Shown: positions 1-64,000 of the stretch, piece after piece
How the letters are laid out: each line of letters begins with the position of its first letter
Position numbering within the stretch: the first letter of the stretch is position 1
NCBI RefSeq assembly: GCF_910592395.1
Contig: NC_088311.1
Span: 5,458,501 to 5,522,500 of the forward strand
DNA: 64,000 nucleotides
Reading direction: 5' to 3'
DNA from: Lineus longissimus
Taxonomy: Eukaryota; Nemertea; Pilidiophora; Heteronemertea; Lineidae
Made by a program: the position numbers and the translations under genes
The notes under the pieces: model-generated
Told to the model about the DNA's origin: nothing
What the model saw: only the letters and a program-made list of their open reading frames with translations
Database searches by the model: none

Positions 1-491
1 AATTCTAAACGTCTTTACCGATTACAGCAGGACAGAATATTGAAGTCTGAAAAAAGATAATTTGGCAATTTGATTGATTTTGCACTTACTTTTCATACAC
101 CAACTCTTCATCGATACAGAAATAATGGGTATGTGCAGTAGACCTTGGTTTTGTCCTCAAAGTTGCGAAGTACAGTCGATCTACCAAGAAAAGAGACGAG
201 TACATTTTAGATATGTTTCTGACATCACACAGGCCACAGACACTACAGTTCGGGTCGTGTATAATAATACACTGCTGGTCTTACGCTGAAATTATTCTGA
301 AAATGAAAACGACAAAGCCAGTAGAGTAGGTGTGTCAGAGTCAAACAGCACAAGTCCAAACCAAGTCGGAGTCCAAGATTGAATCACTGACACCGTCACC
401 GACGGTTGGCAAGATAAGATCGATTCGAAGAAAGAGCACGAAATTTGAAGAAAAAAACCTACGGGAAACATAATAGCTCTTGACAACTTAC
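1..491. other. Left edge, probable intron of the minus-strand gene starting at 540
   Basis: Apart from lying downstream (minus strand) of the coding exon that ends at 492, I see no recognisable exon, RNA or repeat here. Short open frames on both strands have no splice or protein-family support. Confidence 0.3.
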
Positions 492-540
492 CCTTGATGT
501 ACTCGGACGCACTGCCAATAATATCATTGTCATCAGCCAT
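492..540 (-). CDS. First coding exon of an unidentified gene running off the left edge
   Basis: The minus strand has an ATG at 540 in a strong start context (A at -3, G at +4). It encodes MADDNDIIGSASEYIK and then reaches a good GGTAAG donor at 492/491, leaving phase 1. The acidic N-terminus and the donor look like a genuine first exon, but the remaining exons lie outside the window or are not recognisable. I do not recognise the family and assign no function. It would be transcribed away from RPS7. Confidence 0.45.
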
Positions 541-1671
541 ACTGTGAGTGACAGAAGACCCCCGAATTAGAAAATCCGCCAGCTTTGAAACCAGTTTTCA
601 CAGTGTACACAGAATGTACACACGAAGTACAGGGTGAGTACAAATCGGGAAAACGAACTTCTAACGGGAAGGGGCAAACACCCTCCACAGGCGATTGCTC
701 ACTTTGATTTCAATTAATCCAAAGTATATATCTTCTGTATATATCAAACTATTGAATAAGTTCATGTATTGGTAGAATTAGAAATGATAAAAGGTTGTAA
801 AAATCGAGTTAATTATGTCCCAACATATTTTGACATAAACGAACGGCCATGTTCGAAAACCTTGATAAGGTCACATGACGACCGTAAGCCAATCACAGTC
901 TTTGTCTCATGCTGTTGTCATGACGAAACTTTGGCGTACAAGTGGGGGAGATTGTTGTGATCCCAAACAAAATACCGGGTCAAAATATTTGTGGAACCTG
1001 CATGCCCAGACGGCTAGATGCTGTAAAAACCACCTTGCTTGACTCAAATTGACATAAATAACCTTCATGGAAGATTCTGATCAGCATCGACACCGTTTTC
1101 GCACTAATTTATCGCAGAAATAATTTTTGGCGGGAGATATCAAAATGGACCACATGGCTGGCATTTGCTCTAAGCTGGCTACTCATCTAGTTCAATTACT
1201 GATTAACTAGCTAGTCGCCCTTACGCAAAGAGTAAATTTTCACGATGAGGTCCCGGTGGATGAGAGTTCCCCAGAAATATAGGCCTAAAGACTCCGCGAG
1301 AAGAGACAATACTGTGATCCAACCCCTGTTACTCAACAGATCAACAATGGCTTTTCACCAGTATGAATCATCAGTACCTGGGATGAATACACGCGTCTTC
1401 CGCATGCTCCTACTAGTCGTACTCTGGGTATCAAACTCGCCCTTGGACAGGTCAGCTGCCATACGAAATAGGCCTATGTAGCCTAAAACTCCCCGGAGCT
1501 CTGTCCGTTCTTGGTCACATCCAACAGCAACTTTTTTTGTACTCTCCCAACGTAGTACACCATGTTTCTACAGGGTGGACCTTGTCTCCACCCTTAGGAA
1601 AAATGTGTCTCATTTTCACATGGTGAATACCTGATCACTTTCAGAAAGGGATGTATGAAATCAGAACCTAC

Positions 1672-1805
1672 ACCAGATCTGATGAGACAGCAGATACTGC
1701 AACAACCATATCATAACATTTTGCGACAACCAGACCTGATAGACAGGAGATGCTGGCACAACCAGACCTGATGAGATTGCAGATACTGTCACAACCATAC
1801 CTAGA
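1672..1805. repeat. Degenerate tandem repeat, unit about 35-45 bp
   Basis: The phrase CAACCAGACCTGAT (first copy CCAGATCTGAT) followed by a variable AGA/CAGATACTG stretch and ACAACCATA recurs about three to four times with substitutions and small indels. It is non-coding and looks like a decayed minisatellite. Confidence 0.6.
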
Positions 1806-1990
1806 GTGTAGGAATGAGAAGTATCCTATATTTAGACACACACAAAACGCCACCTCAGGCTAAAGCCCCTAACTGCACGTATTAGTAAAATTTCACCCCC
1901 AGCTCCTACCCATAGTCCCCATTTAACACCTTCAGCGCCGAACCACGTCGATCTGCGTGGTCCAAATCCCCCCTCTTTGAGCTGGTTATC

Positions 1991-2240
1991 GGAGTCTCAT
2001 GGACTTCATTGAAGAACTACGTCATCTTCAGGGCAAGGTAGGAACTGAAAAGACCACTGAATAACAAGGAGTCTAATGGACTTCATTAAAGAACTACGCC
2101 ATCGCCATCTCCAGGGCAAGGTAGGAACTGAAAAGACCACTGAATAAATAGGAGTCTCGTGGACTTCATTGAAGAACTACCCCATCGCCATCTTCAGGGC
2201 AAGGTAGGAACTGAAAAGACCAAACCGCTGAATAACAAAA
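1991..2240. repeat. Three-copy tandem repeat, unit about 77-88 bp
   Basis: Copies start at 1991, 2068 and 2151 with GGAGTCT followed by TGGACTTCATT. Each continues through AGGGCAAGGTAGGAACTG and ends near CTGAATAA. Copies 2 and 3 carry an extra CATCGC insertion. The high identity suggests a recent minisatellite expansion. No gene is involved. Confidence 0.85.
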
Positions 2241-3243
2241 TAAAGCTGTTACGACACCGGTCCGGGACTTTTTAGGGGGGTCGGCGGTGTTGGAAAAGGG
2301 GGTCATTTTTGAACCAAAAAATAAGATAGAGTAAAAGAGTGTAGCAAACATAACTCTATTGATTCAAGAAGACCTTGTCTTGGAGAAGTTACTGCAAAAT
2401 ACCTTTATGCATCTGTTATACTTTTTTTCTTCTGGGGGTCTGAACATCGGCGTTGAAGGTGTAAGAAACCCTTTTCATAACACCGGGAAAACCAAAGTCC
2501 ATATCTGTTCATCATTTGAACTGCGCACGTGCGTTTGTTTACAATTTCATTTCCCGCGAAATCTCAAAGATCACATGACCTGCTAATGTGGATTGGATAT
2601 AACATTGACCTTTGGCCAGCTGGCTGCAAATAAATGAACTAAACCTCAACAGGGGCCATCTCAGAAGTAAATTTTCTGATCGTCCTGTACGTGCTTCCCA
2701 AAATTGGTGGCTTGCATTGGAACCAACTTTTTCCCCCTTGTCCGTCATTAAAGGCATTCAAGTGTGTTGGTCAACCATGACTATCTCCTTTATCCCTCCA
2801 CCATAAGGCCTAGTTTCCCCTTATGACATCACTATTTCGGACACTCAGCACCCCATTTCTGGAAAGGTGTATAATACATTCATCGTGGGAAACTCACCAG
2901 ACTTAATTGATACGGCTTTTCACCTTTTTTCTTACTGCCAGCATGATGCAAGAATTTGTCTCATTAACTCAAAGAGATGGGATCCCGAGGGTCATTCTAA
3001 ACAACATCCCGACCCTTCCAGGAAAAGGGTCAGGGACATAGCGCCATCGTGTATGAATCCGTAGGACATTTGAGTTTGGGAATGGTCCATGTATCATGAT
3101 CATTTTTCCTCGGTACACATTTTTGTCCCAGCTATGGTATGAGCTGCAGTAGTGTCACCAGGATCACACAGCGAATGCTCAAAATCCATGATAGGCTACA
3201 GCGTGACACCGACACAGAATAACAAGAACTTGTTAAATCATTT

Positions 3244-3249
3244 TTTAAT
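3244..3249 (-). terminator. Likely poly(A) signal of RPS7 (ATTAAA)
   Basis: The minus strand reads ATTAAA about 20 nt after the RPS7 stop codon. This is the commonest variant of the AATAAA signal and would fit the very short 3' UTR typical of ribosomal protein mRNAs. Confidence 0.5.
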
Positions 3250-3268
3250 TTTTTTCATTTGACTTAAT

Positions 3269-5789
3269 TTACAGGACATAATCTGGGAATTCGAATACGA
3301 CATCCTTCCCTGTCAGTTTCTTGTACACAGCGGTGAACGTTTCCAGCTGAAAATGGAAGCTGATCTGCATGAGAATCAAATACAGGACAGGTAACCGTGT
3401 TGCAAGGTATTTTTCTCATTGGTTGAAGCTTTGTGACCAAGTCTGCTTAGAAGTTGGAGACAAGGACAATGAGCTGTTGTGGCAGAACATAAGTCCAGTT
3501 GGGAAAAGAACAGTAGAAAGTTTTATTCACATTGAACAGATCTGAATACTTTTGATCATAATCAATCATAAGACACATTTGACATACCTTGTGTTCAATA
3601 TTTGTCTGCTGTGTCTTGTCCAAGTGTACCTTGATGAGTCGGGTACCGTCAAGCTTTACTCTCACCCTCTTGCCAACACATTCGGCAGGGTAGCACAAGT
3701 CCTCTAAGAAAGCATCATGTACGGCTGTCAGAGTTCGGCTGCAAAGAGAAGAAATAAGATCACATTGTCATTGGGAAAGAACAGGTAACAAATGCACTGA
3801 GGAATGCAACCTGCTTTTCTGCTCCATTGACAGCCGAGACGGGATCATCCAAAAAGCTCAACTGTCCAGAAAGGGTTCACAAGACGACCACAGATTGGAA
3901 GACATAAGGTGCCAAAAGTTGTATGCGCTACAGGTGACAATCATTTTTGCCTTCTGCACTCCTCTTCTAGTCTTCACGTTCAGAATTTCTATACAGCACT
4001 GGTTCTGACCTGAGTGACCAGTCATAGACAGGTCTCTTCCATTGAGAGCAAGAGAGTACTTTACAGGTGCATAGCACCATGAACAAATAAGTATCATCAT
4101 CATAAATTCCAAGTTCTTCAAATGCCATACCTCATTGGTCGTTTTTGCTTATTCTTTGTCCTGGTTTTCCTTGTTGGCTTGGGGAGGATTCTCCTCTGGG
4201 CAATAAATACAACATGCTTTCCACTGAATTTCTTTTCGAGTTCTCTGACAAGCCTGGTCTGGATTTTCTGGAAAGCCTTCAACTGTGGCACAGGCACAAA
4301 GATGATGATGGCTTTCTTGCCCTGTACATCAATTTCCTGGAAATAAAACAAAACATTGTAGGAGCTTTCTTCTGCGAGCCACTTTTTACTTAATGATGAT
4401 AATCAACATCGCACCATTCAGAGGGTCAACGTCAAGAGGTTGGTCAGTACACCAAAACCATGTCTCCAGCCACAGATGTTTTCAACTGTTGAGAAATATT
4501 CCAAAGTAGTCAGAGACAGTTATCATGCAGCAACACAACCATAACAAGGCACACTTTACCTTGGCTGCTGTGATGTAAAGTTCCCTCAATGAACTTTTGA
4601 GGTCACTGTTCATCTCCAGTTCAAGGATAGCCTGAGAGATTGACTGTTCAAACTCATCAGGCTTTTCGCCTCCTGGCTTGAGAATTTTAGCGCTCGCCGT
4701 GTACATCTGAAAAAGTGGATAAACAGTTATTTTACGAGTCATTGAGAATGGAAACGTTGAATTGAAGGAACAGCAGGCATGATGTGATCATTTTGGAAAC
4801 TTGGGACACAGCGGCACAGACAATGTGCGAGGTCTACAAGCCTGCCCTAGTAAGCAACACGATTGATTTGAGATACTTCAGACATATCACTTCAGGTTCC
4901 AATGTACATCGGCTTGTGATTGTCATCAATACGTCATATCATATGATAAAACAATATCATATGACATCACCCCGGTGAATCTCTCAGAATCAGAATCAGA
5001 GAATGACATCATCATGTCACTTTCATCTTCTTGCTCGGCGCTGGCCGCTGCCACAACACCAGCTATTAAGGTTAAAATTTACAGTCCCCAATCAGAAATG
5101 ACGTAGTTTGATCGCATTCAACTATAAATCCATTGAACAGTGGTGCTTCGTTAGTCAACCGATGACCTTTTTTTGGAGTGTGATCGCGGATGGTAAACTC
5201 GTTCCGCTATTAATATTATATATTACCATGAATGATGACGACAGTTAGCAAGTTACGACCGATTATGCATGATTATGATAAAGGCCTTGCGACTGATTTT
5301 GATGATGGGCCGTTGTCACAGTCTCCGGAACTAACTTGCATCAGATTTCGCGGTAGTGGTGGAGCTCGAGACAAACGTCCTACTCCTAGACCAAAAAAAT
5401 ATTATCGAGCCTACTGTTCCTTGCCAATATTCGCGTTATTACCACCATTACGAAGAAACCATCACATAAAATCAAGAATACAGATAGGCCTACAGGATCA
5501 TTACACGAATCAAGAATATATGGCCCGAGCGTGCACAACGATTGTTTCGTTGTACATGTTGTACAGAAATGCATGTGGATTCCACAAGACCCTCAAAAAA
5601 CTTCTGACGGCGACGGTTTACAATCGTTCAAATCAACGTATTTGTAGACCACATCACAATTTTTTTTCACCCAGAGATTGATAATTGGTATCAAGTCTTC
5701 TAAAGTATTTAGTTATTTAATTCCATTGGGGCTTAATAAATGCATAAAAGGGGTCATTTATTTCGTTTTGTATCGTCACTCACACTCAT
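3269..5789 (-). CDS. RPS7: Ribosomal protein eS7 (RPS7)
   Basis: This is a component of the cytosolic 40S ribosomal subunit (head/body region, small-subunit processing). Coding exons on the minus strand are 5789-5784, 4706-4560, 4336-4131, 3738-3588 and 3346-3269, totalling 195 codons plus stop (the human protein has 194). Diagnostic stretches include [53 protein letters not shown] and [19 protein letters not shown]. The first exon codes only ATG-AGT before a GTGAGT donor. Exon 2 begins directly with a second in-frame ATG, so the N-terminus is MS-MYTASAK; the second ATG aligns with the usual start. Intron 1 (1,077 bp) is the longest. I found no convincing snoRNA in the introns, although this gene hosts U17 in some vertebrates. 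The gene is divergent from RNASEH1. Confidence 0.98.
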
Positions 5790-5820
5790 CTTGGCGATGG
5801 TGGCGGAAGAAGAGGGCGAG
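5784..5820 (-). promoter_or_regulatory. RPS7 TOP-type transcription start and leader
   Basis: The minus strand reads CTCGCCCTCTTCTTCCGCC followed about 10 nt later by CCAAGATGAGT and a GTGAGT donor. A C followed by a pyrimidine run right before a very short leader is the 5' terminal oligopyrimidine (TOP) signature. It makes ribosomal protein mRNAs responsive to mTOR/LARP1 control. The start is inferred near 5813-5816 and the leader is about 25 nt. Confidence 0.75.
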
Positions 5821-6004
5821 ACTGATCTCCATACCACGAGATCCACTCTAAATATAATTTCACGCTAAATTATCAATCAAGGTATACAAAATATATATGA
5901 TAAATTTAAAAGCAAACTTTCTGTTTCCTTAATAATACTACCGAAATTCTATTCACTTGAACGTTTTCGATCACGCACCTGCGAGATTAAATTTTCGAAG
6001 ATGG
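5817..6004. promoter_or_regulatory. Shared bidirectional promoter region of RPS7 and RNASEH1
   Basis: About 180-230 bp separate the RPS7 TOP start (minus) from the first RNASEH1 start codons (plus). Both promoters must lie here or overlap the first exons. The stretch is AT-rich and has no clear TATA box placed for either gene. At its right end GAAGATGGCAGCG resembles the YY1 core motif that often sits at the start sites of housekeeping genes. Confidence 0.6.
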
Positions 6005-6039
6005 CAGCGCCCATGAAAAAAAACAAACCGGCGAAATGA
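6001..6039 (+). promoter_or_regulatory. Upstream ORF of RNASEH1 (12 codons)
   Basis: An ATG at 6001 in strong context (A at -3, G at +4) opens a 12-codon frame, MAAPMKKNKPAK, ending in TGA at 6039. That is 8 nt before the mitochondrial start codon at 6048. Human RNASEH1 has a uORF reported to lower translation from the first start. If transcription begins upstream of 6001, this one could act the same way. The alternative is that the ATG lies in a YY1-like initiator and is not in the mRNA. Confidence 0.5.
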
Positions 6040-6047
6040 CATGAAAA

Positions 6048-8673
6048 ATGTTCAGACTTTGGTCGATTTCATCCCTTATTTCACACTGCAGAAAGACTTT
6101 CAGGATGCCGTTTTACGCAGTGAGCAGAGGCCGACACACTGGTGTTTACAATTCTTGGTATGTCGTTCGATTTAGTGTCTTTTTCGTTTAAAAAACACGT
6201 CATAGTAACTTACTGCTAAGTTACTGTAGTTTTAGTTACTGCAGTAATAGTGTAGTAGGTTATGTTATGTACAGATGTAATGCATGGTGAATCATGTATG
6301 TTGACGTTGCATATGCCATATGGCATACCATTCTGATCATGGTCAGTGACAAGAGGAAATAACAGAGGAGGGTTGTACTCCCAGGCGACGTCGACTGACA
6401 GTCGAGTGGGAATGATGTTGTCCAACATTTGACGTATGGACACATTTTCATTAATTTCAACAATGGAAAAAAGCACCTGGGATTGAGTTATATATCCCAA
6501 AAATCATTGCGAGAATTCGATGAGCAGAGGTGACCAAAGCTGTGAAAAATCTTAATTTTTTTACTTTTCTAGGTCTGAATGCCAAGAACAAGTGAAAGGA
6601 TTTTCTGGTGCTAAGTTTAAGAAGTTTTCGGCAGAGGGAGATGCCTGGTCATTCGTTCATGCTGCAGCTCCTCAAGCAATGGAGGTACCAAAAGCTAAAC
6701 ATAAACCTCTGCCAACACAACCAGTGACAAAGCAATCTGGTCCCCCAAGGAAATCCATTCTCCTGGATGACATCCCAAGTCATGGCATTGGTGGATTTGG
6801 TTATCAAAATCCTGGTAAGTACTAAGTGTAGATGAATCCACTTCATCCATGTTCCCACCAATCTTCAAGTTCAATTTTGTTTCATGTATTTTCATCTTTT
6901 GTTTCCAGCATCCTCCAGTCATTTACAGAAGAAGGAAGAAGACAAAGCGCAAATTCTGAAAAAGCTTGATGTGATTTCACAGGAAATGCAGAAACTCAAC
7001 AAAACGGCTCTTGGATTACGGAAATTATTAAAGGAACATGATGAAACTGGGAGTTCTGATCAAGCTCCGCACACCTTAGTTGGGAAACGACAAAGAGAAG
7101 AGCAAATCTCAGGATCAAATAAAAAACAGCGGAGACAAAAGCAAAAGGAACCAGGTTGTTATTTTCAATCTACATGTATTTATAGTATTTATACTAATGA
7201 CAGTGTTATCATGTATTTTGAAAATGTTGAAAATTATGGAGGACCCCTGATGTAGTGGTAATGGCCATGTTTATTGAATTTTAGATCTGTTCTCTGGAAG
7301 TGATGCTGATCATGCTAAAGCAGTGGAGGACCCTATATCTGTCTATACTGATGGTTGTTGCCATTCCAATGGGCGTAAAAAAGCAGCTGCTGGTATTGGT
7401 GTCTACTGGGGGCCAGATGACCCAAAGTAAGTGATCATCTGATTAAGGATTTAATTGATGTGCAGATGAGGAAAACGGCACAAATGGCAACATAGCACGA
7501 GGTCAAAAGCCCAAACCTGGATCATGCAGCCAAAATAATGATGATGAATTGATAACCAAAAAACAATAATGCCACGCATAGGATCTTCAATTGAAGATGT
7601 TTCAATTTGTTTTTTAGCAATGTAGCTGCAAGATTGCGAGGGAGGCAGACAAATAACAGGGCTGAAATACAGGTATGTAGCTAAGGCACCTGTTGGTTGC
7701 ATGTAATTTTGAATCATGTTGAATATGTGCTCGGGCTGAATTTTCAATAAGCAGTGTCTTCATTACTTGTACCTAAGTGCTTGATGCATCTAATAATAAC
7801 ATTTAGTTCTTGTAGTGTGTTCTTTAAAGTTTATGCTTTGACTTCTTTTTGTAGGCTGTATGCAAGGCGTTACGACAGGCTCAGCAAATGAGAAAAGCTT
7901 CTGTGATAGTTTATACCGATAGCCAATTTTTGATAAACTGTGAGTATTACATGGACCTCTGGCAACTTTGTTTGATTTGGTGTAAAAATGACAGTTTCAC
8001 CAGTATTAAACATTAGGGCTGGTCAATTGTTCAAGTCTAGTTCCCACACAATACGGTTGTATCAATCGGGCATCGTGATAATGTGACACTATCCAAGGAC
8101 TTGAAATGAGTTTCAAAGTTCTTCTAAAACAAGACAGCAAAAATATCAAGCATGGAACTTGCTTTATTTTTGGCGTTTCAATTTCAGCGATAACAAAATG
8201 GATACATAAATGGAAACGAAATGGTTGGAAGCTAACTGATGGAACAATTGTTAAAAATAAGGATGACTTTGAAGAACTTGACGAATTACAGAAAGGAATG
8301 ACTGTAAAATATGTAAGTATAGAACTCTTAGTATCATAATATTGTGTGAGAAAGGATTTTCACTACTAGTGAGAACCAATGACTAACTAATCATCAACTT
8401 GGACATTTGCAGTCTCCTCTGTTGCTCATTTTGGCCTTTTTTCCATTTATGTCATTAGTAATAAAGGCAGCTGACAATTCCACGCTTGATCTACGTTTTG
8501 GTGTGTACATTGAGTTGTTTGTCTGTTATACTTTTCAGGTTCATGTGAAAGGACATTCAGGAGTCCATGGAAATGAACAGGCGGATCAGCTTGCCAATCA
8601 AGGAGCACGAAAACCAGACCATGAAAACTTCAAATTCAGTTTCGAAGATTCTGAATCTGATGATTCCGACTAA
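6048..8673 (+). CDS. RNASEH1: Ribonuclease H1 (mitochondrial and nuclear forms)
   Basis: The enzyme cleaves RNA in RNA-DNA hybrids, removing R-loops and primers; the mitochondrial form is needed for mtDNA replication. Exons are 6048-6157, 6573-6814, 6909-7154, 7285-7426, 7618-7672, 7855-7939, 8188-8312 and 8539-8673 (379 codons, all junctions in phase). The N-terminal hybrid-binding domain reads [16 protein letters not shown] and [17 protein letters not shown] coiled-coil-like, Lys-rich connector lies in exon 3. The catalytic domain keeps the acidic tetrad: VYTDGCC (D), NNRAEIQ (E), VYTDSQF (D) and GNEQADQLA (D). The His loop VKGHSG is also present. The first ATG (6048) adds the basic, Ser-rich [19 protein letters not shown], which looks like a mitochondrial presequence. 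The second ATG (6105, A at -3) starts the 360-residue nuclear form. The tail is acidic ([10 protein letters not shown]). Confidence 0.97.
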
Positions 8674-8677
8674 TAAA
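8672..8677 (+). terminator. AATAAA overlapping the RNASEH1 stop codon
   Basis: The stop codon TAA is followed at once by TAAATAA, giving an AATAAA at 8672-8677. Use of this site would leave almost no 3' UTR. A second AATAAA at 9194-9199 is followed by a T-rich stretch and seems a more normal 3' end, giving a UTR of about 540 nt. Confidence 0.35.
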
Positions 8678-9193
8678 TAATGGTATGAACGAATGCATTT
8701 AATTTGATGTGGTGCTGAAAATACTAAGGGGTATTTATCTAAATTTGTGGATCATATCACCTGTATTTGTGCTACAGCAGGAAACAGCAGTTTGTTTGAA
8801 TCTGCTGGACAGTGTCATATATCGATGTGTTCAAATAGATTACTCATGTACATTCATTTGGATTTAGTACAATGTACTGAAGTTGATCAGATATGAATTG
8901 ACACGTACCACAAGGACTGGAATTTTTCTGTTTGGTTTATTAGTGTGCACAAGGACAGTCTTTGACTATGTTTGATCGTGTTCGAATTGCCACTAGAGTG
9001 TATTCTCCTCAACTCATTTTGTGTAGATGGCAAATCTCTTGGGATGCGTCATTCATCATTTTGTTTATGATAATTGGTAAAACATATTTATACTAATTTA
9101 GGGACAATTATTGGGAATACCAAGTCCTTACTGGTTGTTTTGTGACCATGGTAAAATCATTTTTGTTCATGCACACAGAAAGTTTCTATTGTA

Positions 9194-9199
9194 AATAAA
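9194..9199 (+). terminator. Likely poly(A) signal of RNASEH1
   Basis: AATAAA lies about 520 nt after the stop codon, in an AT-rich stretch with no coding potential, and is followed by a T-rich tract. Confidence 0.45.
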
Positions 9200-9644
9200 T
9201 ATTTTGGATATAACATTGCTTTGTTTTCCTTTTGGTTGAATAACATTCCTTCCACTGTAACCCATGATGGTACCCGTCTTGGCTGCGGGCATCGATGGAG
9301 GACGTCACTAGATACTTTTCTCTCTGGCAACATAGAGAATCGGAGCCATGACGACATTTATTTACCAAGTACATTATTGGTTGCTCAATGAGGAATCCTC
9401 TACATGTACTTCTCCAAAAATATATCATTCCATTTGGCTGAGGACGATGCACATTTCAACAGCTTGTTGCAGGATCCTACTTGTCTCTTCATACCTCGCT
9501 AATGTCCCAACTGAATACATTTTCAGCGGATGGTACATTCCTGTAATAAATGAAACGGCCAGGGGCCAATGTGCACACCGTATAGATATTTGGTGCTTTG
9601 GAATTCAACCAGGTCAAGAAACATTGTACATGTATAGTATATAG

Positions 9645-9975
9645 GTCAAACCAAAGTCGAGAATCAGACCGGACTGAAATTCAGGGTCAGAGGTCAGCTG
9701 ACCTAGGGGTTTCTTTGTACGACGACGACGATCAATTTTGGGACTGCAGTTTTTGGTGATGTTGGTTCATTTTGAGGAAAAAAAAAAAGTGAAAAGACGA
9801 CGACAACGACCAAAATTCAGTGTCAAAGGTCATCTGACCTAGGGGGTCATGCATACAAAGTTTTGAGTCCATAGCCCTAGCGGTTAAGAAACATGCCAGT
9901 TTTAGAAATAGGATACGACGACAACGGATGACGGACACTGTAGTGTTGTATAGACTCCCCTACGGTGAGCCAACC
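9645..9975. repeat. Dispersed repeat with GACGAC tracts and AGGTCA palindromes
   Basis: Two diverged copies of a phrase start with ATTCAGxGTCAxAGGTCA and run on to TGACCTAGGGG (around 9680 and 9816). GACGAC-type runs follow, then a shared tail near GTATAGACTCCCCTACGGTG. The layout looks like an interspersed non-autonomous element that has duplicated internally. Each half contains a perfect inverted AGGTCA/TGACCT pair spaced by 2 nt (9691-9704 and 9827-9840). Confidence 0.55.
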
Positions 9976-10051
9976 AGCCAGGAGGAAGAATAACAACAAC
10001 ATTTATTGCTCCGACAACATTATGGTGTCCAAGGTTGTGGCTTGGCAAAGT

Positions 10052-10345
10052 CTAGTTGAGCCAACTTAACATCTGGTGAATATTGTGTCCATTGACAGTA
10101 ATAACTTTCCATCCACAGTATTGTCTCCGAGGCTGTGACTCATCAAGCGTCTGTGTGAGGTCAATGTGAGATTGCTGTTCTGCTGGCAAACAGTTTATCA
10201 AGTACCCAGAATTGTGACCGACTAGCATGCATGGCCTATTCTGATATATGTACATCAAAAACTTCATTGTGCGCCCTGAAGCTGGGAATTGCTCTGGCCA
10301 AGGTGTAGTCTCCAAGTCAAAGACTGTGTAGTGAAACTACATCGG
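10052..10345 (-). other. Exon-like open frame of unknown status
   Basis: The minus strand is open from about 10340, just after an acceptor-like CACTACACAG, to a stop at 10052. It encodes about 94 residues including HYTVFDLETTPWPEQF and PCMLVGHNSGYLINCLP. The composition looks protein-like, but I found no partner exons, no donor and no known family. It may be a last exon, a decayed gene fragment or chance. Confidence 0.2.
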
Positions 10346-10349
10346 ATGC

Positions 10350-13275
10350 ATACATTTGAATAAAGAATGAAACTGAATACTGCTAATTACATGTACAAAA
10401 TGATTTTATTAAAGTTATCTTCATAGCAGGTACAGGGCTGCTAAAGTGAATAAATCCATATATTATTCCTCAGATCATCAGGGATTAGACAAGATTAGCG
10501 CCCAAGAGCCCCAAGAACTGTCAAACTTTGCTCTTTTACAGTATAAATAAATATAACCCAAATTGAAAATTTGTGTCTTCTTTTAATATTAATGAAATAA
10601 TGCAAAGTTGGTGAGCACAAGTGCCTCTAGCTGTGTTTACGAATTCACCTGAAACTAGCATTTACTAAAAGAAGAAAACCTAAGTGGACAATGAACAAAG
10701 ATATTTTGCATACATGTACATGAACTGTCCAATTGGGTGGCCAGATTTCAGGTAGTGATTTAAAGAAATACAGGCCACTTAAGGTGCTATAGCCTAGTGT
10801 ATACACAATATGGAAATAAATGTTTTTTAAGCATTTGAAAATCCTTTAATGTTTTTCGGTCAACACAAATATGCCCCCTATGGCAGTTTTCAGCTATATG
10901 AAAAAAAGCTTGGTTGTTTTTTTCCAAATTTCGAAAAACCATCACCTCCCAAAAGCTGTTGGGGTGCATATTTGTGTTTGACCAAAAATCCTTTAAAGTT
11001 ATTTCAAAAGCTCAACAATTATGACTTCTAGAGTGTTCACCATAATGCCATGGTGGCTAAATTGACAGAATGGAAACACACATAGTAGATCTCACATTGA
11101 TGGTGCAGGATTCTGTGATAAACGGGCAATCAAAATTGGTACATGTCCTCGAACACCTTCCTTGCCAACTGGTAAATCTTAACTCATTTTTTTAAAATGT
11201 TTCAGTACGGCATATACAATTTGAAGCCAAAATATGAGAGTCAGTTATCTATGCATTCAATATTCCTTGCATGACACTTTATCACAGAACCCTCGATTTA
11301 TTTTGGATACATACATCATATAATCATTGAACAGATTTAACACACCAGTTATATTTACATCAAATTGATGTTATCATGCAATAGTATTGTCTGTACACCA
11401 AGATTTGGCCTAGATCAAATTCTCAACACTTCCTTGCGAGATTGACCACCAAAATGAAATAACTTTAATATTGCTTTAATCAGTTTGATATCAAGAACAG
11501 ACCCACTGACTGGGTGATTACTCAAATATAACTTCACTGCAGTTCATTTTTAGGGCCAGATCTAGTTTTACAGACACCATTACACTGTTTGGCAAACACC
11601 CAGGTATAACACGCAGATGGAAAAGCTATGTAAATGCTGTTTCTGTACATACATCGATATTACCTGTCTTCAGCTTTCACTGGATTCAAAAGGATTTCAA
11701 TATTTCTCTTACATGTACCAGTTACTGTTCTCATTACACAAGTGATCTCAAATTTGTTTTCAAAGGCAACACTGCCTGAACCGTGACACCAGGATTTGAG
11801 AAACCCTTCCGACTGATCACCATCAGATCAATTAGGGTATAAAAATCACGAAGAACTAACACACAAAACCAACTCTAGCCAATGACTGCATATTGTCGCA
11901 AACCACCCTGAACTGAATATAATAAGGAATGCAATGGGATCTCTATTGTGGACGCCCTTCAAATGGAAAAAGGGTGCCTTGAAATTGAGAGGTGTCCACA
12001 TTTTACTAAGTCAAACTGAATGGAAATTTACTCATTTGAGAGTGAACTTAGGATTCCTTTGGAGAGGTATCCATAAAGCATGGAAGTTCCACTGTACATA
12101 AGATGTTATGAACTTTAAAATTTGTTCTTTTTCAAATGTATACTTGCCTCAAACATGCCCGAATAGACACACGTACATCAACAAACAAAGAAACAGAACA
12201 GAATGACATAGTGGCAATTCCAATCACGGTATTGACATCTTTGAATGGAAAAAAACCAAACCACAAATTGAACAGATTATTTTTTGTTGAACCTGTTGCT
12301 TCAATCATCACAACCTATTTCAGACTTCAGATCATTTTTATAACTTGGTACACAACACAAAAGAACTTTGAAAGTTCAAGACAAAAACTTACTGAAAATA
12401 TTATTTTATCAAAGGAAATCAGAAAACATTTCTGTCATATGCCAAGAGATATAGATAGGAGAATGAAAATGGATAACTGACCACAACAGGTTAAGCCAGG
12501 CCCACTTAATTTGATGTTTATTGTGTGCAGGATAAGCTCCATGCAAGACAACGCATTTTGCCACCAATTCAAATCTTTCCAAAGAGGAAACTTGTTTTAA
12601 ACATGTTAGTACTTTTTTTGGAAACATAAATTGTCTTGTCATTTTCAAGAAGCACATACACGTAGCTGCACCAAACTTTTTGAGTTGTTTAAATCATAAA
12701 ACCAAACAGGCATGGCAGAGTGAAGAATTTTATGCACAGGCCAACTGTCTTTTACTTGATATTGCTAGACAGCATGATGAACGAAGCAAAGCTGCTCAAT
12801 AAATATCAAGTTGCTAGACAAGACAACATTCAAGAATATGCTTGCTAATTTATAACGCTATTTTTTGATAAGTGGAACCACTGCCAGTTGTTCTAGCTGG
12901 TACGGACTTATTTCCGCACACTACGTCATCACAGACTATTTACAATTAAAAAGGGTTTTATACATAATATTTAGATCAGGACCAGCTCTAGAAACCACCT
13001 AACAAGAACGCCACCTACAGGCATTCTGTCAATTAACCCGTTAGTTGTTCCAACACCTCTACAAAGCTTTTACTTTCTCTTTTTAAGCATCTGAATTTGT
13101 CAGTGTTAGTGAGCTGCTTCACAGATATTTTCTTTTCAATGTAGTACATGACATAAAGCAAAACTACGTACAACATTTGCAGATATCAGACTGAAAACAA
13201 CTTTTAACAGGAGAAAGTGAGACAAACCTATCCACAAAGTTGTGACTAGGTTATGCCTAATTAAAAAAATTAGCT
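10350..13275. other. Non-coding stretch between RNASEH1 and ELOC
   Basis: This is AT-rich sequence without supportable exons. It could include an extended ELOC 3' UTR (minus strand), because ELOC mRNAs often have long UTRs, but an AATAAA is present close to the ELOC stop. It holds one copy of a dispersed repeat (11938-12095). Confidence 0.45.
11938..12095 (-). repeat. Dispersed repeat, GAGAGGTGTCC family, copy 1
   Basis: The reverse strand reads GTACAGTGGAACTTCCATGC, then GGATACCTCTCC and later GGACACCTCTCAA. This matches the pattern of copies inside introns of the giant gene (25378, 53905, 54297 and others). It is probably a non-autonomous interspersed element. Confidence 0.5.
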
Positions 13276-13279
13276 AAAA

Positions 13280-13285
13280 TTTATT
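13280..13285 (-). terminator. Poly(A) signal of ELOC (AATAAA)
   Basis: The minus strand reads AATAAA about 42 nt after the ELOC stop codon at 13327. It is the nearest canonical signal; a longer UTR using distal sites cannot be excluded. Confidence 0.5.
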
Positions 13286-13326
13286 AGTCCAGTCCAAACA
13301 TTAATTGAAATCTAACAAGTTGCCCA

Positions 13327-14555
<1,229 letters not shown>

Positions 14556-14608
14556 GGCGAGCTGTGTCTGTGATGTTTCTTTTATAGGGACTGCTTGCTA
14601 AGTTCCCT

Positions 14609-14687
14609 GAAATATACATTGACACTCATGATTGAATGACAGTCCCAATCTAACTTCTAAGCAAATGAGTAACATAAGAGCCATACC
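14609..14687 (-). other. ELOC 5' UTR intron
   Basis: On the minus strand, AACAG/GTATGGC at 14687/14686 is a good donor. TATATTTCAG/GGAAC at about 14608 is a good acceptor, 53 nt before the ELOC start codon. A 78-bp intron in the leader is therefore likely. The first exon would extend upstream past 14687; its transcription start was not located. Confidence 0.5.
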
Positions 14688-14784
14688 TGTTTCCGAACTC
14701 GGCCAAGGCCTTCTGATCTGTTCAGAGTGCGAGCATTTGATTTGTTTTGGCATTCTTCGAATTCATCTATAATGCTGATGGACG

Positions 14785-14801
14785 CCCCCCCCCCCCCCCC
14801 C
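14785..14801. repeat. Poly(C) run, 17 nt
   Basis: An uninterrupted run of 17 C lies close to the probable ELOC leader exon. Its length may be affected by sequencing slippage. Confidence 0.9.
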
Positions 14802-14899
14802 AAGTACAAACAGTTCCCTCGTGCAAGGTTGACCATTTTGATTATGATATTGTTGTTTATAATACTTGATATCAACAGTAAACATTGCTATCATTTCAT

Positions 14900-16790
14900 A
14901 GACACGCTAGGCCGTTTCTAAGAAGACAAATCAGCGCCAAAACAAATCACGTCAGAAGGCCCAAGTCGACTTCGGACAATCTGGAGACCGGCGATTCTTT
15001 GAAATTGTTCAAGGTGAAATGCATGCGACTGGCCAGCGCCAAAAGAAACTTCTTCGATATTTGTCTATTTAGGCCTACCGCCTAGTAATTTAGCTAGGCC
15101 CATCACAAAACTAAAAGCTCAAATTAAATGCTCTGGGGCCAGGCTCAAATCTATCTAGATTTTAGAACACATCTTCAGAAATTCATCAAACCTTTCGTCA
15201 TCAAATGAACACGGGGTGTTGTCAAAATAAACATGGCATGGATGACGGGATCGTAGGTGATGTCATCGTTCTGGTGAAATGTATGTTATCGCAAGCAGTA
15301 CGCAGAAACATGGCTACCATGCCCAAACATGCAGAGTGATATTTGACACTGCCTGCTGAAATAATCATAAATCTACCACACCTCAAAACTCGCTCAGGTT
15401 TTGCCTAGTTAATAAACTGTCTATCTGACAAAAACAATCCGTCTTTGCTACCAAAAAGATGGTTTATTTCGCGTAATCGTACCGTAGCAAGCGTGTATGT
15501 CCCTTATCAACCTGTAACAAAGGTCCCGGATGAGGCAACACACTGGGGTCACGTGACCCTAACAAAACTCGATTCATCCGTTGGCACTAAAAACGTTTCA
15601 GATGTAAAATAAACATATGCATTACATATTCGTAAATAATTTAAGGTCTCAAACTCTTTCAGTCATTATCTTTTCTTTTTTATTTCACAAATACGAAAAG
15701 ACCACAAGAAAATACGAAACTACCCCGGCAATGGCCGCCTCAGCGCCACCACGCGGGGCCCAAAGGTATTAGGCTACCTTTATAGGAATGGGCGGCTTTT
15801 TACTGCAGTATGTTTGTTCTTCTTCTGGTTCATCAGTATAAAGGTGTTTGATGCTTTTCGAATTATGTTTCAGCTCTTAGATAGTAGCAAAAGGTGTTAT
15901 TCTTTATTCTTAGTATGCACAATGATACCAATGATCCTTTAACCAAGAATTGATAAAGACAAGTCTTTATCACTTACTTAACGTCTAGTGACCATAGGAC
16001 TGAGCGCGCAATGACCCTGGGGTAAACGAGGTTGTCAGTTACTCGGTTGAACCCATACTTCGCCGGACGCAGTGATAGTGTGAGGAGGAGGTCCTACTGT
16101 AATGATAATATGCTTGACTGAGAATGCGTTTAACCCTTCAGTTTTAGTCACATGGGGTGTGGTAGTGATCATCGTCTCATGGTGAATACGTGCGCTCGCG
16201 TGATTAAAGCGTTCGCGATTTTTGACCCATATTGCATTAGGCCCCGGAGAAACTACTGTTCAAATACTCGAAAAAGTGTTTAACATTTGACGACAGGGGG
16301 GACACTTTTGGACTTCATTAGTTATGGAAGCGAATAAGGCCTTTTGGACAAAGTCAACATAACACCATTAGGCATTATATCGAAAAGGACACAGAGTATC
16401 GGGGTCCCTTGGTGAAAAGGAAATATAGACATATTTGTTGAGGTTTGGTATTAATCTTTGACCGAAGTAAATAAACATACATAAAGAAGTTATTTTAGCA
16501 AAGGTCTTTTGTATAAATTCGGCCCCAGGAACTGGGCCCATTTCAAAAAAGAAATTAAAGAAATTAAAAGAAAGTTGTGATAAAACACCCTCCCTCTCAG
16601 GCCGCGGACTTTTTTTAACCAATCCCTAATTTTGAAACCCCAGTGTTTTCGGCAAGGTCCATGTCTTTCTTTGGTGCGTGGCTATTTTTTGAATAAAATC
16701 ACAAAACTGAATTTATCTGAGTACATGCACGGTATAGATTGAGATGGCCCCCCTATATAGTAGTTGGCTCATGTAAAAATTCGAAATTTT
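14900..16790. other. Intergenic region between ELOC and the giant gene
   Basis: ELOC (minus) and the giant gene (plus) are divergent here. I see no supportable exon or RNA gene. Both promoters should lie within this stretch. A GC-richer block around 15720-15770 stands out slightly. Confidence 0.45.
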
Positions 16791-16793
16791 TGG

Positions 16794-16838
16794 TATAAGT
16801 TTATTTCATAAGTTAAGTGGACGTTCAGGGGTTCAGTC
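16794..16838 (+). promoter_or_regulatory. Candidate TATA box and initiator of the giant gene
   Basis: TATAAGT at 16794-16800 is followed by TTCAGGG (A at 16827, +33) and TTCAGTC (A at 16835, +41), both initiator-like. The start codon is at 16905, so the leader would be about 70-80 nt. A TATA promoter fits a tissue-specific, highly expressed secretory gene, as is usual for vitellogenin-type genes. Confidence 0.35.
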
Positions 16839-16904
16839 AGGATTTGCCTAACAATGGCATAACCAACAAATTTTCGGGACTTTAACCCAAAACGTTATTT
16901 AAAA

Positions 16905-16970
16905 ATGGAGCCATTGCATTTTATTTTGGCTCTGGTTGCTGTCGTCTGCTTGTGGACGGAGACAGAACAG
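16905..16970 (+). other. Signal peptide of the giant protein
   Basis: The first 22 residues, MEPLHFILALVAVVCLWTETEQ, have a hydrophobic core FILALVAVVCLW followed by polar residues. This is a typical secretory signal with cleavage probably near residue 18-22. The start codon follows A-rich sequence with A at -3 and G at +4. Confidence 0.85.
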
Positions 16971-19900
16971 AATTTAATTCGATTTGAGGATGGATTTGAA
17001 TATCAATACACATACGACTCGAAGTCAACGATGGACCAAGTCGGACAGTTTCACATTCGAGGAAAGGTAAGCCAACATCCACCATGGCACAAGCTGTTTT
17101 CATTATACATCGCCTCTCGATATTTCAAACAACGGAGGAGTAACAAAAACCTGAGTCTCTGGATGGTCAACGCCTCCTTCTCCATTAATCGCATCTCATT
17201 TGTACAAGAGTGTCGTCCAACGCAGGTATCATGTTTTGTATGACGTTAATACAGTATCAAAAACCTGAATCTCGGGATGGGACCACAGTACAAACTACCT
17301 ATTGTGAAAATATATACAATTAGCTTTTTCTTTTGTTCTAGCTCGGTTACGTGCCGTTCGCAGAACACGAGGACGGACAAGAACTGTTAGTTCGTGTGCA
17401 CAGCTTCCACATCAAGAACAGAGATACGGAGGTCTCAGGTAATACTGCGGATGATTTTACCATAAAGTGAATGTGACCCCAAATTTAGACGGAAGTCCGT
17501 AAAAGGAGAGATTCTCCTGGGCTTCAACTGCTCCCCTTTGTCAAAGATCATCGAGCAATGCCGCGAGTCGAACAACTTTCCGCGCCTCCTTCTCCATACA
17601 CCAGACCTTCCGCTTGCTCATTTGCGTATCGCGTTCAGAAAAGAATGGTTCGGGCGTGTGTCAGGAAATGAGGGGTTAATGTTGTCTTCTTCGGCTCTTG
17701 TGAGAGACAGAGAAGCGGGACATGACTCCTGCTTTCCTCAGGATGTAGGATATGAGGATCATGGATAGGCTAATGTCGTGGCGACATTCTGGTGTTGCTT
17801 CACCTGGTCGGCTTCAGAGGGAATCAATTAACTTTGAAGAAATCAGATATTCTAGTATCTCTGCACAGCGGCCAAAAAAGGACGTGGACAGATACTTCTG
17901 AATCCGACTGTAGACCTATTTATATAGGCAATGCGCACCTGCTTCGTAAATAACACCAGAACCCGCAAGCTGTCTATGGTCGACAGTGACGCTGCTAGTT
18001 TGTGGAAAGAGTGGCATGGCACTACCACTTCCCAGTGACAAAGTGCGTTTTAATTTGTGTGGTTAACATTACGCGCCAACTACATGTATACTAGTATTAT
18101 AGAAATAACAGTCCATTAGGTTTTTCTTTCAGTCTATATCAATATATTAATGGCTTCTTGGCCACCAAGAAAACCTACTTGGGTACTTCGATCAATAAAC
18201 CCATACTCGGCGATCGTCCCTTATAATATAAATCGTAAAATCAACATTTACCCCTGGTTCGGTTCATAAAACAATAATTTTATATCACAGCACGATCGGT
18301 CTTATAAAACTAGTGACGTTATAATGTCATGTCAACATGTTACTTGTTCAGCTGAGGAAAAAAACTCAGCAACAAAATAATTTGATTCTTATATATGAGT
18401 GTCTCCTTTTGATTTCAGAGGGCTGGGATTTATCTGAGTGGTGAGTATATACCCTCTCGGCCCACTCCATGCAGACGCAGTTGACCGGAAGGAAATTTGG
18501 GTATGACGAACTAACTGCCTCTGCCAGCACTTGGATTGATACTCAAGGCCTGCCAACATGCCCGTATCTTTTCAGGAAAAGTCTAATGAAGGAACACAGT
18601 GACTCCTTATTTGGCCCGGTGTAAGGTTTTTGGTTGTTCCCCATTAGGTGTCTTTCGGCGTTTCAAACCGATGAGGGAAAACATGTCAAGAATATTACAC
18701 CGGGACCTTTCCTAACATGAACTGCTAGGCAAATGGAAAGAATATTGCCCGCTTAATTTTTGTAAAGTTGGCATTTGCGATGACAAGAATGAGTCTGCCT
18801 TACATCTCAAGAAGTAAAAGTTGATAATGTCCCAGAAATGTGTGTTCTATTGTCTTTGATTCATACACGAACTTATTTAAGTCCCTGATTTGTCCAATTT
18901 AACTAGGCGATCGAGTGCAAGATCGATGCGAAAGGAAACTATGTCCCGAGGAATTACACTCCGGACGCAGCAGACCGACCTCGTCCCTAATATAAGGAGA
19001 TCCAATTAGGATGACGCAATGGACTGCCCCGGGAGACTATGAGGAATGTGCCGGAAAAGAATCTCTGGAGTCTTGTATCCAGTCTTTGGTCTCAGTAGCC
19101 ATCATACACGCGTACTTTTATCCGTCACCAAGCATTATTAGGTAGGACACCTAGTGGCATTGATTACTATTACACCGAACGCGTTTCTTACAGGTTTTCC
19201 TTCGTGATAAACCCGCGTGGTGAGGTGCTGAGAACGTATCACCCCGAGGATGAGGATGCAGAAGTCCTCGCCATGAAGAAAGGATTCTCTTCTCTCATCT
19301 CTGGCAAGTTTTACGTGGAGCATGAGGTGAATACCACTCCTTCTTTGTGTCGCTACAGGCCACTGAATCAGGGCCCGGTTAGAAAAGGGGTTAAAAGGTT
19401 GGAAAATGTCCATGAAGGAGAAGGAATCCAGTCCCGTGCGAGACCTCTCTGGATTTATTGCTCCCTCTGCTGCCTGAACCACTTAAAAATGTTTTGAACC
19501 CTACTGAAACTTGAATCAGTGGCCTGTGGTGTCGCACGAGCTCCCTTTTACTTCAGACCCAACCAAATCCCCAATGAGTGAAAGTGCCACTGATACCATA
19601 TAGCTCTGTTATATAGATAGGAGATCCGAGTTGTTAGCGCCAAATTTCGAATTGCCTTTAAATTGAAAAATAATAGACCATTTTGTTGGTCATTTGGATG
19701 CAGCTACTGAGGCTTCGTTGATAATAATGAAAATCTCTCATATTCACTAAGGGTGTTGTGAAGCATGATGACGGCCAGTGGAGCTACCGAATCAAGGAAT
19801 ACGGCCAAGAAGGTAAGCCGAAGATCAGCCGTCAGCTCAGCCTTCTATTAGTCCTCTTTGATCCTCTGTGGGGTTAGGTTCAGGCGCGGACACTAGATTA

Positions 19901-22900
19901 CCCTCATCCTGGCACGAGTTGTTTTCAATATACTCCGCCGCTCGATGAAGGAGTAAAAAAGGCCTGCTCTCAGGATGGGTTATACTAGGGCACTTCACCT
20001 AGTGTTCCTAGGAAAGAGAGGGGCATAGGCTTGGGGTGGCATGCGGCTCGGCTCCGACACATCTCTAGCCCGGTGAATCTGTCTTCGGCAAATCGCACGG
20101 TCGTAAATTGTGGAAACTACAACAACGATCTTGGACCACGTGCTTGTCATATGACACATTAAAAAAATTTTTAAATTGGGGTATTTAAATCATCGATACC
20201 TCATAAAAATATCCTAGAAAACAATTGTTTTGATATCCAGCTCAGTTTTACGGGCGCTACTGTAACCAGATAACGTGCTATGAGTACCCTGTCCTAGACC
20301 TCTGCCTTTCCTCGTTATCAGTCGGCCGTAAGCGTGAAAAACAAAAAGATGATGTACGTGAAGAGTCATTCATGATTAGGCACCTTATTAATTGTGTTGT
20401 AGAACATTCATGCTAAACACAGGTGATTTTGCTATTTCGGAATGTTGAAATAAGTCAAAATCTTAGTGAGTTCTTTTTGTAAGCACCATGTGCACCCTGC
20501 CTGAATGAATGTTCTGCCTGGACTGCACTCAGTGCAGCAAACATTGGAAATGTGACAGGTAGGTAGTGGTTCAAACTTTCTTTCAAGGTTGACATAGTCT
20601 TTTGTTGTCCCAAACAACTAACAATGGTATCCCATGTAACAGATCATGCCTAGTTGGTAAGTGATTGGCCATTAACAATGAATGAATGACTTAATTGGGG
20701 AAAAAAATGTACAGGGTGTTAATCAATACAGTTGCAACTTTTTCCTGAAGAAATTGTACTGGGTGTTAATCAATACAGTTGCTAGTATTTTGCTAAAATA
20801 GTTTCTTACAATTTTGAAAAGTTTGAGCAAAAAATGGTCTCAATCGATACTAGCCATACATTCACAATGAACCATTTAAAGAGACATCCCATTTTTGACT
20901 TCCAGCAGATCGCCTGTCTCTTACACAATATCTGATCGAGATGGGGGGGGGGGGCAAATTTAGATGACAATCTTGAAATATTGGCCCATACACTGCTGGC
21001 CCCCCGACTGCTGAATGGGGAGGAGGGGGGGGGGGGCAGAAATCATCACTATCAAGTATTCATAAAGACATATCAATGAACTCTTTCAATTTATCCCATC
21101 TATCTATTATTAGAAGAAAGGAATAGTAAGTGGAATTGAACACCTTGAATGAACTCTTGTCTTGTTGTGAGTTATTAAGGGAAAATTTTACGGATTTGAC
21201 AATTTAAGAAATATGCTCTGATCATCAATTGAATTGATTTTCCAGGTCATCACAATGCCACCTACAAGGCGGAGAGGACCAAATCTGGCATCAAATTCAC
21301 CAAAACAAGAGAAGGCCATCCAGTTTACAATGCTAAGAGTGACTACCAAAAGGTAGGATGAGGATGGATCCATCCTCGCCGCTGGAAAGGCTACTAGAAG
21401 TGAATCTTCTATGATGCTGGTGGGGTGGAAGGATGTCCTATCTGTCAATATGTGTCTGACCCTTTTATCAACTTTTCCGTCCCCGTGCTCAAGTACTCCA
21501 CTTCAATCAGTGACCCTGACCTTGACCTGATAATTAGCAATGTCTCACTGCCAATTAGATATGCAGCTCTTTGTGTTAAAGTTCTCCTGCAACATGCAAT
21601 ATCTTGAGGGTGATTGGTAAAGTTTTTGTGGCCAAATTAGTTCAATAGTTTGAATAGACCGACAAAAACTTGTTATGGACAGTGACTCTGCTCAAGAAGA
21701 TAAGTGGTAAAGCATGATATACAACATCACTAGGGCAGAATCGGTCTATATTTCAAATAAATATTTTTTTCTCTAGGAAATGCACTACCATCCTCAACTC
21801 AAGATCATCCACCAGGTTTACACAAAGGAGAACTTTGCCTCCCCAAGAGAACCACCAAAAAAGTAAGGTTTTATTTCATCTACCACTGCGCCAGCACTTT
21901 GGATCTGTGATTCTACAACTTAAGTTGTGAATGAGAAATAATGATTTTAAGTCAATTTCTAAAGATCTAACTGTATCTGGTGTGAAATGCAATAGTTAAT
22001 CCTGAATGAAGGAAAAGAGGAACTTTGGAGATATGCTACTAGATGGAGTCAAGATCAGTTATTGACACTGGCCTGATTTTATTTTCCTGTATACTATATT
22101 GTCAAAAATATTCTTTCTGTTTTCAGTTTTGATGCTCGAGAAGGTCTCCGTCCAACTTTACAAGAAGACAACAGGCCACAGGATCAAGTTAGTGAGTACA
22201 TACACCCCAACCACAAGGCAATATCCATACTCCTTAAGGACTTTGAATTTGAACACCTACAGTCCAGACTTAGACTTCCAGATTTTGTATCTAGTTAGTT
22301 TATGAGCATGTGCATTGATAACCAAGATATCCAAGCTGTAACCAAGGTATATTTATTCATACACATGCTTAACCATGATTTGAAAAATAAATAGATAAAT
22401 TCAGTTGTCTTGGTAGTATTCAGTATTTTCTTCAAATTGATGCTGTGACTTTCACCTTATCGGTTTCCTTGAACTCTTAACTTGCTTGCTTCAGCTCTTC
22501 CTGACATGAGAGCCACAACCAATGGCCAGTTGACCTTTGTCACTAGAATCAGGGTGAAGCAGAAGATCAAGAGGCCTGCAGAAGAGGTCACTGAGGGCGA
22601 GACACATATAGGTCATGTAAGTACAGCACTGAGTTAACATGCTGTGCTAAACCTTTATGAAAATTTTCGAATTTGGCGATCCTAATGACCAAATTCACCC
22701 CTCTAACCCGACCAAAGGGCCTAATTGCCGCAATCGGTTGCGACCGCATCTCATTGATGTATCATTGACATTGTCTTCTGCCTTCAGGTTCCTAAGAAGG
22801 TTAAGAAGTTGGAATTCTCTGATGCATTGAGCTACGTGAAAGGCAACCTGACCTGTTTGAGGAAGGCTCCAGAAGGACCGAATGGTGAGTGTCCTTCAGA

Positions 22901-25293
22901 GTGATTTGATTTATTTGTTTGATTACTTGGATCCAATTGGCTACATTGCATTTCCAGGGCCCAGTTGCTGAATCAGTTGTAGCAGACAAACGCCAAACGT
23001 TAGCTTTTAGCTTTATCTGCTTCAGTTAATTTCATTTACAAGAGTAATATTAGGATTAAACTCCAACGTTACTCCTAACACCAAATGCGCCCTGGACCGT
23101 CGCAAGAATTGAATAGCTTTTTTATATCATTCATGAAATGATGTTAAATTTCCTTATCTTGATATTTTCTTACATCTTCCAGGGGGCCATGATTCCATGA
23201 GATGCTCCAATAACATTGTCAGTGTCCTAACTGCTGTTGAGCCTGCAGTCGTGACTAAACTTATTCAACAGTTCTTCAATATGTCTTCCAGACAGTAAGT
23301 GTGATAAAGCTTAACAGATGGGGCCAATTAGCCACATTTTTGGGGATTACTCTTTCATGACCCATCAAGTGCTACACTCTCACGGAGGAATATCGGCTGT
23401 TGTGATGAAACATTTGATAGGCCTGGTTTCATTTAGGGCAAACAAATAATTCCAATCTTTTCTTTTCCAGGAGAAGATTTCCGTGGAAGTACGGCCCTGA
23501 CCAGAAATCCTTGATTGATGTGCTGTGCAATTGGAAGGAACCACAGGGTGTTGACCTTCTGACGGACATGGTCTTTAGGTCACCTCTCCCAAACCCGGCT
23601 CATCTGGAGCATCTCTTTATCGCGATGGTGACCAGTGAGACCATGCCTACTAAGGTAGGGAGATTGTGGGTGGAATGCGGCCGCCGATTGGTCATAGTTG
23701 CAATCATGCGGCATGATGTCATGGCTCTATTGCAGGTCACAGGGACTAAAATTGCCCATTAGCATGACTCTTTATTATAACTAAACCTCAATGACAACTG
23801 ACTTCAAGATCTTTGATTTCTGAAAAAGTACTATTATCGGTCACAAGACTAATCAGAATCTTTCTGTTTCAGAAATTCTTGCAAACACTTGAAGAATACA
23901 TCCTGGATCCCAAGTCTTTCCCAATTCTAGCCCAGGGTCAGGATGTCTACCGCCATGCGCTTCTGTGCTTTGGCTCAATGGCTGGTTTCCTCAAGGACAA
24001 GGGTTTAATGAAGGAGAGCCAGGGTATGATTGCCAAGGTGGAGAAAATGCTTGGTCTCCATGGTAAGTTGTTTTATTTTGAGATTTCGTGGCATGACACT
24101 ATTGGAGTAGAATGACAAAATCTTTTGCTATAGTTTGCAAGCTATTGTGTTGGGGTGATATCAACAAACTACCCAATGCATAGATTATCTCAGGAATCAC
24201 TGACTTACCTTGCAAAACTTTTGTTTCATTGTTTTAGATCCATGGCTGTTCCGTGAGAAAAGATCCACCATGACTGAAGCCGATCAGTTAGACCATGAGA
24301 CCCATAAGGTCATACTACTGGAGTCACTTGGGAACGCTGCGCTCGAGAGTTCAGTGGACCATATTCTATCTCACATCAACACCACAAGCACCAAATGGAT
24401 TAAGAGGTCTGGGCTTCATGCGTTGAGGAACTATCACACTGACAAGGTATGTCCCGTTCCTCAGTTGTTTTTGATAACATGAGAGCTACATATAGATCAT
24501 AAATGATGCCGTATACCATTGGGGAAGGTTGCCACAACTTGGTGGAGTAAAAGCTATGAACATTTCCGGTCTTTCATCATTCAGTGTAAACATGTTCTTC
24601 AATTCTGGTCAATAAGAGAGGCCACTGTTCAGCTGTATTCAGCATCAAAGTTGTATTTGAAGTCAATAGGAAGAGTATACTTTTACATCTCTATTATGTA
24701 TTTGTTTGATTATGACCTCATTCCTTTTGGACAGGTTGCCCAGATCCTTTGGGCCACAGCTTTTGACGCAGAGGATGATGTTATTGGTCGTGAAGCCAGA
24801 GCTCTCTATCAGTTGCACCCCAAGGCGGACAAGGGAATGGTGCAAGCGATGAGGTGAGGAAGACGTTTTCATATTTTGAGATATGAGAGCTTATACAGCT
24901 GTAAAGCAACTGTTTATACAACTGTAAAACACTAAATCCCATTACACTGCCAATCTTGTGGTATTCAATATCTGCATTTCCTTGCAGCGCCCATGAATCC
25001 GGACCACTAATCAGAACCCTGCAGCAGCATCCAAGATATGCGAGGTCCACAGGAGCTTCAATGACCGTTGGCAAGAGCATTTGGGATGGCATTGCCTTCA
25101 AGATTAATGCCCCGGGTATCAACTGGATCAAACAGTTTGGCTCCCCTGACATCGGAATTGCATTTGGATTGATTTTAGCGAATGGACTGAATTTGACACT
25201 CAGTAAGTTGCAGTGTGGAAGCTGAAGTCTTGCTGATTCCAATGCTTTGTTTTCTTGTCAATCAAACTTCTGCGCAGTATCATTGACATATCT

Positions 25294-25324
<31 letters not shown>

Positions 25325-28300
25325 CTTTGTCTGCATCAAAAGACCGTCATCATGTTATCGTATGTCTTATTTCACTGTAGTACAGTGGGACCTCCCTGAA
25401 CAGACACCTCTGTGAGCAGAACATCTTCTCTGTTAAAGACACTAATTACGTTCCCAAATAGGTCATCTCCATTTGATTAACCTTCTGTTATGTGGATACC
25501 TCTCCCAAGGGTGTACTTGATAGAGGTTATACTGTGAAGTGAAAATCACTTGCTTCAAATTGTGTAAGTTTGTAAAGCTTTTTCCTTATTTCTCCACAAC
25601 TTTTCAGCTCCTCTTGAGAGTGACTTCAGTATAGTTGTCCATGATGAGTTCTATGTACGAATGGTACTTGGGTGTATTGGTCTCAACATTGACCTGTTTG
25701 TCGTCAGAGTTTGCTTCAAGGGCAAGGCAAAACTGGATCTCAATGTTTTCCAGGTAAATGGAATTCTCATTAAAGATTGGTCTGTTGAAGTAATTCTGTA
25801 TTTCAAACACAGGTTATTGGTAAAATGAACCAAACTAAAGAATTTGATTGGGTACCTTGATATGGGTGAAATGTCTTGATCGCCAATGGGTGAGTGAGGG
25901 AGGACAATGAAAAGGAGCCTCCAACATGCTGCCTTGATTCCCTTTCCATTTTCTTATGTTTGTCTTCCAGGAATTTTCTCCTGAAAAGCTGCAGCAGAAG
26001 TATAACCAGTTTATGGACATTGCTGACCGAGTTTACAATACTATGGTGACTGCAGTCGACGAGGTCAAGGGTATCACAGATAGTGGAGACCAATTTACTA
26101 ACTTATTGGAACAACTGATGGACACTCTGGAGGCCATACCAGATAAGGTAGGTTCATATTCTGCCTTGTATGTTCATCTTGGCCCCCAAGGTCCCCTACT
26201 AGGATCAAGAATCAAAATCAGGGGGGAATATGTTTGCACACAGCACACCCCTCAGCTCCAGGATTACTTTGATATTGCTACTCCCTCGGAACATTCCCCA
26301 AAGAAACTTGCGTAAAAACCTTTTGGTTAAAAGTACGTTGATTTGTTAGCTTATAACTTGCTGTCCTTGTTATTTCAGATTGCCTACCTGAAGATGGAGA
26401 GTTTGAATGCCACAGTTCTGGTTGGTGAGATGTGGGATTGGAAACTGCCAGCCTGGGCTAAGTCACCTGCCGGCCCTATTGCCGTTATCAAAAGTACCGC
26501 TACGCTTTTCAAGGACATTAGCGATGGTGTCATGAACTTTTATAATGTAGGTTCAAATTGTGTTCTTTCTTTAATACCTCTGTTCAAAGTGTTGTTGCTT
26601 CAAAGTTGCAGTAATCTTATTTCATTATTTTTCTTGATTTTCATTGAAAGCTGCTTAGGCCATAAATTATGATTTAGCTTACACATTTCAAAATTCATGC
26701 AAAGTCATTCTTTTTCTTTCCAGGCTGTTCGTGAACCAATCATGGTGACTCTACCAAACTCCTTCATGGCCATTTGGAATAACTTGAAGGAACTGGTTTC
26801 AAAGTTTGATTACATCAAAGAAGATCCGATGGGTTTTGTCAAAGTCTGTTTCAAAGTTGTCTTTTCGTAAGTAGTATTTTCAAGTTTTCAGTTTTGAACT
26901 CCTCCAACTTTATTTTTTGAGCCTGGAATACTGCATGTACGACTTTGTTAGTAACATCAGTTCACTTAGAGCTACAAATCTTGTTTCTTCCCAGATTGTA
27001 ACAGGGCCATATTGTGTGGTACTAAAATCGATTTCTTCTCCAGGGTGAGCCGAGCTGTCATTGAAGTACTCTACGCTGTGAAGAAGGTCCAAACAACTGC
27101 TTTCTTCATTAAGAGTAAGTCGTACCATTCATATTTTTACCTTTTCAAAATGTAAATCTTTCCAAAAAGATAGTATTGATGAATTAAACTAGTTTGGTCT
27201 TGGTACCATCAGACAGTGCTTCGCAACGAATGGAATGACAGTGGGTTTGACAATTGGTAACACTTTACGACAAGTTCTGTGTCTCTAAAAAGATCTAAGT
27301 GAAATGACTGCCATGAAAATCATTGATTCTAACAAATAGTTGTCTTCAATATCATGCCTAACTTTGCAGAGGAGCCACCAGCCTGGATGAAAATACGGAC
27401 TCTCTACATCGATTTGTTTAATAAGATCAAAGGCGTTAACGGCACTACAACCAGGAAGAGGGGCAAGTGGGTGAATGCAGCAACTGTTGGAGAGGATCCA
27501 GTCAAAAAGATGACCAATGGTAATGTGACATCGGTAAGTTTCATTGCTTGTGAGATGTGTGGTTTAGTCAAAACGATGACCAATGGAACTGTACTGGTAT
27601 TTTCCTTTCAGTTCTGCTTCTGTTATCAGCTTGCTTCTCTGTTAAGAACCAGGTGTTCTAGTGCCAAGGAAAGACTTTAAAGTGATGTCCTTTGATTTTA
27701 ATATTTCAGCAACAAATGCGTGGTCAGGTTATGGACCGCATCCAGGGGATTCTGACTCATATGTTGAATGTTTTCCTGGACCTGCTGCCTCTGCCAGATT
27801 CATTCATCGATGCCTACCTCAACTTCTATAACATGGTAGCTAAAGTCAAGAAGGCCTATGCCAAGCTAAAAGCAGGTAGGTGGAACTAAAGGATTTCTGG
27901 CACGAGATAAAACTTAGACCAAAAGATCAATAAGTTTAATTTTAATCAAAGGAACAGACAGGTTAAAATGGAAACGTACAATATTCAATCCTTATCATGG
28001 CTGTCTGGCATGGTACACATTCTATGGTGGTTTTAGAACATATCATGATTCCTCTTGGTCCGAGGATTACATGTATGATTTAAAATGCTTCTGTTTGATT
28101 ATCGCATCAATTTTTCCTCAGGTTATGACTTTGTAACAACTGTTATTGATCGAGTCATGGGTGTGAAATCTCATAAGAGATTCCCGAAGACGTTTCGTAC
28201 AGCGAGCGATGATTGCCCCGGCACCGGCTTCTATCCCAGTGAACTACAAATGGTCAACCCGACCCCGGCGCCCCCGCATCTGACACGACAGAATGCAGTC

Positions 28301-31300
28301 TCGCAGCTTGGTGTTATACCCCAGTTGACACGATCACAGGGTACACACTCACTGGAAAAACGAGATACTTGGCCTGATGGGACGTATAAGAGTGGTTATC
28401 ATGCCGAGTACAGTGATAATGGGGTGGATTTGGTTGTTGATGAGAATTCGTATGTAAGTATTTCTATATACTGACATTGGATTTGATTTAGAATTGTGTT
28501 GCTGTACTGTGAAGCCTCCATTAGCTGACACCTCTGTCAACATGAATCCTCAAGAAAATGTCATCCATTCAATTTAACCCCAAGATTAAGGATTTGCTGA
28601 AACTTGGGATTGCAATTATTTGTATACAAGTCCAGACAATGGAATGGTTTAAAATTCTTATTCATTATGTGCTTACACAATTGGAAGTTATCAAATTCAA
28701 GTTCAATTTTGAAATTTTTGAATGAACATGGTGAGAGGAGTAGCTCTTTAAAAGCGCTTTCATTTCATAGCTTTTGATTCTTCTAAAACTCCAGATTGTA
28801 GCACCGTTCCCAGGTCAGGTCACAATAACTGACGTACCTAACCAAGTGCGTATCAAGGTGACCGGAAACTCATTGAAGTACACCTATATCTTCATTACTC
28901 ACGTGGTACCAAACAACACCATTCCCTATATGCAGCATACTTGGGCTCCAAAGGTTGAGGTAAGGGTCATCTTCAGTAAATAATTTAGGCTCGTGAAACA
29001 ATTTCATTGCAGTGCTTTTTCTTTTGATAAAGTAGATCCCTTCAATGATCTGCCCACTTTGAACAATTCAAATAGCTCTACTTTCATAGTACATTGTTAA
29101 GTTGTGCATGTTTATTGGAAAAATAACGATTCTGTTTTACAGGTATCTGCTGGACAAGTCATTGGTATATCGGCACTGTCTCCATGTGCGGGCAAGAATC
29201 ACATTCATGTCAGCTTCCGAAAGTATTTTAGATACCTTGACCCGACACGCTTCATTGAGGAGCGTTCTTTACCCTTGCCCAAGTGGAATTCTGAATGTGA
29301 CGATTACAAAGCTGTCTGGAAGGTGGGTATTAGCCTTTTTCTTCATTATCTAAAGTGTTCTTGTATCAAGCAATCATATTTGGATTTTGAATCAATCACT
29401 GCACCATTAACCTAATGTTGCCTCTTTGACATAATCATTGTTCGTTCTATTTAAGATCCGTGTTGTGAAAGCTGGTTCAATCATTGGCCTGGTTGGCAAG
29501 AAGATCAAAGAAAGGAAGAGTCCTCAACGCGTTCCTAGCCCGGATGCAGTCTCTGAACCTGAACAACCAGCTCCTGCAGAACCAGCTGCGGAAAATGATC
29601 CGGCCAAAGTCACAGAATCCATGACAAGTAAAGCAATATTTAACTTACTAAACATACTTAACCTTTGGACGATTTGTACTAGCCTAAACGATTTAGTTGG
29701 CAGTGGGTTTTGATATAAGGACAGTCTGAGTAGCCTAGTGGATAAGACCGAAATAACATCAATCAAAGCCTCCGCTGTGGTCTTGAGTTTGATCCCTGTT
29801 GGACTTTGTCTGCGCGTAATAGAAACCAAACTCTCTGACAGCGAAGGTTTCCCTGAGGACTCCGGTCCAGTTACATTATTTCATTACAAATGTCTTCTTT
29901 CTACTTTCAGCTGGACAGACTCTCAAGACAGGCATCAAAAGTAAGGTTTTAGAGCTTTGTCTGTAATCCTTCCCTGGTTGAACTTTTAGAAAATGTATTG
30001 CATGTACTGTAAGATTCAATATTTGCGATGCTTAAATGACCTTTGTCACAGGATTCAGGATTCTTGATGAGACAACCATGGACTGCCAGCTCGGTATCAA
30101 TTCCTTAAGCAAGTTTAAAGTTTACCACCACTCTTGTCACATTTTACAGACACCCAGGATGCCATTGTCCAGGACTTCACCGATATGAAACAAGCTTTGT
30201 CGTGGTCAACCATTCGAGAAAAGATGCGGAATTTTACCGTCTGTTCGGTAAAGCTTGGTGTCATCTTTGAATTTATGAGCCAGTTTGGTTTGACGGACAG
30301 CATGACAAGCCTGTCAGAAACACTGATCTTTTTCAGGGTTAGTATCTGAAGTGAAAACCTGTTAGTTCGCCTCTGTGCTCAGATCAACTCAGGAAGAGTA
30401 CATGTAGAGCTAAGTTGTGGGGCAGCAAAGTGGCAGTCCTTGATGTTTCCGACATCATGTTGGATGTAACCTCAAAATCAACAGAGCCTGACACCATAAG
30501 TTCACCTGATCTGACAGATTCCAACCCTTGTCCTTTGCTGTAATGATCAACTAGAATCTTTGCATCCCTTTGTGAGGTGCTGTAATGAAAAAACCAAATT
30601 TTTATTTTCCAGGACTTCAATACTAAGAAATGGTGCATCAACCCTCACACTTTAACAGTAGATGAATTGAAGGCCGCATTGACAAAAAGAGGCCTGAGTT
30701 CCATGGGTAGCAAGGGTGTATTGATCAAGAGGTTTACTGCACACACACAAAGTAAGTTCCAGATGCTTCTTCCCCAAACCTTTTCCCAGTTGAAGCTACA
30801 TATCCTCAGGGAGGCGGTTGAGTTGAGTCTTGATCAGCATCAGATGTGATCGATCATTCAAAACTACCTCTGGCTCATGTGGCACATTCTATTCTTAGTT
30901 CATATTCACGATGTGCCAAATTCAGCCAAAAGCAATGTTTTTTATGTAAAACTACTGTGGTTGTTGCGAAGTGTCTTGAGACAGATCCTCTTCAGAAAAA
31001 AAACAACACTATGAAAACTCACAATTGTTGTAACTGCCTCTTTCTTCCAGATTGTCCCTTGCTGCAGTTCAAAATGCCGAAAAACATCTTTTGTACATAC
31101 GATTCCCTCTGCTTGGGGACAACTTGCTGCATGACCTTCAACTTTGTCTACTTCATCAAAACCATTGATTTCTACGCGCGGTTTGACCCGTGTGAATTTC
31201 AATTTGTGGTGGGTTTTGGCAAAGCTTACACTCAGCCATGGAGGAATTGGAATCCGAGAGAGCCAGACCTACAAGGGATGCAGTCTGCTGAATTCAAATG

Positions 31301-33416
31301 GAGTTTGACGGATGTCTTCTTTGGTAAGTTTGATTTTGTGGCCTCTCCTCCAGGTTTGCAACTGTCCTTGGATTTGATGTGACTGGCATAGTGAACTCTA
31401 GCATGGTTAAGGAGATTACTTATATTTGCTAATGCACTCTAAGGAACTTGTCTCAAACATCCATTACTCTTGCAGAGTACATGCTTTATCTCTGAAAGCA
31501 GACTCCCTTTATGTTTAATGTCTCTTTGTAGGTGAGGAGGGTACCAAGTACACTAATATCAAGACCGATATTGCAGATTCCATTGTACTGTCTATCAGGT
31601 AAGCAACTGTAACCCTTCTTTATACTTCAACATCAATCAGTTATTGAGTACGCAGAAGGACTAAACTGAATTTTTCTTAGATTAACACAGTAACTTTTAT
31701 TGGCATTGTTTCTTCCTTTCAGATACAATATCCTCAAATCGGAGAAGGAAATGATGGCGTCCGTATCAGCCGGATTCTGTTTCGAGGACAACCTCGCCAA
31801 CTGTATCGAGCCATTTGAAGTCATATTAAAGGATGCTGTGTTCCCCATTCCTATTTGTAACACAGACGGTTCCATGACATGGCCTGTTGGTAAGGGTGAT
31901 CTTGGTCCAAACTCAGTGACTTCCCTGTCTAAAAAATCTTGCAAATTGTCCTCCACTGGCTTTGTATAATAAGGTTGTTGTTGATTTGTCTCTCTGTCTC
32001 ATCTCCGTATCCTCGAGGGAGACAACTTACCCAACTTTCTTCGGAACAAATGGAAATTATGATGAAACCACAAAATATCTTTTTGCGATCAACACAGCAA
32101 TGAGGAGGAAGATCTTTCATGTCTTTCCGTTACAACACTGGTCTTTGTGTTCAGCAAGCCTATCGTTGAAAGAACAGGAGGTAGTTGGGTACATTTTAAC
32201 AGCGTTAAAACACACTTTGTAGAATATTTGAAATCTTTGGCATAACAATCCTTTACCTAAACTGTTTCTTTTTTTTAGTCGACTACAAGAGCTATTTCGA
32301 CCGTGCTGAAGTTGCAGAGGCGCTGAAAGAAGAAGGACGAGTGGTCGAGGCAGCACAGAAACAAGCTGCAATCGATGCATTCCTATCAGGATTTGGTCTG
32401 CCAGAGGTATTGAAAACATGTGCTAGCAGACAAATTCAAAGTTGAAAGTTTGTTGTGTTGTCGGTCATGTTGTTCACTATTGACCCTTTCATTTTCAAGC
32501 CTAATATTTGTGCCGGTTTTGCATGTATTCATTTACATGGTACAAGAATCTCTAATGTGAGGGGTTTGTCATTAGGAAATCCACTCGGAGATTTGCACTG
32601 TTCGATTTGTAGACATGTGCATTGCATCTATAAATTTTCATCTGATAATTCGTCATATGCTTTTGCTTGTTAATTTCTAGTCATTTGCCATCCCCACTGC
32701 ACCGTGTGCCCGACCTGAAAGGAAGACCCTAGCTCAACTCGAAACGTACTATAATGCCAAAGGTTTCTCTGCTGAGTTCACTTGGGACGCAACTGATCTT
32801 GATGGCATGGTTGCTGCGACGATACTGGCTGACAAAAGTAGGTTTTATTTTTGAAAGGGTTGCATTGAATGCAGCTAGACATAGACTGTCATAGACACAA
32901 CAGCAAGTCCGTGTAATACCACTGACACATACCAGGGCTCGGTTGTTCAAAAGCACAAAGTTAATGTTATCCTTGATAGTTACTTTTAGTGTCGTTAAGC
33001 ACAGTATTATCGGTTCAGTCCTTAACAGTATTATATGATCTCTAAAGAGTAATGCAAACAGTCTCTGTCCAACAATACTGATGTTCATCCTTTGTGTACT
33101 ATTTTCAGAGTGCACCACCAGTAATGGAGGGGTAGATTATTCATTGCCCTCCTTCGACACAGCAGCAATGGACTCCACCTTATACCCAACAATGGCGTCT
33201 GGATGCAACCAAATTGATCTCTGCATCGACCTTAACTCAACTGCAGCAAATGTCACGAAATCCATTGATGCGAATATCGATTTGAATTACTGTGATTATG
33301 TCATAACGGTGTCACTAGGGGGTGTTTCTCAAACGTTCTTGATGTTTTTGTACCCGTGGGGAGAGAACCAGATGCTCCAGATTGGAGACAACGTTGCCAT
33401 GAAGTAAGTCAACATT

Positions 33417-33451
<35 letters not shown>

Positions 33452-36400
33452 TATCATCAGCAAACCTCTTTGGGTTCTTCCTGGCATGTTTATCATTCAC
33501 CAGCCTCTTAACCATTTGCTGGTTTTTTGTCGCTTCGTTTACTAACTCCCATGTGAGATGGCAATAGTCATCTGATCTCCCAAGCAGAATGATACATTGG
33601 TAGAAAGTCGACCGTGTGATGCCATTGTGTGTGACTTAAGTCGACTGAAGCATTGGAACCATTACATTAGCCGAGGCATTCAATGATATTTCTCCATTCC
33701 AGTTACACTATCAATCGGGACCTTGATGCCAAGGAGTTTAATGTGGATGTCTACCTGAGGATCTACAGTAATAATGACTCCATTGTGGATGGATATGCCT
33801 ATCAAAATCTTGTGGTTCCTATGTTGAATTGCAGTCAGCACATACCGTTCCCGTTGCCAGGTGAGTTGGGATAACTAATTTTGTCCCCTTTACCAGCATC
33901 TGCCACAGATGCATGCAATAGAAAAAGATAACTTTTTTCATTTTATAGGTGGACTATAGACACGGGCTAGGGGGTAAAATTGGTACTCTTCTGGTGACAA
34001 ATATGTCTGGGTGGTGTTGTGTTAATAGTTTTGAAAACCTGTGTGATATGGGTGATCTTGTTTTCCAGGTGATGATCTTGTTGGCTTCCTGGACGAACTA
34101 GAAGGACACAACATGACTGAAGAAGCCTTTGATGCCATCTTGACCCAATATCGCCTGGGTCCTTATCGCCAGGAGAGGGTCATGGAGATCGGCTCATGTG
34201 TCAATGTAACTTTGAGGAATTCTACTGTCTGTAAGTACACTGCTTTCATTATTGCTCAATTTTCATGGAAGATTTGAAAAGTGAAAGGATGAGTTTGACT
34301 CTGGTACAAATTGAGTTTCGTATTCCTTGTATTATAAGTTAATTTACTCGTGGTAGTTGAATGTGGTGCCATTTTGAGCTGCTGCGGATTATAGGTTGAA
34401 GCTATGAACATTTTGTAAGTTAATGAAATCCGTTCTCTTTATAGCATGTGCCTCCAACTTATCTGCCGTGAATTTCCTATCACCAGAGATGAGTCTGCTT
34501 GCCAACTGTGGACTGTCCAGTACCTGTCACGGCGTCCAATGCTGCATCGACCTGCCTTTCCAAGTCAACGGATTCTCCAACACCAATTATCGACACACTT
34601 GGGTGTCGTTCGAGTTTCATGAGTGTAACTACACGATTGATATCAGGATTGGGTCACACTTATACTCGGCGAGGTTGCTGCAGTATGATTGGGGCAGAAC
34701 CATCGAAGGAAGTATTGGTATCTCACCCAATGGATTGATGGCTCCAATACGTTGGAGGTATGTGGTATTCTTCTTGTTCCAGGATGAGTGTTTTGCACGC
34801 CATTACAGTAAGGCACCTGTTGGAGTTTTTGGCCCTGTGACTCCATCTTGGCCAGAGGGAGAGTCCATCGAAGCTACTTATGTTACCTCCACAAGGGCTC
34901 ACATCTCATTCGAAGGATGAGTATGTTCTGTGGCACTTGTCTTGAGCATTTGTTGTTAAAATCTTTCGTGTTGGAGAACCCCTGTTGCAAGCGTGTGGTT
35001 TTTCCCATTCATGGATACTAGCTCACTTATAATCACTGTAGTGACATGTTCATAACACAATGCCATGGGCGCAGCTGTTAATGGTGATTCTGTTCATAAT
35101 TTCAGTGCCAACATCAATGTTCCAGCTTCTGAGACAGCGAAAGTTCTTGTGGAGCGGTATACTATCGACTTGAATGTTAGCTTTTGTATTCCACTGAATG
35201 ACACCACTAATCTGTGCGTACCAGATGTCGATGGCTTCACTTTACTGAGACAGTTTGAAGTTCAGGCATGTCACAATGACACATCATTGGCAATCAAGGC
35301 AGAAGTGGATTCACAATCTGTCAACGAATGGATGAACTTGAGGCATGCTACAGCAGACGTCAGTTTGGGAGAAGCAGGCGTTGAGCAGTTTTTGGATGAG
35401 ACAGGCCTTGTTTACCTTCTACAGAACCAGCCGTGTGATCCTATGAGGGGGATTTATGACCCGGCTGCCAGTGGATGGAATAGGATCGGTAAGTGTAGGA
35501 CACTCTGTTTTGTATTTGCAGGCAGACGTCAACTTCTTCAGTTCTGTTTCAAGGCTATCATGTTTATCAATCGGTTTTGTATCTGGCACCAATTATTGCT
35601 TGTCGTCAACCAGAGTTTTGAAGGCACGTTATGGTCAATTATTGGTAACCCATGCATAACTTGGCTGGTGGAGTCTTGCTAAAGGAATGAATGTTTTATC
35701 TTTTGACTGAGGCATTGGTAAGTTTGATGTTGGAATGTCCTTATCATGGTACTTTATTTTCCAGGTTGTTCTTCAAGTCTGCCAAACTTCCTAGAATTAC
35801 CCGATAATGTTCGTTGTTACATGTCCAGCATGTGCTCAGACATCGATTGCTGTATGACAGTTGACATGTTCGGCATGATGACACGCACCATTCATTCCAC
35901 GTTCAAGGTTGACACGTGTGCCTACGAGTTGTCTGGAAGTATCGAGTTGATGAGGTTCAGCTTCACACTGTTTTTCTATGACTGGGGTAGGTACTCTTTA
36001 ACAAAGTAATAATAAAAAGGACAATGACACAAATAGCTACCGGTATCCCTCGCAAGGGAGAAATGTCTTGAAATTAGTAAAAAATTATGTTTTTTGTTTT
36101 CAGGTGCAGTGAAGACGTACAATATCCGAGATATATTCTACATTCAGTAAGTCAGAGTCACTTGTCAGAGTCACTTGTCTTCTGTTCACATATGCAATAT
36201 CAAATCTGACGAAAAGTGTGAAACATTCAACGCCTGAACCATTAAATTTTGGTAGCTATTGCAGTGTTTCTGTCATTCATCTTTCAAAACCAACTGATGA
36301 CTTAGAATCCTGTCTTCCATTCTAGGTTTGCCATCGACCGTGACACCATCGCCCGGACTGTCACTGTTGACCTTAACCTGAAGATGTGTCTGGAGCCAAA

Positions 36401-39400
36401 TTCACCCTGCGACATTGACATTGAGATCTTCAAACAAACAGTCATACCAATGGCTGATTGTAACCTCGCAGAAATCGTTTCATTGCCACGTGAGTTTGAC
36501 AAATTCTTCGAATGATAACATCAGTATTTTTTTAACACCACAATAGAGTTTGCTCTAAGAATGCCAAGAGAATTTCCTCTTTGAGTAATCCAGCCTTTGG
36601 CCTGGTAGTTTCAGAGATAAGTTAACTCAATAACTTGGCATTAGCATCAACTGCGTACAATGACTTTGATTATCCGAGCAGATAAAACAGTTATCACTGA
36701 TGCTCTATTATTCATCCTCAGCCGGATACACGATCCGAACATTCATCCCCGCCCAGGGGCTCACGCTCGGCGACACCTTGACGGATGAGATCGAGGAGGC
36801 GATCTTGCGCCATCTTGGCCTTGCTACAACCTTGACCCCAACAAGTAAACTCTACTGTGAGACAGGATATTCGGCAGACTATTCTCGTGAGTAATTCTGA
36901 TTTATTATCGACTAATTTCATAACAATAAATGCAGGTTTGGGAGCATGCGCATGGCCCTTGTATGCCATACTATGCTTGGTTATCAGTGCTTTATTTAAT
37001 GTTGTTGCAGTATAAGATGAATAACTATATCATTTGTTTCCACTGCAGACTGTTCAACTTTTACTAGCCTTGGCCTGCCACAGGTCAGTTCATGCCGAAT
37101 GGATAACCGTTGCTATGGTTTCGAGTGCTGCTTTGACCTTGACCTTGAATTTTTGTCGCGTGCCTCCCGCCTTCATGCGTACGTGGACCCATGCGACTAC
37201 AAACTGGCAATCATGTGGGATGACTACAGCTTCAACCGAACCCTGTACACATTCCCATGGGGTGAGCACAGAGTGGAGCAGATTGGGACGTCTGTTTACT
37301 TAAAGTGAGTAATCATCTGTTACCATTAATTTGTCTGGACTGAAAGACAAGTAAAAAGAAGGAAACATGTATCGATATGGATTTTTGGCGGTAAAAAGAT
37401 GGAAAAGAAGAAGGCAGTTGACTGAATAGACGGGATATGTCTATAGAAAAAGACATCTGTCAGATGAGTAATGGTGGGAACATGTTTGGAGAAAGGTGTC
37501 AGTTTAAATGGGTAATAGGGAGTTTAGCCCAATTGCCGCATGGCCCTCGTGTGAATTTTGCACAAGTTGTACACATTTCCATTACAAATGGGATCTGGTT
37601 TTACAGTTGCTACATTTCCCTTCGCCATCTTTCAGCTACACAATAAGCAAGAGTGCCACCCTCTTCACATTGAGTGTGGCCGTCTACACTGCGATTGAAG
37701 ACTTCCCCTACACCCATTTCACTGTGTTGGATAATGCTCAGTTTCCCATCCCACAGTGTGACTACACAAGTCCGTATGACCTAGGCAGTAAGTATAGTAG
37801 TGCTGTTTCTGTTCTTTCTTGATACAGCCACTAGATCAATGTGCCTCGTTGTTGAATTTGAGAGTTTTGTCTGACAGCAGAGTGACTGACAGTACCAGAT
37901 GCTACTGTCATTTGCCAAGTAATAAACGAACAGGTGTCAAAGTCCACATTTGTCTTGAGGCATCATGGAACATATGACATCATGTGAGATTTTGCCCTAA
38001 GTTATAAATTTCTGTTGACCTTGAATGAAAGTGTTATTATGCATCATCATGGATAGACCTGAAAATAAGATCCAGTCCATTCAGATGAGGTTATCATTCT
38101 GTTCCATAAAGGGTAATAGTAAATTGCGGCGTGGTACACGTGATGTCTTATAGTCTGAATTGTTTATTTCTTTTCAGAGCGCCTGCCAGCCTTTGCAGAA
38201 GAAATCCTGACTGAGGGTCCTCCAAGTGATTACGCGTGGGAAGCTGTGTTCCGGTCATTAGGGCTGTACTCTCTGATGGATGAGCCTTGCCCAGCAAATA
38301 CCTCACTTCACTGTAAGCATTTGTTGATACTTGTTTTGTGTGTTCTTTATCTCAGCCCTTGCTCTATTCATGCTTAGGACATCAGATTGCAGCACAGAGA
38401 GAGATGGAACTTTTTTGCTAAACTGTTTGTAAGATCGCTGAAGCAAAAATGTTTGTACAATGTGTGCTTGTCATGTTTTGCCTATTCATCATGTTTTTAT
38501 ATTTTCAGATTGTCCCCACCTGGCTGACCCAAGCACCTTCTTGCCATCCTACGCAAGCTGCCACTACGACGAGCTCTGCCTTGGTCTCCATTGCTGCCTT
38601 GATGTCAACTTCTACATCGGGACACGGAGAATGAAGGCATGGACAGTATTCAATCCATGTACTTACGAGCTTTCCTACGGCCTGGAGAGGTTCTCCTATG
38701 ATGCTGTGCTTCCTGACATGGCCTGGGGACAAACCTTCCAGAATGACTTGTCAAGCAATTTGGTGATTCAGTGAGTTGTTTACTTTCATGTTGGAATATG
38801 GACTGGATTGACCATGTTTGAGGGAGGGAGGACATAAGAATATCTCTTTGAACATTGCTGGCTTTGAAATTTTGTGTTGATCAGTCTTGAGGAAATATTT
38901 TGGTTGACATAATTTGCATTGGTAATCATGTCATGGTTGTATCTCAATATAGATTTAGCATTTAATGTTGATTCATTACATTTCAGGGTTTCAGTTGACC
39001 AGCCATCTGCTGAGGTCATCCAGTACGACAGCACCATGACGCTGTTCACTGAATCATACGAGAACTATAAGTATCTCAACGCCACCCAGATTCCAACGCC
39101 AACTTGCAACACAGGCTATGACTCACTCAGCTGGACTGGAGGTAATGTCAAACTTACTTTTGAAGAAAGGTATTAGCCAACATCGGTTCTCTCTTTGGGT
39201 GACAATTGAATTGGGTTTGCTTTGATGTAAAAACTAATAAGTAGACGGCATTGGAATACTGCATGTTTTCATTATTGCCGTTTGAGGTATCATGTGGTAA
39301 GAAAACAAATATGTCTTGATGCATCTCTTCTTGTTCACCATTGTGGAATAATCTTATTATATTTTGACGTCCTTTCAGGATCATTTGATAGTTTTGTCTC

Positions 39401-42400
39401 CTTGTCACACGTTGCTGCAAAGGTGGTTAATCCAAAGACAGAAGTATTTCAGAGATTGCATCTTGATCAGGTAGGAACCAAAGTCCTCTGGGATCTTCAT
39501 TTCTATCCAATATGTCACGTCTGCTTTATTAGATTGCAAGTTATGATGTCTACTCTACCTGACTAAGTTCAACTTTAAGTTGGCGACATAAATAATAGTA
39601 TGTAAGATATTTGTCAAAAAAATTAAAGCTTGTCGTGCGTTTTCTTTCCTATTCGATGCAGTTAATTATAAAAGACTTGATGGTGTTTCTCTTCTTTTCC
39701 AGTATTTCTTTGACATGAGTACCTGCAGTTTATCAGCTCAGACTTCACCATCTCATAGTTAGTATGATTTTCTTACAATCACTTATAATTGTCTACAAAG
39801 GATTGTGTGGTTTAAAATCAACATCTATTTTTGGAATCTGAATGAACAAAATGGACAGTTCTCTACTTCTAGACTACATGTAATCTAACTTTCTCTTCTA
39901 TTTCCAGCCTGTTCAGGTTTCGTCCTGAGCGACGGCAGTAAAACCGATGCAGACAACCAATGCCAGGTGTCTGACGGCTGCCTGAAGGTCGAATGCTGTG
40001 CCCTCAACAAACACATGATGGGGAACATGTCTCTGAACCTGGACTTCAGTGTTGAGCTGTTCCCTTGCGATTACTCCATTAGTTTCAAGTTGGAGGCACA
40101 CACTTGGACGGCAAACATATTTGAAAATTTCGGTGAGTTTTTGATGTTACGATGTAAAAAATAACGTGCTGCAATATTTCTTCTGTGGCGAGTAGTTCTT
40201 GCCTTCAGTTTTTGGGAATTGATGTAAGTCTTGAACATAAAGGTTACAGAGGAACCTGGGCACCCCTAACCTGAAGTCATAGGTTGATGCAGGGAGTGAG
40301 TTTATGAAAGTGTCACCTTTCTCTGCTTTTTACAGGCCAAGTCAACAACTATACCATTGCAAATGCCCTGGTTGTGCAGTGGACATTGGAGAGTAACAGC
40401 CGTGGCAGCCTCAAGATTACTGTGGACATCTTGAACCGCGTGGACGGATACCAGAATGGAAGGACAAGTGTTTTATCTAATGCGCTTTTAGAGCTGCCAA
40501 CTTGTGACACGGCCGGGACTCTAACATGGCCAGCTAGTAAGTTTTATATCGTTACTTGAGTTTGATATACGTCAAGGAAAACTAATGAAATGTGCCTTTT
40601 GTGTTCCAAAAAAGAAGTGTGGTTATGATAAACATTAGCTTGGCATCTGCTACAAGCATCTTCTCACCCTGCATAATTGAAGCAACAATCATTTGGCTCT
40701 TAGCTCATCAGTCGCAAACTATAACCTCAACCTTTGCCCGTTTTCACTACCATAGTTTCTCACCTCTGTTTTTCTTGCAGCAAGCAATAGTGCAGCAGAG
40801 CAGATTCTTGGTGAGGGTGCCGATGTGCTCTTGTCTCTGCTCAACGTCGACACCAATTTCTTCCGACATGCTGAATGTGCTATCCCGACTCCAAACCACA
40901 ACATCACAAATGGTGAGTTGAGAGTTACATCCTATATGAGTGAAAGAGAATTCCTTAAAATGATGAAGAAATAGAGCTGCAGAACTAAAAGGATATACAA
41001 TATCAAGTTTAATAATACGTGGCCTTTGACTTCTTACTTCCAGGCTGCCCACATCTCGATATGTCAAACCTGCCTTCCTCTGTCAACTGCAGCCACGTTG
41101 AAACATGCACAGGCCTGGAATGCTGCATCAGTGTCGACATTGATATGGTGACACATTCCTACAAGACATGGGCGATCATCGACCCCTGTGACTACAGTAT
41201 TTCGTTTGGATTTGAACAGTGGCAGTTTAATGATACTCTAATTGGTTACACTTATGGTAGGTTGACTGGATATTTGCAAGAGATTTCCTCAGTATATGAG
41301 CCTTTGACTCTGTAGCAATAAGTTGGAGACTGATTTTGGTTAATCACTTCATGACCCTAGCTGTCTTCAGCCAGGGAGGAGTACATCACAAGTTCCTCAT
41401 GCTTCTCCTTCTGCAAGAAGCCCACACAGTTTTATTTTATGTGAATTACAGGTACCCCACGGACTGTCTCCATTGCCTCAACAATTGTAATAAGCTACAC
41501 AGTGAACATCACGGATGATCTCAAGAGGGTCCTTTTGACTATGTCTCTGATGATCAATGCTGCAGACTACGGCCTAGAGATTCCGGAGGTTGTTATCTTT
41601 AATGGCATCCCTGTTTACATGCCAGCATGTGATGAAAACAGGACTTTGGAATATACTAATGAACGTGAGTATGTGAAGCATATTTTTTTGTGCTACCAGT
41701 GGTCTCTGGCCAGACTACAGGTTTGTCGAATGGGTGTGGAAATCCTCATCCAGAAAACTTTTGACTTTTCTTAATTCCTGAGGTGGATGACTGGTGAAAG
41801 GATCAGCCATCAAGCTAAAGAAGTAATTTTGACAAACTTACTAACCAGGAGTGAGAAGGAATTCCATCTGGTCTGGTCTTTGCGTTGAATTGGGGTGAAA
41901 AATGTAACAAAATGTTTTCATCTTTACAGTCCTTGGTCAGACATACGGCCGAAATGTGACAGTTGAAGAAGCCCCCAGTGGTATTGCTGTGAATCGTCTT
42001 GGTGTGCGTCCAGAGGTTCTAACAGGGGTCCCGTGCGTCGACGCGCCTACACCTGATGCTGTAAGATGTCCACATGTGCCGTCGATCCCAGCCACAAGTG
42101 ATGCCACCCACGCAGCAACCTGTTCAGCAGGTTATAACAAGTGTACCAGCATCCACTGCTGTGTTGAGATGCAACTTGGGGTGGCACCACTGGCCATGAC
42201 AATGTACTTGGAGCTTGACCCATGCACCTTTGTCTTATCAGCAGGATTTGAGAAAGTTTACCAGAACACAACCTATCTTGGTGACTTTGGATGGGGTAAG
42301 TCAAGATGGAATAATTGTTTCAAGTAATATCTATTCGGGCTCTCAGCTAAGCTAGAGATGATTTGCAATGATGGTACAACAATGGTAGAAAGCTCATTTA

Positions 42401-45400
42401 TATACAGTCTGGCTAAGAACTATTGAAGTCAGATTTTCTTGCCAACCTTTACCAGCATCCAGTTTTGATACACACCTTAAATTCTCAAATTCTCAACTTG
42501 ACACAATATTGTTTCAGGTATTGAACAGGAACTGGTTATCGGAGAATCCCTTGTCATGAAGTACAAGGTGGAAAAATCTGTCGATGAGAGGGACTTCTTT
42601 TTCACATTGAAGTTGAGCACGTGTCAGAATTGTACAGATGGATTCACTGTTGCTGACCAGGTTCAGTTCCCGATTCCGAGCTGCGAGGCTGATGGGAGTT
42701 TTAGATGGCCTTCTAGTAAGTATTCTGTCGTACTTCCTACTGTCATACTGAATCAAACTGGTTAAAACTTTAAGATGAGCTGTGCATCATAGTATTGGTA
42801 CACGCACATCTCCTTCAGTTCGTTCCTGTTGATTTATTCATTCCTTATCTTTCAGGTGATTCGATGACAGTTAATGAAGATACCGTCGAGATGCCAAGTG
42901 CTTTGATTATGAACAGAATGGGAATACAAGCTGTAAGTGAAAGTGACCTATTTTCATGCCATGCAAATATTGCACAGAAGTTACTCTTGTGGACTGTGAA
43001 AATGTACCAAACTTCTTCATGTTCCTTCAAAAGTTGCGGCCAATATTACCCTGCTGTGATGAAAGCTCATATATATCGTCAGTACTGTTAAAAGAATGAG
43101 ATTATGTAGTTGATTATAATTTTTGTTTATTCCAAATTTTTAGGAGGAACTTTTTGCAGATGAGTGTTCCAGCCCAGGCCAGTCTGCTAGCTGTCCATTT
43201 ATTTCCATTGGCTCGATGCCGTCTGATGTCCAGTGTGGAATCTCTGACAAATGTACCGGTGTCGAGTGCTGTGTCACACTGGATCTCAAGGTAGGCTTTG
43301 TAAAGTGTTTGCTTTCCTTTGCAAAAGCACTAATGAACTGCTTGAATTTGGCAAAAGAGATCTTTATTTTATTTATTTTGTGTGTTGATTTGAGTCGTCG
43401 TGATTTTACAGGTGGTGAGGAGGAATTTCAGGGTGTGGACCATGATTGACCCTTGTGACTACATCCTCTCTGTTGGATTCGAAAGGCATTCATTCAATGT
43501 CAGTCTGCTTGGATACAACTGGGGAGTTGAAAGAGTTGAGAATGTTGGCGCATTCGATATGATTTACAATCTCTCAAAGTCCGCCAACAACCATGCCTTC
43601 ACCCTCGACATGTCCTTCTATCTCTGCCTGGAAGGCGTCTGCTCAAATTTCACCATTTTGAATGGGACTAGCTTCGTTATCCCATATTGTGATGCGACAA
43701 CCCACGCGATCAGCTGGCCGACGCACCTCTACAGTAATCTACTGTCCAATGTCCTTGGGGTGACCAACGATTTCTTGATGCCGTTGGAATGTTCTCCGAC
43801 AACTGTACCTTTGAGTGAGTATGAAAATTGGAAACTTGAATTTGAAATTTTAGCCCGCTCAGTCAAATTTCACCATAGCAGTAGTACTGCACTTAAGAGT
43901 TAAAAGTTACTAAAGAGCAGGTTTTAAGAAGTATCAGTATTTGAAGACTAATCAGTTGAAGAGTTTATCTTGCCTACATGTATATTCAAATCATTTCAGG
44001 ATGTCGAGCTACTAGGCTTCCACAGTTTGGTTCCAGCAACTGCTACGTCCAGTCCAACTGTATGGGCGTCCTCTGCTGCTTTGAGGAGGATTTGCTGGTG
44101 GAGAAGAGGAACATGTATGCATGGTTCGAGATCTTCCATTGCCAGAACCAGTTTGGTTATGCCGTTGAGAACTATAACAAGAGATTATCGTTATCTAGTG
44201 TCTCACCAGGTATGATTAAAAAAATTTTATTTATGGAGACTTTAGATGACTAAAAGTATAAATAACAAAAATTGAAAGTGGGAGAGTTACTGACCTAAAA
44301 GAAGAATTTGTCAGTGAGCAGCATTGTTCTAACTGACAATTTTCTCAGGAGAATTTCAGGAACAACCTTGATATTTCAGAATAAATCCATTTTAAGCTAA
44401 TTATTTCAGAATCAGCTAGTCCAGTCTTTTACAAACGTCCTGATTTTCACACAAATTCTTTTATACTCGTGCTTTGTATTGCAGGAGTGCTGTACACAGA
44501 CACTATTGGCGAGTCCCTCACACTGACCTACTCCATCGATGAAACACCAACAAGTTATAACGTGTTCATGGCGTTAACAAAGTGCTGGCGTGATGTTGAT
44601 GGTAACCAAGGCGACTGTTTGGAGGATGTGATCATGGATGGTACCATGTTTAGTAAACCAACATGCGCCCGCAGGAGGAGAAGGAGGTAGGATTAAACTT
44701 TAAAAAAACTTTTTTGGGACAGATCACGAGAGATCTGCTATTTTTTTTATAGAAATTTCCCAAATATGACGCAATTGTGACAGAAATAGAACCATTAGAA
44801 AGTGCTGGTCAAGAGCTTCTCAATCATTGGTCATGACAAGAAATGTATTTTTGGCACTTCTTAACTTTCTGGGACATCATCTGACTACGGATTTTGTTTT
44901 GAAACTAGCCGGTAGATTGCCATTTAGGAATATGCTGAACAAATCCTTTGGTATTATTGATCGCTCATGATAACACTGATACTCATACAGAATCTGTTTG
45001 ATTCTATTTGTAGGGCTGCCAATTTGCAAAGATTGTAAGTATCAAGTTCCACCAATCTCCTTCAAATTCATCTGTAGCTTGGGGCGATGAAATGTCATGA
45101 TTCGAACAGAGGCTTAATTGATTATTAGACATTTTGTTACATTAAAGGGTGACTACAAGCAGCCATGTAGGTCTGGTTAAGTTACATAAAGTCGCCCATA
45201 GGGGTCTTTCTTGTCTTGAATATATACATTGAAACTATTCTCACTTGATTGAGGTTTATACTTCGCTGAATCAGAAGATTTTTATGCCTGCAAACTTTTC
45301 TTTTTCCGCATGCTAGGAATACCATGTATGACACCAGCAGTGCTGCAACTGCTAACAATGTCAGGGCTGCAGCTGGTTCAGGTATGACCAACACCCAGAC

Positions 45401-48400
45401 GGCTGTCTACTTTGGATCTCCTAACACAACAAAACCGGGGGTAGGTTGATTTGTGACCTACAATATCATGATAAAAGCTCTAGTAACCATGCGGTAGTTA
45501 GATGTTTGGATAATCTTGTTCTGACTTGTTAGATAATCATAATCATGCATTGTGACAAGGGCGTTGTAATTTAGGATGACCAATCCATCTCATCTACTAG
45601 GTTTCTTTCCCTTCATTCACAGCACTCAGCAGCAGCAGCAGATGCGGCTGCCAAAAAGTTTGGCAACTTTCCGAGTATGTGTAATTACAAGTCCGCCGCT
45701 CAGTTTGGTGCGATTATGGTCAGCCCAGACCAAGCAATGGTATCTGATGAAAACGGTGCTCAGACTACAATCAAAGGAGGTGAGAACCTATGAATGTTCT
45801 GTTGATGTTGCTCCCAAACCTGAGCTGAGGTGGATCTAACAATTGCTGTAAATTCAAAAAATTTAGCGTCTCTTTATTTTTGTGATTTGCTGTTATTGTG
45901 AAGTCTCTCATTGGCAGCTCGTTAATGTAAAATACTTAAATTTGGCCACTTCCCTTTCAGCGGCTTCGATGAATAATGTGCTGGGCGCAAATGCAGCGAC
46001 AACAACTGCAAAAGATCCGAGACACTCGTTCCATTATAAGATAGGTTTTGGACCGACGTCGGCGGGTAATACATACCTCGGTGGGGCCTTGGCAAATATG
46101 ACGGTTGGCCAGTTTGAAGCGTCGATCAATATTAATGGGATGCCACCTACAAAGACTCTGAAATTGTTCAAAGACCTTACGGATGTCTTTGTTTTAATGG
46201 TAGGTATAAGAAAGGAGTGTTTTGTTATGCTTGGTGAGAATGTGATTTTGCCTGCACGTTGTCCAAGTGGTCATACTGTTATCTTTCTCAAGCTATAATA
46301 AGTTTCCTTTATCTTGCTTCTAATTCTGGTTATCTTGATGCAAAAAGAACTTTGTTGTTAATAGGCTGAAGAATTCATCAACAACTTGCTGGATGGGAAG
46401 GGTGCAGATGGCTTCGCTATACCGGATATCACACTGAAAGGCCAAATCCCAATGCCGAAGAAGGTCGTCAACATCTTCAGTAAAGAAAAGTTTTTTCTCC
46501 TTGGTGGTATGGTGCCAATGACATTCGGTGAGTTAAGATAAAGAATGGTGGTTAACATTCTCATCGTTATTATAGAACTTTTATTATACAGAATTCATCA
46601 CTTGAACAAAATTGCCCATTTGAGAATGCAGGTGTCAGAATGTCACAGTAATCATTTTTGTCTCCTCTGGTTCCAGGCATGGGCTTTGATACCTATTATG
46701 GTCTGAATATCACGGTGAGCGCCAAAGTTGTTAAGATGACTGCAGGTGTCCTACTGAAGCCTTTCTTTGGTTTCATGGTTTGGGGAGAGTTGGGCATTGG
46801 CGCACTCATCTATGGAAAACTGCGTCTAGAAGGTGATATATGTGAAGTAGGCTTCCCTCTGTACGGCGAGATTAACTTTGGAAAGTCTCCGTTAGCTGTC
46901 GGGTAAGTCGGTTTCTAAAAAAATTTGAAATAATTTCTGAGTTCTGGCAAGGTATAAAACTTGTAATCCACACATCATGGGTTCAATCCCAGGCCAAAAC
47001 TGACACGTTACTCATGACCTTGGAAAAGTCACTTTTCATTGAATGCCAAAAAACTGATATTCCTCATTAGCAAATGCAACTAAAAAAACTGAAAATACAC
47101 TTGATCCTATAAATATTGTTTGATCCAACTCATGTTATCTGTGTGATGTTAATATTTTTTACCTAAAGTCATATCGTGCGACCAAAAAGACATCTTCAAC
47201 TTCAGGGGTTAATTACTGGTCATGGCCATCTGATATAATCCATAATTTCTTTCAGTGGTGCAATATGTCTGGAGATTGTGCCAGTCCGACTCAGACTCTT
47301 TGGAATGGTCACAATAGAAGTTGACTTGGGGCTAACAACAATAGAAGAAATTGCCTTTAAGAAGCTCATATGGTCTTATGCTTCTGAACCGATCACGTTC
47401 TGTGCAATAAACGAAACCAGTGCTGTGAAGGATAATTCACCTCCACAGTTTACTGGTGCGACTACTACAAACATGGTGAGCACATTTTGTCTGTTTCAGG
47501 TACTGTAGAATAGAGTAACTCCAGCTCGATCGCAAAAATATTCTGCTGCAAGCATCTTTTGCTTTTCATCTAGAATTCCATGTCATTTATGCCCCGTTTC
47601 GGCTGAGGCATGCATCAAGCTCGGCCAATTCAAGCAGTCCTGGGATCCATATCCTGGACTACAACTTTTCTTCCTTCAAATTACCAGGGGGACACATGTC
47701 AACAAGTTTATGAAGAAACTACTCCTTTTAGACGATTCTTATCATAAACTATTCAACTTACAGAATGGTAAACGAGATGCTACGGCTGAAAATTGTGAAG
47801 TAGAACAACTTCCAGATCGCGATTATACTGAGCCAGCATTTGAGATCTCAGTTGTGGCCTCAGATGACCGAAGCGAGGTTAGACTCTTCCTGGACGTTGG
47901 GACAGTGAAGGGTGGTGATGACACCATAAAACGCAGGGAGTTGGGAGGTCCTACTACCGTGCTGGTTGAGGTGAGCGAGCTAGGCCTATGATCTTCTTTA
48001 GCTTCATTCTGATCAGCTGTAACAAATGTCTTTCTCACAGTTGAAACCAGCATGTTTTGACCAAACAGAATATCTGCCATTGTGGAGAGGTCAGCCCTAG
48101 TTGTTGTCTCCATCATTGCTGGTGGCATCTGTCTGTCATCGCAAGCAAAAATGGCATTCAACAGGTTACCAACACATCTTAACTGTATGTGCGTAAAAAA
48201 TGTATAGTAAACTTTTCAAAATGTTTCAATTTGCACTAAATTAAAATTTTCAGACACTTGCAAATGTGGGTGTGCCACTATACTTCACAGTCTCAGCTGA
48301 AAACGACGGTGGAGGATCAGCCAAAGTCACGTGTGAGCTGCCATCGTACGACATCACAGAGCCCACTGGTCGTGTTCTGACGGCCTTCCAGACGACCAGT

Positions 48401-51400
48401 AATCCGCGTATTCTTCGAGGGTCTGCTCTGGCCCTGGAAGACTCGACTCTGACGAGTCAGAGGATCGGTCTGGGCTTTGGCAAGGATATCTATGGCGACC
48501 AGATATTACCGTGGACAGAGTTTACTGTATCTCAAAATGATGGAATCACTGCACGTAAGATATCTTCATATTTCCTGTGTCTGTAGTTGAAATAGAGATT
48601 GTTGCGTGTGTCATATATTGCTCAGTAAACTCTACGTTTCTGATCATAACACTCTTGATATTTGAATGCTACTATTCTTTGATTGTAGCGGCAGGCAGCG
48701 CTCACTTCACCGACATGCGCCTTGGGCGTCTGAATGCCCCAGTTGTGACAGAAATGCAACAGAACTCCTTTGAAGATTGCGCGAGAGAGTGCTTGACGAA
48801 AAAACCCTGGCATTGCATGGCGTTCAACTACGACATGGACTATGATCTGCAGACCTGTCAACTCTTGTCTGGCATTGAAGGAGGAGAAAACACACTTTCA
48901 GAGGTCAGACAGAAATCATACTTGATTTCCTCTCATTTTGATCAAAATCTTGCCTGTGAGATGACAAAAGTTGATCAAAACACCGTAACCAGTACACAAC
49001 TGAGCCCAGTTGCTCTATTGGCTGAAGAGGGAAATGCCAGCGATAGCCCATCTAAGCATTATCTCCTTCAGTAAATTTCCCTTACAGCAGAAGTGTTAGA
49101 ATGTAACACCAGCATACATGTACATGATCTGTTTTCCCCTTGCCTTTCCAGTCTGGTTTCTTCTACTACTTTGAGAGACTGGGTGCAGGCCATGCCGTGG
49201 AATTCAATGAGGAGAATCTCTGGATGACCCACAATGAACTTATCTACCACAATGTCCAGTTCACCAACTACCTCAACTACACTTGTGTTCTCTCTAGTGA
49301 GGCAACACTGGTTGATCTGACACCACCTGAACCAGGTAAAATACTGCTAAATAAACCATCGTTATCACCTGCATTTATCACCCAGAAGTTTTTGCCAGAG
49401 GTATGGAGTGTTGGAGTCCACTATAGGCTACTATCCATCTTTAACTTGCCCTGGCATAGACACTCAGGTACAAGGGACCAAGGCTGTGAGTCTTATCTGA
49501 CAGACACTTGAATATCCTAACTATTTGGTATGTTTCTCCAGGTTTGATTTCCAACGCTGAATCAGATGAGATGCGCTGGGAGACATGTCATAAGACGATG
49601 CCTGATAATCAGCCAGAGTGGCCGATACTGTGCAGAGAGCAATCAACAGAAGTCCTCAATCACCGGTAAGATATTACTTGGATCATTTGACACACAACAT
49701 TTGAATTCCTCCAAATACATGTGGTATCCAATTCCTTCAGATAATATTGGATTCCTTAAAGTAAACCGTAATAAAATATGACAGAATGTTCCCTTCACCA
49801 CAGTTTTTAATCCAAGCAACATCCTATGGAATCCCTGTGTAAAATAGTCGACCATTATCTCCCCGTGTCATGTTGTGATAAGACCTGAATCAATCTCATC
49901 TTGACTTGCAATGTTTGAGATCGCTAACTCACTCACCCAAGCTCGATAGTGGTGACGCAAACGCATGAGAGTCAGGATGATCGATCTGGAAAAAGGGGAA
50001 TTCTTTCCAGCTGGTTTTGCCTCAACCTTTCCACATCGGGGGCGCCACTAGTGCCTGTGGGCACGAACGACCCTTATCATATAATATATGATAAGGGTTA
50101 TTATCGAAACCAGTGCAATTGATAATTGAACCGTGAAGTGTAACCTTGAACATCGCCTCTTGCAGCTGGATTCGGGATGGTCCAGGTTCCATGACGGTGT
50201 TCAACGGCCACAGGCCCCTCGTGGACCTTCTCTACACCCGTGCCAACAAGTATATATCTGGTAGGTATGAATCAAGCATTTTTAACTGACCATTTGGCTA
50301 TGATGAAAACTGTATGTGACAAAGGTGTCTCCAGAAGGTTAAGTGAATATTTGCTGAAGTAAATAATGAGCTCTTTTGGCATTTGATATTGTGGGATTGT
50401 TCTTGGCTTAGTTTTGATTGCTGTCAACCTAATGTTTACACCTCTCTGTCTTTTAGCTAACTGGGATGGTATCCATGATGATGAGACTGGTGTCCATGGT
50501 TACTCTTGGGGATCAGGCACCACCGCCTGTGAGGAGATGATCCACGTCCATGAGGACCCCCACATCAACCTTTTCTCTCCGGCACAGTGGGACTATAAGG
50601 GAGTGCTCTTCCCTCTGCCGGCTCCATTCGAAATACTAGAAGGTGGGTTGAATTGCCCAGCCCAGCCACAGGATCATGAAATAAAATCTGTCCAATTTTG
50701 CTACTGTGCTAAAAAAAACCACTGAGCAAAAAGGAAGTTGTTATCAGTTAAGAGAGACTCAGATTTATCTGTGTAAATATTAAAGCTATCTTTGATCTTG
50801 TCTTGTAATTTGTGTTGCTCTCTTTTGAAGTTTTCCATTTGAACTTACAGATGGACGGTACTACATAACCGTTCGAGCATTGAACAAGGTTGAGTTTGGT
50901 GGTCCATTGGCATTGTCTGTCTGTCACATGAATCCGTACATCATTGACAACACCCGGCCCATCTTCTATGAGATCTACAACATTGGTTACAAAGAGGAAA
51001 CACACACCGTCTTTACCAGCTATAATGCCACGTAAGTACCAAATGTTATAGGTTTTGGTGTAGAGTCTGACATCAACTACGTAAAGGTCAATCTCTAAGC
51101 CTGGTTTATCCTGAAATCTTTCAGTGGAGCGCAGATGAGTTGTTCAATTAGAAATAAACCTGAGCATTCCGAGTGGCACCCATTTATACACATGGGCATA
51201 GCAAAGTCATTTAGACAAAAAGTCCTGCCTAGAGTCTCATGCTGACTGTGGGGTTTAAACCAGGGATCTCTTGACTGCTAAGCAGGTGTTCAAGCCACCA
51301 GACCATGGCAGCTTCTTCATCATTTAACTTCTAGTGTTATGTTTCAGTGATGATTTATCTGGGATTCAGTACATGGACTTCTGTCTCGGTGAGACAACTC

Positions 51401-54400
51401 ATGATTGCAATGTAATGGAGTGGCTCGCTGTGGACCATGATGATAATTCCACTGCCGAGGCCGTCTTCAACCTGCTTCATGTCGACTTCCCTGTCTGGCC
51501 GAAACTACAAGCTGTAAATGGAGGTAAGTGAATGAAAAGCTGGTGGCACTGTTGACATTATGGGCGAAGTTGATATTGTGACTCCTGGAGGGGTGACATA
51601 GTCTTCTGATAATCCAAACATAGCGAGTTTGATACCTGACACAAACACTGTGATGTTAGTCAAGTCGCTTAACTTTTACTGCCTAGTCCTTTGAATGAGA
51701 TGTAAGAGGGTCAGCCTAGCAATTACAAAAATGTCTTTGACTGACTTTGCACACGTTGAAATTCAACCAATATCTGGTGTAGGTTCACCAAAGCATTTCT
51801 GTCCAAGTTTTCACTTCTGTTATCTAATGAATGTGTGGTATTTTATCTTCCAGTGAACCTGACTCGAATCAAGGTCTCTCCATTCCCCCTGCTGATCGAT
51901 ATGACCCCACCCATTGCTGGAACTGTCAATGATGGAAACCTATATGAGGTTGATATTACGTATCAAAAAGACGCTGATCAGGTAAGTGTTGGCAATTGAA
52001 ATGATCTTCCTCTATTGAGTCGAAGCGGGGCTTTTTTTCATTTGCACATCCAAACATTCTTTAGGTTGTGATGCACTTTTATGTTATGGACTGTCACCAA
52101 AATAGTCTGTCTGTTATTTAGATCTGCACCAACTGGTATGGATTCTATGACGCAGAGTCCGGTATCTCCTCCTACATGGTGGCTGTTGGCACGACCCCTA
52201 ATGGCACTGATATCAGCACCGGCATCACACTCGGCAACCACATCTCCAATTACTGCGTTGACCTGCCGTCCGATGGTCTCCTCCAGCATAATACCATGTA
52301 CTACAGCACTGTTTGGGCTTACAACAGTGGTCACAAACAACTGAATACTTCTGCTACTAGTAATGGAGGTAAGAATTTCACCAAAGCATGTAGATTGTGC
52401 ATGGGGTAATGCATTCAACAGCCCTACAGTTGCTCAAGGCCCAAACTCAGGATTTTCATTGTTGCCTTTATCAAAGTTCGAATAACATTTGGCAATCTCA
52501 ATCTCACAATTGTTAAGAGCTTTGAAGTATAAGACAAAATGAAACATGTTCTTTCAGTTTTGGTTGATCTGACTGCTCCTCTGACTGGTGAAATAGTTGA
52601 CGGTTTGGAGGATGATTTCACAGATATCGAATACAATTCCAACCCTGCAACTGTGGATGCCCAGTGGAGGGATTACTCGGACCCTGAGTCGGGTATCATG
52701 GAGTATAGTCTCCAGGTTGAGGTGGCCAGGTAAGTACATTTATGGAACCAGACACTTACTCTGTTCCATGCCGCTAGTACCTTTAGGTGCCAATTTGGGT
52801 GTTGACCTATTGACTGCTTCTTTGACCTGAGAAGGATGTGTAAAATATTTCGAAATAGGAGAAAGTCTGATTGGCCCAAGGGATAGTTGGGGGACATGTA
52901 GCTTATTTCATATTTCAAGACATTGTTGATACCTGTACCCACCTTTTAGAAACCATATTTCTTTTACTTTCACAATCGAATATGAAATTTCTTTCTAAAT
53001 TACAGCAACATGTCCTTTAATTATGACGTCGCACACGCATGGGATGCAGTCAGCAAAAATGACTCCAGCATCGAGTGGCACCACTTCCATCTGCATCATC
53101 GAGATCGTGTGCGAACCAGGCTCAGGACGACCAACCATGCCTTGAACGATGTCACCACATCCAGTGACTCATTTATCGTTGATAGGACGCCCCCTGTTGT
53201 CACGTTCCTTGGAGACGGATCGACACTAGGCGTTGACAGAGATTACCAGGTATGGTGTCTGGTATCCTAATTTGATATCTGAAAAGTTGTGTCAAAATCA
53301 GTGACTATTTGTCGCAAATACAAAACTCGTCTTCTGAATGATATAATCTTTTATATTTCAGTCCGACAAAACCCAGTTTTCCTCAAACTGGGAATTCTTT
53401 GATGAGGAGTCGGGCCTTGATCATTCGAGGACGATGGTTTATCAGATGCACGGTGGATCCAAGTTACAGTTCTACCCTAGTAAGTCCACTTCTCATCCAT
53501 GAGTACGATCAACTCCATGAGTACGATCAACTCAGAAATGTTGATGAACAAGTGGCTCGGTTGAAAGAAATGGGGAAGTAGATGTTGCGTTTCTCAGTAG
53601 GTGCTAGGTAGTACCCTGACTCAAGAACCTGTACAAGAGGTTCTAAGACAAAAAGTACCCTGGATTGGAGTAAAAATGTACGGAGACAATGTTTAGCCTA
53701 TCATCCTGTATTTCAGCTACAAGGGGTGTCTGGAGCATGGAGAGCGATCCTGCTGTACAGAGCCACACAGACATTCTTGATCTTACTACCGGTGCCCACT
53801 ACTCCAGTAAGGTGGCCTCGACTAATCGTGCCAGGCTGAGCGCCCCGTATCATACTGATGGTGTCATTATTGATGACACAGCGCCACATGTAAGTTTATC
53901 ATAATACAGTAGAACCTCTCTATTAAAGACACCCTTGGGACTGGCAAGTGCTGTCCCATATAGAGAGGTGTCCTGATTGGAGAGGTCAAATTGAAAGGAA
54001 ACTACCACTTTGGGACCAAAATTTGCTTTTTGCGGCACACCCTTTACAAAGTGTTTGTTTTTGTTCTTCAGATGCAGTTTGTTCATACCGGTGCCATGTC
54101 TGGAGCCAGTGAGGAGATTGTTGAGGAGAACGTCTGGCAAGCGGATCCGAATGGTATCCGGGGAAGCTGGCTTGGTATTGATGGAGAGTCTGGTGTATCC
54201 GAATACTTTGTTGCTGTAGGATTGTCACCTGGTAATTTTCATCTCAACTTCATAACTTTTCTTTTGATAACTTTCCCTTTTTCCATCAAACTAAGATATA
54301 GTAGAACTCCCCCTCAGTGTACACCTCTAGCAGGATACCCTCGTACATTGATTTTGGGTCCGAAATGAACCTCACATGTAGTTCTGTAATCAAGACACCT

Positions 54401-57400
54401 CTGTATTGAAGACAGTGTTTTCAGTCGGTGTGTCCTTGATAGAGAAGTTCTAGCTAAGTGTATCAACACTCTCCTGACCAGACAAATTTGTCTTCTCTTT
54501 ACAGGTGACACGAGTGTGAGTGACTGGCGTACGATGGGAGACAAGACCGATGGTTACATTGGTGGCCTGAGTTTAACTCTGGCTGATCCTGACCTGAAGA
54601 CGCCACAGTATTACATCAGTGTCAAGGCACTTAATGGAGCTGGGCTAGAGTGTGCATTGATGTCTGGGAGCCCCCTCCTCGTCGTTGATGAAGACAAGAT
54701 TGGTAACTATTGTATTTCATTTCACTGATATTGTGCTTGACCTCCACAAAGATATGAAAATGGTACCTACTGAGTACTGTAGATAGGTTCCCAACACACA
54801 TTTTTCGCACACTGCCAATTTGCAGATGATCTGTGATGTTCTCATTGTGAATGTATATTCCTGTGTACCTTTTATGCTAAGAGACCCCAAAGACTACACA
54901 CAAAGAACAGTCAACAGAAGAAAGCTATTGCATCTTAAGATTGGCAACTAATCCTGGCCATCAACAAAGGGTGTAAAGGTTAATCTTGATCTCATGTTAA
55001 AACAAATAGCCAAGTTATTTTCCTAATATCATCTCTTTTTTTTTCCCAGGGTTCGTTATTGATGGAGCAGGAGACACTGAACACTCAGAACAGGCCGCCA
55101 GCGGTGTTGACATCGATTACCAGGCTGACACTGCCACACTGACATGCCAGTGGGACGGTTTTGAGAGCACTCTCCACGGTATCAGGCACTACGAATGGGC
55201 GGTTGGATTGACTCCTCGTGCTGAAGATGTTAAACCATACATGGGTGCTGGTATTATTCCTAGGGAACACCTGGACCCAGTTGGCAAGGGTAAGTGTTCT
55301 TTGTTGGTTATGAAGTGACCAGCAGCAATAGATTTTTTGTGGTGTTAACCACGAAACTGTTGGTTACAGTAAGGTTAGTGGTCAAAAGTCCATAAGTGAC
55401 TGCACCATCTCTCAGAATGCTGAGTCTCCATTACTTTATGTGTATTGAAAGGAAGCGATATAGTCCATTGAATATCTTTGTGCTGTTTTACATTTTGTTG
55501 CATTTCCTTGACAGGTTTGCCTGGTGCTGGGAAGGCCAGCTCTCCTCTCGATCTCAAGCATGGCCAGACATACTACTGTACAATCAGGGCGTTCACTGGT
55601 GGTGAGAATTTGCTCGAGGCTGTGTCTGATGGCTTCATTGTGGACTTGACACCTCCAACCATTGAGTTAATTGAGTAAGTCTATGCCCTTTCTTAATTTT
55701 GACGTCAGCTTCCAACGTTTTGCTTTCCACCTCCACTCCACATCAACTGGTCTTGATTTCATCCCATAACATACGTGCTGTGAGAATGACTAAGGTATTA
55801 AACACCTCAACCCCAGATGATATTGGTAGAAAAGTTCTTGTCAATTGTGACAAACATGTTCTTTTCACAATCACTTATTGGACAATATATGATTTTTTCC
55901 AGCATTGGTCTTGACGACAATAGCACAGACCTCACCAATTCCTCAGTGCATTACCAAATCTCTGTCGACTCACTCTCTGGAGAATGGGAATATGAAGAAG
56001 ATGAATCAAAGATTGTCCAAGCCCTGTATGCCTACGGTACCTACCCTGGAAGTGATGACATCTACCCATGGACCAACGTTGGACCCATACCCAACTGGTT
56101 GGAGAACTCCGTGCCCATTGCCTTGGTGAAACCAGAGCACTCTGGCATGTCCAATATTCTGACTGTCAAGGCGTTTAATAACCTGGGTTATTCGACGCAG
56201 ATTCATTCTGGTTCTATTGTTGTTGACACAACGCCACCTGTTGAGGGAACTGTGATATGCCCAGAGACAATCCCTGTAAGTAACGGCTACCAAATTTGAC
56301 ATTCAACACCAGTGATAGAGTTTCCCCTCTTTATTCCTATGTTTGTACTATTTCAGTCCGCCACCCAGCTGGAGTGCACCTGGTCAGGATTCTATGATTC
56401 CGAGAGTCCCATCACAGCGTTCACTTTTGGACTTGGAACCCAGGAGCTTGTTGATGATGTCTACACTTTTGCTACAGTTGATGCTAGCAAGAGCAAGCAT
56501 GTTGCCAAATGTAAGTTACCTTTATGTTTTCAGGTTTGGCATTTCTTCATGTGAAATTTTGAACTTTGTATGAGATTTTACTTGAAGAAAATAAGGTTGG
56601 AACAGTCTATAACAATGATTAACAAAAGTTTGTTTCTGGCAGTTGTACCTGTTTCTCCAAAATCTTGTTTCTTATCTTCCAGCCTTCCTACAGCCACTGG
56701 TGCACCAAGGCATTTACTACGCATCTGTGACCGCTGTTAACTCCGTCGGTAAGGTCTCCACGGCGTTCTCCCAACCAATCACAATTGACAACACCCCGCC
56801 CGTCCATGGAACAATCGTAGAGCTTCCCGGTATCTACTACCTTGCTCTGGATAGCCCTGGTGCTGTGGATACGAGGAACACTGTCATCTGCAACACTACA
56901 AGTGGTCAGTACACTATTTTAATCAAAGAATTTCAACTCTTAGCGGGACAATATACGGGAACAAGAGGTCCGATTGGTGATTTAGAGGTGACAGATTTTG
57001 GCAGCAGAAAATTTGGTCTTGTCCTTTTGATAAAAAGAGTCCTACATGTAGTAATTGTGACTAGCCTGATGTACGGAGAGATAGTAGAGACATCTATCTA
57101 TCCTGCCTGTAGTCTTTCTTTCACCTTCGTGTAATGGCAACATCTACTACCAAGCGTGACACTCATAGTTTTTAATGTTGGTACTCGTGAGGGAAATGGT
57201 GTATTTTTGTGAAATTGTCAAACCCTAGTCCGAACAGGGTAAGATAGAGTTTGACAAGAGAAAGTGGTGCTATGACTTGATGCAATCTTTTTTAGGATGT
57301 AGTGCTATTGATGCCACTTGCCAGGAGTCACTCACCCAGATAGCCGTTGTCTGGACAGCTTTCTCTGATCCAGAGTCCCAGATTACCAGGTAAGATCAAC

Positions 57401-60400
57401 CCTTTTGCACCTTTTGATTTGGGAGTATTCCTGGCTTGAATCGACAAGTTCAGCGTGTACAAATGTCACAAAGTCCTCTTACTGTAGCCCTAAGAGGAGT
57501 AGGTATGATGGTTCCTAAAGCTATCTGAAGTAAAGTAAGCTACCACTCAACATCATTGAACCTCATCATTCAAAGTTTCTTCACTAGCAGTTTCCCTTTC
57601 CAGGTACCAGTTGGCCGTCGGATCTACTCCAGGTGGTGGACAGCTGCTACAGTTCTTTGATGTTGAACTTGATGACCCGAATGTGTTGAATTACGTCATC
57701 AGCGGTCTGGACATGATTGGGCTAAGACAGGCAAGTAATAATGGGAAACCCTCAACTTGGATCCTCTAGGAGAGTGCTGCGTTTCATAGAAAAAAGCAAC
57801 AAATGATCAGACGTCGTCAATCATGGCATTCGACACCTGGCTGGACATTGCTTGGCTAGATGTTAATGCTCTTGCTGATAGAGTGAGTCCCAAAATCTTC
57901 ATCACTGGCATCCTACATGTGTTTTTTCTGGTAATTTGCTGTAAATGCAACTGTACCTTTTCAGGTGTTTGTTACCGTGAAAGGTTTCAATGAAGCTGGC
58001 CTTTCGAGTGTTGCTATCTCAAATGGTGTCTTCCTTGCTTACACAACTCAAGGTCTCGCACCTCTCTACGTCTACGATCTGTTCGACACCAAGGATGAGA
58101 CTGGTGACATGTAAGTTTCTTCAGAATGACATTTTACACCACACAAGTTACATGACTCATTGGGTTTACCTTATTTCGAATCAAGGTCAGACCGAGGTAT
58201 CACTTTGGTTTCAAGGAATTGATATTCTGGGACAGCTCACTGGACCCACTTGTCCCTTACTGAAATAAGACTGATTTAGTCCTAAAACTGAAACACCTTG
58301 TACATGTTGCATATGTTGTGACATATTCGTCATATACTTGTTCTTGAATATAGACACGTGACTGTCCTTTTTTCAGGGATTACCAAGTGAAATATGACAC
58401 CCTGAGTGGCCGGTGGGACTTCAGTGGTGACCCGTGCCCAATGGCGTCATATTCCTGGTCCATTGAACGATTGGATGGAACTGTTGCACAAGACCCAATT
58501 GACCTTGGAAGTAAGTATGGAAACCTTTTGGATTACGCTAACCAAATTGGAACACAAATGTAGTGTCATTCATAACATGCTTAGAAGAGGAATTGCCGAG
58601 AAGAAATGGATCACTGGTTTATTAACAATCAGATGATACCAAAAGTCTTTCAAAGATTGATCTCCAAATCGGTATGAATTCCTTAAACCATACCAGTTCA
58701 GATGATCATATGATCACACTTCTTATCACGTAAATTGCTCTCTTTTCCAGCCCAAACATTTGGTGACAATGATAACATGATGATGTCTGACTACGAGACA
58801 TACTTCATTTTGGTGAATGCAACCAATGTACTCGGGTTCAGTCAGATCATGCGTTCAGATGGTATTGCCATCCAGAAGGATCCGCTCTACCCTGGCACCG
58901 TCAATGATGGCGACGTGACTGGATTCGATCTCCTCTACTGGCCGTTTACTGACAAGATCACTGCAAACTGGGATCACTTTGGAGTTCAGAATACCGCCTC
59001 CTTCCAGCCTCAAGTTCTCTCTGGTACGTTAAACCTTGTTTCAAGTGAATCTTTTGTCACAAAAAGTGGAGAATTGTATAAAGCTATTGAAGTAACCATG
59101 CATTGGAAAGCCCCCTACAGGGAATATTTGATGGTACCAAAAGCATAGTGTTTAGTTCTGGTTTAAATTGACCATGTTTTTTTGGTATTTTTCGTAAGAT
59201 TGCGTGAGTACTAAATTTTAAAGGTTTATGTTTCTATAATATTTGCAGGAAATCCTGGTCAAGCTGAAGAAGAGGAACAAGTTGACAACAAGAACCAGGG
59301 AGTCGATTATTACGAAATCGCCATTGGAACAGACCGAAGGTATCCAAAGTCACGTGACAATGTTGTACCATACACGAACGTCGGACGCAACTTGTCACAC
59401 ACATTCTTTGATCTTGACCTCGTTCCCTTGACCGCTTTGTACTATGTGACCATCCGTGCGCACAGCTTCTCACAGGCTGTGAGTGAGGTGACTTCCAACG
59501 GTTTCTTCGCTGGATACAATGATGCTGTACTTGGTAAGTGAAACAGAATATTCTGTTCATAGTTGCAACAGAGAAAACTTCTGTTTTTTGCAAATTTGCA
59601 AAGATTGTTTTTACGATATCCCACCTTGTGGTATTCTCGTATGACAATGCCAGTGCACACATACACTGATTTACCATGGGACTTAACAACACAAGTATGC
59701 ATGCATGTCACATGACGGCTGGACAGAAAATCACCGAACTGTTTATCAGAATCTGGAAATATGATCACATTCTCAAATTTTGGCTCCACTTTTTTGTAGC
59801 GCAACCGATCCAAATGCGAGACTACTGGAACAATGCAAGCTATCTGACCATGCACTGGGACCCATTTACTGCCTCGCCCGCGATCATGCACTACCATGTG
59901 GGTCTTTCAAACCATTCAATGGCCGACAGCTACAACTGCAAGGAACTTGTAAGTGACCTTAGTTTTCCATTTTTCCTGAAATCTGCTTGCAGTTGAACAA
60001 GACCAGACCAGTATACACTGATGCTGTATACCAGGCTTGTGTTTTACGGTAATTCAGCCGATATGATTGTATTTCTTCTCGATTTAAGATTGAAGGTGGT
60101 GATGTGACTACTGACCAGAAGGCAGAACTCTTCAACGTGGTGGCACTGACGAACTTGGGAACAAACAGTATGCTGGAGATCTTCAACATGTCGCTTGTTC
60201 ACAACTCTTCCTACTATGTTATGGTGATAGGTAAGTTGAAACACATTCTATTTACAGTTTAACTTCATGCCTCTTTTTGTGACCAACAACGTGTTTATAA
60301 TCAGTTCTTTTTAAAATCATTTCTCATCTGCAAGTAAAACTGGTCAGCGCTGTGTTTCATATTAATGGCTTGTTGCTGCGATTACCGATTTTTGTTGCAG

Positions 60401-63400
60401 GCACCTCCAATGACCACGACAAACGATTTGTGTTGTGTGCAATCATTATTACAGGTTGCAGTGCTTTAGATTGATCGTTTTTTGGGGCGCTTAGGATGAG
60501 AACGATTGGAAGAACGAGGACTGAGTAATTTTGCCATTCTTGACATGGTTTTCAATATTGTTGTAGGTGTGAATGAAGCAGGCAAGTGTAACTCGAGTAG
60601 TTTTCCCTTCACTATTGATCTGACCAATGTTGAGGAGGGAAGACTAAGAAACGGACCTTACTATGATCAGAATGCAACATACACAGATTCCCTCTCAGAG
60701 ATCACGCTGATCTGGGAAGGCTACCACGATCCGACGTCCGGTATCAAGACTTTTGAATTGTCACTGTGGACATATGAGTCGTGCAGTTTGGAACATTCGG
60801 ACAATGCCTCTCTAGTTGTCGATTGGATCACTCTCGACGGTACCTATACTGGGTACACTTTCACAGAGCTGACCCTTGTGGTAAGTTTGGAAATAAAGTA
60901 TGTGGCAGCATTGTCTTAGGACCATAAATGCGTCAGAAGGCCTGAGATCAGCACTCCGATTATTGTTAGCCTTGTGACCAAATGAAGGAGGTGGAGAAGA
61001 GAAACACATGTCTTCATCATTTGTCGACAACTGACGATTCAGCATGTTTCGACTAACGAAGCAGATAAATGTATGTATGTCAGAATTATACAATTGAATT
61101 CTGATTTCTTCCCTTTTAGCTGAATAAGCCATATTTCGTGATCATGCGTACGACCAATTGGGCATACAGTCATATCAATACCACCACAGTTCCAATCCTC
61201 GTTGATACGTCAGTACCGACTGCTGGAAATGTTATCGATGGTCTATCATATCTTCATGACGCAAGATGGAATGGCTTCAATGACTTCTTGGAAGGTAAAT
61301 ATGATATTCTGTGTCGATGTCGATGGTATAAGTCTACGTGATTCAACCGTTGCTAGCTCCTGATTGGGATGTTATGGATTGGAATCCTGCCTTGTTACTT
61401 TATTCTTCAGATGTTAGAAATCAAACGTGAAGTGATGAGCTTTGTACATTTAGCAGCTTCTTGACATTTCCAGGTAAAAACCTGAGGAACTACAGCACAC
61501 TTGGACACGTCATGCAAGTGATGATGTTAATGCATCTGACGGTTTTCATTTCCTTTCAGTGAGCTTTCTACATTGGCAGGATGGCACCATCACAGCATGT
61601 GCAGACACGCCAATCGATGTCGTGCAGGATCCCAACTGGTCCAAACTGGCAATCCAGGGGCTACTAATGCCATCTGGTGCAGAGTGGAACATTGTCTATA
61701 TTGCGGACGAGGTGCAGCCGAGGCTTGATGGGAACGGTATTCAAGTGCGCATGATCCGTGATACCAAGGCCAGTAGGATGTACTCCGGGGCGTATAGTAT
61801 CAATGCCGACTTTGCCAGTGGTGGAAAATATCAAGTATGTATTGCATTTTGCTTTCAAAGATTCGCTGTTCGTGAAATGATTAAACCATTTTGTTGGCGC
61901 ATTTCTTTCTCATTGTTGTTTTGAGAGTGAAGAGTAGCTTTAGAAATTAAGTTTACGACTCTTGAATTCTACAACTTTGGCTTTGGAAAGCTGTTGAATC
62001 ACCCTTGATGAGCAGGATTCCCCTCCGTTCTTTGGACCCTCTTGAGTTGGTAGAGTCCAAGATCAACTTGAGACATACTTGAAATAGAAAGACTTGAAAA
62101 TAGATCATACATGTACAGCATGGTTTCATTTTGGAATACTAAGACACTTCATTTCTTAATGTTTCAGGTTGATATCCAGGCAGGCAATGGAACTGGTCGT
62201 GCTATTACCAGCCTGCTTTTCTGGGATGGTCCAGCATCCATGATTGGGGAATACCTCGTACCAATGGAAGAAGACTGGGCTGCGGAGACTTGCAGATGCT
62301 GCTATTATGATCCAGTGCCTGTGGTAAGTTAAAGTAATTTAGATAATCAGGTGAATGTTCATGCTGATGCTGATTACACACAAAAACCTTGCTTCATAGC
62401 AGATGCCGCAGTTACCAGGACACCCTAACTTTTAACGAAACACGTTTTCATTTCAATTTTACCTCTGTTATCAGGACACCTAGCCAGCAACTTAATCAGA
62501 AAAGTGTCCTTAGTCACAAGGACCTTTTGTATTTTCATGATAACTTTATGTTTTCCTCCAGGACTGTATATGTAACTGTACAGAGTATATGGCAGTACTA
62601 GACTTCTACAACATCACCTTGCCCCCAGAGCCAACAACCACCATGACACCTAATGCAGCGCCAGTGCCTTGGGCTATACAGCAAGTGGCACTGCCAGGAG
62701 ATAATGTTGATCATATCATTAGCAACATGCCACAGGACGGACAGCCATCTTGTGGCTTCCAGTTGCATCCAGGTAGGGCTGCTCCCGATACAAAAGGAAA
62801 ATCTCAATTCTGGTCGTGTAAATAAGGGACTATTGATAAACTTCCTCAAAATGGAATGCTCAGAAGGAGAGACAAAGCAACCAGGAGTGACTGTGTTCTA
62901 AGCCTTTGAAAGGTGCAGCCAGTACCCTAGGATTTAACCTAATAGGCAGTGTTCCTGCTATGAAACCAAGTACCAAGACTGGTCATCAAATGAACAGTTA
63001 TGTCTTTGTTGTGTTGCCAATTTGATTGCACATGCCAGCACTGGTCCTCTCCCCAACCTCGTCAATTCATGATCTCCCCTTCATTACAGGAACGCCAAGC
63101 TACATCAACCTGTGGTGTCGATTCGCCAATGACACTTATGAAATCGTAGAAACGCGACACCAGGTTGAGTTCGACTTGACAGTATGGAACACATATGAGA
63201 TTGAATTCTATGAATTCTATGATCAGTCAACTATTGTAAGTATGAACAATGTTTGTACACCTTAGTCAACATACTGCCGTTTAAATAGTGTTGTTAGCAA
63301 AGCTTGGTTCCTGACCAATTTTGCTTTCTGATATAGCCTGCAGTGGAACCCCGGTAACACGACCACTCATGGGGCTGGCGATTCTTGTTTGTCATAGCGG

Positions 63401-63793
63401 GGTGGTCGCCGACCGGGGTTGCACTGTATTGTTTTATCCTGATATCTACATGTATATCTTTCAATACCATCTTTCCAGCCAACCAGATGTGTTCATGTTA
63501 AGCTTGCCACTAGCGATGAACACCTCGCATCGCTGTGCGGCATCCCTCAACTCTCCAACTCAACACGTATGATCTTCCACGTTTTCAACTCTAACAACTA
63601 CGTCCCTCCATTGACGGACACAATGAATCCATGGAGTGTGACATCATACTTGAGAGAAGTGCGTCTGCCACCAAGTAGCGATCAGCTGTGTCGCTATGGT
63701 AACCCGTTCATGGGGGGGACTAACCCTATCATCAGTTACGAAGCCGCTGTTGGCTATGAAGCTGGAACTGAGGATGTTGTTGCATTTACTCCG
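16905..63793 (+). CDS. Giant secreted large-lipid-transfer-protein chimera (3' end outside window)
   Basis: 107 exons were chained by hand from 16905 to 63793. Every junction keeps phase, giving 18,963 nt (6,321 residues) with no stop reached. Domain order by approximate residue: signal peptide 1-20; vitellogenin-N/LLTP module 21-709; helix-rich and linker region 710-1360; SAP-like motif near 1375-1400; 11 Cys-repeat modules 1408-3530; RRRRRR site near 3533-3538; beta-rich region 3545-4090; PAN/apple-like 4091-4162; about 14 FN3-like units 4163-5770; Cys-rich tail 5770-6321+. The N-terminal module predicts extracellular lipid binding. The later repeats suggest adhesive or scaffold roles in egg, hemolymph or cuticle; that part is inference. 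Known LLTPs (vitellogenin, apoB, apolipophorin, MTP) lack this Cys-repeat and FN3 architecture as far as I know. No von Willebrand D domain is seen. It could be two adjacent genes, but continuous phase through the middle argues against that. Confidence 0.88.
20708..20790. repeat. 48-bp tandem duplication in intron 5
   Basis: TGTACAGGGTGTTAATCAAT and TGTACTGGGTGTTAATCAAT, each followed by ACAGTTGC, start 48 bp apart. Poly(G) runs lie nearby at about 20942-20953 and 21021-21036 in the same intron. Confidence 0.75.
22788..24853 (+). other. LLTP alpha-helical horseshoe, exons 10-15
   Basis: Exons are 22788-22884, 23183-23294, 23471-23654, 23873-24062, 24238-24446 and 24735-24853 (residues about 286-588). 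Paired amphipathic helices recur, for example GVDLLTDMVFRSPLPNPAHL and LEHLFIAMVTSETMPTK. The clearest family mark is LLESLGNAALESSVDHILSH followed by WIKRSGLHALRNY. This matches the LLTP hallmark around K-A-L-G-N-A followed by R-x-x-A-x-x-A-L-R. In the family this horseshoe wraps the lipid cavity and contacts the beta barrel. Confidence 0.8.
25294..25326. repeat. (ATC)n microsatellite
   Basis: About 11 perfect ATC triplets lie in the intron between exons 16 and 17. A similar array lies at 33411-33459. Confidence 0.9.
25378..25545 (+). repeat. Dispersed repeat, GAGAGGTGTCC family, copy 2
   Basis: TACAGTGGGACCTCCCTGAA begins the element. GACACCTCTGTGAGCAGA, TGGATACCTCTCCC and AGAGGTTATACTG follow. 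It is intronic, between exons 16 and 17. Confidence 0.55.
25971..27875 (+). other. Helix-rich segment of the giant protein, exons 18-23
   Basis: Exons are 25971-26147, 26379-26546, 26724-26866, 27044-27114, 27370-27533 and 27710-27875. The text is rich in heptad-like hydrophobic spacing (EFSPEKLQQKYNQFMDIADR, NLLEQLMDTLEAIPDK, MRGQVMDRIQGILTHMLNVF). It suggests long helices or helical bundles of unknown class. N-glycosylation sequons occur (NATV, NGTT). I do not recognise a domain family. Confidence 0.6.
28500..28560 (+). repeat. Dispersed repeat, GAGAGGTGTCC family, fragment copy 3
   Basis: CTGTACTGTGAAGCCTCCAT followed by GACACCTCTGTC matches the head of the family. It lies in the intron after exon 24 and is truncated. 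Confidence 0.45.
29715..29900 (+). mobile_element. tRNA-derived SINE in intron 27
   Basis: TAGCCTAGTGGATAAGAC matches a pol III A box. About 45 nt later GAGTTTGATCCCTG matches a B box. A non-tRNA tail follows (CTCTCTGACAGCGAAGG). The tRNA-like part cannot fold into a full tRNA, which fits a SINE. Confidence 0.6.
30150..30751 (+). other. Helical exon 29 and SAP-like motif in exon 30
   Basis: Exons are 30150-30337 and 30613-30751. Exon 30 encodes LTVDELKAALTKRGLSSMGS followed by KGVLIKRF. This matches the helix-extended loop-helix SAP consensus (L-x-V-x-E-L-K-x-x-L-x-x-R-G-L ... G-x-K-x-x-L-I-x-R-F). SAP motifs normally bind DNA in nuclear proteins; here it sits in a secreted protein just before the first Cys module, so a different use is likely. 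Confidence 0.6.
31051..32837 (+). repeat. Cys-repeat module R1 (exons 31-35)
   Basis: Exons are 31051-31323, 31532-31598, 31723-31889, 32279-32406 and 32681-32837. The head is CTYDSLCLGTTCC, then 20 residues to FDPCEF. It is followed by strands ending AVFPIPIC and WPV, then a helical linker (EVAEALKEEGRVVEAAQKQA, GFGLPE, PC). The extra exon 35 adds KTLAQLETYYNAKGFSAEF, a degenerate SAP-like stretch not found in later modules. Confidence 0.8.
33109..34230 (+). repeat. Cys-repeat module R2, degenerate (exons 36-38)
   Basis: Exons are 33109-33403, 33703-33860 and 34069-34230. Module layout, the YPWGENQML strand, the phase-2 intron before YTIN and the helical linker (EEAFDAILTQYRLGPYR) are kept. 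The double cysteine is lost: GCNQIDLCIDLN replaces C-x5-C-x4-CC. A long insertion precedes it. Confidence 0.75.
33411..33459. repeat. (ATC)n microsatellite
   Basis: About 15 ATC triplets with one interruption lie just inside the intron after exon 36, 8 nt from its donor. Confidence 0.9.
34445..35488 (+). repeat. Cys-repeat module R3 (exons 39-40)
   Basis: Exons are 34445-34757 and 35106-35488. The head is CGLSSTCHGVQCC. The spacing to the next Cys is stretched to 26 residues (FHECNY), followed by YDWGRTIEG. The strand, linker and final LVYLLQNQPC are in one exon. The open frame continues past the exon-39 donor into the intron, but the GGAG/GTATG donor and the phase fit a normal splice. Confidence 0.78.
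35765..36886 (+). repeat. Cys-repeat module R4 (exons 41-44)
   Basis: Exons are 35765-35986, 36104-36146 (43 nt), 36326-36489 and 36722-36886. The head is CYMSSMCSDIDCC and DTCAYEL follows after 21 residues. YDW/G is split by a phase-1 intron. The linker is TDEIEEAILRHLGLATTL. This module keeps both conserved intron positions of the family. Confidence 0.82.
37049..38312 (+). repeat. Cys-repeat module R5 (exons 45-47)
   Basis: Exons are 37049-37304, 37636-37787 and 38178-38312. The head is CRMDNRCYGFECC, then exactly 20 residues to VDPCDYKL, then FNRTLYTFPWG. The second half ends NAQFPIPQC. The linker is AWEAVFRSLGLYSLMDEPC. It is a textbook copy of the module. Confidence 0.85.
38509..39757 (+). 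repeat. Cys-repeat module R6 (exons 48-51)
   Basis: Exons are 38509-38770, 38987-39141, 39379-39470 and 39703-39757. The head is CHYDELCLGLHCC, 20 residues to FNPCTYEL, then MAWGQTF. The second half ends QIPTPTC. The linker is divided over two exons and ends FDMSTC. Confidence 0.82.
39908..40912 (+). repeat. Cys-repeat module R7 (exons 52-54)
   Basis: Exons are 39908-40132, 40336-40536 and 40781-40912. The head is CQVSDGCLKVECC, with 22 residues to LFPCDYSI. The phase-1 intron splits ENF/G. The second half ends LLELPTC and TWPA. The linker is AAEQILGEGADVLLSLLNV with a final AEC. Confidence 0.82.
41044..42063 (+). repeat. Cys-repeat module R8 (exons 55-56 and start of 57)
   Basis: Exons are 41044-41256, 41452-41664 and 41930 to about 42063. 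The head is CSHVETCTGLECC, 20 residues to IDPCDYSI, then FNDTLIGYTYG split by the phase-1 intron. The second half ends PVYMPAC. The linker (AVNRLGVRPEVLTGVPC) runs into R9 within exon 57, so the intron that normally separates modules is missing here. Confidence 0.82.
42064..43188 (+). repeat. Cys-repeat module R9 (exons 57-60, parts)
   Basis: Exons are 42064-42295 (rest of exon 57), 42518-42715, 42856-42932 and 43144 to about 43188. The head is CSAGYNKCTSIHCC (one extra residue between the first cysteines), 20 residues to LDPCTFVL, then FGWG split by the phase-1 intron. The second half ends VQFPIPSC and RWPS. The linker is ALIMNRMGIQAEELFADEC. Confidence 0.82.
43189..43814 (+). repeat. Cys-repeat module R10 (rest of exon 60, exon 61)
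   Basis: Exons are 43189-43290 and 43412-43814. The head is CGISDKCTGVECC, 20 residues to IDPCDYIL, then FNVSLLGYNWG. Strands (SFVIPYC, SWPTH) and linker (LLSNVLGVTNDFLMPLEC) are fused in one 403-nt exon. Internal introns present in R4, R7, R8 and R9 have therefore been lost. Confidence 0.83.
44000..44686 (+). repeat. Cys-repeat module R11, last copy (exons 62-63)
   Basis: Exons are 44000-44209 and 44485-44686. The head is CYVQSNCMGVLCC, 20 residues to IFHCQNQF. The WG strand is lost and the second half ends GTMFSKPTC. Instead of a helical linker the module ends in ARRRRR, leading to the polybasic site. Confidence 0.8.
44670..45034 (+). other. Polybasic (furin-type) cleavage site and 21-nt microexon
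   Basis: Codons from 44670 give five Arg plus a split sixth (AG at 44685-44686, completed by G at 45014). RRRRRR satisfies the R-x-K/R-R furin consensus. Exon 64 (45014-45034, 21 nt) encodes AANLQRL and is phase 2 on both sides. Skipping it keeps the frame and still restores the split Arg. Cleavage here would separate the lipid/Cys-repeat half from the PAN/FN3 half, as LLTP precursors such as apolipophorin are cut by furin-like enzymes. Confidence 0.65.
45317..48554 (+). other. Ala/Gly-rich and beta-rich region after the cleavage site (exons 65-72)
   Basis: Exons are 45317-45440, 45623-45779, 45961-46199, 46365-46527, 46677-46902, 47256-47475, 47764-47970 and 48254-48554. An Ala-rich start (SSAATANNVRAAAGSG) is followed by long alternating strands (YYGLNITVSAKVVKMTAGVL, LGIGALIYGKLRLEGDICEV, LEIVPVRLRLFGMVTIEVDL). 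These could form an amphipathic sheet able to bind lipid. Exons 71-72 (ISVVASDDRSEVRLFLDVG, PLYFTVSAENDGGGSAKV) resemble an FN3-like sandwich. No family is confidently recognised. Confidence 0.6.
46940..47055 (+). mobile_element. tRNA-derived SINE fragment in intron 69
   Basis: GGGTTCAATCCCAGGCC is a near-perfect pol III B box with T-loop context. It is followed by a tail (CATGACCTTGGAAAAGTCAC) like those of other SINEs. The A box is degraded. Confidence 0.55.
48689..48903 (+). other. PAN/apple-like domain (exon 73)
   Basis: One 215-nt exon encodes FEDCARECLTKKPWHCMAFN followed by YDMDYDLQTCQLLS. The spacing C-x3-C-x7-C-x-A-F-N-Y then C-x-L-L matches the PAN/apple fold, used in protein and carbohydrate binding. 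Its donor (GAG/GTCAGA) is weak, but the next exon joins in phase 0. Confidence 0.7.
50071..50097. repeat. Perfect 12-bp inverted repeat
   Basis: CCCTTATCATAT, AAT, ATATGATAAGGG form a perfect hairpin with a 3-nt loop in the intron before exon 76. It may be the terminus of a small decayed element. No coding role is seen. Confidence 0.8.
51165..51312 (-). mobile_element. tRNA-derived SINE, minus orientation, in intron 78
   Basis: On the minus strand GCTGCCATGGTCTGGTGGC carries an A-box-like TGGTCTGGTGG. CTGGTTTAAACCCCACAG is a B box about 35 nt later. A tail with ATGACTTTGCTATGCCCATG follows. A long anticodon-side insertion rules out a working tRNA. Confidence 0.6.
51583..51722 (+). mobile_element. 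tRNA-derived SINE in intron 79
   Basis: GAGTTTGATACCTGAC is a B-box-like core. The tail TCAAGTCGCTTAACTTTTAC, then CCTTTGAATGAGATGTAA, resembles a common invertebrate SINE end. The A box is unclear. Confidence 0.45.
52122..53889 (+). repeat. FN3-like units 3-5 (exons 81-85)
   Basis: Exons are 52122-52368, 52558-52729, 53006-53249, 53362-53479 and 53717-53889. Unit 3: NWYGFYDAESGISSYMVAVG and YYSTVWAYNSGHKQLNTSA. Unit 4: LVDLTAPLTGEIVDG and WRDYSDPESGIMEYSLQVEV. Unit 5: IVDRTPPVVTFLGDGS and NWEFFDEESGLDHSRTM, closing with VIIDDTAPH. The fold assignment is by motif layout only. Confidence 0.75.
53905..53995 (+). repeat. Dispersed repeat, GAGAGGTGTCC family, copy 4
   Basis: TACAGTAGAACCTCTCTATT, then AAAGACACCC, ATAGAGAGGTGTCCTGATTG and GAGAGGTCAAATTG. 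This is the best preserved copy; internal complementarity of TCTCTAT and ATAGAGA could form a stem. It lies in the intron before exon 86. Confidence 0.6.
54072..56275 (+). repeat. FN3-like units 6-8 (exons 86-90)
   Basis: Exons are 54072-54231, 54505-54702, 55050-55289, 55515-55674 and 55903-56275. Unit 6: WLGIDGESGVSEYFVAVGLS and YYISVKALNGAGLECALMSG. Unit 7: CQWDGFESTLHGIRHYEWAV, GQTYYCTIRAF and IVDLTPPTIEL. Unit 8 is one 373-nt exon (WTNVGPIPNW, NILTVKAFNNLGYSTQ, VVDTTPPVEG). Confidence 0.75.
54297..54455 (+). repeat. Dispersed repeat, GAGAGGTGTCC family, copy 5
   Basis: TATAGTAGAACTCCCCCTCA, then TACACCTC, AGACACCTCTGTATTGAAGA and TGTGTCCTTGATAGAGAAGT. It lies in the intron before exon 87, only 300 bp from copy 4. 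Confidence 0.55.
56357..59023 (+). repeat. FN3-like units 9-11 (exons 91-97)
   Basis: Exons are 56357-56510, 56683-56904, 57296-57389, 57604-57730, 57965-58110, 58377-58510 and 58751-59023. Unit 9: WSGFYDSESPITAFTFGLGT, YYASVTAVNSVGKVST and IDNTPPVHG. Unit 10: WTAFSDPESQITRYQLAVGS and VFVTVKGFNEAGLSSVAI. Unit 11: SYSWSIERLDG, YFILVNATNVLGFSQ and PLYPGTVNDGD. The intron after exon 94 has a GC donor. Confidence 0.75.
59249..61294 (+). repeat. FN3-like units 12-14 (exons 98-102)
   Basis: Exons are 59249-59533, 59800-59948, 60089-60230, 60567-60880 and 61120-61294. Unit 12: GVDYYEIAIGTDRRYP and LYYVTIRAHSFSQAVSEVT. Unit 13: MHWDPFTASPAIMHYHVGLS and SYYVMVIGVNEAGKCNSSS. Unit 14: IWEGYHDPTSGIKTFELSLW, YFVIMRTTNWAYSHI and LVDTSVPTAG. 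The last units have drifted most from the consensus. Many N-glycosylation sequons are present. Confidence 0.72.
61560..63793 (+). other. Cys-rich C-terminal region, incomplete (exons 103-107)
   Basis: Exons are 61560-61834, 62168-62323, 62562-62772, 63090-63235 and 63479-63793; the last has a GTTAGT donor, so more exons follow outside the window. Exon 104-105 forms a dense cysteine cluster, CRCCYYDPVPVDCICNC, after strands such as VDIQAGNGTGRAITSLLFWD. A Pro/Thr linker (LPPEPTTTMTPNAAPVP) follows, then a strand-rich part (YINLWCRFANDTYEIVETR, QVEFDLTVWNTYEIEFYEF) resembling a concanavalin-like sheet. No stop codon is seen. Confidence 0.65.
63345..63430 (+). repeat. Dispersed repeat, related element, copy 6
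   Basis: CAGTGGAACCCCGGTAACAC, then a central part and GGGGTGGTCGCCGACCGGGG and TTGCACTGTATT. It has the CAGTGGAACC head like the other copies but a different core. It lies in the intron before exon 107. Confidence 0.4.
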
Positions 63794-64000
63794 GTTAGTA
63801 GCCCTATATGAAATCTGCTTGTCCTGATGTTTTACACTGTTGGCTAAGTCTGTCAACATCAAAATGAAAAGGACCGTGACACCTGGTAAATATGTCCGCC
63901 GGCTGCCCCTCTGGTGGCTTCCTCAGTATTGTCTGGAGTCAATTTCATATTATCTTCTGAAGTCTATGTTGTTGACTAGTGTCACTGGACACCTCAACTG

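What the first reader, a model, noticed from the sequence alone, without database searches (positions are those of the whole stretch)
16905..63793. Giant lipid-transfer-protein chimera with over 6,300 residues and at least 107 exons
The sequence shows a signal peptide and LLTP helical hallmark (LLESLGNAALESS) in the same continuous, phase-consistent exon chain as 11 Cys-repeat modules, a PAN-like domain and about 14 FN3-like units. Known LLTPs (vitellogenin, apoB/apolipophorin, MTP) end in DUF/VWD regions rather than such modules. I infer a large extracellular lipid-binding and adhesive protein. I know of no described protein of this architecture, but I could not search.
Basis: partly seen in the sequence, partly recalled or inferred. 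Interest (0 to 1): 0.88.

Follow-up and report, generated by a model that had tools for sequence, protein, structure and literature searches.

The report
Giant lipid-transfer-type membrane receptor gene
One animal gene of about 129 predicted exons seems to join the front end of fat-carrying proteins (the egg-yolk and LDL-protein family) to a long adhesive cell-surface protein anchored in the membrane; it has six relatives in the same genome, and we found no description of such a protein, although we could search only part of the record.

Summary
A self-trained exon predictor finds one + strand chain from 16905 to donor 63793: 108 exons, 6,330 aa after editing; six shuffled copies score at most 14.0 against 1,458. 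But 63793 is not the end. With the next 10 kb the model has 129 exons and 7,557 aa and gains FN3 units, two furin-like sites, cadherin-like domains, two EGF-like repeats, one transmembrane (TM) helix and a ~310-aa tail: a type I membrane protein, not a soluble one.

It is most likely one gene. Seven loci of this assembly match an N-terminal and a C-terminal probe, same strand, 39-116 kb apart; six also carry the EGF-TM exon. In three paralogs read through, the order is the same and each has 11 Cys modules. All four copies keep a polybasic furin-like site at the suspected gene break; in the three paralog models the exon runs past it.

The LLTP start is real: P1-P3 pass Pfam's Vitellogenin_N cut-off; the window copy alone does not. 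The Cys module matches no Pfam family or solved-structure sequence. Lipid binding is inferred only.

The parts
16905..16970 (+). start codon and signal-peptide-like N-terminus (MEPLHFILALVAVVCLWTETEQ)
   Evidence: by eye, no signal-peptide predictor was run; the P1 model also starts with a hydrophobic leader, the starts of P2 and P3 were not resolved
16971..24827 (+). LLTP N-terminal region (Vitellogenin_N-like: beta sheet, then helical part)
   Evidence: 4-copy profile against 5-LLTP profile: hhalign 94%, E 9.2e-8, 400 columns in order; Pfam Vitellogenin_N in 3 of 3 paralogs tested; window copy alone not hit
25070..28123 (+). family-specific beta stretch and long, probably helical region
   Evidence: conserved in paralogs at 27-30% identity; no credible Pfam match; beta stretch does not match the LLTP profile
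28397..29223 (+). M23/LECT2-like domain; first metal-ligand His replaced, HxH kept
   Evidence: Pfam Peptidase_M23 E 3.1e-6, 27.7 bits against cut-off 28.7; BLASTP to recalled human LECT2, E 1e-5 for that one comparison; paralog alignment
30646..30747 (+). SAP domain
   Evidence: Pfam SAP E 1.6e-8, above cut-off; SAP-like motif in 4 of 4 copies read
31051..44669 (+). eleven Cys modules (M1-M11), each a Cys-rich unit; M1-M10 followed by a linker ending in Cys
   Evidence: alignments; HMM finds 11 in the window gene (by construction), P1, P2 and P3; no credible Pfam or PDB sequence match
44664..44686 (+). polybasic furin-like site (CARRRRRR, its last codon completed by the next exon) straight after M11
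   Evidence: polybasic at the same place in the four copies read
45317..47475 (+). linker and second, probably beta-rich, domain without a known family
   Evidence: conserved in paralogs
48697..48903 (+). PAN/Apple domain
   Evidence: Pfam PAN_1 E 1.8e-5, above cut-off
49152..61227 (+). about 15 FN3-like units
   Evidence: profile A2 hits FN3 structures, best midline-2 8.2e-7; single units mostly missed by Pfam fn3 (2 of 11 members, best 0.018)
61294..63793 (+). unnamed C-terminal domain of the window part; last exon ends at donor 63793 and the gene continues outside the window
   Evidence: no Pfam; probe matched only at the 7 family loci; continuation

Best explanation
The gene encodes a giant single-pass (type I) membrane protein with a lipid-transfer-protein (LLTP) N-terminal domain at its tip. 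Supported by sequence and paralogs: order LLTP_N, helical region, M23/LECT2-like, SAP, 11 Cys modules, polybasic site, beta domain, PAN, about 15 FN3, unnamed domain, about 2 FN3, two polybasic sites, cadherin-like domains, two EGF-like repeats, TM, tail; seven loci in the genome. Inferred: furin-type proteases cut it at the conserved polybasic sites into chains that stay associated; the FN3/cadherin/EGF part is a stalk; the LLTP and Cys-module head captures a ligand, most likely lipid or lipoprotein, and the tail (juxtamembrane KAYY in window gene, P2 and P4) passes a signal or drives uptake.
For: One predicted chain over 56 kb, score 1,704. Seven loci with N-terminal and C-terminal probe on the same strand; EGF-TM exon at 6 of 7, the next genome match falling from 79.4 to 52.9 bits. 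Same order along P1, P2 and P3, apart from cross-matches among the repeats, and 11 Cys modules in each. Vitellogenin_N above Pfam cut-off in P1 25.0, P2 40.7, P3 42.9 bits against 24. Profile comparison E 9.2e-8, 120 column shuffles reach at most 23.9 against 69.5; paralogs without the window copy E 1.8e-7. Polybasic site in 4 of 4 copies. Big_9/Cadherin_5 above cut-off. One strong TM segment near the C-terminus.
Against: No transcript or protein data. The ligand is unknown. LLTPs hold lipid largely with open beta sheets after the N-terminal domain (recalled); Vit_open_b-sht is not matched here and the following beta stretch does not match the LLTP profile, so lipid binding may be lost. The window copy alone passes no LLTP family cut-off. 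P1 shows no EGF-TM exon in the 14 kb searched or among the listed genome matches. The EGF repeats are below every Pfam cut-off in the window gene, P3 and P4, and just above in P2. SAP domains are best known as intracellular nucleic-acid binders (recalled), which a secreted position does not explain.
Confidence: 0.45

Rival explanations
1. Same membrane protein, but the LLTP region is only a structural or adhesive scaffold (sheet plus HEAT-like helices) and no longer carries or binds lipid; the protein is a homophilic or heterophilic adhesion or recognition receptor.
For: Open beta-sheet domain of LLTPs not matched; the window copy is the one of four that Vitellogenin_N misses; HEAT_2 is its only weak match there; the M23 domain has also lost a metal ligand, suggesting reuse of folds as scaffolds.
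Against: The LLTP helical part is found at all seven loci, and a long, probably helical stretch that could hold lipid follows it and is conserved.
Confidence: 0.35
2. Mainly a secreted or matrix product: furin-type cleavage at the first polybasic site frees the LLTP/Cys-module half, which works as a soluble or egg-coat/matrix lipoprotein-like factor.
For: Conserved polybasic site between the halves; P1 without a found EGF-TM exon; vitellogenins and an apoB-like protein are reported from egg coats of the amphioxus B. belcheri (PMC3543715, passages), though whether that apoB-like protein belongs here is unknown.
Against: Six of seven loci keep a TM exon; the whole order is conserved, as if the halves act together.
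Confidence: 0.13
3. Two neighbouring genes: one ending at the TAG at 44688-44690 just after the Arg run, the other starting at the ATG at 45324 or nearby.
For: In the window alone the two models score the same: joined 1,457.9, split 779.5 + 677.7 or 678.9.
Against: The right half then has no signal peptide (by eye). In the P1, P2 and P3 models the exon reads through the polybasic site into the next exons. 7 of 7 loci keep both ends on one strand.
Confidence: 0.04

Closest known systems
LLTP superfamily (MTP large subunit, apoB, vitellogenin/lipovitellin, apolipophorin)
   Same: Signal-peptide-like start, N-terminal sheet and helical part in the same order, with motifs around KKG and LGNA; Vitellogenin_N above cut-off in three paralogs; E 9.2e-8 profile match. 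Cleavage at a basic site is also known for apoLp-II/I (recalled).
   Different: No Pfam match to the open beta-sheet family, nor to VWD or other LLTP domains. Instead M23-like, SAP, Cys modules, PAN, FN3, cadherin-like, EGF-like, TM and tail. Known LLTPs are soluble or lipoprotein-bound (recalled).
LECT2 / M23 peptidase domains
   Same: Pfam M23 3.1e-6, one bit below cut-off; BLASTP to recalled LECT2 1e-5; APF.G and HxH motifs.
   Different: First metal-ligand His is Asp in the window copy, Asn in P1, Gly in P3 (P2 not readable there), so probably not a peptidase; embedded in a giant protein.
FN3/cadherin/EGF adhesion receptors (contactins, Dscam, neogenin and the like)
   Same: FN3 stalk, cadherin-like domains above Pfam cut-off, EGF-like pair, single TM, tail.
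   Different: I know of no member with an LLTP N-terminus, SAP or the 11 Cys modules (recalled; paper listings showed none).
615-kDa 'vitellogenin (apolipoprotein B)' SPU_028683 of sea urchin apical-tuft cilia (PMC3812683, passages)
   Same: Very large LLTP-annotated protein; SPU_028684, the next number, is also called vitellogenin and listed at 203 kDa.
   Different: A lead only.

Membership tests
LLTP superfamily (Vitellogenin_N, PF01347) | Match to the Vitellogenin_N profile (family) | tested here: met
   P1, P2 and P3 above the curated cut-off (25.0, 40.7, 42.9 against 24 bits; predicted, lightly edited N-termini). ApoB control 4.6e-117.
LLTP superfamily (Vitellogenin_N, PF01347) | Match of the window copy itself | tested here: not met
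   No match at E 10 or less. It is tied to the family only through the paralogs: E 2.1e-78 to their profile.
LLTP superfamily | N-sheet and helical domain in the same order | tested here: met
   hhalign 94%, E 9.2e-8 over 400 columns, 0 of 120 shuffles above 23.9 against 69.5
LLTP superfamily | Open beta-sheet lipid cavity (Vit_open_b-sht, PF09172) | tested here: not met
   No match in the window protein, apoB control 7.9e-61; next beta stretch does not match the LLTP profile
LLTP superfamily | Binds or transfers lipid | not testable with these tools
   needs expressed protein
M23 peptidase | Profile match | tested here: inconclusive
   E 3.1e-6 but 27.7 bits against cut-off 28.7
M23 peptidase | Complete metal site (HxxxD and HxH) | tested here: not met
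   First His is D, N, G in window copy, P1, P3 (P2 not readable); HxH found in window copy, P2, P3, not in the P1 model; read by eye
SAP domain | Profile match above cut-off | tested here: met
   34.4 against 23.9 bits
PAN/Apple domain | Profile match above cut-off | tested here: met
   24.9 against 21.4 bits
FN3 domain | Profile relation to FN3 structures | tested here: met
   Profile of 11 units: 53 PDB sequences at E 10 or less, the first 19 rows FN3-bearing proteins or FN3-derived monobodies (domain content recalled), best 8.2e-7; lower rows are mixed
FN3 domain | Pfam fn3 match of single units | tested here: not met
   2 of 11 members at E 10 or less, best 0.018
Cadherin-like (Cadherin_5/Big_9) | Profile match above cut-off | tested here: met
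   31.2 against 26.5 and 33.4 against 23.6 bits
EGF-like | Profile match above cut-off | tested here: inconclusive
   P2 22.0 against 21.5 bits; window gene, P3 and P4 below their cut-offs, though several EGF families appear in all four
Any Pfam or PDB sequence family, for the Cys module | Sequence match | tested here: not met
   3 chance-level Pfam rows in 11 members, best 0.018; PDB best 0.11
Known fold, for the Cys module | Structural match | tested here: inconclusive

The most novel reading that the evidence does not exclude
A previously undescribed class of ~840-kDa animal cell-surface receptors in which the LLTP domain, so far known from soluble lipid carriers, has become the tip of a furin-processed FN3/cadherin/EGF membrane receptor: a tethered lipid or lipoprotein sensor, kept as a seven-locus family with a fixed number of a new Cys-rich module.
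Probability: 0.4. Interest if true: 0.8.

Novelty: new variant of a known kind. Interest (0 to 1): 0.66.

Why it matters
The LLTPs I know of (MTP, apoB, vitellogenin, apolipophorin) are soluble or lipoprotein-bound carriers (recalled). A membrane-anchored family would link lipid-carrier evolution to cell adhesion or signalling, and the conserved cleavage site, fixed repeat number and seven loci make it a defined target for tests. It also adds an undescribed Cys-rich module, and shows that a very large gene can be read well from raw sequence and still end outside the window.

Tried and rejected
Two-gene model: score-neutral in the window, disfavoured by the paralogs. A first predictor run with a weak intron penalty made 257 exons, many tiny; not used. 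Exons 18576-18620 and 20484-20558 and the long form of exon 19194 were dropped because the paralog models lack them. For the LLTP tests the first two had been left out earlier, with LLTP sequences in view, so I also ran the unedited model: it matches the paralog profile (E 4e-69) but, alone, not the LLTP profile (E 0.065).

LLTP tests on the window copy alone were weak or mixed: Pfam none; phmmer against PDB none; two-LLTP hhalign not significant; four-LLTP HMM above all 300 shuffles, five-LLTP HMM only sixth of 1,001, behind five shuffles; hhalign of the sheet part against four LLTPs 0 of 350 shuffles reach it, helical part 15 of 350 do; against five LLTPs the sheet part is reached by 2 of 200 shuffles. 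A PDB search with the 4-copy profile found no LLTP. The paralog results decided it. The P1-P3 N-termini used there are predicted; unaligned stretches that look like retained introns were cut out of P1 and P3, and the unresolved start of P2 left off.

Homology between the two beta regions: not supported. Sea-urchin 615-kDa vitellogenin as homolog: only a lead. Cys-module fold: no clear match; absence there proves nothing. Amphioxus as the source is a guess from assembly size (391 Mb) and contig numbers up to C20 at 12 Mb; the fluorescent-protein probe meant to test it did not complete. Papers: 10 searches; their listings showed no protein of this architecture; opened by passages only: PMC3812683 and PMC3543715.

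Full report
Observation. The window is part of an animal chromosome (G000:C4:5458501-5522500, assembly of 391 Mb in 30 contigs). I wrote an exon-chain predictor that trains itself on the window. The score is 1,458; the minus strand of the same region gives 32 and six dinucleotide shuffles give 9.5 to 14.0. Training was on the plus chain, which favours it, but the gap is far beyond that.

The gene does not end in the window. Open frames downstream of the last window exon are conserved between three paralogs. With the next 10 kb the predictor joins donor 63793 to 21 more exons and stops at 73227 in window coordinates, score 1,704. The edited final model has 129 exons, 7,557 aa and a median intron of 238.5 bases; 108 exons and 6,330 aa are in the window. 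Only GT-AG introns were allowed, so their uniformity says nothing. The unedited protein (7,614 aa) is 842 kDa, pI 4.76, with 92 N-glycosylation sequons, two of them in the tail.

Parts. Pfam, above cut-off: SAP 1.6e-8 and PAN_1 1.8e-5, Big_9 8.6e-8 and Cadherin_5 2e-7. One bit below cut-off: Peptidase_M23 3.1e-6. EGF families appear in four of four copies tested, but only P2 is above a cut-off (22.0 against 21.5 bits). The FN3-like units are mostly missed one by one (2 of 11), but a profile of 11 of them finds FN3 proteins among solved structures: midline-2 8.2e-7, contactin-1 3.9e-6, Dscam 9.5e-6. Own profiles, which match the window units by construction, count 11 Cys modules and 17 FN3 units in the extended window gene. 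A hydropathy scan shows one strong TM segment near the C-terminus (2.65, next best 1.97 at residue 736), after the EGF-like pair.

A gene family. A helical LLTP probe (exons 15-16) has ten matches at seven loci of this assembly, and a probe of the last window exon has seven matches, one at each of the same seven loci, same strand, 39-116 kb downstream. These searches score only the best candidates, so seven is a lower bound. An EGF-TM probe has its best six matches beside six of these loci; the seventh-best match drops from 79.4 to 52.9 bits and belongs to the many ordinary EGF repeats. Three loci were read through: P1 (C4:21.86-21.92 Mb), P2 (C12:16.52-16.58 Mb), P3 (C15:9.73-9.81 Mb). The window protein aligns along all three in order, apart from cross-matches among the repeated modules, at 34-37% identity. 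Each has 11 Cys modules (every one at E 4e-19 or better) and 17 or 18 FN3 matches. The models of P2 and P3 do not reach a credible start codon, and the 3' end of the P1 and P3 models is not settled. The tail of a fourth, P4 (C15:6.69 Mb), also has cadherin-like, EGF-like, TM and tail exons. P1 shows no EGF-TM exon in 14 kb. Two loci (C12:5.7-5.9 Mb, C13:15.9-16.1 Mb) were not read; they are known only by the three probes.

One gene or two. The window alone cannot tell: joined 1,457.9, split 779.5 + 677.7 or 678.9, because a stop codon follows the Arg run directly if the donor is not used. The paralogs decide. After the last Cys of module 11 come CARRRRRR (window), CSRRRRAAL (P1), CSKRKRRSL (P2) and CPTRKRRSV (P3), and in the P1-P3 models the exon goes on past this site into the next exons. 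So the suspected gene break looks like a conserved furin-like cleavage site inside one protein. Two more polybasic sites lie before the cadherin-like part in the window gene; basic runs stand at both places in P2 and P3, and at the second in P4.

Is it an LLTP? The window copy alone gives no Vitellogenin_N match, while human apoB as control gives 4.6e-117. The four copies together, compared with a profile of MTP, apoB, lipovitellin and two vitellogenins, match at 94%, E 9.2e-8, over 400 columns in order; 120 column shuffles reach 23.9 at most against 69.5. Without the window copy the result is much the same (E 1.8e-7). Pfam Vitellogenin_N is above its cut-off in P1, P2 and P3, and the window copy matches their profile at E 2.1e-78. 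So the N-terminus is an LLTP N-terminal domain, strongly diverged. The open beta-sheet domain that follows it in other LLTPs is not matched. The weaker tests on the window copy alone, some against the reading, are listed under Tried and rejected.

M23/LECT2-like domain. The motif context fits LECT2 (recalled LECT2). The first metal-ligand His is Asp in the window copy, Asn in P1 and Gly in P3, P2 not being readable there; the HxH is kept in window copy, P2 and P3. I expect no peptidase activity.

Cys module. Eleven copies at 14-35% mutual identity mostly share a C-x5-C-x4-CC...DPC pattern. No credible Pfam family or PDB sequence relative. A model of the exon-63 part, made from 21 window stretches, has mean pLDDT 81.4 and is mostly beta strands; structure searches gave no clear match.

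How it may work. Supported: the order of parts, the family, the cleavage-site motifs and the TM. Inferred: secretory targeting, furin cleavage, surface exposure, a stalk of FN3, cadherin and EGF parts, and a ligand-binding head. I think lipid or lipoprotein capture by the head is the likeliest function (0.45), a purely adhesive scaffold next (0.35). The KAYY tail motif is seen in three copies; its meaning is a guess.

Known work. Ten paper searches listed no such architecture; the library holds open papers only and the protein database was off, so the family may exist in databases as uncharacterised proteins. Two leads from passages: a 615-kDa protein called vitellogenin/apoB in sea-urchin apical-tuft cilia (PMC3812683), whose listed pI of 8.47 does not fit, and vitellogenins plus an apoB-like protein in amphioxus egg coats (PMC3543715).

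Noticed in passing
window 3450-4787, minus strand: Ribosomal protein S7e gene (RPS7): Pfam Ribosomal_S7e 2.1e-28 and 1.1e-22 in two exons. RPS7 and RNASEH1 are also close together in human (recalled), a possible old microsynteny.
   Followed up: partly
window 6556-8670, plus strand: RNase H1 gene: N-terminal domain 3.5e-8 and RNase_H 9.7e-6.
   Followed up: partly
window 14358-14597, minus strand: Exon of an elongin C-like gene (Skp1_POZ 5e-7), about 2.3 kb from the giant gene's start codon.
   Followed up: partly
G000:C4:21860001-21932000 (L009-L014, L032, L034): Paralog P1 seems to lack cadherin, EGF and TM exons and may be a secreted version; its model ends in a charged, coiled-coil-like stretch.
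   Followed up: partly
P1 model after the LLTP region (L010): The P1 gene model carries a run of near-identical GLDLDIGVFSLTIEN repeats not present in the other copies; exon-internal duplication or model artefact.
   Followed up: no
G000:C5:21904601-21908989: Open frame of 1,517 aa with many EGF repeats hit by the EGF-TM probe.
   Followed up: no
window 1991-2222: Tandem repeat of 83 bases, 2.9 copies.
   Followed up: no
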